64,000 bases of DNA from positions 62,001 to 126,000 of the forward strand of contig NZ_FOAF01000001.1 in NCBI RefSeq assembly GCF_900109575.1. The letters run 5' to 3'. A program made the position numbers and the translations under genes. The notes below the pieces were generated by a model. That model saw only the letters and a program-made list of their open reading frames with translations. It made no database searches and was not told where the DNA came from. This DNA is from Olivibacter domesticus (GTDB taxonomy: Bacteria; Bacteroidota; Bacteroidia; Sphingobacteriales; Sphingobacteriaceae). Positions 1-64,000 of this stretch are shown here, in pieces (positions within the stretch are counted from its first letter, which is position 1; every line of letters starts with the position of its first letter).

Positions 1-1
1 T

Positions 2-223
2 GGGGTACGAAAAATCGAAACGCAGCTACAAAAAGAAGACTTCGATCGTATAAAATTGACTATTTCAACATATAACAGAATAGATTTATTGAAAAGCTTA
101 AGAAACGCAGTGTCCCTGTATAGAGAACTTAGGGCTACATTATTTGATAAGAATGTAGCCCTAAGAACAGAAACTGAAAATAAAGTTATGTTGTACTTTG
201 ACAAAATTGAAAAAAGACGATAA
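2..223 (+). CDS. C-terminal part of an unidentified protein (5' end outside window)
   Basis: An open frame enters from the left edge and ends with TAA at 221-223, giving about 73 residues with no start visible. The visible part is a charged, helical segment (SLRNAVSLYREL, then ETENKVMLYFDKIEKRR at the end). The spacing of hydrophobic and aromatic residues loosely recalls the C-terminal helices of ANT-type nucleotidyltransferases, but this is a guess and no catalytic motif is in view. It runs towards the leftward sulfatase gene, 39 bases away. A perfect 14-base inverted repeat lies inside the frame (128-165). Codon pattern and helix periodicity support a real gene end. Confidence 0.5.
   Translation, partial: GVRKIETQLQKEDFDRIKLTISTYNRIDLLKSLRNAVSLYRELRATLFDKNVALRTETENKVMLYFDKIEKRR
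128..165. repeat. perfect 14-bp inverted repeat with 10-nt spacer
   Basis: CTTAGGGCTACATT at 128-141 is matched exactly by its reverse complement AATGTAGCCCTAAG at 152-165. It lies inside the coding frame ending at 223, about 58 bases before the stop, and has no T-run after it on either strand, so it is not a standard intrinsic terminator. Its role is unknown. Confidence 0.7.
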
Positions 224-262
224 TGTATACATTACTTCACCCTAGTTTAGAGCTGTTTTATC

Positions 263-1648
263 TTAATTCATAGCAGGATTTGTCCGGTCAGCTGTCAATT
301 CCGGTAGGTATGTTCGCCAAGTGATGAGTTTGGTTTTCAATTCCTTAACCACATCCGGATGCGATGCAGCCACATTGTTGGTCTCATACTTATCTTCCAC
401 CATATCGTATAGCTGCACGTTATCTTTCTGATAGTCGACAAGCAATTTCCATTTACCCGACCGGATAGCAAGATTCGGACTTTTGTCCCGCCCCTTAGGA
501 TAATTAAAGGCATAATCGTTCCTGCCATATTCCCAATACATGTCCTTGGATCTCGGCGTGGATGCCCCTGTTAACACCCCTGTTCTATCTTCGCCATCCC
601 CTTTATAATTAGTAGGCAGTTGAGCTGAAGCAATGCTCGCCAATGTAGGGAACAGATCGGTGGAATTCAACACCGAAACGCTATCTGTAGTGCCAGCAGC
701 TACATGACCGGGCCATCGAACAATGAAAGGCATGCAAATACCACCTTCGTACAGTGAGAGCTTGGTGCCGCGCAGTCCGCCAGCCCGACTACCTTTGAAG
801 CTGGGTAGTGGGCCATTGTCACTCGTAAAGATCACCAGTGTGTTTTCGGCGATTCCCAATTTTTCCAATCCGTCTAACAATCTTCCTATCTGTTTGTCGT
901 ATTCAGTCAGCACCAGTTTGAAGGCGGCCTCTTCGTCGGGGTTCATGGGAAATTTTCCAGATTGCCGCCGGTTTTCTTCGGGCACCCACGGGGTGTGCAT
1001 GTCATCAGGCCAAAGGTTGACGAAACAAGGTGTACCTTTATGGCGGCGAAGGAAGTCAAGCGTCTTATCCACAAAATAGCCTGTGCGATCCCAGCGTTTA
1101 ACACTATCATCGTCCGACCAGATCCAGTCCGTGGCAGTCAGCGCCGGGTCAGGATCTGGACTTTCGTAGGTGCTGGCATGTTCATCAAAACCATATTTTT
1201 TGAATCCTGGTGCGTTTTTAATATCACGTCCACCTCCCATGTGCCATTTTCCGAAATGTCCGGTAGCATACCCTGCTGCTTTCAGGACCTTGGCCATGGA
1301 TGGGGCATTTATATTCAAATAGTTTGCCTGCTCCGCCCGGGCATTGCTGCGTCGGTCATTCAGAAAGGTAGTAAAATTCCATTCTGCAGGAAACATGCCC
1401 GTGAGAATACTTGTACGGGAGGGGCTGCAGATGGGGGCGGCGCTATAATATTGTGTGTATTTCGTGCCTTCCTCGGCGAGACGATCCAAATTTGGTGTAG
1501 GAACAAACTTACCGCCGAAGGTTCCAATATCGCTAAAACCCATGTCATCCGTAAGGATAACTAAGATGTTTGGCTTTTCCTGTCCGTAGGAATCGATGGC
1601 ATGCGCTATCAGGCATAATAAGCACACAAGCTTGGCAATATATTTCAT
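263..1648 (-). CDS. S1-family sulfatase (arylsulfatase A type), secreted
   Basis: The 461-residue protein starts with a signal peptide (about 23 residues, ending SYGQ) and continues with the sulfatase fold. The metal ligands appear as LTDD (residues 33-35) and TSDNG near residue 277. The FGly motif is C74-S-P-S-R, so it needs a formylglycine-generating enzyme, which is not in this window. Family knowledge says it hydrolyses sulfate esters, here probably on a glycan in the periplasm or at the surface. It is the last gene of a leftward set with SusD (70 bases upstream), SusC, FecR and ECF sigma, suggesting that the imported glycan is sulfated. The substrate position of the sulfate cannot be read from sequence. 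Confidence 0.93.
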   Translation of the reverse strand: MKYIAKLVCLLCLIAHAIDSYGQEKPNILVILTDDMGFSDIGTFGGKFVPTPNLDRLAEEGTKYTQYYSAAPICSPSRTSILTGMFPAEWNFTTFLNDRRSNARAEQANYLNINAPSMAKVLKAAGYATGHFGKWHMGGGRDIKNAPGFKKYGFDEHASTYESPDPDPALTATDWIWSDDDSVKRWDRTGYFVDKTLDFLRRHKGTPCFVNLWPDDMHTPWVPEENRRQSGKFPMNPDEEAAFKLVLTEYDKQIGRLLDGLEKLGIAENTLVIFTSDNGPLPSFKGSRAGGLRGTKLSLYEGGICMPFIVRWPGHVAAGTTDSVSVLNSTDLFPTLASIASAQLPTNYKGDGEDRTGVLTGASTPRSKDMYWEYGRNDYAFNYPKGRDKSPNLAIRSGKWKLLVDYQKDNVQLYDMVEDKYETNNVAASHPDVVKELKTKLITWRTYLPELTADRTNPAMN

Positions 1649-1718
1649 AATTTTTATTTAGCTTTTAAATAGATTAACATATGCTGGATGTCATCATTTA
1701 AGACAAATTTAACAAAAT

Positions 1719-3203
1719 TTAATAACCGGGATTTTGTTCGAACAGCGGGTTGGCATCGATCTCTGACTGGGGCACGGGAAATAATTTATGCTTTTCCTGT
1801 GCGTCTATACCTCGGCTCCGTGCATTTTCAATATATTTATCCATTCGAAGCAAATCTCGCCTGCGCTTCCCTTCGTACCAAAACTCCCAACGCCGTTCTT
1901 TCAAAATTTGTTCGCGCAAAGCATCTTTATCGGCAAATGACTCCATTTTGAGATTCTCTGTTAAATTGGCCCGGTTGCGGATTTGATTAATCAGATCCAA
2001 TGAAACTTGATTAGGGCCATCCATTTCGTTTAGTGCCTCCGCCTTGGCTAACAGGATATCTGCATACCGTATAAACGGAAAATCATTGCCGTGAAAAGTA
2101 CCTTGAGTACCTGGATCAGGTGGAAATTTGATGCCACGTGTATTGTCTTTGCTCTTCAACAAGTCTACCTCCAGCCCATTTCCTTGGACATATTTTGTTA
2201 GTATCCGATCCCTTCGGGCATCGCCCGTTTCGAAAGAATGATAGAATTCGTCATACAGTCGGTATTGAGATGCAAAGTTCGACCAGCTGGTGTTAATTAT
2301 GCCGTCAAGTCCACCATCAATGCCACGGTAAAAATCTGGTGGCAAAGAAGTAGCCAACATATTGTTACCGTTTTCAGCATTGGCGAGGGCTGGAATGACG
2401 AGCATAAACTCAGTATTACGTTCGTTTTGCAAAGCAAAGAGATCGACAACAGAAGGGTATAGGGCGAAGTGATTGCGATCGATGATCTCTTGTGCTATCT
2501 GATTACAGGCATCCCATTGTTTGTTGTTTAAATACCATTTACACAACAGCGCACGCGCACCATCGCTGTGGACGCGTCCGTAATTAGGTTCTTTTCCGGG
2601 ATCAGGTAGCGCGGGAATGACCTCTTTTAGCTCCGTTTCGATAAAGGCGGCAAACGCTTCTTCGCTTGCGCGAGCAAGTTCGCGGGGTGAGTCTAGACTG
2701 GTTCGTATAGGCATCGCCCCATATTGGTTCCATAAAGAGTAGTAGGCCCAGGCACGCAAAAAGCGGGCCTCGGCTATGAGCATACTCCGTTTATCATCGC
2801 TTACATCTATCAAGTTATTCACGTTGTCCAATATGGTGTTAACATCCCGGATGGCGTTCCAATATGTAGCCCAATCGAATGCTTCCAGCCAGTTATTCGA
2901 ATCCCAGAAAAAATTAATCAAACTTACTGCGGTACCGTTTTCACCACCACCAGTTTGCCATAGGATATCTGTTGTCATTTCCTCGCGTTTGATAAGGTCG
3001 CGCACATTGGGGGCTCTGCCTAATTGTGAGTAAGCATCTGCCATTACCGTTTCAAGTCCTTGTACACTGCTTAGCAAATTATCGGAAGAAAGCTGTGATT
3101 TATTTTCCTCATCCAAGAGTTTTTCGCACCCCTGAAAAGCTATGGAAACCATTGCAAACATGGTTAAAGTAGCAAAGTTTCGTATTGTCGTTTTTATTTT
3201 CAT
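1719..3203 (-). CDS. SusD/RagB-family outer-membrane glycan-binding lipoprotein
   Basis: The frame stays open to 3335, but that would overlap the susC end. The start at 3201-3203 gives a standard lipoprotein: MKIKTTIRNF, a hydrophobic stretch and the lipobox ending FQGC before EKLLDEE. The roughly 494-residue body has the SusD helical TPR framework (a long N-terminal half with LRAWAYYSLWNQYG) and the typical C-terminal end, where RWEFWYEGKRRRDLLR and HKLFPVPQSEIDANP are hallmark motifs. It caps the SusC transporter and binds glycan at the cell surface. It starts 19 bases after the susC stop, so the two are co-transcribed. Confidence 0.93.
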   Translation of the reverse strand: MKIKTTIRNFATLTMFAMVSIAFQGCEKLLDEENKSQLSSDNLLSSVQGLETVMADAYSQLGRAPNVRDLIKREEMTTDILWQTGGGENGTAVSLINFFWDSNNWLEAFDWATYWNAIRDVNTILDNVNNLIDVSDDKRSMLIAEARFLRAWAYYSLWNQYGAMPIRTSLDSPRELARASEEAFAAFIETELKEVIPALPDPGKEPNYGRVHSDGARALLCKWYLNNKQWDACNQIAQEIIDRNHFALYPSVVDLFALQNERNTEFMLVIPALANAENGNNMLATSLPPDFYRGIDGGLDGIINTSWSNFASQYRLYDEFYHSFETGDARRDRILTKYVQGNGLEVDLLKSKDNTRGIKFPPDPGTQGTFHGNDFPFIRYADILLAKAEALNEMDGPNQVSLDLINQIRNRANLTENLKMESFADKDALREQILKERRWEFWYEGKRRRDLLRMDKYIENARSRGIDAQEKHKLFPVPQSEIDANPLFEQNPGY

Positions 3204-3222
3204 CTTTAAAGGCCGTTTATTG

Positions 3223-6200
3223 TTAGAAATCAAATCTAAAGCCCAATAAAAAGGTACGGGCAGTGGGGTAGGAGTTAAAGTCCAATCGTAAGCTGGGATT
3301 ATTATTTGGGTTAATCGATGGATCGAGGCCATCATAATCAGTTATGACGAACAGATTTTCTGCCGATAAGTAGACCTGTCCGGAAGGCAACCAGCTAACC
3401 CGATCCGGAATATTATAACTAATCCTTACGTTTTTCAGACGGATATAGGAAGCATCCTGTACCGTTAGGGAGTTGATGGTTTTTCTGCCCTGTGATAAAG
3501 GGCTTACGAAAGATGGGTACACATTGCTGGGATTTTCGGGAGTCCAACGGTTGAGGTATGGCTCAGCGAACTTATTGCGACGGAAATTGATCGGGAAATA
3601 ACTGTCAATCAGATTGCCATTTAGCATTTGAGCCCCCTCAACACCTTCTAGATATAGATAGAGTTCGAAGCCATGTAAACTTATGGTATTGCCGAGAGAC
3701 CATTGGAAATCAGGAAAAGAATTGCCTAAATTTACACGATCATCCCCGTTAACATAACCATCACCGTTTTGGTCCACATACTTCAGGTCGCCCGCCTGTA
3801 CTTTTTCTTTAGTGAAAGAATAGTCATCGTCCTGTTGCCATACACCGGCAACCTCCCATCCAAAGAACGAATTAAGCGGTTCGCCGGGCCTAATGATACC
3901 AATTTGTTCTACATGTAAAAATCCTCCACCAGAGAAAATCTGTGGAAGACCACCCAAATCAATGACCTTGTTTTTCAGCGTGGTCATGCTTAAGTCGGTT
4001 GTCCACCTAAAGTTTTCTCTAGATATATTGGTAGAACTCAAGGTGATATCAACTCCTTTGTTTTGAATTTTTCCAATATTGGTGAGGATATTTGCAAAAC
4101 CGGTAGATTGCGGTATAGGGAGATTGAGCAACATGTCGGTCGTGGTTTTCTGATAAAAATCGATGCTACCATTAATTCGGTTGTCAAATAATCCGAAATC
4201 AAGTCCAACATCAATTTGTTCAGTTTGTTCCCACTTCAAGTCGGGATTTGGTAGTCGGGCAGGTGCTGCTGTTGTAACCAGCTGTCCATCCCAGATGGCC
4301 GGTATACCACCATTATACGTGCTTTGATAGGCAAAATCTCCAATTTCCTGATTGCCGGTCAGCCCCCAACTTGTCCTAACTTTGAGCTGGTTCAATAGGC
4401 GATTTCCTTTTAGGAATTCTTCCTCCGAAATCTTCCAGGCCAATGCAGCCGAAGGGAAGGTGCCATACCTATTGTTTTCGCCAAATCGAGAAGAACCATC
4501 GCGCCTTACCGTTACGGTTGCTGAATAGGTATTGTCGAACATATAGTTTATTCTACCTATCAATGAGGCCAGTTTATTGCCAGTCGATGGGTTGTCTATA
4601 ACATAAGTCTCCTGAATACCCAATGATAGATTGTCTGCATTCGTCGCATCACTGGGAAAGCCATTGGCACTAATGTGTGTCCGGCTGGAAGCAAACCGCT
4701 GGAAGGAGCCACCTAACACACCATTTATGGCGTGCAATCCGAATTTTTTGTCATAATTAAAGGTACCTTCTGCAAGGTAGCTACTGCGCTCCCCTTGGTA
4801 GTTTGATCCGATCCCTCCTGTATTCCGGCCATTTTTGGTTAACCTGCCAATATAGTTTTTTCGCTTTTCGTTAACGATATCACCCCCTACATTAATTTTA
4901 AAGTTCAACTCGGGCAAGATCGTATATTCACCAGTTATGGTGGTCAATATACGGTTGCTTGACGATTTAGACGAGGTACCATAAAGCAGTGCCATGGGAT
5001 TATCTATACTCAGTGAAGGAGATAAGGCGTAGTTGCCGTCAGCACCTTTAATACCTAAAGTAGGGTCGAAATTCATAGCTGCGTACAAAGCTCCCGCAGT
5101 TTCATTTGTCGAAAACCCATTGGGTGCAAAGGTGTTTCTTACATAAGAAGTCGATGCATTTAAGCCGATTTTAAATCGATCTGAAACCTTCGAATCCAGA
5201 TTAAGGCGTAAGCCATACCTGTTGAAATCTGTTGTTTTGACGATCCCATCCTGGTCCACATAGTTTAAAGAAAGGAAGTATTTAGATCGGTCTGTACCTC
5301 CGGTAAACGATAATTGATGGTTCTGCATAATAGCCGCTTGATTGGTTACTTCCTCTTGCCAGTCGGTACCCAAGCCTCCATTAGCAATGTCGCCAATACT
5401 TTCCTCTTCGCTCGCGCCACCGGCGTCAATAAGCTGGTTTAACACTTCCTTATATTCCGTTGCAGATAGTAGATTCAGGCGACTGAAGGGTGTTTGGATC
5501 GCTCCGGAAGCATGCAAGGATACTTTGACGTCACCGGCTTGACCACTTTTTGTTGTGATGAGAATAACACCATTTGCCCCGCGCGACCCATAAATGGCAG
5601 TTGCTGATGCGTCTTTCAATATTTCGATCGACTCGATATCCCTTGGATTGATGGAAGCCAAAGGATTTCTCGGACTACGGTTTTCGGAAAAACCCGGGTC
5701 GCTACCACTACCAAGCGCAGGAGAATTGTCGACCGGGAAACCATCAATAACATACAAGGGGTTATTGCTTGCGCTTATAGAGCTGGCACCTCTAATATTG
5801 ATTGAAAAGCCGGCGCCCGGCTCGCCGCTGTTTTGTATAACATTAACACCCGGAACACCGTTTAGCAATCCATCAACAGAAGTTGTCGTCACGCTATTCA
5901 ATTCGTTTACTTTCACGGAGGAAATAGAGCCAGTGAGATCGGATTTACGTTGTGTCCCATAGCCTATCACCACCACCTCGTCTAAATCACTTATGGAAGT
6001 TTTTAGCGATGCGTCAATAGTATGTTGGTTGTTTATAGGCTTTTCAAGGGCCTCAAATCCCACAAGGGTAAACAGCAATGCTTTTCCGTTTGCGGGAACG
6101 TTAATTCGATAGCGGCCTTCTGCGTTGGTAGTTACCGCTATTGTTGTCCCCCTTACACTAACTGTTGTACCTTCTAACGGTTTTCCTTGATCGTCTGTTA

Positions 6201-6636
6201 CTTGGCCGCTTACAGTCTCTTGCTGCACTCCAATAGCCGGTGCTGAGATCCGCTTGTTTTCTTTTGTAGGGGTTTCGGTAATCACAATCGCATTCTTTGT
6301 AATGTGGTAGGTCAGCGAGACAGGCTTTAACATCGATTCGAGCGCCTCGGTCAACGGTTTATTCTTAACCTGAATTGAAATAGGAAGGAAGGGGTTTAGA
6401 AACCGATCGTTGTAAACGACGGTGAGATTGGTTTGCTTTTCGATGGCTTCGAATACCTTTCCGATGGGCTGGCTCTTTATATTCAGCGATATTGTCTGCG
6501 AGCGCGATGCGGCGCTAAGGTGCAGGAAGCCGATGAAGAGCAATAAGGAGGTTAGTTTCATAATTCGAAATAACTGGTGGATACCGCAAAGAAGTATCTT
6601 TTCTTTCCCTGATAGGGAAAAATCATAATTTATCAT
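3223..6636 (-). CDS. SusC-type TonB-dependent transporter with N-terminal STN signalling domain
   Basis: The 1137-residue outer-membrane receptor has, in order, an N-terminal membrane segment and signal, an STN domain (about 47-100, with SLNIKSQPIGKVFEAIEKQ), a carboxypeptidase-like beta-sandwich (about 140-210), the Ton-box-like DEVVVIGYGTQRKSDLTG, a plug with LYVIDGFPVDNS, and a barrel ending in TFLLGFRFDF with terminal Phe. An STN domain is the signature of transporters that signal through an anti-sigma factor, which fits the FecR and ECF sigma genes directly upstream. An alternative start at 6561 (MKLTSLLLF) gives a cleaner signal peptide; the longer form is common in this subfamily. It imports oligosaccharides with the SusD partner. 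Confidence 0.94.
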   Translation of the reverse strand: MINYDFSLSGKEKILLCGIHQLFRIMKLTSLLLFIGFLHLSAASRSQTISLNIKSQPIGKVFEAIEKQTNLTVVYNDRFLNPFLPISIQVKNKPLTEALESMLKPVSLTYHITKNAIVITETPTKENKRISAPAIGVQQETVSGQVTDDQGKPLEGTTVSVRGTTIAVTTNAEGRYRINVPANGKALLFTLVGFEALEKPINNQHTIDASLKTSISDLDEVVVIGYGTQRKSDLTGSISSVKVNELNSVTTTSVDGLLNGVPGVNVIQNSGEPGAGFSINIRGASSISASNNPLYVIDGFPVDNSPALGSGSDPGFSENRSPRNPLASINPRDIESIEILKDASATAIYGSRGANGVILITTKSGQAGDVKVSLHASGAIQTPFSRLNLLSATEYKEVLNQLIDAGGASEEESIGDIANGGLGTDWQEEVTNQAAIMQNHQLSFTGGTDRSKYFLSLNYVDQDGIVKTTDFNRYGLRLNLDSKVSDRFKIGLNASTSYVRNTFAPNGFSTNETAGALYAAMNFDPTLGIKGADGNYALSPSLSIDNPMALLYGTSSKSSSNRILTTITGEYTILPELNFKINVGGDIVNEKRKNYIGRLTKNGRNTGGIGSNYQGERSSYLAEGTFNYDKKFGLHAINGVLGGSFQRFASSRTHISANGFPSDATNADNLSLGIQETYVIDNPSTGNKLASLIGRINYMFDNTYSATVTVRRDGSSRFGENNRYGTFPSAALAWKISEEEFLKGNRLLNQLKVRTSWGLTGNQEIGDFAYQSTYNGGIPAIWDGQLVTTAAPARLPNPDLKWEQTEQIDVGLDFGLFDNRINGSIDFYQKTTTDMLLNLPIPQSTGFANILTNIGKIQNKGVDITLSSTNISRENFRWTTDLSMTTLKNKVIDLGGLPQIFSGGGFLHVEQIGIIRPGEPLNSFFGWEVAGVWQQDDDYSFTKEKVQAGDLKYVDQNGDGYVNGDDRVNLGNSFPDFQWSLGNTISLHGFELYLYLEGVEGAQMLNGNLIDSYFPINFRRNKFAEPYLNRWTPENPSNVYPSFVSPLSQGRKTINSLTVQDASYIRLKNVRISYNIPDRVSWLPSGQVYLSAENLFVITDYDGLDPSINPNNNPSLRLDFNSYPTARTFLLGFRFDF

Positions 6637-6708
6637 TACGTTTGTGCGTTTAGATGGGGTTAATTAAAGGTTTTAATTCGCTTTTGGTTATGCTGCTGTC
6701 TGAACGAT

Positions 6709-6733
6709 AGGGAGGTGTTAGTGGCACTTCCCT
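6709..6733. other. hairpin in the fecR-susC gap
   Basis: AGGGAGGTG (6709-6717) and CACTTCCCT (6725-6733) form a 9-bp stem with one G-U pair when read on the + strand (an A-C mismatch on the - strand) and a 7-nt loop. A T-rich run follows on the + side only. It sits between the fecR stop and the susC start, so on the coding strand it is at best a weak attenuator. No function is shown. Confidence 0.3.
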
Positions 6734-6820
6734 TTTTCGTTTTAGATAATCAAATTTTTCGTTCCATATTGATAAGTTTTTAATTGGTTATTGTTTGTTA
6801 TTTATCTCTCAAATTTTTAT

Positions 6821-8038
6821 TCACTTGACGATCAGTTGATTGTTTTCTAATGTGACATCGATAGCAGATAGCCGCAGAATATCGAGCAATTCCGCGAGTG
6901 AGGCGCTACGGCTAACTTTACCCGTGAAAGTTTCGTTCGGAATACCGTTGCTATAAATTACGTCGACGTCATACCAACGCGAAACCTGCCGCATCACCTC
7001 TTCTAATGGTGTTCGTTTGAAATGGAACCGACCATCTTTCCATGCCGTATATTGTTTGGTATCCACCGTCGAGATATCGATCGCTGCTCCATGAGTAGTG
7101 GCCTGCTCGCTTGGTTTTATAGTAGTCGGTGTCCAATGATCGATTGTCGGCGCTACCAGCACTTTTCCTTCAACAAGGGTAGTTTTGACTGCAGACTCGT
7201 CAGGATAGGCTGATATGTTAAATTGGGTGCCCAATACTTGGACGGTTTGTGAGTTTGTTCTTACAAAAAATGGTATCATTTTAGAACGATCACGGATCGA
7301 CCATTCTTTACTAACCTCAAAATAGGCTTCCCCTTCGAGTTCCACTATACGTTCTTTGCCATTAAATCGACTGGGATATTTTAACGTGGAAGCCGCATTG
7401 AGCCACACCTTGGTACCATCGGGAAGCGTCAATTGATATGTACCTCCTTTTGGTGTGTTTAACATAAGTTGGTCAATCGTCTCATTTTTCAGCTCGTTTG
7501 CTGGCTCATTAAGTACAGCGCTACCATCGAGGTACGAAATCCCATCACCAACAATAATTCCCGCTTGTGCTTCGCTCAAATTAACAGTCTGGCCGTTCGC
7601 TAGCGTAAGTGTGGCCCGGTTGCTGCCGGGATGAATACCGTCAGTAAATCGTTGACCTTGCTGTCTAGGCTTTAATGTGAGTTGATGTTGGTAATAGTAA
7701 GCTCCTAGGGCTAAGATAATCAGCGCGACAGCTGCGGCAGCATAAGGTCGCCAGGTGAACCTACTCATACGGTACGTACTGCGATTTGCCGTGTTTATCT
7801 TTTGTTGTATATGTGATTTCATACGGTAGATGCGAGCTTCGCCGGCAGTCGTATCCACCAATTGGAATAATGTTGTGAGGTCTTCTCGTAGCGTGCTTTC
7901 GGATTCAAGTCGATCGAGCACTGCCTGGTTCTCGGGAGCCTGCTTAGCCCAATCTGTAATAAGGCAATTTTCCACATCAGTAGCAACGCCCTCTAAGCGG
8001 CGTGATAGTAAGCGTTCGATGTCCATTGAAGTACTCAT
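6821..8038 (-). CDS. FecR-type anti-sigma factor
   Basis: The 405-residue protein has a cytoplasmic N-terminus (about 1-95) that should hold the partner sigma factor, one transmembrane helix (about 98-117, AAAAVALIILALGAYYYQ) and a periplasmic FecR domain with TPKGGTYQLTLPDGTKVWLN and VELEGEAYFEVSK. It ends in the DUF4974 domain typical of Bacteroidota (FKRTPLEEVMRQVSRWYDVD). Family knowledge: the periplasmic part senses the STN domain of the loaded SusC and releases the ECF sigma. It lies between sigma (65 bases upstream) and susC (184 bases downstream), the canonical order. Confidence 0.94.
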   Translation of the reverse strand: MSTSMDIERLLSRRLEGVATDVENCLITDWAKQAPENQAVLDRLESESTLREDLTTLFQLVDTTAGEARIYRMKSHIQQKINTANRSTYRMSRFTWRPYAAAAVALIILALGAYYYQHQLTLKPRQQGQRFTDGIHPGSNRATLTLANGQTVNLSEAQAGIIVGDGISYLDGSAVLNEPANELKNETIDQLMLNTPKGGTYQLTLPDGTKVWLNAASTLKYPSRFNGKERIVELEGEAYFEVSKEWSIRDRSKMIPFFVRTNSQTVQVLGTQFNISAYPDESAVKTTLVEGKVLVAPTIDHWTPTTIKPSEQATTHGAAIDISTVDTKQYTAWKDGRFHFKRTPLEEVMRQVSRWYDVDVIYSNGIPNETFTGKVSRSASLAELLDILRLSAIDVTLENNQLIVK

Positions 8039-8103
8039 TAAATGCTATTACGATAATGTGCCAGAAATCTTTCCGCTTTTTGATTTATTTTTAATACGAT
8101 TTT

Positions 8104-8691
8104 TTAGCGCCTTTGTAAAAGGCCGATAAGGTGGAGAAAAGCAATATAAATTAATAGATCCTTACCCTTGAAAAAGCGCTGCAAAGCGGTCAGTGCCTTG
8201 GAACGCGCAATGAAAACGGCATTGGCAGTCATACCCAGCTCCGTGCAGATCTCCTCGGTTGTGAACCCTTCTATGAACGTAAGACGGAAAACATGCTGTT
8301 GGGTAGGCGAAAGCTTCTTGACTTCGCGATAAACTAATTGCAGCGTTTCTGCATGAATCATGCGTGCCAGTAGGTCAGCATCCGGTTGTTTGATGTTTTC
8401 GTCGAGTTCAACTGCAAATCTCTGTGTGCGATTGCCCGTGTTACGGAGGTGATCTATGCAAGCATTGCGTGTGGTTTGATAAAGGAAATACTTTAAATGG
8501 GCCTCATTCTCAATGCGATCACGAGCCATCCAGAGCTTCACATACGCATCCTGTACAAGTTCTTCGGCTACATGTTCTTCGCCTATTATACGTTGGGCAA
8601 ATAGCAACAGAGCACGTACATGGCGGTCAAAATAGGCCGCAAGTGCATGGTCATCATTCGCTTTGAATTGTTCGAAATATTCAGGCTCCAT
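8104..8691 (-). CDS. ECF RNA polymerase sigma factor
   Basis: The 195-residue protein has sigma-70 region 2 (about 20-85, with AEELVQDAYVKLWMARDRI and a YFLYQTTRNACIDHLR segment) and region 4 (about 125-180, LSPTQQHVFRLTFIEGFTTE and ICTELGMTANAVFIARSKA). This is the Bacteroidota ECF group that pairs with FecR proteins. It is the first gene of the leftward susCD-sulfatase set and should switch on susC when the FecR protein downstream is relieved. A short hydrophobic tail (DLLIYIAFLHLIGLL) follows region 4, as often seen in this group. Confidence 0.94.
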   Translation of the reverse strand: MEPEYFEQFKANDDHALAAYFDRHVRALLLFAQRIIGEEHVAEELVQDAYVKLWMARDRIENEAHLKYFLYQTTRNACIDHLRNTGNRTQRFAVELDENIKQPDADLLARMIHAETLQLVYREVKKLSPTQQHVFRLTFIEGFTTEEICTELGMTANAVFIARSKALTALQRFFKGKDLLIYIAFLHLIGLLQRR

Positions 8692-9125
8692 TTACCGAGG
8701 CAATATTACTGTTTTTTTTATGGCAATAAAAAAATTAAGTATTCCCACTAAATCGCGTTATCCATTACAACAAAGAGAAGTATCAAATCTAATATAGAGG
8801 TTGATACCCATCTAAACACCTTACCTTAAAAGCAATTACCTAAATCATTCTACCATATTTCTTAACTATTTTATCATTTATATCTTCGTTTGTTTGTTTT
8901 TATTTGATTGATTATTAGTTTGTTATATTATTTTAAAGGTATTGTGCTTATTAGAATACACTTTCTTTTGGTTTTCCTAAATCGGTTTAGATTTTTAGGT
9001 TTGTTGATACCATTTATAAAATGATGCCGATTTAGCAAAAGGGAATTGCAGCAACGATTTAGGGATAAAAATTAATATCAACGCTTGCAAATAAATTTTG
9101 TTGGAAAAGCCTAAAAAATTAAACT
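8692..9125. other. 434-bp divergent intergenic region
   Basis: This AT-rich stretch separates the leftward sigma gene from the rightward lyase gene and must hold both promoters. No coding frame, RNA gene or strong repeat was seen. The last 60 bases before 9126 are A/T-rich with TTGCAAATAAATTTTG, which is close to, but one base off, the Bacteroidota TAnnTTTG -7 element. Confidence 0.6.
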
Positions 9126-10844
9126 ATGAGAAATTCTCCTGTGCTAGCGATGGCATTACTGATGAGTGCCATTCTTTTTTTATCATGCAAAAAAAATTTT
9201 CATCCAGTCGATCCCGCTGATGAGGAGGAGCAGCTGGAAGGTTATTTCTTTGACGATTTTAGTCAGATGGATACATTAACTTGGCTTACTCCCACATCAG
9301 GCGCTAGCGTGGCGCTCGAAAATGGTGCTTTAAAAATAACGATGTCAGGCTCAACCAAGTACCGAGGAGATTTTCAGCGGATAGGTGGGGTACCCATCAA
9401 TGTGACCAATTATCCGGTTATTGCAGTAAAAATGGCCAAGCCACCCAAAAGTAATTGCTTTTTTGACACTAATTTAGGTGCTTTCGATAATCGAAACAAT
9501 AACCATACGGTTATTAAAATGGCTTCAGGCAATATTTATTACTGGGATCTAAGCAGAGGGAGCTTAGGCTCGACACCGCTACCAGCGGATAGCACGATCA
9601 ATCTGTCACTTTTTCAGTTTAAAGTGGCCGATGTGGAGTTGACGGCGGCACAATTGGCCAATCAAGAATTCGATTATCCAGTGTACTGGGTAGGAGCCTT
9701 CCGATCAATAGAAGAACTGCGTCAGAAGGCCGGAGTACCTACTCCAACACCTTTCCAATTTACCGGTGCTTTTACCCATCCAGGCCTGTTGCATACAAGT
9801 AGTGATCTTGATAGGATAAAATTTTTGGTGGATAATCAAAAGCCAAATGCTTATGGATCGTACCAGCTTTTACAAGCTAATGGTAGAGCCTCGGCATCAT
9901 TTAATATGGCCGGACCTTTTACAAAACTTACCAGAGATCCCAACCAGACCGTTGATGGCGTAGCAGGGGGAGCGGTAAAGTCGCGGGTAGAGAACGATTT
10001 TCTAGCTGCTTATTATAATGCTTTAATGTGGAAAATCACAGGTAACGTGGCACATGCACAAAAGTCGACCGAAATTATCGATGCCTATGCAAATATAACT
10101 ACTGGTATTGTAGGAGCGGATGCTGAGCTGAATGGGCTCTACGGCTTTATATTGGCTAATGCAGCAGAAATAATGCGCGCTACCTATCCCGCTTGGCCAG
10201 CATCATCGGTAGCGCAGTGTGGCAATATGCTGAAACAGGTATTTTATCCAACGCTCCAGAATTTCAGACCTTACGCCCATGGTAATTGGGATATTATCTG
10301 CATGAAAGCCTTAATGTCGATTGCCATCTTTACAGAAGACCGTGATATGATGGGACGAGTGCTCACGTACTTTTATCATGGGGAAGGGAATGGAAGTATT
10401 GATAATTATGTCATCTCCTCTTCAGGTCAGTTACAGGAGAGCAACCGCGATCAGCCTCACACCATGCTGGCATTGGGGTCATTGGCCGAGCTGGCCGAAA
10501 TGGCTTATCATCAGGGGATAGACTTGTATGAGGCCTCTACCAATGCGATAATGAGAGGCTATGAATACACATCTAACTATAACCTAGGGTACAATGTACC
10601 TTATGTACTGTGGTATGATTATGGAGAAAGAAACTATCAGGATTATACACCAGAAGCGATATCCGCAAAGAACAGAGGAAACTTTCGGTCTGTATTTGAA
10701 ATAGCCTATAACCACTACGTACACAGAAAAGGTTTAGCAATGCCATTCACCTTGCAGGTGCTACAAAGTCTGCGCCCTGAAGGAGCGCCATTTGGGGCTG
10801 ATCATCCGGGCTATGGAACACTTCTATTCAATCAATGGGAATAA
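9126..10844 (+). CDS. alginate-lyase-superfamily lipoprotein with extra N-terminal domain
   Basis: The 572-residue protein has a lipoprotein signal (lipobox LFLSC, Cys at about 21). Residues about 35-205 form a beta-rich module that resembles the DUF4979-type domain and may bind carbohydrate. Residues about 215-570 form an alpha/alpha-toroid lyase domain of the PF05426 kind, starting FTHPGLLHTSSDLDRIKFL. Likely active-site regions are HGNWDIICMKALMS (about 385-398) and ESNRDQPHTMLALGSLAELA (about 437-456). Such lyases, including PL5 and PL38 types, cleave uronate polymers by beta-elimination; the actual polymer (alginate, glucuronan or other) is not decided here. It is followed 157 bases later by a shorter paralogue. 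Confidence 0.85.
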   Translation: MRNSPVLAMALLMSAILFLSCKKNFHPVDPADEEEQLEGYFFDDFSQMDTLTWLTPTSGASVALENGALKITMSGSTKYRGDFQRIGGVPINVTNYPVIAVKMAKPPKSNCFFDTNLGAFDNRNNNHTVIKMASGNIYYWDLSRGSLGSTPLPADSTINLSLFQFKVADVELTAAQLANQEFDYPVYWVGAFRSIEELRQKAGVPTPTPFQFTGAFTHPGLLHTSSDLDRIKFLVDNQKPNAYGSYQLLQANGRASASFNMAGPFTKLTRDPNQTVDGVAGGAVKSRVENDFLAAYYNALMWKITGNVAHAQKSTEIIDAYANITTGIVGADAELNGLYGFILANAAEIMRATYPAWPASSVAQCGNMLKQVFYPTLQNFRPYAHGNWDIICMKALMSIAIFTEDRDMMGRVLTYFYHGEGNGSIDNYVISSSGQLQESNRDQPHTMLALGSLAELAEMAYHQGIDLYEASTNAIMRGYEYTSNYNLGYNVPYVLWYDYGERNYQDYTPEAISAKNRGNFRSVFEIAYNHYVHRKGLAMPFTLQVLQSLRPEGAPFGADHPGYGTLLFNQWE

Positions 10845-11001
10845 TGCTATTATTCTCCAATGGCTATTATAACATTGCGGAGATCAAGTTCTGTTGAAAT
10901 TATTAGCAAATAGTAGGCGTTTTAACGCGTAATCTAAATAAAACCCTTGTTTTTTTGATCAGCGTAACCTAATAAAGAATGATCAATTAAAAACAATTAA
11001 A

Positions 11002-12240
11002 ATGAGAAAAAAACCATTAAACATCTTGTTGGGCTTATCGATGATGCTGGCCGTATCTGCTTGCTCAAAGCCAGCAGGTCAAGAATTGGAAGCGAATTTA
11101 TCAAAAAAAGCAAATTCGCCTAATCAGGTATTAGCTTTTACACATCCGGGGCTATTACATACCGAAGCAGATTTTACAAGGATGAGGGACAAAGTAAATG
11201 CGAATGCCGAACCTTGGCTTTCCGGATGGAACAAGTTAACAGCAAATGGCCGTTCACAACTTTCTTGGGTTGCACGCCCCACTGATACTGTTATACGAGG
11301 TGGCACAGGGCAAAATTATGCTGCGTTTATGTATGATGTAGCGGCAGCCTATCAAACGGCCTTACGCTGGAAAGTTAGTGGAGATGTGGCTTATGCCAAT
11401 AAATCTATTGAAATCATGAACGCTTGGTCGGCTCGGCTGAAAGCGGTAACGGGTAATGCCGACCGATATTTGGCAGCGGGAATTTACGGCTATCAGTTTG
11501 CTAATGCGGCCGAAATCATGCGCACCTACAGCGGTTGGGACACCGCGGATTTTAATCGTTTTAAGAACATGATGCTCACCGTTTTTTATCCCTTGAACGA
11601 TCGTTTTCTACGGGAACATAACGATGCTTGTATCACTAATTATTGGGCTAATTGGGATTTATGTAATATGGCCTCTATTCTCGCCATTGGCGTGTTGTGC
11701 GATGATCAGGCAAAGTACGACCAAGCAATCAATTACTTTAAAAATGGGGCAGGAAATGGTTCGATTAACAAAGCAGTGTGGACACTTCATTCGCCTACAA
11801 GAGGGCAATGGCAAGAAGCGGGTAGAGATCAAGGGCACAGTATCATGGGGGTAGGTTTAATGGCTTCTTTTTGTGAAATGGCTTGGAATCAAGGAGATGA
11901 CATGTACGGATGGAACAACAATCGATTTATGGCTGGAGCCGAATACGTGGCCGAATACAACCGAGGAAATACCGTTCCTTACAGCACCTATAATTGGGGA
12001 ACGGGCCAAAACTGTGCACCTATGTCGCAAACGGTGATATCGGCAGCTGGAAGGGGAGAAGCACGTCCCGTTTGGGAGATGATCTACAATCATTACGTTA
12101 AACGTAAAGGTATGAACCTGCCTGCTTGTGCGGGAATTGCTACACAAGTACGACCAGAGGGAGGTGGTGGAGATTATGGGCCAAATAGTGGTGGTTATGA
12201 CCAGTTGGGCTTTGGAACCTTAACTTTTACACGTGACTAA
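11002..12240 (+). CDS. alginate-lyase-superfamily lipoprotein, single domain
   Basis: The 412-residue lipoprotein (lipobox AVSAC) keeps only the alpha/alpha-toroid lyase domain. It begins FTHPGLLHTEADFTRMRDKV, almost the same phrase as in the upstream gene, and shares the two motif regions NYWANWDLCNMASILAIG and WQEAGRDQGHSIMGVGLMA. The C-terminal MIYNHYVKRKGMNLP segment is also matched in the neighbour (IAYNHYVHRKGLAMP). It lacks the N-terminal beta domain of the first copy, so the pair looks like an old tandem duplication with division of labour, for example polymer versus oligomer. Both belong to the region between the sigma-controlled unit and the hybrid regulator. Confidence 0.85.
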   Translation: MRKKPLNILLGLSMMLAVSACSKPAGQELEANLSKKANSPNQVLAFTHPGLLHTEADFTRMRDKVNANAEPWLSGWNKLTANGRSQLSWVARPTDTVIRGGTGQNYAAFMYDVAAAYQTALRWKVSGDVAYANKSIEIMNAWSARLKAVTGNADRYLAAGIYGYQFANAAEIMRTYSGWDTADFNRFKNMMLTVFYPLNDRFLREHNDACITNYWANWDLCNMASILAIGVLCDDQAKYDQAINYFKNGAGNGSINKAVWTLHSPTRGQWQEAGRDQGHSIMGVGLMASFCEMAWNQGDDMYGWNNNRFMAGAEYVAEYNRGNTVPYSTYNWGTGQNCAPMSQTVISAAGRGEARPVWEMIYNHYVKRKGMNLPACAGIATQVRPEGGGGDYGPNSGGYDQLGFGTLTFTRD

Positions 12241-12267
12241 AAAAAACAGAAATTCCAATTAAAATGA

Positions 12268-12313
12268 AGATACCCTTTTGTTTGTTTAAAGATAAGGGTA
12301 TCTCTCTGTTTCT
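12268..12313. terminator. bidirectional intrinsic terminator
   Basis: AGATACCCTT (12268-12277) pairs perfectly with AAGGGTATCT (12294-12303). T-rich sequence follows on the + side, and on the - side the reverse strand reads TTCATTTTAATT. It lies between the convergent lyase and hybrid-regulator genes and can end both transcripts. Confidence 0.75.
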
Positions 12314-12390
12314 TCAGCTCGTCGTTCGTAAGATCTACTAGGGTTCTGTGAGCTTCCAATGCCTATCTGCCTTCTCAATGCCAACGGATT

Positions 12391-15300
12391 TTACTTATTT
12401 CCATGCCCTTCCTCTTTTTGAACTTTAAAATACTTGCCGAATGCGTTGCGATGCTTTTTAATAAAATCGGACGGACTGCTGTGAAATAACTTGGTAAATT
12501 GTTTACTGAAATACTTCGGGTCGTTAAAACCAGCTTGGAAGGCAGCTTCCGTCACATTGCAGTCCGTATCAATAAGTAACTGGGCTGCTTTTCGTAAACG
12601 AATATAGCGAATGAAGGCACTGACCGATTGCCCGGATACAGCTTTAACCCGTTTATAAAGATTTGAATGGCTCATTCCTATCTCAGCGGCTAAAACCTGT
12701 ATGCCGAAGTCGGTATCGCTTAAATGCTGTTCGACAATTTCAATGCATCTACCTAAAAATTTCTTGTATTCATGCGATACAATAACTGTATTGGATTGCA
12801 GGGTGATCTCATTATAAAAGTAGTTTTGTAAATAATTTCGGTTTTGCAAGAGATTAGCTACACGAGCCACCAAATAATCCCTCTCAAAAGGTTTCGTTAA
12901 AAAATCGTCGGCTCCACTGTCGAGGCTTTTTAATTGAACCTCCTTGCTAGTACTGGCCGTTAACAATATAATGGGAATATTGGAAAAAGTTGCATCGTTT
13001 TTTAACTGTTGGCAAAAGCTAATGCCATCCAATCCCCCCATTTTATAATCTGTAATAATAAGGTCAGGTGATTTTTTGCGAACCATTTCTAAACCTTCTT
13101 CTCCATCCTCGGCCTCGTAAATATTATAGGTTGCCTTGAATATGTTTTTAATATAGGTACGGATATCAATATCATCATCCACAATTAGCAAGCTTCTTTT
13201 ATCACTGATCAATTCTTCTTTTAAATCTGCTCCCGGATCTACTAAAGTTTCCGGTATAAGGGAGTTATCTTCTAGCGGTGGGCTTGAATGAGCGTCTTTA
13301 TCAAGGAACGATGCCATAAGTTGGTCTTCCTGTTTTAAAAGTACGACCTTGAAGGTGGTACCTTCACCGAGAATACTCGTATAACTCAATTGGCCCCCAT
13401 GTAACCCGACAAATTGCTTTGCCAGGTAAAGTCCAATCCCAAAGCCTAATTTACCCGGGCTGTTTTCGGAGTCGACCTGATAAAAGCGCTCAAATAATTT
13501 ATCTCCTTCTCGGGCTGATATACCACACCCTGTGTCGGATACTTCAATTATTAATTCCTGTGAACATTCGACTACACGTAGTGCAACGCTTCCTCGGGAG
13601 GGGGTATATTTCAATGCATTTGAAATCAGATTAAACAATACCATTTCCAGTTTTTCCCGATCGCCAATTATATGTAATTCTTTATTCGAACAAATAAAAT
13701 CATAAGTGATCTGTTTCGCCTGTGCTTGATGAATAAAATAAAGATATACCTCTTCGCACAAATTATAAAAATTGAAATAGCCGCTATGCAATTGATCATA
13801 ACCTGCTTCTAATTTTCTGAACAAGAGCAACTGGTCAACTAAATTTAACATTCTTCGCGCACTTCTATGCATGATGTGCAGTTCATTGCGTGCTTCATTT
13901 TCCCTGATCCGGCTTAGCAATTCCTTAACTGGATTGATGATAAGGGTTAAAGGTGTGCGGAACTCATGGGATATATTGGTGAAGAAGGAGATCCGCTTTT
14001 CATTCAACTCCTTTTCTTTTTCATTGATGAGGCGTTCTTGTTCGAAAGCAATCAGGTCTTTCTCATGTCGTACCACTTCTGCATCGTATTCTGCTTTCTT
14101 TCGCAGCGCATCAAATTTAGATACTTTTACCTCATATTGCAGACGTGTCTGTTTCGTTCGATATCGAACATAACTATACAATAACACAAGAAGCAATAGT
14201 CCATATAATAGATATGCCCACCAGGTGCGGTACCAAGGAGGTAGAATGGTTATACGGAGCTGTGTGTCGCCCTGCATCCAAATGCCTTCGCTATTTGTGT
14301 TTCGTATGCGTAGAATATAGGAGCCCTCGGCCATGCGGTTATAATTGATGGTGCGGTTGTTACCCGCTTCATTCCAATGTTTATCCCAGCCTTCCATGAA
14401 ATAGGCATATTGTATCTTATCAGGAGCAGAGTATTCCAATGCAGCAAACTGAAAGGTGAGAGCGGTTTTGCTATAGGGGAGCACGAGTTCGTTTTCTCGG
14501 AAGGGGTGGGCTTGACCGTCAACACTTACGTTGGTGAAATAGAGTGGGGGACTGGTCTTGGAAAGGTTTATCTCCGAAGGAAAAAATAAATTGAAACCTT
14601 TTATACCGCCAAAAACAAAAGCTCCCGATGATAACTCAGTGGCGGCACATAATTGAAACTGATTGCCCTGTAAACCATCACTCTGGTAGTAGTACAGAAA
14701 TTTTTCATTTTTGGGGTTGAATTTCATGAGGCCATTGTAAGTACTCATCCACAAGAAGCCATCGCGATCTTCCAATATGGATAATACAGCATTATTGCAG
14801 AGCCCATTTTCGGTTGTATAATGTTTTGTAAGGATAAATTTTTCTCGGTCAAATTGAAATAAACCGCCCCCCTCGGTACCAATCCAGAAATGCCCCAACC
14901 GGTCTTCATAAATGCTGGTAACAGTGTAGTTAATTGGGAAAAAACGATGTTTTTTTTCTATTGTATCAATCGCTACCAGCTGAGTTAGGCTACCGCCCCA
15001 AAGCTTGCCCGCACGATCTTCGGTAATAGCAAAAAAATCACTTAATCGATCGTCGAACAAAATGAATTTATCAAGTTGATAATCAAAACGATAAAGTCCT
15101 CCCATGAGTGTGCCCTGCCGCAGGGCAGTAGCCCAGAGCTGGTGGTTTTTATCCTGATATAAATGCCGGATAACCTTGTTTTCTGTACCGCTCAGTGGAT
15201 TAATGCAGCGGTAGCGTTCAAAGCTTCCGGATGTAGAATTGTATTTGTTGATGCCGGCGTTGAAGGTAGCTATCCAGGTACTTTGACGGTGATCTTGCAG

Positions 15301-16530
15301 GATCGCTGTAATGGAATTGCTGGATAAGGAACCGGGTTTATTTTCCTGGTGCTGAAAATGGCGATAGAAACCCTTATCCGCTCGCCAAACGTAAAGACCG
15401 GCATTTTCGGTACCTACATAGAGATGATGTTGTTTATCCTCTCTGAAAGCGGAAATGGCAAAGCGCCCCGACTTATCGTTTGCTGTTTGTGTGGTGGGAG
15501 CGATTGTTTGAAAGTTTTTCTTATTCGGGTCCACGATCAATAGGCCACTTATGGAAGTACCTATCCAAATCCTGTTATCCCGATCCTTAAAGAGGGCATA
15601 TATATAGCCGTAGTCGGCCAAATTCTTTTTGTTCGGTAATAAAAAGGCTGTGGCCTGCGCTTCCTTTGTGTGATAAGTAAATAGACCGTCCTCTGCTGTT
15701 CCTATCCAAAGCTCAGTGGGTGCGCGCCAGGTAAGTGCATTTATGGTCAGTACACCGTGATGGGCTGGGCTGAGTAGAACATTTTCCATCTTTTGATCGG
15801 CTAGACCAAATTTTGATAAGCCCTGATAACCTCCGATATAAATATGCTGACTATCAGCTTCCATACTAACTGCCAATTTAGTATCATTGTTAATCAGTTC
15901 GAGCGTCATGGATTCGTATCGTAATCTACATAAGCCTATCTTTTGCACAAACACCCAAACCTCACCCCTTGGGGTAATGGTAAGGCAAGGGACCCCGTAA
16001 GTAAGATTTACTTTTTTATCGATCTTCAGCGGGATTTGCACTGCGGTAGTATTTCCTTTACTGGTATACAATAAACCTAACCCTTCAGAAGCGATGAGCA
16101 TATTTCCCCGGCGATCAGCCCTAACACTGCGGATAACCTCCTGGAGGGGCAGCGACTGGTTACTGTTATAAGGACGGTATTTTATAGTGCGAAAGCTACC
16201 AGCAGTATCGTTGTAAACGCTCACACCCTGCCTGGTAGCAGCCCAGACCTGGTGCTTGTCACCAGGAGTAATGGCGGTTAAGATATCGTGCACAAGCGAG
16301 CATGAATCACCCACTTTCTTTCTGAAAACATCGAATGTGTAGCCATCATATCGGTTTAGGCCATCCTTAGTAGCAAACCACATAAAACCATTGTGATCTT
16401 GAACGATACTCCTTACCTGATTGTTTGATAACCCACGTTCGATATCCAGATAGCTAATATTGGTCGTCTCCTGGGCTTGGAGCAACAGGGAATAACATAA
16501 ATAACTTAACGCGATAAATAGTTCTTTCAT
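12391..16530 (-). CDS. hybrid two-component system regulator (HTCS)
   Basis: The 1379-residue single-chain regulator has a signal peptide, two periplasmic seven-bladed propellers built of Reg_prop repeats (many IWIGT, LWIGTAEDGLF and FWIGTEGGGLF units, about 25-690), a Y_Y_Y domain (about 700-765), a transmembrane helix (about 770-790), a histidine kinase with SHEFRTP (His near 854) and ATP site DTGCGIS and GFGIGLYLAK, a receiver with LLIVDDD and IITDYKMGG (Asp near 1160), and a C-terminal AraC DNA-binding domain (AFQAGFNDPKYFSKQFTKL). HTCS proteins bind a specific oligosaccharide in the periplasm and activate a nearby PUL. The targets are probably the lyases or the susCD set to the right; which one is not decided by sequence. 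Confidence 0.95.
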   Translation of the reverse strand: MKELFIALSYLCYSLLLQAQETTNISYLDIERGLSNNQVRSIVQDHNGFMWFATKDGLNRYDGYTFDVFRKKVGDSCSLVHDILTAITPGDKHQVWAATRQGVSVYNDTAGSFRTIKYRPYNSNQSLPLQEVIRSVRADRRGNMLIASEGLGLLYTSKGNTTAVQIPLKIDKKVNLTYGVPCLTITPRGEVWVFVQKIGLCRLRYESMTLELINNDTKLAVSMEADSQHIYIGGYQGLSKFGLADQKMENVLLSPAHHGVLTINALTWRAPTELWIGTAEDGLFTYHTKEAQATAFLLPNKKNLADYGYIYALFKDRDNRIWIGTSISGLLIVDPNKKNFQTIAPTTQTANDKSGRFAISAFREDKQHHLYVGTENAGLYVWRADKGFYRHFQHQENKPGSLSSNSITAILQDHRQSTWIATFNAGINKYNSTSGSFERYRCINPLSGTENKVIRHLYQDKNHQLWATALRQGTLMGGLYRFDYQLDKFILFDDRLSDFFAITEDRAGKLWGGSLTQLVAIDTIEKKHRFFPINYTVTSIYEDRLGHFWIGTEGGGLFQFDREKFILTKHYTTENGLCNNAVLSILEDRDGFLWMSTYNGLMKFNPKNEKFLYYYQSDGLQGNQFQLCAATELSSGAFVFGGIKGFNLFFPSEINLSKTSPPLYFTNVSVDGQAHPFRENELVLPYSKTALTFQFAALEYSAPDKIQYAYFMEGWDKHWNEAGNNRTINYNRMAEGSYILRIRNTNSEGIWMQGDTQLRITILPPWYRTWWAYLLYGLLLLVLLYSYVRYRTKQTRLQYEVKVSKFDALRKKAEYDAEVVRHEKDLIAFEQERLINEKEKELNEKRISFFTNISHEFRTPLTLIINPVKELLSRIRENEARNELHIMHRSARRMLNLVDQLLLFRKLEAGYDQLHSGYFNFYNLCEEVYLYFIHQAQAKQITYDFICSNKELHIIGDREKLEMVLFNLISNALKYTPSRGSVALRVVECSQELIIEVSDTGCGISAREGDKLFERFYQVDSENSPGKLGFGIGLYLAKQFVGLHGGQLSYTSILGEGTTFKVVLLKQEDQLMASFLDKDAHSSPPLEDNSLIPETLVDPGADLKEELISDKRSLLIVDDDIDIRTYIKNIFKATYNIYEAEDGEEGLEMVRKKSPDLIITDYKMGGLDGISFCQQLKNDATFSNIPIILLTASTSKEVQLKSLDSGADDFLTKPFERDYLVARVANLLQNRNYLQNYFYNEITLQSNTVIVSHEYKKFLGRCIEIVEQHLSDTDFGIQVLAAEIGMSHSNLYKRVKAVSGQSVSAFIRYIRLRKAAQLLIDTDCNVTEAAFQAGFNDPKYFSKQFTKLFHSSPSDFIKKHRNAFGKYFKVQKEEGHGNK

Positions 16531-16967
16531 CAGAATAATTGTCTTTTAATAGCGATGAAACTCGCATGAGCTGTTTTTATTTTTCACATTCTGTTTTTCT
16601 CAGCGGCGTTCAAGAGATCGCTGTGCCGAGTTCATGTCCTTTTTAAAGAAGTAGCCCATATAGTTTTCATTAGGTTGGTTATGCATGTTTATATTTATTC
16701 GTGATGTCACTTGGCGCCATAAATGTAATTTTTTTTATTTACTTATAGGTTTTAAATGAGAAAGACTACTCTCCGTACATACAAGTACTGGAGCTAAATA
16801 TTTTCCTTAAGCCGGTATAGAAAGGTAATAAAAAGCCTTTTTGAGTCGAAAAAGCACTCCTTCTTTACGGATTTGTACTCCACGATACCTTGCTAATTGG
16901 GCATTTTTGTGTCGGTAACAATTAATTGTTTCTGCTAACCAATAATTGTAAAACTAAATCTTAGATC
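16531..16967. other. 437-bp divergent intergenic region
   Basis: The stretch separates the leftward hybrid regulator from the rightward AraC gene. It holds both promoters but no coding frame, RNA gene or clear long repeat was found. The element GCATTTTTGTG near 16899-16909 is a partial match to the Bacteroidota -7 box for the AraC gene. Confidence 0.55.
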
Positions 16968-17840
16968 ATGACAGCACAGCAGATTATGATTCCAACAATC
17001 GCGTCTAGTTCTTTTAATATACGGAAAGACACGACGACCAACATCCATAATAAATGGCATTGCCACGAAGAAATGGAGATTATATGTATTCATAAAGGCA
17101 CAGGGAAACAGTACATCGGTGACTCCGTCTCTACTTTCTTACCTGGAGATGTGGTTTTCATCGGACCTAATTTACCGCATTATTGGCGTTATGATAATGG
17201 CGACGAAATGCTGTGCGGTGAGGCCGTCTATTCCACGGTTCTACATTTTAAACAGGATTTTATAGGCCAATCCTGGTTAGAGTTACCCGAAGCGAAGGCT
17301 GTGAAAGCACTTTTTGTAAAAGCTGAACGGGGTGTTTTATTACGGGGAGAAGGCGCGATTGCGGTTTCAGACACACTAGAAAAAATTTATCAGGAAGAAG
17401 GCTTTAAGCGGATCGTATTGCTGTTAAATTGCTTACAAACGATGGTTAGTAATAATAGATTAAAGACACTCACCTCTATGGGGTTTCAACCGATAACTGC
17501 AGAGATAGAAGCTAATAGAATCAATGCCGTTTATAACTATATCTTACAAAACTTTAAGCATACGCTCAGTTTGGATGAGGTGGCGAACGTAGCCGACCTG
17601 TCAGCCAGTTCATTTTGTAGGTACTTTAAATTAACCACCGGAAAAACCTTTAGCCAGTTTTTGCAGGATGTAAGGATTGGTTATGCCTGTCGTTTGATGC
17701 TCGAAAACCAGTTATCGGTTAAGCAAGTATGTTATAGCTGTGGTTTTAAAAACTACACTTCTTTTCATGAAGCGTTTAAAGCCAATACCGGGAAAACACC
17801 CAAAGCCTATCTGGCGCAGCACCAAGAAAACCATGTGTGA
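16968..17840 (+). CDS. AraC-family regulator with cupin sensor domain
   Basis: The 290-residue protein has an N-terminal cupin-type ligand domain (about 20-110; WHCHEEMEIICIHKGTG, PGDVVFIGPNLPHYW) and a C-terminal double helix-turn-helix (about 190-285; LDEVANVADLSASSFCRYFK and SCGFKNYTSFHEAFKANTGK). It belongs to the group that senses sugars or oligosaccharides. It sits directly upstream of the large rightward PUL (susC 234 bases downstream) in the same direction and is a likely activator of it, alongside or instead of the hybrid regulator. Confidence 0.92.
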   Translation: MTAQQIMIPTIASSSFNIRKDTTTNIHNKWHCHEEMEIICIHKGTGKQYIGDSVSTFLPGDVVFIGPNLPHYWRYDNGDEMLCGEAVYSTVLHFKQDFIGQSWLELPEAKAVKALFVKAERGVLLRGEGAIAVSDTLEKIYQEEGFKRIVLLLNCLQTMVSNNRLKTLTSMGFQPITAEIEANRINAVYNYILQNFKHTLSLDEVANVADLSASSFCRYFKLTTGKTFSQFLQDVRIGYACRLMLENQLSVKQVCYSCGFKNYTSFHEAFKANTGKTPKAYLAQHQENHV

Positions 17841-18028
17841 AAATTTACTAAATAAAATGTCAAGAAAACAACTAAGTGTAATTAGCCAATCACTAAAGAT
17901 AATTGCCATGAATTTAGCGTGTTTTTAAATGCAAGGTTTTGCTAATTAGCATATTATACGTGTTTCTTGTACAGAATATAAGCATAGCCAAACTTGATAC
18001 CGAGCTTCCTGAACCGATTTAGGATGCC

Positions 18029-18036
18029 TATTTTTG
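18029..18036 (+). promoter_or_regulatory. candidate -7 element for the second susC
   Basis: TATTTTTG fits the Bacteroidota -7 consensus TAnnTTTG exactly and lies 38 bases upstream of the susC start at 18075. No convincing -33 TTTG box is found at the usual distance, so the assignment rests on one box only. Confidence 0.4.
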
Positions 18037-18074
18037 TGAGGTTCTGTCAAACAATCTAACCAATAAATGAACAA

Positions 18075-21000
18075 ATGAACTATTTAACTGAATCTTGGAA
18101 AAAGAGCATAACCATAACCGTGCTCTTATTAACAATGACCTATCTGGTCTCGTATGCGCAAGGCACCCTAACAGGAAAGGTAGTAGACGCTACTACGCAA
18201 GAGCCTCTTCCAGGTGTATCTGTCAAAATTAAAGGTACCTCGCGTGGCACCGTTACAGATGCAATGGGGGTCTTTGGTTTAAAGGCAGAACCTGGGGCGG
18301 TACTGCAGATTTCTTACACAGGTTACGTTTCTACGGAGGTGACTGCCAAGGCAGGGGAACCTTTAACGATTAGGCTTCAAGTAGATCAACAGGCTTTAGA
18401 CGAAGTGGTAGTGGTAGGATATGGTACCCAAAAGCGCACCACACTAACAGGAGCGGTAGGAACGGTAAATAAAGAAACCTTTCAAGACCGCGGCCCAATT
18501 GCAAATCCCTTGGCCGCATTGCAGGGGCAGGTTGCAGGGGTAACCGTTACACGCAGTTCTGCACAGCCCGGCCGTGAGAGTTGGAATTTCCAAATGCGTG
18601 GAGCTTCCTCGGTAAACGGTACAGAGGCGCTTGTCATTATTGATGGTGTACCAGTTCCGGGTGTAAGCGCACTAAATTCGCTCAATCCAAATGATATTGA
18701 AAATATTTCCTTTCTGAAAGACGCAGCAGCGGCCTCTATTTATGGTGCGCGGGCAGCAGGTGGCGTCGTATTGATCACTACCAAACGAGCAATCGATGGG
18801 AAACCTACCATCAATTACAATGGATCCTTATCGCTGAAACGTGTTGGTTTATTGCCACACCTAGTAGATGTAAATGGCTGGGGGCCCATGATTGAAGAGG
18901 CACGTTTGTCTGATGGCTTCGGTGCTGAAGATTTGTGGATCAATTTAGCGCGAGCATCAATTTATGCAAAGCAAAATAATTTGAATTATTTAACGAGACA
19001 ACAGTATTTAGATCAAGGATTTACAGGTTTTACGGATGTGCGCGATTTTATGTTTTTTGACGGAACCATGCAGGATATCCTATGGGGTGATGCTACCAGT
19101 CACGAACACCAATTGAGTATAAGCGGTAAAGGAGAGAAGACAGGATACCGCATATCTTTGGGATACTTAAATGATGGAAGTTTACTGCAATATGGAGATA
19201 ATAGTAATAAACGTTATAATCTACGTTTATCACATGATTATCAGATCACAGATAAATTTAAGCTGCAAAGTAACGTATCACTGGAACGAAATGACATTGT
19301 GCAGCCGAGCGGTTTAGGAGGTTTATTGAACAATGGAATCCAGCCGGGTATGCCCACCGCTACCATTAACGGGAAACCATATATTTGGGGCTCTGGCATA
19401 GGTAATGTGGCGGTTAATAATATTGCGCAGTTTGGCGGTGAAAATAAGGAATTTCATACGCGGATCAATACCAATTTCAATCTATCCTATCAATTTAATG
19501 AACACTTCAGTGCAAACGCTGCTGTAGGCTACTATTTGTACAATCGAGATAACCGTGTGCAAGAAAATTTAGTAGGGTACTACGATTACCTGGAAACGGC
19601 ACCCCCCATCTATCTTACCTCTACCGGTGCGAATCAAAACTTTTATCAAAGAGGCGCACGCCGCGAAAATTATTACACAGGAAATGTTTATTTGCAATAC
19701 CAAAGGGTATTCGATGCCCATCATGATTTTAAAGTGATGGCGGGAGCGCAATATGAAAGGAATGATTTCAATCGCTTTTTAGGAAGAACATTGGATCTGC
19801 TCGACGGTGTTCCTCCTTCTTTAAGTAACAGCTTTGGTGATCCTACTACAAAGTCGGTAGGAGAAACACAAGGGCATAATGCATTGGCTGGATATTTCGG
19901 CAGACTGAATTACAGTTATAAAGGACGTTATTTGCTGGAAGTCAATGGCCGATACGATGGTTCTTCCCGTTTTAGGGCACAAGATCGATGGAAATTATTC
20001 GGGGGCATATCGGGCGGATGGCGTTTGAAAGAAGAGGCTTTTTTGAAAGATGTTGGCTTTTTGAGCGATCTGAAACTTCGTGCATCCTGGGGTACAGTAG
20101 GTAACCAAAGTGGTATTGGCTTGTATGATTATTATGAGTATTTGCGATTAGATTATTCCACTGGCCCTGCTTCGGGTGGTTTCCCCATCCTAGGAAACAG
20201 TCCCGTAGTACGCGTATCGCCGCAAAATTTGGTAGCCTTTGACCGAACATGGGAAGAGTTGCAAACAACGAATGTGGGGCTCGACTTTGCTTTTGCCGAT
20301 AATCGATTGGTGGGTAGTGCTGACTATTTTGTAAAGCGGAATAAAAACATGCTCTTGGCACGTACCTTTCCAGCTGTTCTTGGTGCAACAGCCCCACAGG
20401 GGAACAATGGCGAGCTGAAAACGACAGGTTGGGAGCTGAGCCTTAACTGGCGAGACAAAATAGGAGAAGTGAACTATCATATCGGTGGCAATGTTTCCGA
20501 TGCAAAGAATGAGCTTGTCAATTTTGGTGGACAAACACTTATTCAATCAAGCAATCAGGGTTTTAACAGTGCCGTAGAAGGTTACCCGATCAATTCTTAT
20601 TTTGGTTTAGTGTACGATGGCCGTATTCAAACGCAAGAACAACTGGACACTTATATTGCGGCATACAAAAGTGGTTCGAATGTCCTTCCTCAGGGTACGG
20701 GCAGAAATAACGGCTTGCAGCTGGGCGATAATATGTTTAAGGATGTGAATGGTGATGGTAAAATCACCTTTCCCGACGATGCGGTATTCCTAGGTACCGA
20801 TGATCCCCGTTATTCTTTCGCTGTCAACGGTGGGTTCGACTGGAGAGGCTTTGATTTGAGTTTTATTTTTCAGGGGGTGGGTAAAAGAACCATTCTCAGA
20901 ACAGGTAACTGGCGTATTCCAGGAGCTGTGGTGTATCAGGCACAGAATGAGGCTTTTTATAATAAATGGTGGACACCAGAGCGCACAGACGCCGAATATC

Positions 21001-21332
21001 CCCGTATATCGACAACCGGAAATATTAATAACTACAACTATTTTCCGTCCGATTTTGTGCGTGAGAATGGAGCGTATCTTCGATTGAAAAATCTTGTGGT
21101 TGGTTATACGATCCCACAAATGATAACGAGAAAGATAGGTGTTGAACGCCTACGCGTGTATTTTTCAGGAAACGATCTTTGGGAAATCAGCAAAATACGT
21201 GACGGATGGGATCCAGAGGCACCGCGAACGGTTAATACAGAAGGTGATAGCGATAACAACAATGTACATACGGTTAGTCAACGTTTCCCTTTCTACCGTT
21301 TCTATACTTTCGGAGTTAACTTAACGCTTTAA
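18075..21332 (+). CDS. SusC-type TonB-dependent transporter (no STN domain)
   Basis: The 1085-residue receptor has a signal segment (SITITVLLLTMTYLVSYAQ), a carboxypeptidase-like domain (about 30-105, GKVVDATTQEPLPGVSVKIK), the Ton-box-like DEVVVVGYGTQKRTTLTG, a plug with ALVIIDGVPVPG and FLKDAAAASIYGARAAGG, and a barrel ending FYTFGVNLTL. Unlike the first SusC it has no STN domain, so it is not expected to signal through a FecR protein. An out-of-frame ATG at 18067 overlaps the true start region. SusD follows 20 bases later. It should import oligosaccharides released from the target glycan. Confidence 0.95.
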   Translation: MNYLTESWKKSITITVLLLTMTYLVSYAQGTLTGKVVDATTQEPLPGVSVKIKGTSRGTVTDAMGVFGLKAEPGAVLQISYTGYVSTEVTAKAGEPLTIRLQVDQQALDEVVVVGYGTQKRTTLTGAVGTVNKETFQDRGPIANPLAALQGQVAGVTVTRSSAQPGRESWNFQMRGASSVNGTEALVIIDGVPVPGVSALNSLNPNDIENISFLKDAAAASIYGARAAGGVVLITTKRAIDGKPTINYNGSLSLKRVGLLPHLVDVNGWGPMIEEARLSDGFGAEDLWINLARASIYAKQNNLNYLTRQQYLDQGFTGFTDVRDFMFFDGTMQDILWGDATSHEHQLSISGKGEKTGYRISLGYLNDGSLLQYGDNSNKRYNLRLSHDYQITDKFKLQSNVSLERNDIVQPSGLGGLLNNGIQPGMPTATINGKPYIWGSGIGNVAVNNIAQFGGENKEFHTRINTNFNLSYQFNEHFSANAAVGYYLYNRDNRVQENLVGYYDYLETAPPIYLTSTGANQNFYQRGARRENYYTGNVYLQYQRVFDAHHDFKVMAGAQYERNDFNRFLGRTLDLLDGVPPSLSNSFGDPTTKSVGETQGHNALAGYFGRLNYSYKGRYLLEVNGRYDGSSRFRAQDRWKLFGGISGGWRLKEEAFLKDVGFLSDLKLRASWGTVGNQSGIGLYDYYEYLRLDYSTGPASGGFPILGNSPVVRVSPQNLVAFDRTWEELQTTNVGLDFAFADNRLVGSADYFVKRNKNMLLARTFPAVLGATAPQGNNGELKTTGWELSLNWRDKIGEVNYHIGGNVSDAKNELVNFGGQTLIQSSNQGFNSAVEGYPINSYFGLVYDGRIQTQEQLDTYIAAYKSGSNVLPQGTGRNNGLQLGDNMFKDVNGDGKITFPDDAVFLGTDDPRYSFAVNGGFDWRGFDLSFIFQGVGKRTILRTGNWRIPGAVVYQAQNEAFYNKWWTPERTDAEYPRISTTGNINNYNYFPSDFVRENGAYLRLKNLVVGYTIPQMITRKIGVERLRVYFSGNDLWEISKIRDGWDPEAPRTVNTEGDSDNNNVHTVSQRFPFYRFYTFGVNLTL

Positions 21333-21352
21333 TCTATCATAAGAAATCTATT

Positions 21353-23086
21353 ATGAACACGCTATATAAAAATATTATATGCTACTCCTGGCTTCTAGCA
21401 GGACTGGCATTCACAGGATGTAATAAAATGCTCGATCTGAAACCCATCAATGAAATATCAGATGCGGACTATTGGAAGACGGCCGATCAGTTTGAATTGG
21501 CCGCGAACGAATTTTATACGTATTTAAGAACGTTTAACCAGATCGGTGTGGTGGACGCGCCGCATGCAGAAATCAGGGGCGACTTGGTCGCGGCGAATGA
21601 TAGAAACCCTTATAGCAACGGTACAAATACGAACACAAACAGCGATAATAACTATTCGGATGCATTTAAACGTATCCGGGCGATCAATTATTTTTTGGAT
21701 AAAGCAACTAATTATATAACGCCGGATGAAATTGCTGTGTATGTTGCAGAGGCTAAGTTTTTTAGGGCCTACGTGTATTTCGATCTGTTACAAATGTATG
21801 GCGAAGTACAATTGTTTGATAAGCCGCTAACGATTGATTCGCCCGAACTTCAGGGAGCGCAGAATAGCCGGGCTGAGGTAGTTGATTTCATTATCCGCGA
21901 TCTCGAGGAAGCTATTCCAGCGCTTCCTTTTGAAAACGCAATAAGTACCAGCAGTAAAGGTCGTGTAAGTAAAGCTGCCGCGCAGGCTTTCTTAGGTAGA
22001 GTGGCGTTATATGAGGGCTCCTGGCAGAAATTCAGGAACGGTGATGCTACTCGATATTATAGCCTGTTTGATAAGGCTATTGAAAACAGTAATGCCGTGA
22101 TCGAATCAGGGCATTATCAATTATTTGCACCAGCAGCACTGGGTGATTCTGCGCAAAAATATTTATTTATATTAGAAAACGAACAGTCGAATCCAGCTAG
22201 CCTCGGCAAGTCGGCTAATCAGGAGTATATTTTAGCTAACCGGTACGATTCGGAGCTTCGGCAAATTCGATACAATGTGACACATACCTACCTAGGATTA
22301 CAGGTTACCAAGAAATTTGCCGACATGTTTTTAACGGCAGGTGGATTACCAATAGATCAACCTGGATCTAATTTTGGCGGCTACAATACCACCCGATCTG
22401 AATATGCAAATCGCGACACACGTATGCGTTATATGATGATGATTGATGGGAATTATTATTGGGACAATGAGGCTCCATCAAGCAGGGCTAACTGGTTAAG
22501 TGACGCGGTTGACTTAGCTAATTCCAGAGGCCGGCATAACGGAGCAATGGGGACGGGTTATGCCAGTCAGAAATGGGCAACGGAACGAAGAGTGGATGAC
22601 AATGCGGAAGGTTACGATTATCCGGTAATCCGCTACGCCGAAGTCTTGTTGAATTATGCCGAGGCAGTTTATGAAAGAAACGAAGCCATCTCCGATGCTG
22701 ATCTAGACAAAAGTTTGAATTTAGTAAGACAAAGAGTAAATATGGGTATGCCCAAATTAAGCAATGCTTTCGTTTCCGCTAATGGCTTGGATTTACGTAG
22801 CGAACTTAGGAGAGAGCGTACGATCGAATTGTTTATGGAAGGCTTTCGAGTAGACGACCTAAAGCGTTGGAAAACAGCGGAAGTGGAGTTGCCGAAACCA
22901 TTGCAGGGAATTACATGGACGGGAACGGAATGGGAAACAAAATATCCTGCCATTTCTGATAGAATCCAAAATGGTGTGTTTATGCTGGAAACGGCAAGGC
23001 AATGGAATGAAAAGAACTACCTGCTTCCCATTCCGAACCAGGAGATTCAGTTGAACCCCAACTTGAAACAGAATCCGGGATGGTAA
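21353..23086 (+). CDS. SusD/RagB-family glycan-binding lipoprotein
   Basis: The 577-residue lipoprotein has the lipobox AFTGC (Cys near 23) followed by NKMLDLKPINEISDADYWK. The SusD framework is seen in AEAKFFRAYVYFDLLQMYGE, and the C-terminal part carries VIRYAEVLLNYAEAVYE, LRRERTIELFMEGFRVDDLK and NYLLPIPNQEIQLNPNLKQN. It forms the lid on the SusC channel. No separate surface glycan-binding protein (SusE/F type) is coded next to it, so SusD may be the only dedicated surface binder of this locus. Confidence 0.95.
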   Translation: MNTLYKNIICYSWLLAGLAFTGCNKMLDLKPINEISDADYWKTADQFELAANEFYTYLRTFNQIGVVDAPHAEIRGDLVAANDRNPYSNGTNTNTNSDNNYSDAFKRIRAINYFLDKATNYITPDEIAVYVAEAKFFRAYVYFDLLQMYGEVQLFDKPLTIDSPELQGAQNSRAEVVDFIIRDLEEAIPALPFENAISTSSKGRVSKAAAQAFLGRVALYEGSWQKFRNGDATRYYSLFDKAIENSNAVIESGHYQLFAPAALGDSAQKYLFILENEQSNPASLGKSANQEYILANRYDSELRQIRYNVTHTYLGLQVTKKFADMFLTAGGLPIDQPGSNFGGYNTTRSEYANRDTRMRYMMMIDGNYYWDNEAPSSRANWLSDAVDLANSRGRHNGAMGTGYASQKWATERRVDDNAEGYDYPVIRYAEVLLNYAEAVYERNEAISDADLDKSLNLVRQRVNMGMPKLSNAFVSANGLDLRSELRRERTIELFMEGFRVDDLKRWKTAEVELPKPLQGITWTGTEWETKYPAISDRIQNGVFMLETARQWNEKNYLLPIPNQEIQLNPNLKQNPGW

Positions 23087-23202
23087 GAATCTATAAGACG
23101 ACGTTTTGGATAAAAAGTCGATAAAAATTTGATTAATAATTGGTTTTAATTTTAGTGATATTGTACCCCTCCTGCGCAGGAAGGGGCAATGTTTTAAATT
23201 TT

Positions 23203-24399
23203 ATGGAAATGCGAATTTTATGCTGTTACTTAGTTTTTTTTAGTCTGAACCTTATGGCCTGCCATCAAAAGGAAGCAGTTTATGATCCGCAGAAAGATAT
23301 TGAATATTGTATCGCGCAGGCGAAAAAGACACTGATGAGTCTACCGATCGATACGCCTAATATTCCTCGAAATATTACGGATGCAAGTGGTAAATGGAAA
23401 CTGGTAAATTATAAAGACTGGACAAGCGGTTTTTGGCCCGGTATCCTTTGGTATGCCTATCAGGCAAGTGGAGATGACTCTCTTAAGTATGCAGCAGATC
23501 GCTGTTCACGTGAGCTGATCCCTTTGTCGCAAGAGCCCGCTATCGATCATGACCTGGGGTTCCAGGTATTTAGTAGCTTTGGTAATGGTTATCGTTTAAC
23601 AAAGGATACCAGTTATAAACAGATTATATTGGCTAGCGCAGATACTTTGGCGACTTTATTTAACCCACATGTAGGTACCATCTTATCTTGGCCGCGAGCG
23701 GTACCGAACATGGAATGGCCGCAGCATAATACCATTATCGATAATATGATCAATTTGGAGCTCTTATTTTGGGCGTCCAAGAACGGAGGAGACAGCAGGT
23801 TATATGATATAGCGGTAAGCCATGCTGAGAAAACGATGAAAAATCATTTTCGTCCAGATTATACAGCTTATCATGCAGTGGTTTACGACCGGGAAACGGG
23901 CGAAAAGATAAAGGGTATCACCCATCAGGGCTATTCGGATGGTTCGATGTGGGCGCGTGGGCAAGCTTGGGCGATATATGGTTATACCATGTGTTACCGG
24001 GAAACAGGCAAGCAGGAGTTTCTAGATTTCGCCGAAAAGGTTGCGAAGGTCTATCTGGACCGCCTGCCGGATGATTTAGTTCCCTATTGGGATTTTGATG
24101 ACCCGGCTGTGCCAAATGCGCCACGAGATGCTTCGGCTGCTGCAGTTACAGCATCGGCATTGTTGGAGCTTTCCGGTTTGGTAAATAATCAGGGAAAAGC
24201 AGCTTTTTATTACAGAAAAGCTGCCGACATGCTGGCCTCTCTGTCGACGAGCTATCAAAGTGGTGAAGCAAATACAGCATTTCTCAAGCATGTAACAGGG
24301 CATAAGCCGAATAATAGCGAAGTAGATGCCTCGATTAATTATGCGGATTATTATTATTTAGAAGCCTTATTGCGATTGAAAAACAGTACGGTAGAATAG
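23203..24399 (+). CDS. GH88 unsaturated glucuronyl hydrolase
   Basis: The frame is open from 23140, but ATG at 23203 (or 23209) gives a proper lipoprotein signal (RILCCYLVFFSLNLMAC). The rest is an (alpha/alpha)6 barrel. WTSGFWPGILWYAY, DHDLGFQVFSSFGNGY (near 115) and IIDNMINLELLFW (near 180) contain the two Asp residues used in GH88 hydration catalysis; HQGYSDGSMWARGQAWAIYG is a further signature. GH88 removes the 4,5-unsaturated uronic acid that polysaccharide lyases leave at non-reducing ends. Its place in the same operon as a heparinase-like lyase fits such a two-step pathway. GH105 is a related alternative, but the motifs fit GH88 better. Confidence 0.9.
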   Translation: MEMRILCCYLVFFSLNLMACHQKEAVYDPQKDIEYCIAQAKKTLMSLPIDTPNIPRNITDASGKWKLVNYKDWTSGFWPGILWYAYQASGDDSLKYAADRCSRELIPLSQEPAIDHDLGFQVFSSFGNGYRLTKDTSYKQIILASADTLATLFNPHVGTILSWPRAVPNMEWPQHNTIIDNMINLELLFWASKNGGDSRLYDIAVSHAEKTMKNHFRPDYTAYHAVVYDRETGEKIKGITHQGYSDGSMWARGQAWAIYGYTMCYRETGKQEFLDFAEKVAKVYLDRLPDDLVPYWDFDDPAVPNAPRDASAAAVTASALLELSGLVNNQGKAAFYYRKAADMLASLSTSYQSGEANTAFLKHVTGHKPNNSEVDASINYADYYYLEALLRLKNSTVE

Positions 24400-24471
24400 C
24401 CTTAATCGCAGTGATTTTGAAATGGATAAAAGAATCATTTAGAAAATAACATATTAAATATCGGATTATAT

Positions 24472-26475
24472 ATGTCAAGTAAAGGGCAAATTTTTCTCTT
24501 TTTAGCGATTTGGCTCCATACCGTATGTGCTTTTGCCGGTCAAAATACGATTATCAAAGAATGGACAGTGCAATCGCCCGACCAGCGTTATGAGATGAAG
24601 ATCTATCAAAAACAACTAACGAATGGTAAAAAACAGTTGTACTATTCACTTAACTATCGGAATAAGCCCGTAGTGGAAGAGTCTGAATTAGGGATCTTGA
24701 TAGAAAACCAACTGTTTGAGTCGGCCTTAGGTATTGAAAATGACACGAGCACCTTATGGTGTGAAAATCTCGATTTCAAAGAGGAACAAGTTAATCAGAT
24801 ACAGGCAGAATGGAAACCGCTTTATGGTGAACGTAGCAATATTAGAGATCACTATAATGAACTGATCTTGCGTTTTGTCAAATTTGGTGCCGGGGAGGAG
24901 CATACAGAAGGACAGCATGGTACCGCTTACGATAAACGTAGGAGTTATGAGATGGATTTGGTTGTTAGGGCATACGATGAAGGGGTAGCGTTCAAGTATT
25001 TCTTTCCTGAAAGCGCGAACGGACTGTTTTTGCATATTACGGGAGAACAGACTTCTTTTTCTTTTGCAGAAGGTACGAAGGCCTACTATGAACGCTGGGC
25101 ACAGGGGCCATATGCCCTGAAACCATTGGCAGCATGGGAAGATGAAAGTGAACGACCGCTGACGCTGGAATTGAAGAATGGTCTTTATGTCGCGCTGCTG
25201 GAAGCTCAAATGGTAGACTATGCCCGCACGAGATTTAAGTTGACTAATGTAAATACATTGCGTGCGTCTTTATATGGCAATGTAGACGCCGTCAGTCCTT
25301 TTTCAAGTTCTTGGCGGGTCATTATGGCGGCGGAAGAACCAGGTGAATTGATTGAGAATAATGATATAGTATTGAATTTAAACAACCCAAATGCGATTAA
25401 GAATACAGCTTGGATCAAGCCTGGTAAAGTCATTCGTTCAGGCTTGTCGACAGCAGAAGCAAAGGCCTGCATTGACTTTGCAGCTACCCACCATCTACAA
25501 TATGTACACCTGGATGCGGGCTGGTACGGACCGGAGATGAAGGTGTCTTCCAAAGCCAATCGAGTGGCAGAAAATAGGGATATCGATATGCAGCAATTGA
25601 TCAGCTACGCAGCACAGAACAGTATTGGCATTTTTGTATATGTCAACCAACGGGCATTGCTTGAAAACCTGGATGAACTGTTTGGATTGTACCAGAAATG
25701 GGGAATAAAGGGAGTCAAATTTGGCTTTGTGCAAATTGGGTCCAATCGTTGGTCAGATTGGTTACATAAAGCAGTGAAGAAGGCCGCAGAGTATCAATTG
25801 CTCGTGGATATTCACGATGAATACCGGCCTACAGGATTTAGTCGGACTTACCCCAACCTACTAACACAGGAAGGTATTCGGGGCAACGAGGAAATGCCAG
25901 ATGCGACACACAATACCATCCTGCCCTATACGCGTTTCTTGGCAGGAGCAGGAGATTATACGATCTGTTATTACAATAACCGTATCAAAACCACCCATGC
26001 ACATCAACTGGCTTTATCGGTGGTGTATTACAGTCCGCTTCAATTCTTGTATTGGTATGATAATCCGTCGCATTATAATGGGGAACCAGAGATTGAATTT
26101 TTTGATAAAGTGAAGACAGTATGGGATGATACGCGGGTGTTACAAGGCCAGATCGGGCAGTATATAGTGACGGCCCGTCGTAGTGGGGAGGAATGGTTTG
26201 TTGGCGCTATTACTAATAATGATAGTCGCAAAATAGATTTGGGTTTGAACTTTTTGGAAAAAGACAAGCAATATGTCTTGAGCAGTTATACAGACGATGA
26301 TGAGGTGAATACGAAAACCAAGGTAGCGGTGAATCGCTTTTTGGTAGACTCCACTACACCTGTACAGCTCTTGTTGAAAGCCAGTGGTGGTGCCGCATTT
26401 CATATCAGGCTTGCTCAAAATGCCGATAAGAAAAATTATAAATCGTTAATAAAAAAGGCAATTAAATTAAGATGA
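24472..26475 (+). CDS. GH97 alpha-glycosidase (alpha-glucosidase/alpha-galactosidase family)
   Basis: The 667-residue protein has a signal peptide (LFLAIWLHTVCAFAG), a GH97 N-terminal beta-sandwich (about 30-300), a TIM barrel (about 310-560; VHLDAGWYGPEM, VKFGFVQIGSNRWSDW, DIHDEYRPTGFSRTYPN, GIRGNEEM) and a C-terminal domain with WFVGAITNNDSRKIDLGL. Known retaining members have an Asp nucleophile where this protein has Gly in KFGFV, so it belongs with the group lacking that nucleophile; the mechanism and sugar are therefore open. It most likely removes alpha-linked side sugars in the periplasm. The TGA overlaps the next ATG by four bases. Confidence 0.9.
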   Translation: MSSKGQIFLFLAIWLHTVCAFAGQNTIIKEWTVQSPDQRYEMKIYQKQLTNGKKQLYYSLNYRNKPVVEESELGILIENQLFESALGIENDTSTLWCENLDFKEEQVNQIQAEWKPLYGERSNIRDHYNELILRFVKFGAGEEHTEGQHGTAYDKRRSYEMDLVVRAYDEGVAFKYFFPESANGLFLHITGEQTSFSFAEGTKAYYERWAQGPYALKPLAAWEDESERPLTLELKNGLYVALLEAQMVDYARTRFKLTNVNTLRASLYGNVDAVSPFSSSWRVIMAAEEPGELIENNDIVLNLNNPNAIKNTAWIKPGKVIRSGLSTAEAKACIDFAATHHLQYVHLDAGWYGPEMKVSSKANRVAENRDIDMQQLISYAAQNSIGIFVYVNQRALLENLDELFGLYQKWGIKGVKFGFVQIGSNRWSDWLHKAVKKAAEYQLLVDIHDEYRPTGFSRTYPNLLTQEGIRGNEEMPDATHNTILPYTRFLAGAGDYTICYYNNRIKTTHAHQLALSVVYYSPLQFLYWYDNPSHYNGEPEIEFFDKVKTVWDDTRVLQGQIGQYIVTARRSGEEWFVGAITNNDSRKIDLGLNFLEKDKQYVLSSYTDDDEVNTKTKVAVNRFLVDSTTPVQLLLKASGGAAFHIRLAQNADKKNYKSLIKKAIKLR

Positions 26476-27920
26476 AATTTAAATATAGGGTTCGGCAATT
26501 ATTCTTTGCACTGTTTTGCTTGCTAACAACTATTGCAGTAGAAGCAAGTGATCATGCAAAGAAACTAGTTGTATATAAAGCTCCATCAGGCGCATTGCTG
26601 AACAACGATTATACCGTCTCCGTTCGTCAGGTGAACGATAAAAAATGGAAAGCAGTGCCTACGCATTTGATCAAAGTAGATGAAGTACGTGAAGCCGAGC
26701 ATAAGGTCGAAAATTCTTCCATGGCTTATTTTGATTTCGCTGGGGAAGTAGAAGTATCGGTTACCTTTAACAAAGAATCAATTGATAAAGCACGGGTAAG
26801 ACCTTTGTCGTATGGAATTGAATCAACTGTAGAGGGTAACACCTTGACTTTTCGACTGGATAGACCACGGAATCTCTCGATTGAAGTGAATGGTGATATT
26901 TTCCACAACCTCTTGCTGTTTGCGAATCCACTTGTGGAAAACATACCCGATCGAAAGGATCCTAATGTTATTTTCTTTGATGCGGGCATCCATGAATTTC
27001 CTGGTAAAGTATTTAAAGTACCCAGCAATAAAACGGTATACATTGCTGGCGACGCGATTCTGAGAGGGCAACTACTGATCGATAATGTGGAGAATGTAAG
27101 CGTCATCGGGCGCGGAATGGTGGAACACACGGTGAAGATGGGCGTCCATATTTCGAATGCAAAGAATATTCTAGTGGAAGGAATATTTACAACGCAATGT
27201 GCCACAGGAGGATCTGATAACGTGATCATTCGCAATGTGAAAAGCGTGAGCTATTATGGCTGGGGAGATGGTATGAATGTCTTTGCTAGCAGCAATGTGC
27301 TGTTTGATGGAGTGTTTTGCCGAAATTCTGACGATTGTACAACAGTATACGCAACACGGAAGGGATTTGAAGGAGGATGCAAAAATATTCGTATGGAAAA
27401 TTCCACGCTCTGGGCCGATGTGGCGCATCCTATCTTTATCGGGATACACGGAAATGCGGAAAAGCCAGATATTATTGAAGATGTTTTTTATAAAAATATC
27501 GATATTCTCGATCATAAGGAAGCTCAATTGGACTACCAAGGTTGCTTGGCTATTAATGCGGGCGACAATAACCTGATCCGTAACGTGCACTTCGAGAATA
27601 TCCGTATAGAAGATTTTAGGCAGGGTCAATTGGTGAATTTACGCATATTTTTTAATGAAAAATATTGCAAAGCGCCGGGCATGGGTATTGAAAATATTAT
27701 CTTTAAAGATGTCAGCTATAATGGAAGCGGTGAGGAGCTTTCCATGATCTCAGGTTATGATAGTGAGCGGAAAATAAAGAATGTGGTTTTCCAAAACCTA
27801 CGTATAAATGGTGAGCTAATAAGCGATGATATGCCTGATAAACCGAAATGGTATAAAACGGGCGATATGGCGCGAATCTTTGTCGGTGAACATGTAGAAG
27901 GTGTAACCTTCATCCGCTGA
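26472..27920 (+). CDS. GH28-like right-handed beta-helix glycosidase
   Basis: The 482-residue secreted protein (signal LFFALFCLLTTIAVEA) has an N-terminal beta-sandwich (about 25-145) followed by a parallel beta-helix (about 160-470). NSDDCTTVYATRKG and GWGDGMNVFASSN recall the Asp-rich active site of GH28 and GH49 enzymes. VIGRGMVEHT is the coil region often seen before it. GH28 members cleave alpha-linked galacturonic acid or rhamnogalacturonan; GH49 cleaves alpha-glucan. The subfamily cannot be settled by eye, but the context of GH88 and lyases favours a uronate-containing glycan. ATGA overlap with GH97 suggests translational coupling. Confidence 0.75.
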   Translation: MKFKYRVRQLFFALFCLLTTIAVEASDHAKKLVVYKAPSGALLNNDYTVSVRQVNDKKWKAVPTHLIKVDEVREAEHKVENSSMAYFDFAGEVEVSVTFNKESIDKARVRPLSYGIESTVEGNTLTFRLDRPRNLSIEVNGDIFHNLLLFANPLVENIPDRKDPNVIFFDAGIHEFPGKVFKVPSNKTVYIAGDAILRGQLLIDNVENVSVIGRGMVEHTVKMGVHISNAKNILVEGIFTTQCATGGSDNVIIRNVKSVSYYGWGDGMNVFASSNVLFDGVFCRNSDDCTTVYATRKGFEGGCKNIRMENSTLWADVAHPIFIGIHGNAEKPDIIEDVFYKNIDILDHKEAQLDYQGCLAINAGDNNLIRNVHFENIRIEDFRQGQLVNLRIFFNEKYCKAPGMGIENIIFKDVSYNGSGEELSMISGYDSERKIKNVVFQNLRINGELISDDMPDKPKWYKTGDMARIFVGEHVEGVTFIR

Positions 27921-27959
27921 TATAAATAAGAAGAATGACAGCATGATGGAATATAACGG

Positions 27960-29894
27960 ATGAAAAAAAGAATTTTAATAGGATGTTCCTTGTTTTGGAG
28001 CATAGGTCTCTGGGCGCAGTCGCTCTATCCCGGCCAACATCAAGGGAAAACGATTTTGCCTATCCAAGCGGATATAAAAGCCTATAGTTTCGACGTCAAA
28101 GATGTACGATTGAAAAAATCGGTATTCCGGGATAATATGGAAAGATCATCACAATGGATATTGAACCTAGAGGCGGCACGGCTATTACAGAGTTTCCGTA
28201 ATACAGCAGGCGTTTTTTCCAGTAGAGAAGGCGGTTATATGACGGTGATGAAACTCGGTGGATGGGAGTCGTTGGATTGTGATTTACGTGGGCACACAAC
28301 AGGACACATATTATCGGCACTCTCATATTTGTATGCAGCGACGGGCGACCAACGCTATAAGCTGAAAGGTGATAGTTTGGTTGCCGGATTGGCCGAGGTA
28401 CAGCAAGGGCTTGCGGAGATCGGACAAAAAGGATATATCAGTGCGTTTTCGGAAAATTTGATTAATAGAAACATCGCGGGACAACCTGTTTGGGCACCCT
28501 GGTACACCCTGCATAAGATTTATGCTGGTTTGATCGATCAATACCTCTATGCGGGAAATGAACAGGCTTTGGGGGTAATGAAATATGCCGCGTCATGGGC
28601 TTACCAAAAAATCATGCCTTTAAGCGAAGAGCAACGTACGTTGATGCTGCGAAATGAGTTTGGCGGAGTGAACGAAGCTTTCTATAATTTGTACGCCATT
28701 ACCGGAAATGAAGAACATAAGAAACTGGCAACATTCTTTTACCATAACGATGTGATCGATCCGCTGGTCGATCAAAAAGCCGACTTATATGCGAAGCATG
28801 CAAATACGTTTATTCCCAAAGTAATCGGGGAAGCGCGTAACTATGAGCTTAATAATATCCCGCGGGCGCGAAATATCGCGCAGTTCTTCTGGCAAACGGT
28901 AATAGATCATCAAAGCTATTGCACCGGCGGAAATAGCCATAAGGAAAAATTTATCCATGATGATAAATTATCGGAAAACTTAACGGGTTATACACAGGAA
29001 ACCTGTAATACCAACAACATGCTGAAATTAACGCGGCACTTGTTTACCTGGGATGCGGATCCGAAATACGCGGATTTTTATGAACGCGCCTTATATAATC
29101 ATATTTTAGGACAACAAGATCCAGCATCAGGTATGGTGGCTTATTTCTTGCCTTTGTTGCCTGGCGCACATAAAGTCTATAGCACGCCAGAGCACTCTTT
29201 TTGGTGTTGTGTAGGAACGGGCTTTGAGAACCATGCGAAATATGGTGAAGGAATTTACTACCATAAAGATGCAAATCTATTTGTGAATCTATTTATTCCC
29301 TCAACACTGAACTGGCAAGAAAAAGGGGTTACACTGAGCCAAGAAACCGCTTTTCCAGAAGAAGATAAAGTTCGTTTTGTGATTGATCACAGTAACGGTG
29401 AGCGTTGGGCTTTGCAGTTACGCTATCCGGCATGGTCGTCTAACGTGAAGGTCAGGGTCAATGGCAGGGCCGTTAAAGTAAAACAGGTTCCATCTTCCTA
29501 TATCATGATTGATCGCATTTGGAAGACAGGTGATAAAATAGAAGTGGAATACCCGATGTCATTGCATCTCGCGGCGACAAATGATAATCCCGATCTAGCC
29601 GCTGTTATGTACGGACCGCTTGTATTAGCGGGAGCGATGGGAACGGAAGGTATGAAAGCTCCGGCTCCCTTTTCTGATCCGACGCAATACAATGATTACT
29701 ATACCTATGATTACCATGTACCCCAAGGTCTGAAGACTTCTCTGCAAGTCGATCGCAAAAATCTAGCCGCCTCATTAAAGCAAGTGGAAGGAAAGTCGTT
29801 GACATTTAAGACTATAAAAGAACAAAATATAATACTGAAACCTATTCACCAAATTCATCATGAACGCTATGTGGTGTATTGGAATTTGAAATAA
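27960..29894 (+). CDS. GH127 beta-L-arabinofuranosidase-type enzyme
   Basis: The 644-residue protein has a signal peptide (ILIGCSLFWSIGLWAQ) and the (alpha/alpha)6 barrel of the former DUF1680 family. The zinc-thiolate site typical of GH127 is complete: E347 and C349 in QETCNTNNM, and C416-C417 in FWCCVGTGFENHAKYG. In characterised members a Cys is the nucleophile that releases beta-L-arabinofuranose. LGGWESLDCDLRGHTTGHIL is a second signature. It lies 39 bases after the GH28-like gene in the same unit. Other GH127-related families act on different sugars, so the substrate is inferred from family only. Confidence 0.9.
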   Translation: MKKRILIGCSLFWSIGLWAQSLYPGQHQGKTILPIQADIKAYSFDVKDVRLKKSVFRDNMERSSQWILNLEAARLLQSFRNTAGVFSSREGGYMTVMKLGGWESLDCDLRGHTTGHILSALSYLYAATGDQRYKLKGDSLVAGLAEVQQGLAEIGQKGYISAFSENLINRNIAGQPVWAPWYTLHKIYAGLIDQYLYAGNEQALGVMKYAASWAYQKIMPLSEEQRTLMLRNEFGGVNEAFYNLYAITGNEEHKKLATFFYHNDVIDPLVDQKADLYAKHANTFIPKVIGEARNYELNNIPRARNIAQFFWQTVIDHQSYCTGGNSHKEKFIHDDKLSENLTGYTQETCNTNNMLKLTRHLFTWDADPKYADFYERALYNHILGQQDPASGMVAYFLPLLPGAHKVYSTPEHSFWCCVGTGFENHAKYGEGIYYHKDANLFVNLFIPSTLNWQEKGVTLSQETAFPEEDKVRFVIDHSNGERWALQLRYPAWSSNVKVRVNGRAVKVKQVPSSYIMIDRIWKTGDKIEVEYPMSLHLAATNDNPDLAAVMYGPLVLAGAMGTEGMKAPAPFSDPTQYNDYYTYDYHVPQGLKTSLQVDRKNLAASLKQVEGKSLTFKTIKEQNIILKPIHQIHHERYVVYWNLK

Positions 29895-29942
29895 GCAGGA
29901 TAGAAATGAGTTCAATAATTCGAGTGACTGATTAAATAGAAG

Positions 29943-32684
29943 ATGAAGATAAAATTATTTATAAGCCTTTTGACGTTAATCATTAGTAATTCGCTGTACG
30001 GTCAGCAAATACCACTTCCTGCGAACCTGTCAAAGGAGCATCCGCGTTTGCTCACGACGTCGAAAGAGAAAGCTACATTGCAGCAGAAAATTGAGAACGA
30101 AAATTGGGCGAAAGAGGTGAAGGAAGGTCTGATCTTGCGAGTCGAACCTTACCTGAAAAAAGTAAAAGAGCAACCTGATTGGTTGCTTTCTCGATTGATG
30201 ATGTACTGGAAAAGCCACGCAGATCAGGTCTATATTAATGGGGGTTTATATGCGCGTGCCACAGGAGAAGCACCTGTACCAACGATTCGGTTTGGCAGTA
30301 CGCGCGGTATCAGTTCGCCGATTAAGCGACCTAAATTAGAAAATATCATTCCTTATATGGACGATACGAAAGGGGTGTTTTTTCTCAATACAGCAAAACC
30401 GGATTCCCCTTTGGAATGGGTAGATCAGGTAGCGGTTTCGGGCTCGAGCATTGAAAGTGTGAATAATGAGATTATCGGACTGGGAAGAGATGCAGCCTTT
30501 CTTTTTTGGTTGACCGGAGAAGAAAAATATGCCAAATTGGCCTTTGGGGTTTTTGATACCTATATGACCGGTATGTATTATATGAAGGAGCCTATTGACC
30601 AAGGTAATGGTCATGCCCAGACCTTGGTTGGGATGAGTACCTTTGAGGTGATCCAAGAGAAAATACTTCCCGAATTGGCCATCTATTATGATTTTTTATA
30701 TGCATACATTAAATCAACGCATGAAGATAAGCTAGCAATTTATGAACAGGCCTTTAAAAAATGGATTGATGTCACGATTAAACATGGTGTTCCACATAAT
30801 AACTGGAATTTACACCAAGCAAGCTTAATGCTTCCCGCCATTATGGTACTGGCAGATGATAACGAGTATACCGATGGGAGGGGACGTAGCTATTACCTCA
30901 ATTGTATTTTGAACAAGACATCAGCAAGACAATGGGCGTTGACAAAGTTAATGAATTACGGCTATGACAAGGAAACAGGCGTTTGGAACGAAAGTCCGGG
31001 TTATGCGCAAAGCGTGACCAGCCTGTTTATGGAATTTATCCACCGTTACGATAATACCTTTAATCAGAACTTGTTGCCCTACGCACCGGTAATGAAAAAG
31101 GCAGTTGCGGTCCTTCCACAGTACTTGTTTCCCAACCAATTAACAACAGCCTTTGGCGACTCTTATTACGGTGACATCGCTTCTTCTCCCATTGCCGACA
31201 TGATTAAACTGAGTCAGAAGTATGCCGACGCCAAGAATGAGGAGCTTTTTACAGGATTGTATAAGAAATTTGTGGGAGCGGAGCCGATAGGAGATGGAAA
31301 GGGAAATTTGCCCATAGCTATCCAATCTTTTTTTACAAATAAACCATTAGTACTCAAGAAAGATATTGTGCCGGCCAATTTGAAAGACTTTGTGACCCCC
31401 ACATTCTACGCACCCAATGTTAGCTGGTTCGTACAACGATCCAAGTATGATAGTAAAGAAAATGGTTTAATGATTTCGCAGTATGCATCGTATGGCAATC
31501 ACGCGCATTCGAATGGTGTAGCCATGGAGTTGTATGGAAAAGGCTATGTGCTGGGTGCTGAATCAGGGATCGGGTCTAGCTATTTCGAGAAACCTTATTT
31601 GGAATACTATTCACAATTTCCCGCCCATAATACGGTGATGGTGGATGGGATTTCAACCTATCCTGAGATGTTGAGTAATCATCCGTTCGACTTATTGGCA
31701 AACTATCCGGCATCCGGAAAAAAAGAAGGATATTTTCCAGGAGTTACTTATTCCGATGTGTATTTCTTAGAGCCGGAGAGCCGAAGTGATCAAAACCGCT
31801 TGCTTAGTATTGTGAATACAGGCGATTCTACTGGATATTATGTAGATATTTTCCGATCCAAGAAGCAAGGTACCGGTGATAAATTTCATGATTATTTCTA
31901 TCATAATCTCGGTCAAGATCTATTTATAAAGGATGCGTCCGATCGTGATTTACGGTTAGAACCGAGCGAAGAGATGGCCTTTGCAGGTGGACATCTTTTT
32001 GCGTTAGATTACATGTGGGACAAGCGTTCGGCCAAAACGAACAAAGATTATCAGGCGGTGTGGAAAATGACACAACCTAATGGAAATCATGTATACATGA
32101 ACCTTTGGATGAAAGGATACGAAGGACGCGAAGTATTCGCGATCAAAGCCCCACAAGTGAAATCCTTCCGCTCTAACGATGGATTTCCTTATGATTTAAA
32201 AAGCTCTCCATTTCTAACAATAGCAGCGAGACAGCATGGTGAAGCTTGGAATCATCCTTTCGTTTCGATATTTGAACCATCAACCGAAAAAAATGGGAAG
32301 TCCATAGTTTCTATCACCTCATTCGAAGTGAATAACGCTTCTCCTGACTTTGTTGGACTGATTGTGAAAAGTAAATCAGGAAGGAACGACTATATTTTCT
32401 CCTCGGTAAAAGAGGAGGATGTAGTTTATCGAGATATGCGGGCGAATGGAACTTATGTGGTGCTTAGTGAAGAAGGAAATGATTTCACCCTGTTTTTAGG
32501 GCATGGAAAACTATTGGCGGCTAAAGGATTTACAATTTCTGCAGATCAGCCTAGCAATGCTACCTTGCGCTATGAGCATGGTATGTACTATTTCACTTGC
32601 GATCGGCCAGTCGTACTCACCATGCCAAATGGGAAGAGGATAAAAATCGAAGCGCAGGATTATGATACTTTATCTCTAAAATAA
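29943..32684 (+). CDS. heparinase II/III-like polysaccharide lyase
   Basis: The 913-residue protein has a signal peptide (LFISLLTLIISNSLYGQ), an alpha/alpha toroid (about 30-440; NNWNLHQASLMLPAIMVLAD and VWNESPGYAQSVTSLFMEF carry likely catalytic Asn, His and Tyr) and a heparinase II/III beta-sheet domain (about 480-800; YASYGNHAHSNGVAMELYG, GIGSSYFEKPYLEYYSQFPA, HNTVMVDGIS). This architecture occurs in PL12, PL15, PL17, PL21 and newer families, all acting on uronate glycans by beta-elimination. The family number cannot be set by eye. It probably makes the unsaturated ends that GH88 clears. Its TAA shares one base with the next ATG. Confidence 0.85.
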   Translation: MKIKLFISLLTLIISNSLYGQQIPLPANLSKEHPRLLTTSKEKATLQQKIENENWAKEVKEGLILRVEPYLKKVKEQPDWLLSRLMMYWKSHADQVYINGGLYARATGEAPVPTIRFGSTRGISSPIKRPKLENIIPYMDDTKGVFFLNTAKPDSPLEWVDQVAVSGSSIESVNNEIIGLGRDAAFLFWLTGEEKYAKLAFGVFDTYMTGMYYMKEPIDQGNGHAQTLVGMSTFEVIQEKILPELAIYYDFLYAYIKSTHEDKLAIYEQAFKKWIDVTIKHGVPHNNWNLHQASLMLPAIMVLADDNEYTDGRGRSYYLNCILNKTSARQWALTKLMNYGYDKETGVWNESPGYAQSVTSLFMEFIHRYDNTFNQNLLPYAPVMKKAVAVLPQYLFPNQLTTAFGDSYYGDIASSPIADMIKLSQKYADAKNEELFTGLYKKFVGAEPIGDGKGNLPIAIQSFFTNKPLVLKKDIVPANLKDFVTPTFYAPNVSWFVQRSKYDSKENGLMISQYASYGNHAHSNGVAMELYGKGYVLGAESGIGSSYFEKPYLEYYSQFPAHNTVMVDGISTYPEMLSNHPFDLLANYPASGKKEGYFPGVTYSDVYFLEPESRSDQNRLLSIVNTGDSTGYYVDIFRSKKQGTGDKFHDYFYHNLGQDLFIKDASDRDLRLEPSEEMAFAGGHLFALDYMWDKRSAKTNKDYQAVWKMTQPNGNHVYMNLWMKGYEGREVFAIKAPQVKSFRSNDGFPYDLKSSPFLTIAARQHGEAWNHPFVSIFEPSTEKNGKSIVSITSFEVNNASPDFVGLIVKSKSGRNDYIFSSVKEEDVVYRDMRANGTYVVLSEEGNDFTLFLGHGKLLAAKGFTISADQPSNATLRYEHGMYYFTCDRPVVLTMPNGKRIKIEAQDYDTLSLK

Positions 32685-34273
32685 TGCAAAGCTATTTAAA
32701 GAAGGTATTAGCGCTATTTGTCGTGCTACAAATGCTATTTAGTGGGTATATTACGGCTGCGCAATCCGTTTGGCAGTGGTCTGTACCCGTCAAAAATGTC
32801 GATGGCAGCTCCATACCCCATACCGAAGCCTTTTTATGGATTCCAGAAAACTGTAAAAAGGTAAATGCATTTATATTGGTGCAGCATAACATGACGGAGG
32901 AAGGTATATTGGAAAATAGAACTTTCCGTGAGAAGCTCAGTAAGTTGGGTATTGCCGAAATCTGGCTAACAAATCAGATATCTATTAATTACGAAGACCC
33001 GATACTTGCCAATAAGATCTTGCAGCAGATACTGTTAGATTTAGGCAACAAATCGGGATATAACGAGTTAGCAACGGTACCCATTATTCCAATGGGACAT
33101 TCTGCGATGGCCACTTTTCCCTGGAATTTTGCGCTGGCAAATCCAGAAAGAACCTTCGCTATTATCTCGTTGAAAGGTGACGCACCCACCACTAATTTAA
33201 CAGGTTCCGGTCGGCCAAATATCGATTGGGGCGATCGCAATATAGCAGGGATTCCGGGTGTCATGATCATGGGTGAATATGAGTTTTGGGAAGATAGAAG
33301 GACACCAGGGTTTAACTATTTGAAGAAAAACCCGAATACAACACCCTTAACCTTCTACGCTGACGCTGGAAGAGGGCATTTTGATGCAACAGCATCGTTG
33401 ATCACATTTTTGGGTGATTATATCGAACAGGCTTACAAACAAAGGGTAGGTCGATCGTCGCTTATTTTGAAGCCCATCATCTTAGAAAGCGGTGTACTGA
33501 TGGATGTATGGCGAAAAGATTCCTTGCCACAATACCCTGCTACCGCGTATGAGCTGTATAAAGGTGATCGCTTTAAAGCTTCGTGGGTATTCAACAAACA
33601 AATGGCCGGGAAAATCGAAAATAACTACCAGCGCTCTAGATTTAAAAAAGTGAGGGAGCTGGGATTTCAGTTGCAAGGTAAGCCGGTAGAAAAACAACAA
33701 ACGCATGCCAATTATCATTTGGATTTTATACCCGAATCGGATGGTCTAACCTTCCATGTAAAGGCGATTGATGTAAGTGGCGACCGTGAAGAGGTCACCT
33801 TGGATAGGATATGTGGACCTTTTATGAAACTGAATGATACAACCTTTCGCATTCAATTTGATAAAATAGGCATGAATAATCCTAAACGTTCTAACGATCT
33901 GTGGTTTTTGGCGCATGTGGATACCGATAATATTTATAAATACGCTGTCCAACAGGCCAATATGCGTATTCCAATGAAAAATGAAGAAGGGAATGTTCAA
34001 GAGATAGATTTTACAACGATAACGGATGTAACGCTCGGAGCAAAAACTGTCTCATTGCATGCTACCAGTAGCCAGCAGTTGCCAGTCTCCTTTTATGTGA
34101 AAAGTGGGCCTGCCTATATCGAGAATGGTAAATTGCATTTCACAAAAGTTCCACCGAGAACGAAATTTCCAATAGCAGTAGAGGTCGTAGCCTGGCAATA
34201 TGGGATAGCTACCGAAAGCCTGAAAGTTAAAACCGCCGAACCTGTTTTCCAAACTTTTTACATACAACGCTAG
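32684..34273 (+). CDS. secreted alpha/beta-hydrolase, probable carbohydrate esterase
   Basis: The 529-residue protein has a signal peptide (KVLALFVVLQMLFSGYITAA). Its first half (about 30-250) is an alpha/beta-hydrolase: GHSAMATFPWNFA holds the nucleophile elbow Ser, MIMGEYEFWEDRR the probable acid region and GRGHFDAT the His. The second half (about 260-529) is beta-rich, with SVWQW and WQYGIATESLKV-like Ig features, and is not recognised. It starts inside the stop of the lyase gene, so it is tightly coupled to it. A role in removing acyl groups from the glycan before or after lyase action is inference; no characterised family was recognised. Confidence 0.7.
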   Translation: MQSYLKKVLALFVVLQMLFSGYITAAQSVWQWSVPVKNVDGSSIPHTEAFLWIPENCKKVNAFILVQHNMTEEGILENRTFREKLSKLGIAEIWLTNQISINYEDPILANKILQQILLDLGNKSGYNELATVPIIPMGHSAMATFPWNFALANPERTFAIISLKGDAPTTNLTGSGRPNIDWGDRNIAGIPGVMIMGEYEFWEDRRTPGFNYLKKNPNTTPLTFYADAGRGHFDATASLITFLGDYIEQAYKQRVGRSSLILKPIILESGVLMDVWRKDSLPQYPATAYELYKGDRFKASWVFNKQMAGKIENNYQRSRFKKVRELGFQLQGKPVEKQQTHANYHLDFIPESDGLTFHVKAIDVSGDREEVTLDRICGPFMKLNDTTFRIQFDKIGMNNPKRSNDLWFLAHVDTDNIYKYAVQQANMRIPMKNEEGNVQEIDFTTITDVTLGAKTVSLHATSSQQLPVSFYVKSGPAYIENGKLHFTKVPPRTKFPIAVEVVAWQYGIATESLKVKTAEPVFQTFYIQR

Positions 34274-34373
34274 CTCCCCAACCTCCTGTTACCATGGGAA
34301 ATATTTAACATTGATGATCCGAAATGATGAAAAAAATATACTCATCGGCGATATAGCAAAGACCGTAGCTCCT

Positions 34374-35507
34374 CTATTTTGTAGGAGCCGCCTGCGATGT
34401 AGTGGTAGGTCCTTCTACCACGAGCTTTCCGTCTTTTAATATCCTCATCCTGTCTATAAAAACAACCCGTTCTTCACCTGTCGACAAGGTCCGCGCGTGA
34501 TATACACAGAACATCTCCTGCCCGTCTGGAGAGTAAGTAACGCTATTATGCCCTGTTCCGGTCACCACGCCACCACGCTCACTATTTTTTTGCAATACAG
34601 GATTATTAGCTGCTTTGGTAAACGGGCCGAGCGGGCTTTTTGAAGTGGCATATCCCACGGCGTAATTCTTACCACCGAAATAATTGGCAGAATACATCAT
34701 ATAGTAGGTGTTTCCTTTCTTAAAAATGGCAGAGCCTTCCGTCCATCGGCGGTTAACCTCCTTTGAGGTAACGGAGCGGCTTTCCCATTCAGCCTGCTTA
34801 TCATCCATTTTTACAGGAGGTCTTAACAGCAGTACCGGTTCGCCTATTACCCCACTGAAATCAGGCTTTAGCTCAACACCATACACCCAGCTCTCTTCTA
34901 TACTTTCAAACCATCCCTTTTGCTTAGCCCAGGTAGCCACTTCGCTCTCCACCGGATGCTTATAGCAACACCGAGAATAATAAAGGTAAATTTTTCCGCT
35001 TTTATCAAAAAGTACATTCGCATCGATGATAGGATAACCGGGATCAAAAATCGGCTTATTGCTTAGGTCAATAAATGGGCCTGTAGGCTTGTTAGCCACC
35101 GCTACACCGATGCGGAAATTCTCAAGTTCCTTACCGGGATTCTCTTTCCATTGGGCACAGTAGAACATATAAAATTTGCCATTATGTGCATATACTTCAG
35201 GTGCCCAGTAGGCGCCATCCCAGGCGGCAGTAGAATCACTCCAGCCGTTCTGATTACTTGCATAAAATACTTGACCCTCATCTTTCCAGTTAACGAGGTC
35301 TAATGAAGAATAAGCGGCAAACCCATTTTTCGCACCACCGCCAGTTCCGTACATGTAATATTTGTCGCCCTTTACATGCAGTACGTAGGGGTCGCCAAAT
35401 TTAACAGGCAACGGATTCTGATAAGTGTTTGCAGATTGAGCAAACGATCCATTATTGAAGGATAATATAAGCAGGAAGGACCCAAAAAACTTTATTATTT
35501 GTTTCAT
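34374..35507 (-). CDS. GH43-family glycosidase (arabinofuranosidase/xylosidase type)
   Basis: The 377-residue secreted protein (signal FFGSFLLILSFNNGSFAQ) is a single five-bladed propeller. The three acidic residues of GH43 are visible: D39 in KFGDPYV (base), D162 in IIDANVLFD (pKa modulator) and E257 in RWTEGSAIF (acid). No extra beta-sandwich is present. Family members remove alpha-L-arabinofuranose, beta-xylose or galactose. It converges on the esterase gene from the other strand and ends 100 bases from it, so it is a separate transcript that serves the same locus. WAPEVYAHNGKFYMFYCA is the usual second-blade motif. Confidence 0.9.
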   Translation of the reverse strand: MKQIIKFFGSFLLILSFNNGSFAQSANTYQNPLPVKFGDPYVLHVKGDKYYMYGTGGGAKNGFAAYSSLDLVNWKDEGQVFYASNQNGWSDSTAAWDGAYWAPEVYAHNGKFYMFYCAQWKENPGKELENFRIGVAVANKPTGPFIDLSNKPIFDPGYPIIDANVLFDKSGKIYLYYSRCCYKHPVESEVATWAKQKGWFESIEESWVYGVELKPDFSGVIGEPVLLLRPPVKMDDKQAEWESRSVTSKEVNRRWTEGSAIFKKGNTYYMMYSANYFGGKNYAVGYATSKSPLGPFTKAANNPVLQKNSERGGVVTGTGHNSVTYSPDGQEMFCVYHARTLSTGEERVVFIDRMRILKDGKLVVEGPTTTSQAAPTK

Positions 35508-35561
35508 AATTTAATATTCGATGCCGACAAATATAAACGCAGGAAACTACAAATGGAAATG

Positions 35562-36722
35562 CTAGTGCCTTCCAAACATATCCAACATCGTATTCAACGC
35601 ATCCTCCGCGTGCATCCGCTCGCCATTTTCAAGTGACTCTTGTGCTGCTATTGCTGCTCTTCTACGCATAGTTGTTTCATAAAAAGAAATGGCTTCCTGT
35701 AAAGTGCTGTATTTGTCAGATGTTAAAGATTCACTCAATTCCAATGCATCAAGCATAGCCATGTTTGCGCCTTCTCCAGCAAAGGGTGGCATTACATGTG
35801 CCGCATCGCCGAGCATAGTTACGTTGGGTAAGGATTTCCATGTTTGATTTAGTGGTATACAATATATCGGACGTGGAATAAAGGGTGTTGTTGCATTTTC
35901 AAACAGTTCATACCAAATGCTGCTCCATTCGGAATATTCTTTTTTAAACCAAGTCAATAATTGAGTTTTATCGGCATAATTTAAGCCACTATTTGCTGCC
36001 CAGTTTTCATCTGCTTTGAAGCTTGTATAAAAACCCAGATCGCCATTGCCTTTCTGGCCGAGCAATACATTCTTCTTATTTCCGAAAGCCATTATTTTTC
36101 CACCATTGTTCAATGCATCGATATGCGGGGTCGCTTTTTTTGAATGATAAACGTTACCTTCGAGCATGGTTACACCCGAATAAAATGCTTTGATGTCAGT
36201 GATGTAGGGCCGGATCTTAGAATTGGCACCATCAGCAGCAATAACCATATCGGCGAAAGCAGATGGTCCTTTTTTGAAATGTAACAACCAACCTCCGTTT
36301 TGCGCTTCCATTGAAATAAAATGGCTATCCCACACAACCGTTTCTGGCTGTAAAGATTCCAACAATATTTTTCTTAATGAACCGCGGTCTATTTCAGGAC
36401 GAAAATGTTCATGACCGAAGTTCTCATCCACTTTGGTTTCGTGATCGCTAAAAAAAACTTCTGCACGTTCATTTACTATCAATTTTTTATCTGCACCGGG
36501 AAGAAAATTCTCTTTAAATGCGACTAATAAATTTGCTTTGCGGATAGCCGCCAATCCCGATTCGTCATGTAAATCAAGTGTAGATCCTTGCACGCGGGCA
36601 TCCTTATCCAAATCTCGTTCATACACCCTTACATTTGCGCCTTTAAGCTGTAAAAGCCTTGCTAAGGTTAAGCCACCAGGGCCTCCGCCAACGATAGCGA
36701 TCAATTTATTTGCTAATAACAT
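35562..36722 (-). CDS. Tet(X)-related FAD-dependent monooxygenase
   Basis: The 386-residue flavoprotein has the N-terminal Rossmann motif IAIVGGGPGGLTLARLLQ, ARVQGSTLDLH as in Tet(X), the DG-type motif ADMVIAADGANSKIR and the C-terminal MLGDAAHVMPPFAGEGANMA. Length and motif order are those of Tet(X) (about 388). From memory of Tet(X2), residues that touch tetracycline are not kept: the His in GALHFG is Gly here (GDLGFYT) and an Arg in the GNRLM region is Lys (GGKIM). It may hydroxylate another aromatic compound; tetracycline inactivation is not supported by sequence alone. An AraC gene lies 28 bases upstream in the same direction. Confidence 0.88.
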   Translation of the reverse strand: MLLANKLIAIVGGGPGGLTLARLLQLKGANVRVYERDLDKDARVQGSTLDLHDESGLAAIRKANLLVAFKENFLPGADKKLIVNERAEVFFSDHETKVDENFGHEHFRPEIDRGSLRKILLESLQPETVVWDSHFISMEAQNGGWLLHFKKGPSAFADMVIAADGANSKIRPYITDIKAFYSGVTMLEGNVYHSKKATPHIDALNNGGKIMAFGNKKNVLLGQKGNGDLGFYTSFKADENWAANSGLNYADKTQLLTWFKKEYSEWSSIWYELFENATTPFIPRPIYCIPLNQTWKSLPNVTMLGDAAHVMPPFAGEGANMAMLDALELSESLTSDKYSTLQEAISFYETTMRRRAAIAAQESLENGERMHAEDALNTMLDMFGRH

Positions 36723-36750
36723 ACCGTATAAGTTTTAATACGGTGCAAAA

Positions 36751-37506
36751 CTATTTTTGTTTCAAGACAGATAATAGTACAAATCGGTCGTTTTTGTTCT
36801 TAGATAATTCTTTTGGCACAACGCCCGAAAATTTTTTTATCTCTTTTATAAAATGGTTTTGGTCTGCAAAGTTTAATTCAGGAAAAAGTTTTCCCTGTGC
36901 GATATGTTCTAATGAGGCTCTGAAACGCAAAATTTTACAGTACGCTTTTAATGACAGCCCGAATTGCTGATTGAAATAACGGTTGATTTGCCTGCTGTTC
37001 CAAAATACGCTTTCCGAAAGCTCTTTTACGTTCATTTCACCGTTTGATGAATAAATGAGCTCGAAAAGTTTGCGTTTTCTTTCATCTGGATCTTTATATA
37101 AAAGTTCTTTTATTTTTTGTGATGCTTTCTGATAAAACGCATCAAAGTCTTCCAAATCATCTACATTAAAATCCCAAAAGTTATTCGGAAAATCCTTCGC
37201 ACTATTTAATATGTCATCGATCGGAGTGCGTAAAATATATTCAACGGCAAGTGGTTTGAAACTAATTACAAAGGTGCATGTATGAGGTGGAATACTTCTT
37301 TGTTCGGGCTCCGTTTCTAATCCAACAAGTATAACCTGAAAGGGCTGCGATGCAGTTTGCCAGAAAAACAAATCAATCCTTCCGTCGGGCAATACAACCA
37401 CTTCCTTTGCCTCATTTGATTGATTCTGGAACATACCAATACTTTCTACAAAGTCAGCAAGTGACTTGTCTGGTTGGATGAATTTGTAGTTGAAGCTATT
37501 GTCCAT
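36751..37506 (-). CDS. AraC-family regulator of the monooxygenase
   Basis: The 251-residue protein has an N-terminal sensor domain of the DUF6597 kind (PDKSLADFVESIGMF, VLPDGRIDLFFW) and a C-terminal AraC helix-turn-helix (about 150-245; VKELSESVFWNSRQINRYFN and FADQNHFIKEIKKFSGVVP). It is the first gene of a two-gene leftward unit with the flavin monooxygenase and probably controls it. The divergent GH2 gene shares its 212-bp upstream region, which contains an 8-4-8 inverted repeat (37602-37621) that could be an operator. Confidence 0.9.
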   Translation of the reverse strand: MDNSFNYKFIQPDKSLADFVESIGMFQNQSNEAKEVVVLPDGRIDLFFWQTASQPFQVILVGLETEPEQRSIPPHTCTFVISFKPLAVEYILRTPIDDILNSAKDFPNNFWDFNVDDLEDFDAFYQKASQKIKELLYKDPDERKRKLFELIYSSNGEMNVKELSESVFWNSRQINRYFNQQFGLSLKAYCKILRFRASLEHIAQGKLFPELNFADQNHFIKEIKKFSGVVPKELSKNKNDRFVLLSVLKQK

Positions 37507-37601
37507 TTTGTCTGGCCATTAGTAATATACGCTAACGCTATATAACCTTGACGTTATTTACCTGCATTTGATTTCAAAGGTATTCATAATAATTAGTACG
37601 C

Positions 37602-37621
37602 ACATGTTTGAAAAAACATGT
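37602..37621. promoter_or_regulatory. candidate operator, 8-4-8 inverted repeat
   Basis: ACATGTTT and AAACATGT are exact reverse complements separated by GAAA. The site lies 95 bases upstream of the AraC start and 97 bases upstream of the GH2 start. The symmetric form suits a dimeric regulator. No protein has been tied to it. Confidence 0.4.
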
Positions 37622-37691
37622 AAATCTTGATGGTTACTTGGTAAGGTTAAAAAAATCACCTTTTAATCCTTTTTTAAATGAGCTATATCCG

Positions 37692-37699
37692 TATATTTA
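37692..37699 (+). promoter_or_regulatory. candidate -7 element for the GH2 gene
   Basis: TATATTTA is one base from the Bacteroidota TAnnTTTG box and lies 19 bases before the GH2 start. No clear -33 box was seen, so this is tentative. Confidence 0.25.
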
Positions 37700-37718
37700 G
37701 CACCTCCTACACAAAATT

Positions 37719-40514
37719 ATGAAGATGAAAATAAATTTGTTTTTTCTAGCTTTTCTCGTTTTTTCGGCGCTCTCGTCAAAAGGTCAACAAACAACTTCTT
37801 ATCAAAGAGTTTACTTATCGGGTAAAGACGCCGCTTCAGCGGTAGAATGGGACTTTAAAGTTTCGGATGGCAGAAAAGCAGGAACATGGAGCAAGCTCGC
37901 CGTACCGGCTAACTGGGAGCTACATGGTTTTGGTATCTATAACTATGGGCATGACCACGAAAAACCTGAACGAAAGCTAGGGAAGGAGATCGGCGAGTAT
38001 AAGCACAGTTTCGATATTCCCAAAGATTGGAAAGGGAAAACAATTAAAATAGTCTTTGCAGGCGCTATGACCGATACAAAAGTAAAAATCAACGGCCAAA
38101 GTGCGGGTGATTTGCACCAAGGAGGATTCTATGAATTCAAGTACGATATTACATCCTTGCTTAAATACGGGACAAAAAATCTCTTAGAAGTTACGGTGGC
38201 CAAGCACTCAGCAAATACCTCTGTAAATAACGCAGAAAGAGAGAGCGATTTTTGGATCTTTGGCGGTATTTATAGGCCTGTTTACCTAGAAGTATTACCA
38301 AGTAACCATTTCTCCCGCATTGCTGTTGATGCACAAGCTTCCGGTAAATTCAGTGCACTTCTTCAATTAAATAAACCCATTAAATCAGCATCAGTAGAAG
38401 TGAAAATTACCGATTTAAAGACGGGACAAGACGTTAAAGAATTCACTGCGCCACTGCCCGAGACTGCGTCTTCAATAACAGCAGATGTAGCGAATGTGAA
38501 AAGCTGGAATCCGGAAGATCCCAATCTTTATGAAGCTGCATTTACCCTCCTTGTAAAAGGTCAAAGAATATACACAAAAAAGGAGCGCATAGGTTTTCGA
38601 ACAGTCGAACTGAGAAAAAATGACGGAATTTACGTCAACGGAACCAAAGTGGTTTTTAAAGGAGTGAACCGACATTCCTTTTATCCAAACACGGGTAGAG
38701 CGCTCTCCGAAGCCAACCATTTAGAAGACATTAGCTTAATGAAAGATATGAACATGAATGCCGTTAGGATGAGCCATTATCCTCCCGATGAGCGATTCCT
38801 GACACTTTGCGATTCTTTAGGCCTTTTTGTATTGGATGAGGTAACAGGCTGGCAAGCAAGCTATGATACCATTGTAGGGCCTAAACTGATCAAGGAAACC
38901 GTTCTGAGAGATGAAAACCATCCTTCGGTAGTTATATGGGATCATGGAAATGAAGGGGGATGGAACTTCGCCAATGAAAAATGGTTTCATCATTGGGATA
39001 TTCAAAAGCGCCCCGTTATTTACCCATGGCTCAACAAGAACGGTGTCGATGCTTTTCACTATCCTACCTACAAAGCGGGTATAAATAGGCTCTCCAATGG
39101 AAATAATATCTTTATGCCCACTGAAATGATACACGGTTTGTATGATGGTGGCCATGGAGCAAACCTAGACGATTTCTGGACGGATTATATGCATAATCCT
39201 CGAGCAGCAGGCGGGTTCTTATGGGCATTGGTAGATGAAGCAGTTGTCCGCACAGATCGCGCAGATAGTTTAGACGCTGATGGAACCAATGCGCCCGACG
39301 GTATTGTTGGCCCATATAGAGAAAAAGAAGGTAGTTACTTCACCATAAAAGATATCTGGTCTCCGGTTCAAATCAAACCAATGGTAGTGAACGAAAAATA
39401 CAATGGACAACTCATCATTGAAAACCACTACTTATATACCAATCTTGAAAACTGTAAAATTGAATGGGAATTAAAAGGAATCAGTAATTGGAAGGCAGTT
39501 ACGCTGTCCTCCGGAAAGCAATCTTTGGCCAATACCTTACCTGGAGAGAGTAGCCGCATAACCCTTGCCTTACCGCAAGATTTTGCCAAGGCAGATTGGT
39601 TAGCGCTGTCGGTAACAGATCCTTCTGGCCATAAGATAAATAACTGGACCTGGCCAATTCACTCAGCGAACAACTTTAGTAACAAAAAATTAACAGCGCC
39701 CACCGAAGAAGATCCAGCCTCCATCGCAAAAGACAGCTTGGGAGAATATTTGGTTTACAAAGCAAACGAGACAGCGGTATATTTTCGTAAAAATTCTTTC
39801 ATGCTCGATAAGGTAGTTAAAGGAAACCATGAATATGCACTTGGAGGACCACTAATAACGGACGGAAATAAACTTAAGGAGGTTAAGCAAGAAGTAGATC
39901 AACAGGGCAATCAAGTCATCCGGTTGGCATATGAAACCTATCCCAACGCGGTTACCTGGACATTGTTCCGCAATGGGCAACTTAAATTAGAAACTTCCGC
40001 ACCAGGTTCCAAAACGGACACTGCAGATTATTTAGGTATTAATTTCTCTTTTCCTGAAGAAAATGTGAAATCCATTAGATGGGTAGGAGACGGCCCCTAC
40101 CGCGTATGGCAAAACCGTCTTAGAGGGCCTAAGTTTGGGGTGTGGGAAAAGAATTATAACAACACAATTACGGGATACAACAGCGTTGGTAAGTTAGCGT
40201 ACCCTGAGTTTAAGGGATATCATGCTAACCTATACGCCTATGAGTTGGTTGTTTCGCAGGGCAGTTTTAAAGTCTATACCGAGACACCCAATCTGTTTTT
40301 TAGACTTTTCACACCAGAAAATGCTCCCGACGCAAATAATAATCTTAAAGTAGCATTTCCTGCTGGAGATTTATCGTTTCTATATAAAATACCGGCAATA
40401 GGAACAAAATTTCATTCTGCTGAGTCCATGGGGCCTTCGTCTGCCAATATCAAAAATGTTGGGCACAATGGGGATGAAAATGATCCAATTGTATTGTGGT
40501 TTGATTTTGATTGA
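37719..40514 (+). CDS. GH2-family beta-galactosidase/beta-glucuronidase-type enzyme
   Basis: The 931-residue secreted protein (signal LFFLAFLVFSALSSKGQ) has the GH2 order: sugar-binding jelly-roll (about 30-195; LAVPANWELHGFGIYNY), immunoglobulin-like domain (about 200-300), TIM barrel (about 305-600) and further beta domains. The acid/base is E412 in HGNEGGW and the nucleophile is probably E469 in PTEMIHG. VKINGQSAGDLHQGGFYEF and FKGVNRHSFYPNTGRAL are family motifs. Galactose, glucuronic acid and mannose are all possible substrates in GH2. It is a lone gene with its own upstream region, not part of a SusCD unit, though it may act on the same glycans. Confidence 0.9.
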   Translation: MKMKINLFFLAFLVFSALSSKGQQTTSYQRVYLSGKDAASAVEWDFKVSDGRKAGTWSKLAVPANWELHGFGIYNYGHDHEKPERKLGKEIGEYKHSFDIPKDWKGKTIKIVFAGAMTDTKVKINGQSAGDLHQGGFYEFKYDITSLLKYGTKNLLEVTVAKHSANTSVNNAERESDFWIFGGIYRPVYLEVLPSNHFSRIAVDAQASGKFSALLQLNKPIKSASVEVKITDLKTGQDVKEFTAPLPETASSITADVANVKSWNPEDPNLYEAAFTLLVKGQRIYTKKERIGFRTVELRKNDGIYVNGTKVVFKGVNRHSFYPNTGRALSEANHLEDISLMKDMNMNAVRMSHYPPDERFLTLCDSLGLFVLDEVTGWQASYDTIVGPKLIKETVLRDENHPSVVIWDHGNEGGWNFANEKWFHHWDIQKRPVIYPWLNKNGVDAFHYPTYKAGINRLSNGNNIFMPTEMIHGLYDGGHGANLDDFWTDYMHNPRAAGGFLWALVDEAVVRTDRADSLDADGTNAPDGIVGPYREKEGSYFTIKDIWSPVQIKPMVVNEKYNGQLIIENHYLYTNLENCKIEWELKGISNWKAVTLSSGKQSLANTLPGESSRITLALPQDFAKADWLALSVTDPSGHKINNWTWPIHSANNFSNKKLTAPTEEDPASIAKDSLGEYLVYKANETAVYFRKNSFMLDKVVKGNHEYALGGPLITDGNKLKEVKQEVDQQGNQVIRLAYETYPNAVTWTLFRNGQLKLETSAPGSKTDTADYLGINFSFPEENVKSIRWVGDGPYRVWQNRLRGPKFGVWEKNYNNTITGYNSVGKLAYPEFKGYHANLYAYELVVSQGSFKVYTETPNLFFRLFTPENAPDANNNLKVAFPAGDLSFLYKIPAIGTKFHSAESMGPSSANIKNVGHNGDENDPIVLWFDFD

Positions 40515-40540
40515 TGTTTTTTGTGTCATCTACCGGAAGA

Positions 40541-40570
40541 GAGGGTGTATCATCAGCCATGATCACCCTC
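40541..40570. terminator. hairpin between convergent GH2 and GAPDH genes
   Basis: GAGGGTGTATCAT (40541-40553) pairs with ATGATCACCCTC (40559-40570), leaving one bulged T and a short loop. It lies between two convergent genes. The T-rich run expected after an intrinsic terminator is weak on the + side; on the - side it reads TTCCGGTAGATGACACAAAAAA, also weak. Confidence 0.45.
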
Positions 40571-40624
40571 ATTTGAAAAGCTGGAAGCTAAAACTGATGT
40601 ACCAAAAGAGCTTGCCCGATAAAA

Positions 40625-41602
40625 TCAGATCAGCGAAATTAATTCAGCGATTCGATTGGAAATGCCCACTTCGTTGTCATACCAGGCAACAATCTTCACT
40701 AGTTTACCAATAGTTTTCGTCATCCCACCATCTACGATCGAAGAATGTGTGTTACCCAGAATATCCGAAGATACGAACTGTTCTTCCGTATATTCCAGCA
40801 CACCTTTTAGTGACGTTTCAGCATAGCGTTTCAATATAGCATTGACCTCTGCCACGGTCACCTCCTTTCGAAGGTTAATAGACAGATCAACGATTGATCC
40901 ATCGATCACGGGCACGCGGTATGAATATCCATCCATCTTGCCTAGAAGGTTAGGCAACACGTTACCAATGGCTTTTGCGGCGCCAGTTGTTGTCGGTATG
41001 ATCGAATAGGCCGCAGCACGGGCACGACGTAGATCTTTATGCGGTGCGTCTTGCAGGTTCTGATCTGCTGTAAAGGCATGAACAGTAACCATGTACCCTG
41101 ATTCAACACCGTATTCTTTATCGAGAACATACAGAATAGGCGCAATACTACCGGTGGTGCAGGATGCAGTCGAATAAATCTGATCATCTCCAATAAGTTC
41201 ATTGTTGACACCATGAACAATCGTTTTTACGCCACCGGTGGCGGGTGCTGTAATCAATACCTTTTTCGCACCGGCATTGATATGTGCAAATGCGGTACTT
41301 TTATCCGTAAAACGCCCTGTCGATTCGATAACGGCATCTATCTGCATGGACGCCCAAGGTAATTTAGCGGGGTCCTTTTCTTGGAGCATCGTGATGCGTT
41401 TGCCGTTGGCAATCAGGATATCACCCTCGGTGCTAACCTCGCCGGAGAACCGGCCATGAGCGGTATCATATTTAAACAAATGTGCAAGCGTATCAATATC
41501 CGTCAGGTCATTGATAGCTACAACTTCTACTCCAGACTGGTGTTGTAAGGCACGCAGCGTCATCCGACCAATGCGGCCGAACCCATTAATTGCAATTTTC
41601 AT
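40625..41602 (-). CDS. glyceraldehyde-3-phosphate dehydrogenase, divergent type I
   Basis: The 325-residue protein has the NAD fold (IAINGFGRIGRMTLRAL, VAINDLTDIDTLAHLFKYDT) and the catalytic Cys148 with His175 (TVHAFTADQ). The motif reads TASCTTGSIAP where most phosphorylating enzymes have SCTTN, so the Asn after the double Thr is Gly. WYDNEVGISNR closes the family pattern. It converts glyceraldehyde 3-phosphate to 1,3-bisphosphoglycerate, if the family role holds. A GlxA-type regulator ends 17 bases upstream in the same direction, an unusual partner for a central glycolytic enzyme, so this may be a second, conditionally expressed copy. Confidence 0.88.
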   Translation of the reverse strand: MKIAINGFGRIGRMTLRALQHQSGVEVVAINDLTDIDTLAHLFKYDTAHGRFSGEVSTEGDILIANGKRITMLQEKDPAKLPWASMQIDAVIESTGRFTDKSTAFAHINAGAKKVLITAPATGGVKTIVHGVNNELIGDDQIYSTASCTTGSIAPILYVLDKEYGVESGYMVTVHAFTADQNLQDAPHKDLRRARAAAYSIIPTTTGAAKAIGNVLPNLLGKMDGYSYRVPVIDGSIVDLSINLRKEVTVAEVNAILKRYAETSLKGVLEYTEEQFVSSDILGNTHSSIVDGGMTKTIGKLVKIVAWYDNEVGISNRIAELISLI

Positions 41603-41619
41603 TCGAATAATTTTTTTAT

Positions 41620-42645
41620 TTAGTTTATCAATAGATCTTCCATACCAGCATCTTTTAAAGCCGTTCGGAAAGTATGGCGGTAATTAGATGGCGTAACAGA
41701 CAGATGCCTCAGAAAAATACGTCGCATAGAAACCAGATTACCCATACCACATTGTTCCGCAATTCTTTCCAGCGGTATATCTGTATCTTCGAGAAATTTC
41801 CGGGCAGCCTCCACTCTCAGTTTTTCAACAAACTTGGCCGGAGGCATCCCTGTTTCCCGATGAAACACCCGTGTAAAGTTGCGCGTGCTCATATTCATCT
41901 TACCAGCGATCCGTCCTACTTCCAGCGATTCATGCAAATGATCGCGGAGCCAGCTTTGTGTTTTACCGGCGATATTTTCATCTTCATAAACCGGCAGCAG
42001 ATTGCCAAATTGAGCCTGGAAGCCAGGACGACTCAAGTAAAAAACCAGTTTTCTGGCTACCCGTATGGCAATATCCTTTCCGAAATCCTCTTCTATCATT
42101 GCGAGCGACAAATCGATACCAGAGGAAACGCCTGCTGAAGTGTAAACATTTCCATCATTCGTAAAAAAATGATTAGCATTAACCTGAACGGAAGGGTATT
42201 CCTTTTTCAATTTTTCGCTTAAATCCCAGTGGGTAGTAGCCCTTTTCCCTTCAAGTAAACCTGCCTTAGCCAAAGCAAATGCACCTCCGCAAATAGATGC
42301 GATGCGCCGTGTATTCACCGCATTGATCTGCCCAAGCCAATGGTAAAAATCTTCCAATGCAACAGTGGCCGCTTCGCGAAAATCATTGCCGGCGATGATG
42401 AGCGTATCGATTGGTAAGGCAATTTCCATTGCATGATATGGACAACGGATTTCAACACCTGTCTCAGTCCTGAGCGTTCGGTCGGTTGTCGGTGTTGCAA
42501 TTAAAACTTCATAACCTTTAGCAGCACTAACAGCCTGCAGGCAATTGTTAGCATTCGTAAATACATCCGAAGGACCGGCAAAATCCAGTAGCATATTGCC
42601 TGTCATAACAACGATAACTACTCTCTTTTTTTCGTTCGTATTCAT
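41620..42645 (-). CDS. GlxA-family transcriptional regulator (DJ-1/PfpI sensor plus AraC domain)
   Basis: The 341-residue protein has a DJ-1/PfpI-like N-terminal domain (about 8-195; VVIVVMTGNMLLDFAGPSDV, RIASICGGAFALAKAGLL with the conserved Cys, then KRATTHW) and a C-terminal AraC helix-turn-helix (about 235-330; VGRIAGKMNMSTRNFTRVFH, IAEQCGMGNLVSMRRIFLRH). Members respond to small molecules such as amines or aldehydes. It lies directly before GAPDH, probably co-transcribed, with its own upstream region facing the cytochrome gene. Confidence 0.9.
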   Translation of the reverse strand: MNTNEKKRVVIVVMTGNMLLDFAGPSDVFTNANNCLQAVSAAKGYEVLIATPTTDRTLRTETGVEIRCPYHAMEIALPIDTLIIAGNDFREAATVALEDFYHWLGQINAVNTRRIASICGGAFALAKAGLLEGKRATTHWDLSEKLKKEYPSVQVNANHFFTNDGNVYTSAGVSSGIDLSLAMIEEDFGKDIAIRVARKLVFYLSRPGFQAQFGNLLPVYEDENIAGKTQSWLRDHLHESLEVGRIAGKMNMSTRNFTRVFHRETGMPPAKFVEKLRVEAARKFLEDTDIPLERIAEQCGMGNLVSMRRIFLRHLSVTPSNYRHTFRTALKDAGMEDLLIN

Positions 42646-42789
42646 CTGTCAAATATAGCTGCTTTTCGACGCGTCTCAAAGGACATAAATTATACAATTT
42701 AGGCCAAAAGAGATTCGCGTCGTCTTGTCGGTTTCATTCTATTTTATTTGTCCAGGTCTACGCACATTTACAAATAAATTAATTAAAAG

Positions 42790-43092
42790 ATGAAGACAAT
42801 TCTGTTAACAGTTGCGATATGCTACTCGATCGATGCGGCAGCACAAGAGCTGAGCCCATCAATGAGCAATGGAAAAATAATATTTCAAAGTAATTGTGTA
42901 AGGTGTCACGGTGATGATGGTAAGCTAGGGAAGTTTGGAGCAAAAGACCTACAAAAAAGCAAGTTGGATGATAAGCGTTTGTATAAAATCATCTCTAACG
43001 GTAAATGGCTTATGCCCCGGTGGAAAAAGGTATTAACGCCCGAGCAAATCTTATCAGTCATTATTTATGTTAAAACCCTAAGATATAAATAA
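42790..43092 (+). CDS. small periplasmic cytochrome c
   Basis: The 100-residue protein has a short signal sequence (ILLTVAICYSIDAAAQ) and one class I heme c motif, C-V-R-C-H, near residue 37. The probable axial Met lies in NGKWLMPRWKK. The length and the closing LTPEQILSVIIYVKTL helix are typical of cytochrome c6/c553-like electron carriers. The gene stands alone between a leftward regulator and a small membrane protein; its redox partner is not in view. Confidence 0.85.
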   Translation: MKTILLTVAICYSIDAAAQELSPSMSNGKIIFQSNCVRCHGDDGKLGKFGAKDLQKSKLDDKRLYKIISNGKWLMPRWKKVLTPEQILSVIIYVKTLRYK

Positions 43093-43189
43093 AAAGACTC
43101 CCGCTAACATCAGCTTGATAATAAAGAAGATATATTAAAACAAAAACACTTATCTTTATGTTGGGCTTTTATATGAAAGGAATCACGTT

Positions 43190-43372
43190 ATGGATATGTT
43201 CGGTCAATTTTTAGTCTACCTTCTCCTAGCAATTCTGGGCATACTTGCTTTAAGTATCCTCATGTTTAACGGTTCATGGTTGGCCTGTTTATTAGCTGTT
43301 GGAGTGGAGTTATTGTTTATCGGAAGTTTTGTTGCGTGGAGAAGGAAAAGAGCAAGAAGAAGTACGTATTAA
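43190..43372 (+). CDS. small two-helix membrane protein, unknown
   Basis: The 60-residue frame has two strongly hydrophobic stretches (about 7-27 and 29-48) and a basic C-terminus (WRRKRARRSTY), giving a hairpin membrane protein with a cytoplasmic tail. No family was recognised. It follows the cytochrome gene by 97 bases in the same direction. The composition and basic tail favour a real small protein, but chance cannot be excluded. Confidence 0.5.
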   Translation: MDMFGQFLVYLLLAILGILALSILMFNGSWLACLLAVGVELLFIGSFVAWRRKRARRSTY

Positions 43373-43670
43373 TAGCCCAACCAAGAAAGTTTATTGACCC
43401 ATAATTCACCACAGAATATATTGAAGCCAAATCCTATAGTTGATAGCCAAGAATTTGTATCTTAGAGAATTAATTCATCTAAGAAGCTCCCAAAACCCTA
43501 AATTATGCTTAATAATCGTCGTAAATCGTTGATATAATTATTCTTTGCATGTTAGCTGTTTATTTAAGCGGGCAGAAATAGCAAATCTAACAGCGGATTA
43601 CTTTATGTCAAAACATTCATAGTATGAGTTAAAGTAAATATAATGAGCAGAAAAATTTGTGTTCAAAAAA
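43373..43670. other. 298-bp intergenic region
   Basis: Between the small membrane gene and the convergent M61 gene no intact frame was found. It contains a 23-base stretch (43413-43435) that matches 57505-57527 at 21 of 23 positions and could be read as EYIEAKS, suggesting a possible relic of a coding sequence. Confidence 0.4.
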
Positions 43671-45203
43671 CTATTGATTTATCCACGCTTTTCTTAATGC
43701 TAATTGTTGGGCATTCGGATTGTTTATCAGGTTAATTTTTTTAGTTGTTTCGTCATATTCAAAACCTACTTTTGCCAGGCATTCTTTCAAAGGTATAGGG
43801 TCGCCACCTTCCATATAATCAGTAAAAAATGTACGGATCTTGGGGAAAGTCATAGCTGCAATTTCGTCGAATAAGGCATCATCATTAAAATATTTTCCTT
43901 TGCCATATTTCTTCATAAGTCGTTGCACCAGTTCTTGGGTGCCTATTTTTCCATCTGAAAGTTCGCGTAATTTTATGTCAAGGCATAAACCGAGTAAAGC
44001 GCCTTTTTGATAAAAATTCATATATTGGTCTTGCCGTTCAACCGCATTTTTACTCAAATTAGTAAAAGATAATTTGTTATCAAATGCTTCCATACCATGT
44101 GTTTTCTCTTCAATTTTTCGTGCGAATTCTTTTAAACTGATCATTTTTTGCTTTATCGGCATGTGTATAGTGGCGTATTCTGTCATACCTTCATAGAGCC
44201 ATAAATGTTTGGACAAAGTAGGGTTCAAAAAATCGTAATTCTCAATTTCCTTTGAATGAATATTAAGCGGTGTAACAATATGGAAGAATTCATGTGATGC
44301 AACGCTAATGAGCGCATTGGGCAGATAGTTAATACTGCTAGAGTTGTACAAACAAACGGTCGATTGTGCGTGCTCCAAGCCGTCTCCCATGAGTCCATTC
44401 TCCTTTGATGATTCATAATAAATCAAAAAGGCATATTTGTCAACTGGTAGCTTACCTCCCAGATAAGATTGCTGATTTTTTAGAATAGTCTCCAATTCAT
44501 CAGCTATCTTTTTGGAATAGTGCCGCTCCTCTTTGTTATAGAAAGATATCAGTATTTCGGCATTACCTACTTTTATCCAAGTAGTATCAGGTATGCAATA
44601 CAGTACGGGTGCATCTACCAATTCTCTGTAATTTTTTACCGAAAAAATATCAGTACTATCATTTTTAAGTATGTAATTCAAGGCCGACGATGCATAAAAG
44701 TCTTTATTTTTCTTAATGTTGATTTTATAGGGAAGATTATTCATCTCTTGAAAATAGCCTGCCAATGAATTGTAATTGATGACAAATACAGAGTCTTGGA
44801 TAAAAGTACTGGCTGCAGATTTTGCGCCCCGGGTATTTTGCTGTAAAGAATCCCACCCATCGGCTACTTGATAAGATATTTTTGCAACATTTTTAAGATC
44901 ATGCACCATCCAACTATTTTGATCCAATCTTTCAGTAAGAATTTTTTTACCAGTTTTATCAAACGCACTAAAGTCAGAAATATATTGCCCGAAATTCATA
45001 GCATCATAATAGCCGGGAACCATTTTTGGAATAACAAACTTACCTTGTTCTAGCTTGTTTTTTGGTGGAGAGAAAGAAACTGTAACTTGGTCGTCCTGAA
45101 TATTAAGCAAGTCAATCGTGTATTGATAACTATGGTTATGCGATTGGGCTAATGCCGTGGTTGTAAAAAATGCTAATGTGAAAAATAATTTTATTGTTTT
45201 CAT
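43671..45203 (-). CDS. M61-family metallopeptidase, without full PDZ domain
   Basis: The 510-residue secreted protein (signal LFFTLAFFTTTALAQ) has an N-terminal beta domain (about 25-190), then the thermolysin-like zinc site HEFFH in ASHEFFHIVTPLNIHS, with the third ligand Glu in WLYEGMTEYATIH. M61 glycyl aminopeptidases usually continue into a PDZ domain and reach about 600 residues; here only a stump remains (PIPLKECLAKVGFEYDE) before the end. It probably trims peptides in the periplasm. It is divergent from the S41 peptidase gene, with 139 bases between the longest possible starts. Confidence 0.88.
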   Translation of the reverse strand: MKTIKLFFTLAFFTTTALAQSHNHSYQYTIDLLNIQDDQVTVSFSPPKNKLEQGKFVIPKMVPGYYDAMNFGQYISDFSAFDKTGKKILTERLDQNSWMVHDLKNVAKISYQVADGWDSLQQNTRGAKSAASTFIQDSVFVINYNSLAGYFQEMNNLPYKINIKKNKDFYASSALNYILKNDSTDIFSVKNYRELVDAPVLYCIPDTTWIKVGNAEILISFYNKEERHYSKKIADELETILKNQQSYLGGKLPVDKYAFLIYYESSKENGLMGDGLEHAQSTVCLYNSSSINYLPNALISVASHEFFHIVTPLNIHSKEIENYDFLNPTLSKHLWLYEGMTEYATIHMPIKQKMISLKEFARKIEEKTHGMEAFDNKLSFTNLSKNAVERQDQYMNFYQKGALLGLCLDIKLRELSDGKIGTQELVQRLMKKYGKGKYFNDDALFDEIAAMTFPKIRTFFTDYMEGGDPIPLKECLAKVGFEYDETTKKINLINNPNAQQLALRKAWINQ

Positions 45204-45381
45204 TAAGGTGAATTTTCGTTAAATATACGGCATCGTCTGCATTGACATAAAGCGGAACTATATGCAACATTTTCTTTTTTGCTATGTCCTTTTTATAGAC
45301 TTTACTTTAAATATACTGTTTTAAAAATAATGAAAGCATCTCATGGTTTCAATTAAAAATTTATGCATTATGTCATTATTA

Positions 45382-47031
45382 ATGAAACAAAAGCCACGCT
45401 TTTTTCTCTTGCTCGTACTTTTTCTATCTGTAATCGTCTGCTATTCGCAGGAAATCGGAATCGATCATCAGAGGTTAGGCCAATTAAGAACGGAATTCGA
45501 AAATGGAAAAATGGAGATATCAAATTACAATACAGCATGTTATTTTGCGCTGTCAGGAGATCGTACCTTAGCTTTTGTCTATCTAAAAAAAGCAGTGTAC
45601 GACGATGGTTTTGCTGATGCAACGGCTATGGAAAAAGATCCAGATCTGAGCACTTTACATCACGATGCGCTTTGGCCTGTAATACTCCAAAAAATCGAAG
45701 AAAATGTAATGAAGCAACAGAAAGTTGCCGCCTTATATTTTAATCAAAAAGACTTTTGGGAGTCTAAGACACTAAAGACGCCTTATCGGGAGAATATTTC
45801 AGAAGAAGAAAAAATTGCAGGTTTGTCAAAATTTTGGTCAGAAGCTAAATACAATTTTGCCAACTTTGATCTATTACCGGATCTAAATTTTGACTCTCTT
45901 TATTTTGCATACCTATCGAAGGTCACGAACACCAAGTCAACTTTAGAATATTATCAATTAATGGCAAAATTCGGTGCTATGTTAAGAGATGGTCATACCA
46001 ATGTATATGCTCCCCAAGAATTAACAAATGAATTATATGCAAGACCTTTATTGCGCAGCCGATTAGTAGAAGGGAAGACTTTGATTGTTGGCGTTTATGA
46101 TCCTAAATTGGAAAAGGAGGGTATTAAAGTAGGACAGGAAATTGTTGAGGTGAACGGGTTGCCGGTTAAGGAATATGCTGCGCGTTACGTGATCCCTTAT
46201 GAGAGTTCATCTACAAGGCAAGACAAAGAAGTGCGGGCATATGACTACGCCTTATTAGCTGGGTCAATTCACCAGCCAATTGCATTGCAATTGAAAGATA
46301 AATCGGGCTTCATGCAAAAATACAGTATTTCCCGAGTAAAACCCGAAGAACGTTCCGCGAAATTAGCAGCAGCACCGTTCGAATATAAGATGTTGAAAGG
46401 TAATATCGCCTATATTGCACTGAATAGTTTTGGCAGTGATTCTGCAGCAAATGCCTTCGCAGCATGTTACGAAAATATCTCGAAAGCAAATGCCATTATT
46501 TTTGACATCAGAAACAATGGTGGCGGTAGTTCCTCCGTGGGATGGAATATTCTTAGCTATTTAATTCAAAAACCTTTTCCTATTCATTCTTGGTATACCC
46601 GGGAATACAGACCAAGTTTCCGGGCATGGAACAATATCCAGCAAGTTTACGGAGGAAAAAGTAAGCTCTATCCCAAAGAAAAGTTTTTTTATCACAAGCC
46701 TGTCGTTGTCTTAACCAGTGCTAGAACTTTCTCGGCAGCGGAAGATTTTGCAGCAGCCTTTAAATCCTTACATCGTGGGCAAATCATTGGGAGTGCAACG
46801 GGAGGTAGCTCGGGCCAGCCCCTTGTTATCAGCCTACCTGGGAATGGAACAGCACGTATTTGTACCAAACGGGATATGCTTGCAAATGGCGAGGATTTTG
46901 TGGGAAAGGGTGTTCAGCCCGATAAAAAAGTGGTTCCAACGATCGAAGATGTTAGAAAGGGTGTTGATACCGTATTAGAAGAAGCCATCAAGCAGTTACT
47001 ATCTCCAAAACATGGAGCAAATAAAATTTGA
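45382..47031 (+). CDS. S41-family peptidase (tail-specific protease type)
   Basis: The frame is open from 45343; ATG at 45382 gives a clean signal peptide (QKPRFFLLLVLFLSVIVCYS), while 45343 or 45370 would add residues before it. A helical TPR-like segment (about 25-100) is followed by an S41 domain with a PDZ-like middle (KEGIKVGQEIVEVNGLPV). The catalytic region is TSARTFSAAEDFAAAFK (Ser in FSAAED) with the Lys-type partner expected near GSATGGSSGQPL. IIFDIRNNGGGSSSVGWNI is the usual structural motif. It likely degrades exported proteins in the periplasm. Confidence 0.88.
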   Translation: MKQKPRFFLLLVLFLSVIVCYSQEIGIDHQRLGQLRTEFENGKMEISNYNTACYFALSGDRTLAFVYLKKAVYDDGFADATAMEKDPDLSTLHHDALWPVILQKIEENVMKQQKVAALYFNQKDFWESKTLKTPYRENISEEEKIAGLSKFWSEAKYNFANFDLLPDLNFDSLYFAYLSKVTNTKSTLEYYQLMAKFGAMLRDGHTNVYAPQELTNELYARPLLRSRLVEGKTLIVGVYDPKLEKEGIKVGQEIVEVNGLPVKEYAARYVIPYESSSTRQDKEVRAYDYALLAGSIHQPIALQLKDKSGFMQKYSISRVKPEERSAKLAAAPFEYKMLKGNIAYIALNSFGSDSAANAFAACYENISKANAIIFDIRNNGGGSSSVGWNILSYLIQKPFPIHSWYTREYRPSFRAWNNIQQVYGGKSKLYPKEKFFYHKPVVVLTSARTFSAAEDFAAAFKSLHRGQIIGSATGGSSGQPLVISLPGNGTARICTKRDMLANGEDFVGKGVQPDKKVVPTIEDVRKGVDTVLEEAIKQLLSPKHGANKI

Positions 47032-47152
47032 AAACGACAATAAAGCCTATTCTTAAAATTATACAAACTTTTCCTAGAACTATATACTATTATAAGTTTT
47101 AGTAGGGCGTAGCTTAGCTGAGATCTTTTGAAAATGTGTTTGAATAAAAAAT

Positions 47153-47461
47153 ATGGAAACATTTTCTTTTACTACTACTGATAACCATGAACTCTATGGT
47201 ATTTTTCTTCCAGCAAAAGAGGGTTCCGAGACAAATAATTTGTAATAGACACCTAATTCAGGTAATGGTCGAAAAAGCATGCAATAACAAGATAACCAAA
47301 TGAGTACTAAATTATAGGGAGGCCTAACTTTCCAGCGCAATGGCGAAGTAATGGTCTATCTACATTTTAGCCCACCGTATGGAGCAAGTCTACCCATGAA
47401 ATGGGATATCCAGAGTGCCGTTGTTTTCGGTAAACTAGCTTTGCATTATACTTGTGAATAG
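47153..47461 (+). pseudogene. decayed alpha/beta-hydrolase, single frame with four stops
   Basis: From ATG at 47153 one frame reads FSFTTTDNHELYGIFLPAKE, then TAA TAG, then NSGNGRKSM, a stop, STKL, a stop, GGLTFQRNGEVMVYLHF, and YGASLPMKWDIQSAVVFG up to TAG at 47459-47461. These pieces keep the order of an alpha/beta-hydrolase: N-terminal strand, oxyanion NSGNG loop, and the Y-x-G-x-G-x-S-type loop before the nucleophile domain. The catalytic core and C-terminus are gone. It overlaps the 3' end of the leftward NIPSNAP gene by about 16 bases. Decay by point mutation without frameshift suggests a recent loss. Confidence 0.6.
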
Positions 47462-48228
47462 GATGTTGGAACCAAAAAGGTATTGCTGATTTTAGAAATA
47501 GTATTTGCATATTGAGGATCCGCTACTAATTTCTTCCATTCGGGGTCAGCCACGAAGGCAGACCATCCTTTGTCTCGTTCTTCCATACTGCTGCATGTGA
47601 TCATATAAGTGAGACGGGGTAGCTTATCGCCGGCAATCACTTCACCACAGAATACGGGATTCAATTTCGCTCGATTAAAAATGGGAAATTCCCCATCATG
47701 GAACATTTTAATTTTTCTTCTTACAGCATCTTCGCTATAGCCTTCATAGGTTCTTAATTCAAATATTCGTGACGCACCTGATGGGACGACCATTGCAGGA
47801 AAACCGTCAAAGGCAATCATTAAAGAAGAGGTAAAGCGGTTGTATACAGGTTTGTCAGCCGGTATGCTATTATATGCTGCGCTATTTTTAATATAATCGA
47901 TATCTGCCTTTACTTTTATATTTACAGATAGGTAGTTGTCAAGAGAAGAGTAAGGTGTTAGTAAATAAATCCTAGTCGGCTCCGATTGTCTCCATTCCTT
48001 AAAGACGCCCACTTTTTTTACTCCGTATTTATTCAATGTAGGAATAAGGGCCGTTTTAAAATAATTTTCGAATTGTCCGAGATCGGAGCCGAAACGCACC
48101 TCATATTCACGCCATTCGTATACCTCCTTTTGTGTTGGAGACTTATCGGTCGCCATTGCCGGTTTGACGATTGCTGCTGCACCTGCAGCAGCTACAAGCG
48201 AAGATTGGAGGAATTTCCTGCGTTTCAT
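47446..48228 (-). CDS. Tat-exported NIPSNAP-domain protein
   Basis: The 260-residue protein begins with a twin-arginine signal (MKRRKFLQSSLVAAAGAAA). Two NIPSNAP-type ferredoxin-like repeats follow: about 35-130 (VYEWREYEVRFGS, LNKYGVKKVGVFKEW) and about 150-260 (IFELRTYEGYSEDAVRRKI, YMITCSSMEERDKGWSAF). The role of the family is not firmly known; in Bacteroidota it often sits with sugar metabolism or stress genes. A cofactor is suggested by Tat export. It is a single gene with 131 bases to the next leftward gene. Confidence 0.88.
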   Translation of the reverse strand: MKRRKFLQSSLVAAAGAAAIVKPAMATDKSPTQKEVYEWREYEVRFGSDLGQFENYFKTALIPTLNKYGVKKVGVFKEWRQSEPTRIYLLTPYSSLDNYLSVNIKVKADIDYIKNSAAYNSIPADKPVYNRFTSSLMIAFDGFPAMVVPSGASRIFELRTYEGYSEDAVRRKIKMFHDGEFPIFNRAKLNPVFCGEVIAGDKLPRLTYMITCSSMEERDKGWSAFVADPEWKKLVADPQYANTISKISNTFLVPTSYSQV

Positions 48229-48359
48229 ATTGATTCTGGTTTAATGTGTAAATAGCTCTAGGTAAATAAAGATAAAGATATTCATACTTGGCTGGCTTCC
48301 AAAATCTTTCAATAAATTTTTACAGATAAAAGATAGCTAAAAGTACGTGTTTGAAGAAG

Positions 48360-49142
48360 CTATTGATCAAAACTAACCCTTGCGGCATCCGTAATCTGGC
48401 CATTTTGCTCATTCTGTACAAAACCAATGAGCTCCCAACCGCTCTTATCAAAATCAGTGGGGAGAATAAAGGTAGCTGTCTTTTTGTCCTCCATTCTTAG
48501 GTGTGCTAACTGCCTCACGATTTGTACATGTGATAAGGCCCGTCCGGAATTTTCACCGCTTTTCACCCTGCTTGAAGCAGATCGCTGTACCAATGCCAAT
48601 ACCAATTCTGACTTTTTGTCTTTTTTTGCACTATCATATACTATAAGAAGCTTTCCGTCTTTTATCTCATAATGAAGTGTGAGTGATGAGGTAACAGCCT
48701 GGTTTAACCCATCTGTAATAGCTTGTAGTACCCGGCCTTGCTCAGACCCCACCATCTCCACCGCTCCATTGACGATAACCTGAGGTGTATAAACCGTTTG
48801 GAGGCCCATCCAATTAGCATATTGACCTTGTCTGAGTGAAAAATCATGATCACTGAAACGGTCCTTCCAACCTTGGTGATCCCAATAATCTACATGAAAA
48901 GCCAAAATATAGACCTGTTTGTTCTGATTTTCTTTCTGGATCTTTTCCATCAGTTCATCTGCCGGTGGGCAGCTTGAGCAACCTTCAGAGGTGAACAACT
49001 CCACTACAGCGAAGCCATTCCGATCTACAGGTTGCTGTATATTCCTTATTTTCTTTTCGTAATGCATATCGATAAATGCAGTTACCATGATGAATACAAG
49101 TGCCAAACCTGCAGCAGAAAAAATTACTTTAATAGATCTCAT
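48360..49142 (-). CDS. DUF1223 thioredoxin-like secreted protein
   Basis: The 260-residue protein has an N-terminal signal/anchor (VIFSAAGLALVFIMVTAFI) and a thioredoxin-like fold of the DUF1223 family. VVELFTSEGCSSCPPADELM carries the C-S-S-C pair (near 55-58), HVDYWDHQGWKDRFSD and YTPQVIVNGAVEMVGS are family signatures. The function is unknown; the CxxC suggests a periplasmic thiol or metal role. The neighbour 91 bases downstream on the same strand is a DsbD-like exported protein, so a shared redox role is possible. Confidence 0.88.
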   Translation of the reverse strand: MRSIKVIFSAAGLALVFIMVTAFIDMHYEKKIRNIQQPVDRNGFAVVELFTSEGCSSCPPADELMEKIQKENQNKQVYILAFHVDYWDHQGWKDRFSDHDFSLRQGQYANWMGLQTVYTPQVIVNGAVEMVGSEQGRVLQAITDGLNQAVTSSLTLHYEIKDGKLLIVYDSAKKDKKSELVLALVQRSASSRVKSGENSGRALSHVQIVRQLAHLRMEDKKTATFILPTDFDKSGWELIGFVQNEQNGQITDAARVSFDQ

Positions 49143-49233
49143 GTTTATTTTTTTTAGTTTATTTAATTTATCTGATCAATCGAAGTGAAATCGATGTGTC
49201 CCGATTTTACTTCTGACATGCCATTTAAGATTT

Positions 49234-49698
49234 TTAATAATTTCGGGCAATCGGTTCAGGAATAAAATAGCCCAGATCATTACAAGGTATGATTTCAATA
49301 GTACCTTTAAAAACCAATTTGCCCGATAATTTCAATTGCTGTTTGTAAAGCGCAGCTTTATCATTGTAGTTTTCCTTTTCAACTGCAAAAAGTGCTTTTG
49401 GGCTACTTGTTTCGCTAATTGCCGGATACTGGGATGTACCTAAAGACTCACTAAAGGGGAAATACACAAAATCCTCTTGTTTATTTCTGAAATCAACCAA
49501 TGGTGGAAATACCTGTTTTGTAATAGGCATAAATAATAATCCACCAGACATTAGCTGTTTTGATGACCTTATCCCCTCAACTGGAGATAAGGCTTGTGCG
49601 TTGGCCGAAATACCAAAGGATAGCGCCAACATCAAAGCAAATGTTAAGGCAGCTACACTCAAAAAACGTCGGCGGTCGTATTTGATTTTATGTTCCAT
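49234..49698 (-). CDS. exported protein with degenerate DsbD N-terminal-like domain
   Basis: The 154-residue protein starts with a Tat-like signal (KYDRRRFLSVAALTFALMLA, cleaved after SANAQA). The body ends in LKLSGKLVFKGTIEIIPCND and LGYFIPEP, which follows the DsbD periplasmic domain pattern (strand, GT-E-x-x-x-CND-x-x-C-L-P-P). The second Cys of that pattern is Phe here, so a disulfide pair cannot form in the usual way. The middle section (about 45-100) was not recognised. It is the first gene before the DUF1223 gene on this strand. The relation to DsbD is a pattern match by eye. Confidence 0.55.
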   Translation of the reverse strand: MEHKIKYDRRRFLSVAALTFALMLALSFGISANAQALSPVEGIRSSKQLMSGGLLFMPITKQVFPPLVDFRNKQEDFVYFPFSESLGTSQYPAISETSSPKALFAVEKENYNDKAALYKQQLKLSGKLVFKGTIEIIPCNDLGYFIPEPIARNY

Positions 49699-50104
49699 TA
49701 TCGTTAAATATTTATTTGTTTCACTTGTTCTTACTTTGTTTGGTGATTTGTAAGTATGACAAAGGTAGCCTGGGGATAGGGTGCAAAAGAGTGTTTATTG
49801 TGTGAACAAGGCAGAAGAAGGGTTGAGTTTGGCATTTTTCGGCACGAAGGTTATAGGCCTGTAAAGCGTCCATCTCCGTGTGATTTTAGCCTTGTCTACA
49901 ACAGCTTACAGATTGCCTGGTTCAGGCGATGTCTGGCCCACTTCAACAATTCCATAGAGGCAATATCAATCTATTTTGGTAAGTTTGGAGCCATATCCAT
50001 TCATATGAATAGCTATTCTTTCCAACAGGAGATATCGGAGCAGACTGCTTATCCGGTGATCTGGCTGAGGTCAATTAGATCCAAAAGTATTTTTTTAGTT
50101 TTTT
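49699..50104. other. 406-bp divergent intergenic region
   Basis: The stretch separates the leftward DsbD-like gene from the rightward sensor kinase. A 113-codon frame (49798-50139) overlaps the kinase start but has no recognisable motif or coding character and is not called. No RNA gene or long repeat was found. Confidence 0.5.
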
Positions 50105-51127
50105 ATGAAAGTAACGAGAACGTTCAGGATATCCCATAAGCTCATTTGGTTTAGCTCTCTTTTTTTAGGAGCACTCACGGCTGTGCCAAAAATTGCTGAA
50201 CATCATTTCAACCCCTATGAGGCTTTGGTCGACTCATCCGTCACCTTTCTATTTGCTGTTGTGATATGGTACTACAATCTCTATAACTTACCAACCTATA
50301 TGGCAAATAATCCAAAAGGGGGCTTTTCGACGAAACAATTGCTTAAAGGACTTTTCTTTGGTTTAGCTTTGATGTTTGTGTTAGCTTGCATTCAGCAATA
50401 TCTCCTGTCTCATTTACCTTTTGGTCCTGTCATGCTCATGTTTGAGGTGCGTAGTATTCTCATTAGCAGTGCCTTTTACATGTTTATCCATCTTTTGTAT
50501 CAAAGCTTCCTTAATCAACAGGTAAGCGTAGAACTGGAGCGAACAACGACGGCTAATTTATGGGCCCAATTCGAACTGTTGAAGCAGCAGGTAAATCCCC
50601 ATTTTCTGTTTAATAGCTTAAACACGCTCAAATACATGGTAGAGAGTGGCGATCAGCAAGCAGTCAATTTCATTTTAAAGCTATCCGATTTTTATCGCTT
50701 TACTTTGGAAAGCCGGAAACTCGACCTGATTAATCTGTCGGAAGAGCTGGAAATATTAGAGGCCTATATGTATTTACTGAAGGCTCGTTTTGAAGATGGC
50801 ATTGAACTTTCAACCGATCTACCGGAAAAAGTATATACGTCACTGATTCCGCCCTTTACTTTACAGTTGCTTATAGAAAACTGCATAAAACATAATATCG
50901 TTTCCCTGGAAAAACCACTATATATAAATCTTTACACAAACAACAGTCACCTTATTGTGGAAAACAATATTCAGCTGAAGCGGGAGCCGGAGTCATCCAC
51001 CGGATTAGGACTTGAAAACATTAACCAACGCTACCAACATCTTTTAGAACGGGAAATAATCATCGAAGTTACCGATAAAACATTTACCATTAAATTGCCT
51101 ATCATTTATGAAAGCGATCATCATTGA
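50105..51127 (+). CDS. LytS/YehU-type sensor histidine kinase
   Basis: The 340-residue protein has four transmembrane helices (about 11-30, 46-62, 80-98, 112-135) with short loops and no large sensor domain. The cytoplasmic part has the His_kinase domain: QQVNPHFLFNSLNTLKYMVE (His near 166) and FTLQLLIENCIKHN as the N-box, then GLGLENINQRY. The next gene (LytTR regulator) begins 20 bases before its stop, so the two are translationally coupled. The signal is unknown; the cytochrome and P460 genes downstream are possible targets. Confidence 0.92.
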   Translation: MKVTRTFRISHKLIWFSSLFLGALTAVPKIAEHHFNPYEALVDSSVTFLFAVVIWYYNLYNLPTYMANNPKGGFSTKQLLKGLFFGLALMFVLACIQQYLLSHLPFGPVMLMFEVRSILISSAFYMFIHLLYQSFLNQQVSVELERTTTANLWAQFELLKQQVNPHFLFNSLNTLKYMVESGDQQAVNFILKLSDFYRFTLESRKLDLINLSEELEILEAYMYLLKARFEDGIELSTDLPEKVYTSLIPPFTLQLLIENCIKHNIVSLEKPLYINLYTNNSHLIVENNIQLKREPESSTGLGLENINQRYQHLLEREIIIEVTDKTFTIKLPIIYESDHH

Positions 51128-51869
51128 AGACGAGATCAAAGCCGCTAAATCTTTGGAGAACATGGTTGTAAAATTGCGTCCTTCCACTTGTATATTGGCT
51201 AAGTTACAGAGTGTAGAAGCAGCGATAGACTATCTGTCGAGTCATGAGATGCCCGAACTGATATTGATGGATATCCAATTATCCGATGGGCTTTGTTTTG
51301 AAATTTTCAAGTCGGTGAATATTACCTGTCCGGTTATATTTTGCACTGCCTATGGCGAATATGCGCTGGAAGCCATCAAGGCCAATGGCGTCGATTATCT
51401 GCTAAAGCCATTCGCTGAAGCAGATCTTAGAACCGCCTTTGAAAGGGTAGACAACTTCAAAAATTTCTTTCAGCAGCATGCAGGAAGCGATCTGCAAGAG
51501 CTTATCCGTAAAATCAACGTAGATGAAGGCAAAAAGAGCTTCCTGGTTTTTAAAAACAATAAGTACCAGACCGTGCAGACCGATCAGATTGCTTATATCT
51601 ATATCAATTACACCTCTCCATCCATTGTCACCTTTAAAGGCGACGAATATTCCATTAACCAATCCTTAGATCAGGTTCAGAATCAATTGTCGACTAGGCA
51701 GTTTTACCGGTTAAATAGACAATATCTTATCAATTTTTCCGCTATAAAAGAGGTCGAACATTATTTTACCAGAAAATTATTTGTGCGTTTGCATATTGCT
51801 ACGCCCGAGAAACTGTTGATTGGCAAAGAAAAAACAGCAGCATTCTTGCACTGGTTAGAAGATCGTTAA
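51108..51869 (+). CDS. LytTR-family response regulator
   Basis: The 253-residue protein has a receiver domain (IIIEDEIKAAKSL, phospho-acceptor D55 in LILMDIQLSDG, Lys in YLLKPFAEADL) and a LytTR DNA-binding domain (about 150-250; IAYIYINYTSPSIVTFKGDE, FYRLNRQYLINFSAIKEVE). Its start overlaps the end of the kinase gene by 20 bases. It is the cognate partner of that kinase and probably controls nearby or distant LytTR sites; no site was identified here. Confidence 0.93.
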   Translation: MKAIIIEDEIKAAKSLENMVVKLRPSTCILAKLQSVEAAIDYLSSHEMPELILMDIQLSDGLCFEIFKSVNITCPVIFCTAYGEYALEAIKANGVDYLLKPFAEADLRTAFERVDNFKNFFQQHAGSDLQELIRKINVDEGKKSFLVFKNNKYQTVQTDQIAYIYINYTSPSIVTFKGDEYSINQSLDQVQNQLSTRQFYRLNRQYLINFSAIKEVEHYFTRKLFVRLHIATPEKLLIGKEKTAAFLHWLEDR

Positions 51870-51989
51870 ACCTATCCACACCTTAAAATTCCGTCTACAA
51901 CCTCCAATTTGTCTAACCCACCAATTTATTCGTTTTTATTCAGGCCTTCCATCTCTATTTTTGGTATCAAACATAGAAAAATACAGATT

Positions 51990-52964
51990 ATGGAAGTACC
52001 AAGAAGAAAAAAGAAACGCCTCTACCTGGTGTTGCTAGTTATAATAACCCTATTTGTAGGGCTTCAATTTTTTAATCAACCCATAATAGGTAAGCCCGTC
52101 ACCGGTACTATCGAAGCACCGAGAGAAGTAACAGCAATACTTGAACGTTCTTGCTATAGTTGCCATTCCAACGAACAACAGCTGAGCTGGTTCGAGCAAG
52201 TTGCTCCAGTCTCTTGGTTAGTAAAAAAGGATGTTGACAGGGCAAGAGAGGTAATGAATTTTTCAGAATGGGGAGCACTTTCACCGGCCGAACATCAAGG
52301 AAAGATGTATGCGATACTCAATATGGTACAGGCCGGGAAAATGCCACTTCCAGCATATACCTTATTACATCCCGCAGCAAAAATATCCGAAGATGATATT
52401 GCAGTGATCAAGGCATATACCTTATCCTTATCAAAGGATGAAGCAAATAAAACAGCGGTTACACTTGTAGAACAACCTGAAGTTATTCCAGATCGTCTAC
52501 CAGACACATTGCCTATATCCGCTAATGGTGTAAAATACACAGACGCTTTTAAAGACTGGAAAGTCATTAGTATGAGTACCCTATTTGACCATTCTATACG
52601 GGTGATTTATGGCAATGACATCGCTGTTAAGGCAGTAGAAGAAGAGAAGTTCCACCCTTGGCCAGATGGCAGTGTGGTAGTAAAGGCGGTTTGGGAACAA
52701 GTTGAAGGGGCCGATGGTGAAATCAGGGCGGGAAAATTCATTAATGCACAGTTCATGGAAAAGAATGCGGAAAAGTACAAGGATACAGAAGGCTGGGGAT
52801 TTGCCAAATTCAGTGGACAGAAGCTCATTCCCACTGGGAAAACAGCGTTATTTGCGCAACAGTCATGTATCGCCTGTCACCGCCAGCTAGCAGCATCTAC
52901 CGGTTACCTGTTTGATGTACCCCTAAAAATAAATCGCAAAGGTTTAATCCAAAAAAATAATTAG
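51990..52964 (+). CDS. diheme protein: heme-binding domain plus cytochrome P460-type domain
   Basis: ATG at 51990 is chosen because it gives a basic N-terminus and a membrane anchor (LYLVLLVIITLFVGLQFF); the frame is open further upstream to 51909. The 324-residue protein has a Haem_bd domain with C-Y-S-C-H (near 55), WFEQVAPVSWLVKKDV and MYAILNMVQAGKMPLPAY, followed by a P460-type domain (about 180-324; DWKVISMSTLFDHSIRVIYG, C-I-A-C-H near the end). P460 cytochromes handle hydroxylamine or act in electron transfer; the family role here is unproven. The next gene starts two bases after its stop. Confidence 0.88.
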   Translation: MEVPRRKKKRLYLVLLVIITLFVGLQFFNQPIIGKPVTGTIEAPREVTAILERSCYSCHSNEQQLSWFEQVAPVSWLVKKDVDRAREVMNFSEWGALSPAEHQGKMYAILNMVQAGKMPLPAYTLLHPAAKISEDDIAVIKAYTLSLSKDEANKTAVTLVEQPEVIPDRLPDTLPISANGVKYTDAFKDWKVISMSTLFDHSIRVIYGNDIAVKAVEEEKFHPWPDGSVVVKAVWEQVEGADGEIRAGKFINAQFMEKNAEKYKDTEGWGFAKFSGQKLIPTGKTALFAQQSCIACHRQLAASTGYLFDVPLKINRKGLIQKNN

Positions 52965-52966
52965 AA

Positions 52967-53404
52967 ATGAATAGAATAATTTTTATGCTGCTAGGTGGCA
53001 TGCTGCTTAGCAATTGTGTTGATAAACAGAAAAACGATAGCTATACCCGTGTCGTATTTGATCCAGGTGCACTAAAATTCTTCGCATCATCTGTAAACAA
53101 AAAACAAGAAACAATGGCAGCCTTGTACGGTAATGACAAGGCTTATCAAACCTTGTCAAAAGGAGATAGCATTTCCGCTGCGGGCACCATCCTGCGATTA
53201 GTCACTTGGCGGTACCATGATAACCCTCAATATACCGGCGGCACCATAAATGGCGAGCTGTTAAGCGTAGAATCTGTTTATGTTAATGAGGCGGGTAAAG
53301 CATCTTATGAGCTAGAAGCAAGTGCTTTACAAAGCGAAACTAACGAGGTAGCAGATAAACAGGAGAGAATAAAATACATAATGAGCTATAAACCGGTTTT
53401 CTAG
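52967..53404 (+). CDS. P460-like lipoprotein without heme motif
   Basis: The 145-residue protein has a lipobox (GGMLLSNC). The middle (about 45-110: MAALYGNDKAYQT, GTILRLVTWRYHDNPQYTGG, INGELLSVESVYVNEAGKA) follows the N-terminal half of cytochrome P460, but there is no CxxCH. It begins two bases after the diheme P460 gene and is certainly co-transcribed. It may be a partner subunit or scaffold for that protein. The resemblance is by eye. Confidence 0.55.
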   Translation: MNRIIFMLLGGMLLSNCVDKQKNDSYTRVVFDPGALKFFASSVNKKQETMAALYGNDKAYQTLSKGDSISAAGTILRLVTWRYHDNPQYTGGTINGELLSVESVYVNEAGKASYELEASALQSETNEVADKQERIKYIMSYKPVF

Positions 53405-53483
53405 CTGGCCTATCAGTAAATCCCTTTATACACACAGAAAGGTCGGCTACTTTTTAACGCAATAATTAATAAACGCAACAAAA

Positions 53484-53876
53484 ATGAACACTAAAACAAC
53501 AAAAATCATCTACTGGTCGGGTATTATTTTCATGTCGCTTTGGTTTGGAGCAAGTGGCTATTTTGAACTGACCAAGAATCCAATTGTATGGGGTATTACA
53601 CAACAATTGGGTTATCCACCACATTTTATCTATCTCTTGGGTGTTTTTAAACTTTCAGGTATTATGATACTCTTAATCCCCAATAAGCTGCTGCGGTTAA
53701 AAGAGTGGGTATTTGCAGGCATGTTCTTTGATATCGTATTTGCTTTCTTTTCGAAGATAAGTGTGATTGGCTTCCCTGCAACAATTGATGCGCTGCTTGC
53801 CTTCAGCATATTAACGATAGCATACATTCAGTTTAGAAAGCTTTATCCTTTTAGTTATACATTATTTTTCAGGTAG
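53484..53876 (+). CDS. DoxX-like four-helix membrane protein
   Basis: The 130-residue protein has four membrane helices (about 8-28, 48-66, 72-90, 96-115) with G-A-S-G-Y-F near the first and PPHFIYLLGVFKLSGIMILL in the second, typical of the DoxX-like family. In the family these proteins are linked to redox or thiol stress. It follows the P460-like gene by 80 bases in the same direction, and a strong terminator lies just after it. Confidence 0.85.
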   Translation: MNTKTTKIIYWSGIIFMSLWFGASGYFELTKNPIVWGITQQLGYPPHFIYLLGVFKLSGIMILLIPNKLLRLKEWVFAGMFFDIVFAFFSKISVIGFPATIDALLAFSILTIAYIQFRKLYPFSYTLFFR

Positions 53877-53882
53877 TTAAAA

Positions 53883-53917
53883 AAAACAGCAAGCCATTTA
53901 CGGTTTGCTGTTTTCTT
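53883..53917. terminator. bidirectional intrinsic terminator
   Basis: AAAACAGCAAGCC (53883-53895) pairs with GGTTTGCTGTTTT (53902-53914) with one G-U, closing a 6-nt loop and followed by T-rich sequence; the A-run before it acts as a T-run on the other strand. It lies between the DoxX-like gene and the convergent short-chain dehydrogenase gene. Confidence 0.85.
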
Positions 53918-53948
53918 GTTTGAATAAGGCCTATACAAGTGATCTTCA

Positions 53949-54692
53949 TTAAAGGGTCAGCCCACCATCCACAATAATTTCGGTACCGGTAATGAAAGAT
54001 GCAGCATCGTCACACAAGTAAGTAACCAATCTCGCAACATCCTCCGCTTCACCCATTTTTTTCAGTGGAATTTCGTTTATCAAGCGTTCATGGATTTGCT
54101 GCAAAGTTGCTTCGTCCAAACCAGCTTTACCCATAATTTCAGTTTTATGCGGCCCAGGGCTCACAATATTCACTCTGATTTTTCTTGGGGCTAATTCTGC
54201 CGCTGCTGTTTTCGCTATGGAGTTTAAGGCCGCCTTGCTTGCCTGATAAATAGAGCTATTAGGGTTATGTGTAGAGGCGACGATAGATGAGAGTATTACA
54301 ACCGAAGCCCCATCGTTTAGCAAAGGGATAAATTTGCTCAAGGTAAAATAGGCGCCTCTAAAGTTAATATCCATTACACGATCGAAATTTTCAACACTAG
54401 CATTTTCGATGAGTCCAAGCGTCCCTGTAACTCCCGCATTGATAAACAAAATATCTACTTTGCTAAATCGTTCTTTAACGGCTGTAGCTAAAAGTTCTGT
54501 ATCATGCAGTTCTGCTTGGTCGGCTAAGAAGGGAATGGCGCCCAATTCCTGGGCAGCTGCTTCTATTGCTTCTCTACGTCTACCAGTAATGATGACTTTT
54601 GCACTTTGCGCTATTAACTCTTTTGCAGTGGCATAACCAATCCCGCTATTTCCGCCGGTTACAATGGCCACCTTATCTTTTAAATTGTTCAT
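53949..54692 (-). CDS. short-chain dehydrogenase/reductase
   Basis: The frame extends to 54821, but ATG at 54690-54692 gives the usual SDR start (NNLKDKVAIVTGGNSGIGYA). The 247-residue protein has the NAD(P) motif TGGNSGIG (near 12-19), NAGVTG, the catalytic Ser and Tyr-x-x-x-Lys (VILSSIVAS, YQASK) and a C-terminal FITGTEIIVDGGLTL. RR in ITGRRREAI after the second strand suggests NADPH. The substrate is unknown. It is divergent from an HxlR regulator 85 bases away, which probably represses it. Confidence 0.92.
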   Translation of the reverse strand: MNNLKDKVAIVTGGNSGIGYATAKELIAQSAKVIITGRRREAIEAAAQELGAIPFLADQAELHDTELLATAVKERFSKVDILFINAGVTGTLGLIENASVENFDRVMDINFRGAYFTLSKFIPLLNDGASVVILSSIVASTHNPNSSIYQASKAALNSIAKTAAAELAPRKIRVNIVSPGPHKTEIMGKAGLDEATLQQIHERLINEIPLKKMGEAEDVARLVTYLCDDAASFITGTEIIVDGGLTL

Positions 54693-54777
54693 TTTTTTTG
54701 TTTTTTCTACAAAGTTATGCTGAAAATGGTATACTTTTGTAATCAGTATAACAGAGTATATCAGATAACATGTAGAA

Positions 54778-55119
54778 ATGGAACGTAACCAAGAAGAAGA
54801 ATTGAGGGCTTTGCAAGACACTCTCTACTTTATAGGAGGGAAGTGGCGAATACCCATTATCAACTCCATTTGCAATGGTAATAGGCGTTTTCGGGAAATT
54901 GAACGCAGCATTCCTGGAATCACGACACGTATGTTATCAAAAGAATTGAAAGAAATGGAAATGAATAAACTCGTAAAGCGAACAGTTTATGCAGATACAC
55001 CTGTATTGATTGAGTACGAACCAACAGGGTACTGCAGAACATTTGGAAATATCATTCAAGAAATGATCAACTGGGGGCGGGCGCATCGAAATGTAGTGAC
55101 CAAAGAAGCTATTCCTTAG
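54778..55119 (+). CDS. HxlR-family winged-helix regulator
   Basis: The 113-residue protein has the HxlR winged helix: DTLYFIGGKWRIPIINSICN, RRFREIERSIPGITTRMLSK and ELKEMEMNKLVKRTVY, ending with VLIEYEPTGYCRTFG. No Cys sensor of the QorR/HypR type is visible at the start. These regulators often control a divergent oxidoreductase; here that is the short-chain dehydrogenase on the other strand. Confidence 0.93.
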   Translation: MERNQEEELRALQDTLYFIGGKWRIPIINSICNGNRRFREIERSIPGITTRMLSKELKEMEMNKLVKRTVYADTPVLIEYEPTGYCRTFGNIIQEMINWGRAHRNVVTKEAIP

Positions 55120-55140
55120 ATTTTATTTAAAAATAGGAAG

Positions 55141-55181
55141 GAGGATCGTAATAGATGCGAACGGTACGTATTATGATCCTC
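55141..55181. terminator. hairpin after the HxlR gene
   Basis: GAGGATCGTAATA (55141-55153) pairs with TATTATGATCCTC (55169-55181) with one G-U; the loop is 15 nt. It lies 21 bases after the HxlR stop and before a convergent gene. The T-run is weak, so the terminator call is moderate. Confidence 0.5.
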
Positions 55182-55315
55182 GTAATCTCTTATGTAGCGC
55201 TTATTGGGGATGGGCAAGTCGTATTTCAGGTATGGGGCTCCCTCACGTTCGTGGAAAAATGCTTTCTAGAGCGAGCGCGTCAAGAAAATTCAGATAGAAC
55301 AAAATACACCAACAA

Positions 55316-55819
55316 CTATTTTTTCTTCCACACCACAGTTGCCGTAACAGCCCCGCCATTAGTTGTATTCGTTACAACATAGTGCAGCATATTGTTTTCA
55401 AGTTTGTAAGAACGCACCTGCATATTGCCTTCCCAGTTAGGATAAAAAGCATGCTGCACATTGAAATTAATAGTGTGCTTTTCAGGGTGAACAGTATAGG
55501 TGCCAAAATGCGAATTATTGCCCTGCACCAAGGCTGCATTTTCATCTGGCGTAGCCTTATTTTTATCTCCCGCTGCAACTTTCGGACGAGTAGCTTTTAA
55601 AATTTGTATAGCATAATCACCAATGTCAGTAAACACGAGCAAACCCACAGGATTTTCGCCGTAAGGCAATGTTTTGCTTCCATCGGCATTGGTATTTACG
55701 ACAGCTATTAATGACCATGTACCGACAAATTGTTTTTCGATTTTTTTTGATGGCTTTACGTCTTGCGCCTGTAACGCAGTAAATGACATTATAAATGCAA
55801 CACACAGTAAGTATTTCAT
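55316..55819 (-). CDS. secreted lipocalin-like domain protein
   Basis: The 167-residue protein has a signal peptide (LLCVAFIMSFTALQAQ) and one lipocalin-like domain (PF13924 type): KQFVGTWSLIAVVNTN, NPVGLLVFTDIGDYAIQIL, HFGTYTVHPEKHTINFNVQ and NMLHYVVTNTT. Members form a small beta-barrel of unknown ligand. It starts 14 bases after the stop of the upstream NAD(P)-binding gene on the same strand and is co-transcribed with it. Confidence 0.85.
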   Translation of the reverse strand: MKYLLCVAFIMSFTALQAQDVKPSKKIEKQFVGTWSLIAVVNTNADGSKTLPYGENPVGLLVFTDIGDYAIQILKATRPKVAAGDKNKATPDENAALVQGNNSHFGTYTVHPEKHTINFNVQHAFYPNWEGNMQVRSYKLENNMLHYVVTNTTNGGAVTATVVWKKK

Positions 55820-55833
55820 AAATCATTGTTTGT

Positions 55834-56397
55834 TTAATTGTAACCAATTCTTATAATTCCTCCATTAGCCGAAGTTGTAATGCTTTTTAAATAGCCATTA
55901 ATCAAATCTTCGGTAGCAATGTCTGTGATTTTTGATGGGCTTATCACATTAATCCGTACACCTCTTGGCATTTCCAATGCAGCTGCCAATACGAAGCTGT
56001 TTACAGCGCCATTTGCTACAGCTTTGCCTGATGAACCTTTTGTAGGATGTTCACCCATTTTACCTGATATGAGTGTAAATGAACCATTGTCGCTGATGTG
56101 TTTCAAACCAGTGATTACGAGATTTATTTGAGCCAGTAATTTTTGTTGCACTCCGGTAAAATATTTTTCATCCGTCATAGAGAGTAGGTCGCTTGTAATA
56201 CTATCACCTGCTGCACAAACAGCTGCATCTACAGTTCCTATTTGTGCAAATAGATTTTCAAGGGAAGCGACGGAAGAGATATCCACCGAAACATCGCCAC
56301 TGTTTCTTCCTGCCGTAATTATTTCGTGCCTTTGTTGTAAGATAGGTGTAATGATTTTTCCGATATGGCCATTTGCACCGATAATTAAAATTTTCAT
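55834..56397 (-). CDS. short NAD(P)-binding short-chain dehydrogenase-like protein
   Basis: The frame is open to 56463, but ATG at 56395-56397 starts the Rossmann fold directly (MKILIIGANGHIGKIITPIL). The 187-residue protein has GANGHIG, AAVCAAGDSI, LISGKMGEHPTKGSSG and VRINVISPSKI. The usual Tyr-x-x-x-Lys is not clear, as in other short members of this group (around 200 residues). It is the first gene of a pair with the lipocalin-like protein and is divergent from an AraC regulator 86 bases away. Confidence 0.88.
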   Translation of the reverse strand: MKILIIGANGHIGKIITPILQQRHEIITAGRNSGDVSVDISSVASLENLFAQIGTVDAAVCAAGDSITSDLLSMTDEKYFTGVQQKLLAQINLVITGLKHISDNGSFTLISGKMGEHPTKGSSGKAVANGAVNSFVLAAALEMPRGVRINVISPSKITDIATEDLINGYLKSITTSANGGIIRIGYN

Positions 56398-56483
56398 TTG
56401 CTTATAGTTTGATGATACAAAATTATTCAGAAAACATGCCTTTATATTTGTACTATTTTGCACTTTTTCTGTATTTTTACTAA

Positions 56484-57329
56484 ATGAAGGGAGAAGCTTT
56501 ATACAGTCCTTATGAAATAGAATGGAAAGAAATGCAACGCTTCCCTAGGACCACGAAGCGCAACAATTTTTTTGAATTGATTTATGTAATAGATGGAACA
56601 GGCATTCAAATAGTAAACAAAAATAGGTTTAACTACCGCAAAGGCAATTTATTTTTGCTAACCCCACAGGATGTATATTCATTTGATATTGCCACGCCAA
56701 CAACTTTCTTTTTTCTCCGTTTCAATGAATTATTTGTAAAAGAAAAAACCGGCAAAAACAAAGATGTAGTAAACCAGGTGGAATATATTTTGCAGAATGC
56801 CAGCCACCGCCCGGGATGTATTTTAAAAAACAAAGTGGACAAGCCATTAGTCACATCACTTATTGAAAGTATTCTAAAGGAACAAACCAATCAACAGTTG
56901 TACTACCATCGCATTACAGAGCAAATAGTTAACACCATCATTACCATTGTGGCGAGGAATATTGCTTTGAAGCTTCCAAAGAACATAAAAGAAAGTACCG
57001 GTGAACCAGTGTTAGAGATTCTGCAATATATTCAGGAAAATATTTTTAACCAAGAAAATTTAAGGGCAGAAAAACTCAGCGACCATTTTAATATATCGCT
57101 TCATTACTTGGGACGTTACTTTAAAAAGCAAATAGGTGAAACCCTTCAAAGCTATATTGTCAACTACAAATTGAGACTAGTAGAGACAAGGCTGCTGCAC
57201 AGCGATATGCGAATAAATGAAATCGCTTACGAACTTAATTTCTCCGATGAAAGCCACCTGAACCGTGTATTTAAAAAATATAAAGGGATGAATCCTTCCG
57301 AGTTCAGAAAGACAAATAACACAAATTAA
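56484..57329 (+). CDS. AraC-family regulator
   Basis: The 281-residue protein has an N-terminal cupin-type domain (about 20-100; FFELIYVIDGTGIQIVNKN, YRKGNLFLLTPQDVYSF) and a C-terminal AraC helix-turn-helix (about 180-280; AEKLSDHFNISLHYLGRYFK, IAYELNFSDESHLNRVFKKY). It is divergent from the short dehydrogenase gene and probably controls that two-gene unit. Confidence 0.92.
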   Translation: MKGEALYSPYEIEWKEMQRFPRTTKRNNFFELIYVIDGTGIQIVNKNRFNYRKGNLFLLTPQDVYSFDIATPTTFFFLRFNELFVKEKTGKNKDVVNQVEYILQNASHRPGCILKNKVDKPLVTSLIESILKEQTNQQLYYHRITEQIVNTIITIVARNIALKLPKNIKESTGEPVLEILQYIQENIFNQENLRAEKLSDHFNISLHYLGRYFKKQIGETLQSYIVNYKLRLVETRLLHSDMRINEIAYELNFSDESHLNRVFKKYKGMNPSEFRKTNNTN

Positions 57330-57668
57330 AGTTTTAACAACAGAACATGTACACCTAACATACGACCCAAATCAAAGAGAAACTGATGCGAAAATTGGTG
57401 AAGGACTAGCTTCCCCAGTAATAAAATCTGAGCAGTGATAAACTTTTTAAAGTATTAAGAATCCTTTTTCTAACTCTTCATATCAAGGCTAAAATAAACG
57501 CCAAAGAATATATAGAAGCCGAATCCTTAATGGGTAAAATAGATATGAAATTTTTTAGCTTTTTTATTTCACGAGTGGCCAACAACAAAGAAAATTCACA
57601 ACATCGGCAATAAATTAACCAAAGCAAGAAATAAAACTTATTTTTATCGAATTTAAAGAACTAGATAG
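57330..57668. other. 339-bp intergenic region
   Basis: No intact gene was found between the AraC and the second LytS gene. A stretch around 57495-57614 reads EYIEAESLMGKIDMKFFS and runs on to a stop; 57505-57527 matches 43413-43435 at 21 of 23 bases, both in a frame giving EYIEA[E/K]S. These may be relics of related coding sequences. Confidence 0.4.
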
Positions 57669-58799
57669 ATGAGATTTTACGATATGCTCCGTTTTCCGTC
57701 TCCAAGAAGTAAAGGTAATCAAAAAGTGGGATTACGGCTAACCTATCATTTCTGTTTCTGGCTTTTAATTATGGTTGTTTATTACTTCAACTATTACCGT
57801 TTGGTCGGAAATGCCCAGCATGTGTGGATCTTTGTGTTAAAAGAAATGACGGTAGTCATGGCCGCCTTCTATTCTCTGTCTTCCAGAAAAGTTGTAAAAA
57901 TTTTTTCAAATCCACTCGGCATCCTCTATGTTCTGTTATGGATTGTTGTCTTGTACGTTTTGTGGGCGCTAACCACTTATATTGCCTGTTTGCTGTTCCA
58001 ATCTGTTTTCAAAGACTATGGACCTAGGTTCGGGAAATACCTTGAACTCGTTTTAGCCGACGGCCCTTTCGGTATTGTCAAAAACATCTATATATTTGCG
58101 CTCGATTTTATCTTTCTCATCTCGCTGCCCGTAGGTCCAAAATTTGTGAAAATCATGTTAGAACAGGTGCTCACCAAAACAAAGTTGGAACGAGATAACC
58201 TAGAGCTCGAGCTAAACTTCTTGAAGTCCCAGGTAAATCCACACTTTTTATTCAATACACTCAACAATATTTATCAACTGCTCGAGATAGACTATGATAA
58301 AGGTAGAGACATGGTATTACGCCTTTCCACACTGATGAGGTACACCTTATATGAGTCAAAGAACCACTTTATCCCATTGCGTAAAGAGCTTGATTTCATT
58401 CGAGATTTTATTACGTTGATGCGCATCAGATATGGCAAACGAGTTAACATTGAAGAGCATATCATCGACGTAAAAGAACCCTACAAAATAAGTCCCTTAA
58501 TGCTCATTCCCTTCGTAGAAAATGCCTTTAAACACGGGCCAGATAAAAGTCCCAATAATAATTTCGTTTCCATTAACCTTACTTTGGAAGACGACTTTAT
58601 AATTTTAAAAGCTATTAACGCAGTAGACGGTCGGCAGCATACAGCAGAAGAAAACGTTCATTCAGCCATAGGCGGGGTGGGGCTGAGTAACATTCTAAGG
58701 AGGCTCGATCTTCATTATAGGAATAAATATGAGCTAACATATGGCGTGCATGAGGGGCAATATTTGGTAAATTTGAAGATTAATCTAAAATTTAGTTAG
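57669..58799 (+). CDS. LytS/YehU-type sensor histidine kinase
   Basis: The 376-residue protein has four membrane helices (about 27-45, 55-70, 85-115, 145-165) and a cytoplasmic His_kinase domain with LNFLKSQVNPHFLFNTLNNI (His near 191), LMLIPFVENAFKHGPDK and GGVGLSNILRRLDLHY. No separate sensor domain is present, so the membrane part must sense the signal. The LytTR regulator starts three bases after its stop. The pair faces the LanB unit and may regulate it. Confidence 0.92.
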   Translation: MRFYDMLRFPSPRSKGNQKVGLRLTYHFCFWLLIMVVYYFNYYRLVGNAQHVWIFVLKEMTVVMAAFYSLSSRKVVKIFSNPLGILYVLLWIVVLYVLWALTTYIACLLFQSVFKDYGPRFGKYLELVLADGPFGIVKNIYIFALDFIFLISLPVGPKFVKIMLEQVLTKTKLERDNLELELNFLKSQVNPHFLFNTLNNIYQLLEIDYDKGRDMVLRLSTLMRYTLYESKNHFIPLRKELDFIRDFITLMRIRYGKRVNIEEHIIDVKEPYKISPLMLIPFVENAFKHGPDKSPNNNFVSINLTLEDDFIILKAINAVDGRQHTAEENVHSAIGGVGLSNILRRLDLHYRNKYELTYGVHEGQYLVNLKINLKFS

Positions 58800-58802
58800 G
58801 AT

Positions 58803-59504
58803 ATGGTGAGTTGTATATTAATTGAAGATGAGCCTTTGGCTCGAAAAGGAATAGCCGAACACATCAGCCAGATACCTTTTGTGCGCTTAGAAGCCATCTT
58901 TGAAAATGCGATGGAGGCCATCACTTTTTTAAACCAGAAAAACGTTGATATCGTGCTTTCAGATATCAACATGCCCGGCATTAACGGCGTTGATTTTCTA
59001 AAAAGCCTTTCCAAGCGTCCCCTTTTCATTTTCATTACCGGTAGAGCCGATTATGCTGTAGAAAGTTTTGACCTAGAGGTATTCGATTATATCTTAAAAC
59101 CCTATTCGTTCGAGCGACTTTTCAAAGCCCTTTCGCGTGCTCAAGCACACCTTTTCAAAAAAGAAGTGCCAGAGAAAGTCGAAACAGGCAAGTTCACCAT
59201 AAAAGAGAACTATAGAAATTACCTAGTGCCTTATGACGAAATACAATATGTAGAAGGCGATAAAGAATACATACGTATCTCTACCATTGAACGCGAATTT
59301 CTGATCATTTATTCATTGAAGAAAATCACGAACGATCTGCCGGCAGAAATATTTATCAGGGTGCACAAATCTTATATCGTTAACAGCGCATTTGTGCGCG
59401 CTGTCGATCCCGATAAGATTATTATGAAAGGAAGCATAAAAGACATCCCCATAGGCGTTACCTATCGGGATGATGTATATAAGAAATTAGTGCACCACCA
59501 TTAA
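58803..59504 (+). CDS. LytTR-family response regulator
   Basis: The 233-residue protein has a receiver (CILIEDEPLARKGI, phospho-acceptor D54 in IVLSDINMPGING, Lys in YILKPYSFERLF) and a LytTR domain (about 135-230; IQYVEGDKEYIRISTIE, FIRVHKSYIVNSAFVRAV). Its last codons overlap the last codons of the leftward lanB gene by 18 bases, so both 3' ends share sequence. The upstream kinase is its partner. Its receiver resembles the stand-alone receiver upstream of lanB (both start with an EDEPLA motif). Confidence 0.93.
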   Translation: MVSCILIEDEPLARKGIAEHISQIPFVRLEAIFENAMEAITFLNQKNVDIVLSDINMPGINGVDFLKSLSKRPLFIFITGRADYAVESFDLEVFDYILKPYSFERLFKALSRAQAHLFKKEVPEKVETGKFTIKENYRNYLVPYDEIQYVEGDKEYIRISTIEREFLIIYSLKKITNDLPAEIFIRVHKSYIVNSAFVRAVDPDKIIMKGSIKDIPIGVTYRDDVYKKLVHHH

Positions 59505-62500
59505 ATTATTTTCCCATTCAACCGTAGCTTTTTCATATACGGACGCTTGCTTACTAGTCCTAGCAAGTTTAGAACGATAATATTTAGCCAGGTAAGCATA
59601 AATCACCATTTCATTGGCTCGTTGATCAGAAAAGAACAGCCTGTTAAGATGCATGTGGCATAAACTACCAAGCAAACCCATTACTTCAATCTTTTTGATT
59701 TTTCTTTGTTGAAGCAAAAGAACTATTTTCGTATATCTCGTTTCAAAAATATCTTCAAAACCACCCAAATCATTCCTGTTAGATTCATTCAACAGCGTTT
59801 CAATAGACATGGCACTGTAGCGGTAGTTTAGGTTCAGTTGTTTTTTCTGGTTTTTATTAAGGTCAAATTCTTTGCCCAAGGCGAGGCTCCATGCCTCTGT
59901 TAACTCAAACCGTTCATGCATATCAATGCCAAAAATATCCAATAATTGGTGGGTTGCTCTCAATGCAAGCAACCAGCGAGTGGTATGATCCTCTCTGTCC
60001 AAGCGCTTCAACAGATTAAGAACAGCAACGCTGTCAATATAAAAGATCGATTCACAAAGCTCCATATTGACTGACCCATACCGTTCCAGCTCCCTCACAT
60101 AAGTATCATACTGTACCTTCCAAATTTTCCGCTCGGCTATCAGCTGTTCGAAAGTAGCATGTAAAATGCCTTGAATTTTACCGAAAAAGCGCTTATTTTT
60201 CTTACACACCAAGAAGCGTAAACGAATATGGAAATCCGGATCGTAGTAACGTGTAAAGAACCATTTCATAATCAACCGATCACCCACTAGCTTTTCCGCT
60301 AGCGTCAGCAGTGCATTAACCAGCATTTCATCAGCCGTTTTTTGCGTACAGTAGAGCTTCACATAGATCCATTCACTACCCAAAATAAAGCTTCGTTTTA
60401 TCTGCTGCTCACCGATAGGTTTCGCTTCTAGCTGCTTAGGTCTTCCAACTACCGATTTAAAAGGAATTATCAGCTCATTTATATAAGCATTTTCCTTTTT
60501 ATCAAGTAGCACAGCATTGTTATGTGCAAAAAACTCGTAAAGCACCACATCGCCCATAACCAACTTATCCCTAAGAAGTTTTATACCCCAGTCAGTCCGT
60601 AAATTAATATACAATTCATTATCTCCCTCAGCGATCAATATCTCATCTGGCAGTGCCATTTCAGCTTGCAACTTATTGATTGATATTTCGTTATAATCTA
60701 TTTTTTTTACAAACCAACGCGCGCGCGATAAGATGATATGCCTATAATAAATTCTTGGCAAGAACGGGGTTTCCTTAAATCTATCCCATGCCCAATGAAT
60801 CGCAAACGGTGAGTCCTGATACTGCAGATCGCATAAAAAGCGATAGATCGATATACCCATTTTAAAATTGTGTGCACAGCTCAATCGTGGGATTACCCGT
60901 TTTTGAAGCTTCTTCGAAAATAGTATAACCACATTATTTCTAACAGAAATGTAAAGGTCTGTTAGTGGGATTTGTTTTTCATCACTTACTGCTCCATGCG
61001 CCAGCAGTGAAATTTGATAGTTGTACAAAGCAGGGCGTTGTAAGATATTAGCAAGTCTGTTTTCCGGTACATGTACAATGTCGGCCAAAACAGCATTTTC
61101 AAAACAGCTTTCCTCATAAGCGGCACAGCGCTGCAAGCTTTTCTTCAGGTCTTGATCCATATAAGCAAAGCGCGACATCAGATTTACTGCCGAAGAGCCG
61201 CTGCAAGCGGTAAGGTTAAAACTAAAATTTCCCTTATCCAATTCCTCCGAAGTGTTAGCTAACAAATTGCCAATAGCATAAAAAGTAGGCGCAACCGTAA
61301 CCTCCTCTAACGGTCTTTCCAAGGTTTTATACATCTTTTCGAGATCAATCTGGCCTGATCCATATCCTAAACTGTTTGCTATCAGCAGTTCCTCCAATGC
61401 TACAGTAATATTCTTAGTATCTATACGCATGCTTAATTCTCTGATCAGCGGGTGTTCATTTTTATATTGGTCCTCAAGATCGCCATAACCAATTCCTAGG
61501 TCGCCATCTAATACTTCTAGAAGAGACACCTCCATCATATCATAACGCGCTTTAAATCGTTTGATAAAAAGCTGAAGATCTGGCGGGATAGATGATTTAA
61601 ATAATGGATATAGCGCATTTAGCTCGTTCGATATTATCCGTATCACTGATCGGTTTAAGCAAGCCTTTTCCGGAATTAATTTTTTATCCGCCATCAAGAC
61701 AGCATCCTGCGGTAACTTATTAATGTGCATGTCCAAGGTAGAAGTTGGAAGTGACGCTAATAAGGCCTTCAGCTCTTTACCAATCCCTTTCGCAGTCATT
61801 AGCTTAGATTTAAGCCAAGCCGAATAATCAACACCGAGTACAGTAGGTTCAAATTCCCAGATCAGAAACTGGTTGGCTATCAAGCGCAAGAGGTAGGCTG
61901 CTGCTTGTTCGTGCGCAATATCAAAAGACTGCAAGAAAAGAAGCAGCTCTTTGAAAGTTCGGCCTTCCTTCGCATGGTCATGCAATACATTCAAGAGCGG
62001 GTTTTTCTTTAATCTGATCTGGAAGAAGCTCTTTTTATCCGCAATATATTCATAGCGGATATAACTAAAATAATTGCTGGCGGTACTAATGCTATTGTTA
62101 GTATAAAAAGTAATGTCCTCTAAAGTACGATCATCTTTCAATAAGGGGCTAATTTTATCAGCAAGGTAATCGATGCTTAAACGCATGTGTATTTCAGCTT
62201 CACCTTTCAACCTTAAAGCCGTAGGTTTATCATCCAGTATACCTATGCTCACACCAGCAAAGCAACCAAAAGGAGTAGGGCGGGTAGCCATTCGTGCAAT
62301 ATACTTATATAAAGTCAATAGCAACTTTTCATCCAGTTCATGGCCGTTTCTCAGCCAGTCGAGATAAGTGTTATACAGCTCCCTATTGGCAAAAGAAATC
62401 GCCTGAAGCACCTCTGGATAGTTCGCCAAGGTAGCTTGCAAAGCGCCGTCTAATTGCGTCATCCCATTGTTTGCATTGATTTGCTGGATTACCTTTAGCG

Positions 62501-62555
62501 GTAAGCTAGGCGCTCTCAATAAAAAGAAATCGAAAGATTCTATATTGCGTGGCAT
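59487..62555 (-). CDS. full-length LanB-type lantibiotic dehydratase
   Basis: The 1022-residue protein has the LanB N-terminal domain (glutamylation part; FFLLRAPSLPL near 10-20, YIARMATRPTPFGCFAGVS near 88-106) and the C-terminal SpaB_C / thiopeptide-type elimination domain (EWIYVKLYCTQKTADEML, WFFTRYYDPDFHIRLRF near 760-776, SLCHMHLNRLFF near 968). Class I LanB enzymes use Glu-tRNA to glutamylate Ser/Thr of a precursor and then eliminate glutamate to give dehydro residues. Both parts are here in one chain, unlike the split forms of some Bacteroidota. No cyclase, protease or ABC exporter is in view. A receiver gene ends 16 bases upstream, and a 52-codon frame lies before that. Confidence 0.9.
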   Translation of the reverse strand: MPRNIESFDFFLLRAPSLPLKVIQQINANNGMTQLDGALQATLANYPEVLQAISFANRELYNTYLDWLRNGHELDEKLLLTLYKYIARMATRPTPFGCFAGVSIGILDDKPTALRLKGEAEIHMRLSIDYLADKISPLLKDDRTLEDITFYTNNSISTASNYFSYIRYEYIADKKSFFQIRLKKNPLLNVLHDHAKEGRTFKELLLFLQSFDIAHEQAAAYLLRLIANQFLIWEFEPTVLGVDYSAWLKSKLMTAKGIGKELKALLASLPTSTLDMHINKLPQDAVLMADKKLIPEKACLNRSVIRIISNELNALYPLFKSSIPPDLQLFIKRFKARYDMMEVSLLEVLDGDLGIGYGDLEDQYKNEHPLIRELSMRIDTKNITVALEELLIANSLGYGSGQIDLEKMYKTLERPLEEVTVAPTFYAIGNLLANTSEELDKGNFSFNLTACSGSSAVNLMSRFAYMDQDLKKSLQRCAAYEESCFENAVLADIVHVPENRLANILQRPALYNYQISLLAHGAVSDEKQIPLTDLYISVRNNVVILFSKKLQKRVIPRLSCAHNFKMGISIYRFLCDLQYQDSPFAIHWAWDRFKETPFLPRIYYRHIILSRARWFVKKIDYNEISINKLQAEMALPDEILIAEGDNELYINLRTDWGIKLLRDKLVMGDVVLYEFFAHNNAVLLDKKENAYINELIIPFKSVVGRPKQLEAKPIGEQQIKRSFILGSEWIYVKLYCTQKTADEMLVNALLTLAEKLVGDRLIMKWFFTRYYDPDFHIRLRFLVCKKNKRFFGKIQGILHATFEQLIAERKIWKVQYDTYVRELERYGSVNMELCESIFYIDSVAVLNLLKRLDREDHTTRWLLALRATHQLLDIFGIDMHERFELTEAWSLALGKEFDLNKNQKKQLNLNYRYSAMSIETLLNESNRNDLGGFEDIFETRYTKIVLLLQQRKIKKIEVMGLLGSLCHMHLNRLFFSDQRANEMVIYAYLAKYYRSKLARTSKQASVYEKATVEWENNLMVVH

Positions 62556-62571
62556 AAAATTAATGATCTCA

Positions 62572-62946
62572 TTATTTGTTCAGCAGGAAGTCAATACACT
62601 CATTGAATTTTTCAAATGAAAACGGTTTCAATAACTCGTAGACATTGCGTTTTAAGCTTTTTTGCAAGGTATTAGTAAAGTAAGATACAGGTGAGGCTGA
62701 TATATTAATAATAACAGACCTAGTAGAAATACTGATCAGAATTTTCCCTATATCACCATCAAAACATGGTGTCTGAAAATCTAAGAAAATAAGATCAGGC
62801 GCTATTTTTTTTATCACATCATGAAAATCACACACATTATCCATCACCGAGATTAGTTCTAGATCCGCCCGCCTTGCGATGTAGCCGGTCAGCATTTGTA
62901 TAGCCAGTGGTTCATCTTCCACAACAGCGCAGGTCAGGCGTTTCAT
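62572..62946 (-). CDS. stand-alone receiver-domain protein
   Basis: The 124-residue protein is a receiver only. Acidic pocket residues are E10-D11-E12, the phospho-acceptor is D56 in LIFLDFQTP, the switch Ser is S83 in NISASP and the Lys is K107 in LLKPFS. There is no LytTR or other output domain, although the sequence is close in style to LytTR receivers. It lies 16 bases upstream of lanB and 34 bases downstream of the 52-codon frame on the same strand. It may act by protein contact, for example by competing for the phosphate of the neighbouring LytS kinase. Confidence 0.88.
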   Translation of the reverse strand: MKRLTCAVVEDEPLAIQMLTGYIARRADLELISVMDNVCDFHDVIKKIAPDLIFLDFQTPCFDGDIGKILISISTRSVIINISASPVSYFTNTLQKSLKRNVYELLKPFSFEKFNECIDFLLNK

Positions 62947-62980
62947 TTGCGTTTTGTCTAATCCTATGCAATCAGTTTTC

Positions 62981-63139
62981 TTATATGAAATTTGAAGTAG
63001 TAAACGTCATACTACTCGCTGTTTCGTCTTTTCCATTCGCAAGGTGAGTACCAAGTGCAGGTCGCGCATCAATACTGCAGATCCGTTCAGTTTCAATTCT
63101 TAAGTAGCTTTCCAAAAGCTGTCTGTCAAATATTTCCAT
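62981..63139 (-). CDS. 52-residue peptide, candidate LanB substrate (RiPP precursor)
   Basis: ATG at 63137-63139 and TAA at 62981-62983 give 52 codons, too short for usual gene finders. The N-terminal half (MEIFDRQLLESYLRIETERI) is charged and helical like a leader and holds IFDRQL, loosely like the FNLD-type leader motif of class I lanthipeptides. The tail is rich in Ser and Thr (THL then ETASSMTFTTSNFI; 8 of the last 23 residues). The only Cys is at residue 21, so classical lanthionine rings in the tail are not possible without other Cys. It lies 34 bases before the receiver gene and on the same strand as lanB. No family was recognised; coding status is inference from position and composition. 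Confidence 0.45.
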   Translation of the reverse strand: MEIFDRQLLESYLRIETERICSIDARPALGTHLANGKDETASSMTFTTSNFI

Positions 63140-63676
63140 GTCATTTTAAGATTAAGTCTGGGACGAATCTGCCCGAAATGGGGCCAAAAAAAACTTTTAT
63201 TTCACTAACTGAATAGATTTTTATACCAATGAGCTTGAGCGCTCAACATCATCATGCTATTCTGCGGATGATAATTTTTTGTACTATTCCGGACTAATTT
63301 GTGGGTGATATTGGTGAATATCCTACAGAATGACTACTTATGTAGAAGATGCTTCAAATAAGCCAAAAGTCTGTTTAAGTAAAGATAAAATACCGTGCTC
63401 GTGTCTGAATAATTTTTTAGGGCGAGTAAATATGTGAAAAAATGAGTTGCATTTCATTTTCAACTACTTATGTGAAAATGTAGTAGCAAAAAATATAAAT
63501 TACATCTAACCCATATTTTCTTGCGTGAAATTTCGTTGAGATATGCTGGTACTATTACTTTTGGATCAGGATATTTCAGATACTAATTTGAAACATGTTT
63601 GAAGGTATTCCGGTGATGTATTACTTTATTGGGAAGTACAAGTTAATGTTATACTAATACGCTTTCAAAAATACAC
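63140..63676. other. 537-bp region upstream of the LanB unit
   Basis: No convincing gene was found. It should hold the promoter of the leftward peptide-receiver-lanB unit. A perfect 12-base palindrome TTGAGCGCTCAA lies at 63235-63246, 96 bases upstream of the 52-codon frame. Two short frames on opposite strands (63330-63437 +, 63338-63457 -) look like chance. Confidence 0.5.
63235..63246. promoter_or_regulatory. 12-bp perfect palindrome upstream of the LanB unit
   Basis: TTGAGCGCTCAA is self-complementary and GC-richer than its surroundings. Its place, about 96 bases before the first codon of the 52-residue peptide, fits an operator or a regulator half-site pair. No protein is assigned. Confidence 0.3.
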
Positions 63677-64000
63677 TCACCCGTAGAGATTACGGCAGCT
63701 GCTTCTTAAGAAGAAGAAAACAGTAAACATTTTGCCTACTTGTAGCATTCCGGCCTTAAATTTTGAATACAAAACCGGGATACCATTCAACGTGAATTTA
63801 ATAGCTATATCCACATTTCGTTCTTTGATTTTCTTCATCCATTAGTCTATAAAAATAAAGTTGATGCCAGCGTGCAGTTCATAGAAGCTACGGCACCGTT
63901 CATGAAAATGATTTTTTTCCGTCAAAAAAACCAATAAAATTTGGGCATGCCTTCGAATAAGGTATTAAAATAGATGGAAGTAAAAAAGAAACATTCACAG
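63677..64000 (-). pseudogene. frameshifted thioredoxin relic (may extend past the edge)
   Basis: Read leftward, pieces in different frames keep the order of thioredoxin: FNTLFEGMPKFYWFF (helix and first core strand), ERCRSFYEL (remnant of the WCGPC-R-S region), INFIFID and then MDEENQ (strand before the DEN loop), and AIKFTLNGIPVLYSKFKAG followed by MLQVGKM (the cis-Pro loop GIP and C-terminal strands). At least three frame changes and the loss of the first active-site Cys break the gene. The C-terminal stop is at 63677-63679. The beginning may lie beyond the right edge. Confidence 0.5.

Follow-up and report, generated by a model that had tools for sequence, protein, structure and literature searches.

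A lyase-centred polysaccharide utilization locus in Olivibacter domesticus predicted to act on a hexuronate-containing heteroglycan

The analysed window, a stretch of 64,000 nucleotides from Olivibacter domesticus (contig NZ_FOAF01000001.1, positions 62,001 to 126,000), contains adjacent SusC and SusD genes clustered with carbohydrate-active enzymes, the gene arrangement of a polysaccharide utilization locus (PUL). Our reading, to which we assign a probability of about 60%, is that this PUL serves the degradation of an unsulfated, probably acylated, hexuronate-containing heteroglycan that is first cut by a lyase. A predicted operon on the plus strand (18075-34273) comprises SusC, SusD, GH88, GH97, GH49-like, GH146-type, lyase, and esterase genes in this order, with -4 to 72 bp between successive genes (Table 1). 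An earlier note on this DNA had the genes and their coordinates right, and profile searches (Pfam, 18 window proteins between 12391 and 47031) bore out SusC, SusD, GH88, GH97, GH43, and a GH127-type catalytic domain; the cluster is real, while the labels GH28, GH127, and heparinase-like and the inclusion of GH43 required revision. A search for the -33/-7 Bacteroidetes promoter gave 2 matches in the window, against a mean of 3.66 in shuffled sequences, and none at the operon; scans for sigma-70 promoters and terminators gave 54 and 22 matches, against 46.6 and 15.8 in shuffles.

Table 1. Features of the locus and its surroundings (window coordinates).
Feature	Position	Strand	Basis or remark
Sulfatase	263-1648	-	separate cluster
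DUF4979 + PF05426 (alginate-lyase superfamily) lipoprotein	9126..10844	+	DUF4979 160.9 bits, Alginate_lyase 44.5 bits (Pfam)
PF05426 (alginate-lyase superfamily) lipoprotein	11002..12240	+	Pfam, 57 bits
Hybrid two-component sensor/regulator (HTCS)	12391..16530	-	Reg_prop, Y_Y_Y, HisKA, HATPase, Response_reg, HTH_18
AraC-type regulator with cupin domain	16968..17840	+	Pfam; 234 bp upstream of SusC
SusC-type TonB-dependent transporter	18075..21332	+	TIGR04056, 845 bits
SusD-type glycan-binding lipoprotein	21353..23086	+	PF07980, 152.3 bits
GH88 unsaturated uronyl hydrolase	23140..24399	+	PF07470, 45.9 bits
GH97, outlier type (Gly418/Asp449/Gln393/Glu473)	24472..26475	+	Pfam; alignment to structures
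Beta-helix hydrolase, GH49-like two-domain architecture, 482 residues	26472..27920	+	PF00295, 30.5 bits; predicted model and fold matches
GH146-type beta-L-arabinofuranosidase-like enzyme (GH127 superfamily)	27960..29894	+	PF07944, 404.6 bits
Polysaccharide lyase, 913 aa	29943..32684	+	PDB 9vtk match; residues and tree
Alpha/beta-hydrolase with C-terminal beta-rich part, 529 aa	32684..34273	+	model, fold matches
GH43	34374..35507	-	PF04616, 192 bits

The gene set recurs around the lyase in Sphingobacteriales and Bacteroidales. In ten loci fetched with the lyase alone, each covering about 10 kb on either side (two were shorter), a GH97 gene was found in eight, GH88, GH146-type, and esterase genes in six each, and a GH49-like gene in four. 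Across 301 genomes of the family, a GH97 of the operon's type accompanied the esterase at a distance of up to 30 kb in 22 of 27 places, far more than the 0.34 expected by chance. Two Pedobacter loci (L014 and L018) have the lyase, SusC/SusD (SusD at 52-53% identity), and a PF05426 protein; within 10 kb, all five hydrolases are missing. The lyase does not seem to be obligatory to the set, because six further loci (L083-L088) keep the esterase, a GH97, and PF05426 proteins together, and no lyase match was found anywhere in their genomes. That two orders of bacteria have the set suggests that its target is a common natural glycan, the degradation of which we did not find described in the open-access literature.

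To the left, the unit probably reaches to position 9126, and the two lyase-like lipoproteins and the hybrid sensor (9126-16530) probably belong to the system, as PF05426 proteins and HTCS co-occur with the lyase or the esterase in relatives. Both lipoproteins have a lipobox, as judged by eye. The first is 62% identical over 541 amino acids to an esterase-adjoining protein (L111) and 46% identical to a protein in another locus (L040), and is probably a surface endo-lyase of the system; the second, for which no match was found among PDB chains, has its best match, at 44-47% identity, in 6 of the 15 close lyase loci and is probably a surface lyase of the same system. The HTCS shares 47% identity over its full length with the lyase-adjoining HTCS of L018, the only one of the ten lyase loci with an HTCS near the lyase, and 42-47% with esterase-adjoining HTCS of L085, L086, L087, and L091; it is probably the regulator. 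No shared family was seen for the AraC-type regulator in the relatives' stretches.

The lyase has no Pfam family at E 0.001, and its sole PDB match is the structure of the PL40 ulvan lyase Uly1040 (9vtk, E 1.2e-33). It matches the (alpha/alpha) toroid plus beta-sheet stretch in the description of Uly1040 (PMC12915356) and has all eight catalytic, neutralising, and recognising residues given there (N245, W246, E301, Y305, D358, H485, H487, and Y511 of Uly1040), each of which is present in 37 or 38 of the 38 aligned rows. However, identity to Uly1040 is 21.5%, whereas the Uly1040 paper took over 30% as the family-level identity (PMC12915356), and the window lyase falls within its own 30-row clade apart from the Uly1040 group (support 100/99, with a long-branch warning). 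Neither clade nor family-level identity places it within PL40, and on sequence grounds it is a sister group of the PL40 ulvan lyases. The previous description as a heparinase-like lyase gives way to this relationship with PL40.

The Uly1040 match and the retained key residues would also suit an ulvan-type PUL, in which the enzyme would be a PL40 ulvan lyase and sulfated rhamnose-uronate polymers would be taken up; a sulfatase lies within the window, and GH88 and GH43 are also found beside PL40-type enzymes. This is very improbable in our view, because the tree and the absence of sulfatases weaken an ulvan target: ulvan loci have been described with multiple sulfatases, whereas neither a motif search nor a comparison with the sulfatase of the window revealed one in any of the 15 close loci. 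The window's sulfatase itself belongs to a different cluster, which lies on the minus strand and has a SusC/SusD pair of its own. Sulfatases are present in 6 of the 19 more distant lyase loci. The combination of multiple sulfatases and ulvan lyases that marks an ulvan utilization locus was not found, and GH78 and GH106 were absent among the 18 proteins scanned.

The beta-helix protein had been called GH28-like. Its PF00295 (GH28) match covers residues 224-447 only, and no full-length GH28 match was found. GH49 chains (1wmr, 3wwg, 6nzs, and 1ogm) align over 414-420 of the 482 residues of the predicted model (Z 31.5 for 1wmr), whereas GH28 chains, close behind in Z (up to 29.7), align over about 270-295 residues, the beta-helix part. 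The N-terminal beta-sandwich followed by a beta-helix in the model is the fold of GH49, and three aspartates in the beta-helix, as in GH49 isopullulanase and dextranase, are conserved in 18 of 18 rows (D266, D287, and D288). In contrast to GH49 enzymes, the protein matched neither a PDB sequence at E 0.01 nor the GH49 family of Pfam at E 0.001. The model thus suggests a GH49-like (dextranase/isopullulanase) protein over the full length.

This assignment bears on the reading of the locus as a PUL for pectin, arabinogalactan, or plant gum, a target proposed in the earlier note, where GH28 would act on galacturonate. The beta-L-arabinofuranosidase-type enzyme agrees with it, as do GH43 enzymes nearby and in relatives and a GH2 protein scoring 1014 bits against the exo-beta-1,4-galactosidase BT4156 model (below its cut-off of 1700). 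A pectin or arabinogalactan target is nevertheless weakened because the supposed GH28 enzyme has a GH49-like fold and because pectate-lyase, rhamnogalacturonan-lyase, GH78, and GH106 matches are absent from the 18 scanned proteins (12391-47031), and we regard this proposal as unlikely, although a plant gum as such stays plausible.

The protein previously labelled GH127 has the GH127-type catalytic domain; its nearest structure is 5opj (397 bits, against 91.7 bits for 4qjy, named GH127), which we take to be GH146. GH146 enzymes have a Glu/Cys/Cys/Cys zinc site with a Cys nucleophile, and E347, C349, C416, and C417 are present in 12 of 12 rows of the alignment; this site and the closeness to 5opj identify the protein as GH146-type. 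For GH88, the nearest PDB chain is 3wiw (281 bits), a structure of the unsaturated-uronyl-hydrolase type, in line with the Pfam match; its true start is probably an internal ATG near 23203-23209 (by eye), which would make it a lipoprotein. The 529-residue protein has no Pfam family at E 0.001, but fold matches of its model cover residues ~21-280, and S140, E200, and H232 are present in 23 of 23 rows, making it a probable carbohydrate esterase. The GH43 gene, counted as a member before, lies on the opposite strand and is the best match in one of the ten lyase-fetched loci, at 31% identity; it is a neighbour whose membership of the PUL is doubtful. GH43 enzymes of other types are present in relatives.

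All three domains (N, catalytic, and C) were detected in the GH97 protein. Compared with the inverting SusB type, the HHET and HE motifs are absent, with Gln393 and Asp449 instead; compared with the retaining type of BT1871, the Asp nucleophile of (K/M)(I/V)DF is absent, with Gly418 in KFGF. Gly at the nucleophile place in a KxGF motif, Asp on strand 5 (HD), and the lack of HHET are the features by which the outlier type (Gloster et al. 2008, PMC2670981) and 97e (Naumoff 2005, PMC1249566) are described, so that we place the protein there by motifs and not by a tree with 97e sequences. The Gly/Asp pair occurs in 20 of 26 distinct GH97 rows; among those 20, reaching down to about 35% identity, 76 residues are invariant, including K416, G418, H448, D449, E467, E473, Y390, and N392. 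In the outlier type, Gln is said to replace Glu194; at this place, where the alignment is uncertain, we found Gln in 15 of the 20 rows and Glu in 5.

In the passages of the 2008 paper on the outlier type, Gloster et al. flagged it as having neither inverting base nor retaining nucleophile and raised possible inactivity (PMC2670981). The cluster's GH97 might accordingly be a catalytically dead carbohydrate-binding protein, with no need for an alpha-exo-glycosidase of this type, a view that agrees with the lack of both the retaining Asp and the inverting HHET Glu. Decay would, however, hardly keep the eight residues named above invariant in 20 distinct sequences, and we consider a dead protein unlikely. 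Among the 301 genomes, 14 of 38 outlier-type GH97 genes have no lyase, esterase, or GH49-like gene within 30 kb.

Under the lyase-first reading, surface lipoproteins of the PF05426 type would cut the polymer, and SusC/SusD would import the resulting pieces. In the periplasm, the PL40-sister lyase would cut at uronate by beta-elimination, by analogy with Uly1040, with Tyr354 serving as acid and His520 as base, the latter assisted by a metal together with Asp406 and His522. The esterase, to judge from its fold and Ser/Glu/His, may strip acyl groups, GH88 would remove the 4,5-unsaturated uronate, and the GH146-type enzyme, given its conserved residues, beta-L-arabinofuranose. The GH49-like and GH97 proteins would cut alpha-linked sugars; GH97 would probably be inverting, with Asp449 in the role of base. 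The HTCS would sense a released oligosaccharide. The order already proposed in the earlier note, in which a lyase acts first, unsaturated uronate is then taken off, and side chains are trimmed and acyl groups removed afterwards, agrees with the conservation of the set and the retained residues of the lyase, GH146-type, GH49-like, and esterase proteins; of that interpretation, the degradation logic is supported, the pectin/arabinogalactan target is weakened, and GH43 falls outside the conserved set.

The target heteroglycan is inferred to carry arabinofuranose as well as side sugars in alpha linkage. The best fit is a gum of plant or microbial origin, the substrate being a guess from the enzyme families; a glucuronomannan of the gum ghatti type is likewise a guess, for which a literature search gave no support. 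As had been suspected, no identical PUL was found in the open-access literature, nor a described activity for the groups to which several of the cluster enzymes belong. FjDexUL of Flavobacterium johnsoniae also combines SusC/SusD with a GH97, but that GH97 is close to SusB, unlike the one described here, and the locus has GH66, GH31, and GH65, with no lyase or GH88 among its listed genes (PMC10316084). A more ambitious view, which we put forward tentatively and hold to be less probable than its opposite, is that of a new glycan system in which the lyase and the beta-helix protein are the founders of new families, a PL family beside PL40 and a GH49-like one, respectively, and GH97 is active by a third mechanism, its strand-5 Asp standing in for both known catalytic arrangements.

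The two corrected family calls (GH28 and GH127) would otherwise mislead substrate prediction. Where the 2008 and 2005 accounts of this GH97 type, in the parts devoted to it, dealt with sequences only, the type is here tied to a conserved gene set. Its activity becomes testable because of the conserved cluster and the invariant Gly/Asp active site: a GH97 type left open in 2008 gains a genetic setting, and the question is reduced to one protein acting on the products that its operon generates.

In the 6.78-Mb genome that carries the window, a single operon on the plus strand codes for SusC, SusD, GH88 and GH97, for a weakly GH28-matching protein and a member of the GH127 superfamily, and for a lyase of 913 aa and a hydrolase of 529 aa; intergenic gaps measure -4 to 72 bp from SusC onward. 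From the gene set, operon layout, conservation, residues and predicted folds we infer the enzyme activities, the order of steps, the cell location and the target glycan, and we read the operon, with a probability of about 0.6, as a polysaccharide utilization locus (PUL) in which the lyase acts first and the target is a hexuronate-containing heteroglycan, unsulfated and probably acylated. Our searches of the open-access literature brought up no identical PUL, and to that extent the earlier note, which knew of no described PUL with exactly this set, was borne out.

Features of the window and of related loci (L-numbers)
Feature	Position	Strand	Remarks
Sulfatase, SusD, SusC with STN domain, FecR anti-sigma factor, ECF sigma factor	263-8691	minus	separate cluster; probable sulfated-glycan PUL
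DUF4979 + PF05426 protein	9126-10844		
PF05426 protein	11002-12240		
HTCS	12391-16530		
Operon, SusC to 529-aa hydrolase	18075-34273	plus	
913-aa lyase	29943-32684	plus	
529-aa hydrolase	32684-34273	plus	
GH2	37719-40514		1014 bits to exo-beta-1,4-galactosidase BT4156 model, below cut-off of 1700; divergent from DUF6597/AraC regulator and FAD monooxygenase-like gene
Lyase of genome G453	L108:8154-10901		53% identity to window lyase
Lyase of genome G453	L109:6912-9797		34% identity to window lyase
Divergent lyase, Dysgonomonas macrotermitis	L009:1118-3784		27% identity to window lyase
1434-aa protein	L111:12481-16785		first part 62% identical to window DUF4979 + PF05426 protein

The lyase matched no Pfam model at E 0.001, and its sole convincing PDB match was the structure of the PL40 ulvan lyase Uly1040 (9vtk; E 1.2e-33; 21.5% identity). 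It carries N287, W288, E350, Y354, D406, H520, H522 and Y547, each conserved in 37 or 38 of the 38 aligned rows (37 distinct); the catalytic and other roles of the Uly1040 residues were taken from the relevant passages of PMC12915356, where H308, replaced by Ser in the window lyase, is described as non-essential. In the tree, the window lyase falls inside a 30-row clade, apart (support 100/99) from the eight rows made up of Uly1040 and its closest relatives. Rooting was at the midpoint and a long-branch warning was raised, so the deep branching order is uncertain. Judged by sequence, the lyase is taken as a putative sister group of PL40 at the family level. The earlier note called it heparinase-like; its nearest match is PL40. 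D. macrotermitis has a second lyase from this superfamily, strongly divergent and on a long branch, with GH39 and GH95 as neighbours.

The protein previously called GH28-like has a Pfam GH28 score of 30.5 bits and no PDB sequence match at E 0.01. A model built from five sequences (pLDDT 81.4) gave isopullulanase and dextranases, enzymes of GH49, at Foldseek ranks 1-7. With VIA-align, 1wmr aligned along 415 residues, N-terminal sandwich included (Z 31.5), 6nzs over 420 (Z 29.7) and 1ogm over 416 (Z 28.8). GH28 chains come near in Z (3jur, 29.7; 1bhe, 28.9) but their alignments span no more than about 270-295 residues, almost entirely within the helix, and because the Z values are close, the distinction rests on aligned length. 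On the predicted model, the architecture is GH49-like. Asp266, Asp287 and Asp288 are present in 18/18 rows.

Aligned to solved GH97 structures, with published residue numbers placed by hand, the window GH97 has Gly418 at the retaining-nucleophile place of 3a24, Asp449 where SusB has Glu508 and Gln393 roughly at the Glu439 place; the acid, Glu473, is retained. This Gly/Asp pair is carried by 21 of the 27 GH97 rows that the loci supplied, and the Asp/Gly pair of retaining enzymes by the other six. Gloster et al. 2008 (PMC2670981) describe six GH97 outliers with KxG(Y/F), five with HD and most without HHET, which seemingly have neither base nor nucleophile and might be inactive or work by a different apparatus, and Naumoff 2005 (PMC1249566) gives Gly and Asp at these places for subfamily 97e. 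In the portion consulted of a newer GH97 paper mentioning 97e, the enzymes are inverting or retaining, and no active 97e enzyme was found. Across the 20 Gly/Asp rows among 26 distinct ones, 76 of 667 residues are invariant, including Y390, N392, K416, G418, H448, D449, E467 and E473; Gln393 and Gln211, the latter near the Glu194 place, are each kept in 15. This invariance of the active-site shell argues for an active enzyme.

For GH88 the nearest PDB chain is 3wiw (281 bits). The enzyme first assigned to GH127 does belong to that superfamily, but 5opj (397 bits), which we take to be GH146, is nearer than 4qjy (91.7 bits); its E347, C349, C416 and C417 are conserved in 12/12 rows. The 529-aa hydrolase, a probable carbohydrate esterase and hereafter the esterase, has an alpha/beta-hydrolase domain by structure model (pLDDT 79.6) and fold matches, with S140, E200 and H232 in 23/23 rows.

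A genome-contig scan with the lyase as query yielded ten loci, from Dysgonomonas, Tannerella (two), Parabacteroides, Paludibacter, an unclassified Bacteroidetes MAG, Sphingobacterium (two) and Pedobacter (two). GH97 occurs in 8/10, GH88, the GH146-type enzyme and the esterase in 6/10 each, and the GH49-like protein in 4/10. The GH43 that the earlier note included adjoins the operon downstream, but lies on the opposite strand, and its type recurs in one of the ten loci (31% identity). Both Pedobacter loci, L014 and L018, lack all five hydrolases yet contain SusC, SusD and a PF05426 (alginate-lyase superfamily) protein. The lyase was found in 17/301 family genomes (4 of 20 match rows below 33 bits) and 11/395 phylum genomes, the esterase in 22/301 family genomes (two below 20 bits) and the GH49-like protein in 60/301, many matches being distant. 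Within 30 kb, the esterase accompanies the Gly/Asp GH97 type at 22/27 places (0.34 expected), and the lyase accompanies the esterase at 7/16 (0.10 expected) and this GH97 type at 9/16 (0.16 expected), counts drawn from related and hence non-independent genomes. Of 38 GH97 genes of this type, 24 lie within 30 kb of at least one of lyase, esterase and GH49-like protein, and 14 do not. Relatives' loci additionally hold ROK kinases, sugar porters, LacI regulators, other GH43 enzymes, GH39, GH95 and DUF4979 proteins bearing Big_2 or TIG domains. Loci L083-L088 have the esterase, a GH97 and PF05426 proteins and no lyase; several encode a ~590-aa beta-helix protein with a weak Chondroitinase_B match, which might stand in place of the lyase.

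PF05426 proteins like the one preceding the HTCS (hybrid two-component sensor/regulator) occur in 6/15 close lyase loci, and a 62% relative of the DUF4979 + PF05426 protein adjoins the esterase in L111. Homologues of the HTCS (42-47% identity) neighbour the lyase in L018 and the esterase in L085, L086, L087 and L091. Because these left-hand genes recur beside lyase or esterase, the unit probably starts at 9126, as judged from gene neighbourhoods. The L111 protein has two more copies of the DUF4979-like part, and adjoins the lyase as well.

Sulfatases were detected by sequence motif or by resemblance to the sulfatase of the window. In genome G453, two lyases about 17 kb apart are surrounded by sulfatases, possibly the system's counterpart for sulfated glycans. 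By either means of detection, 0/15 close lyase loci contain a sulfatase versus 6/19 more distant ones, two of these six (L052, L116) in the Uly1040 clade, and this split suggests that sister lineages act on sulfated glycans.
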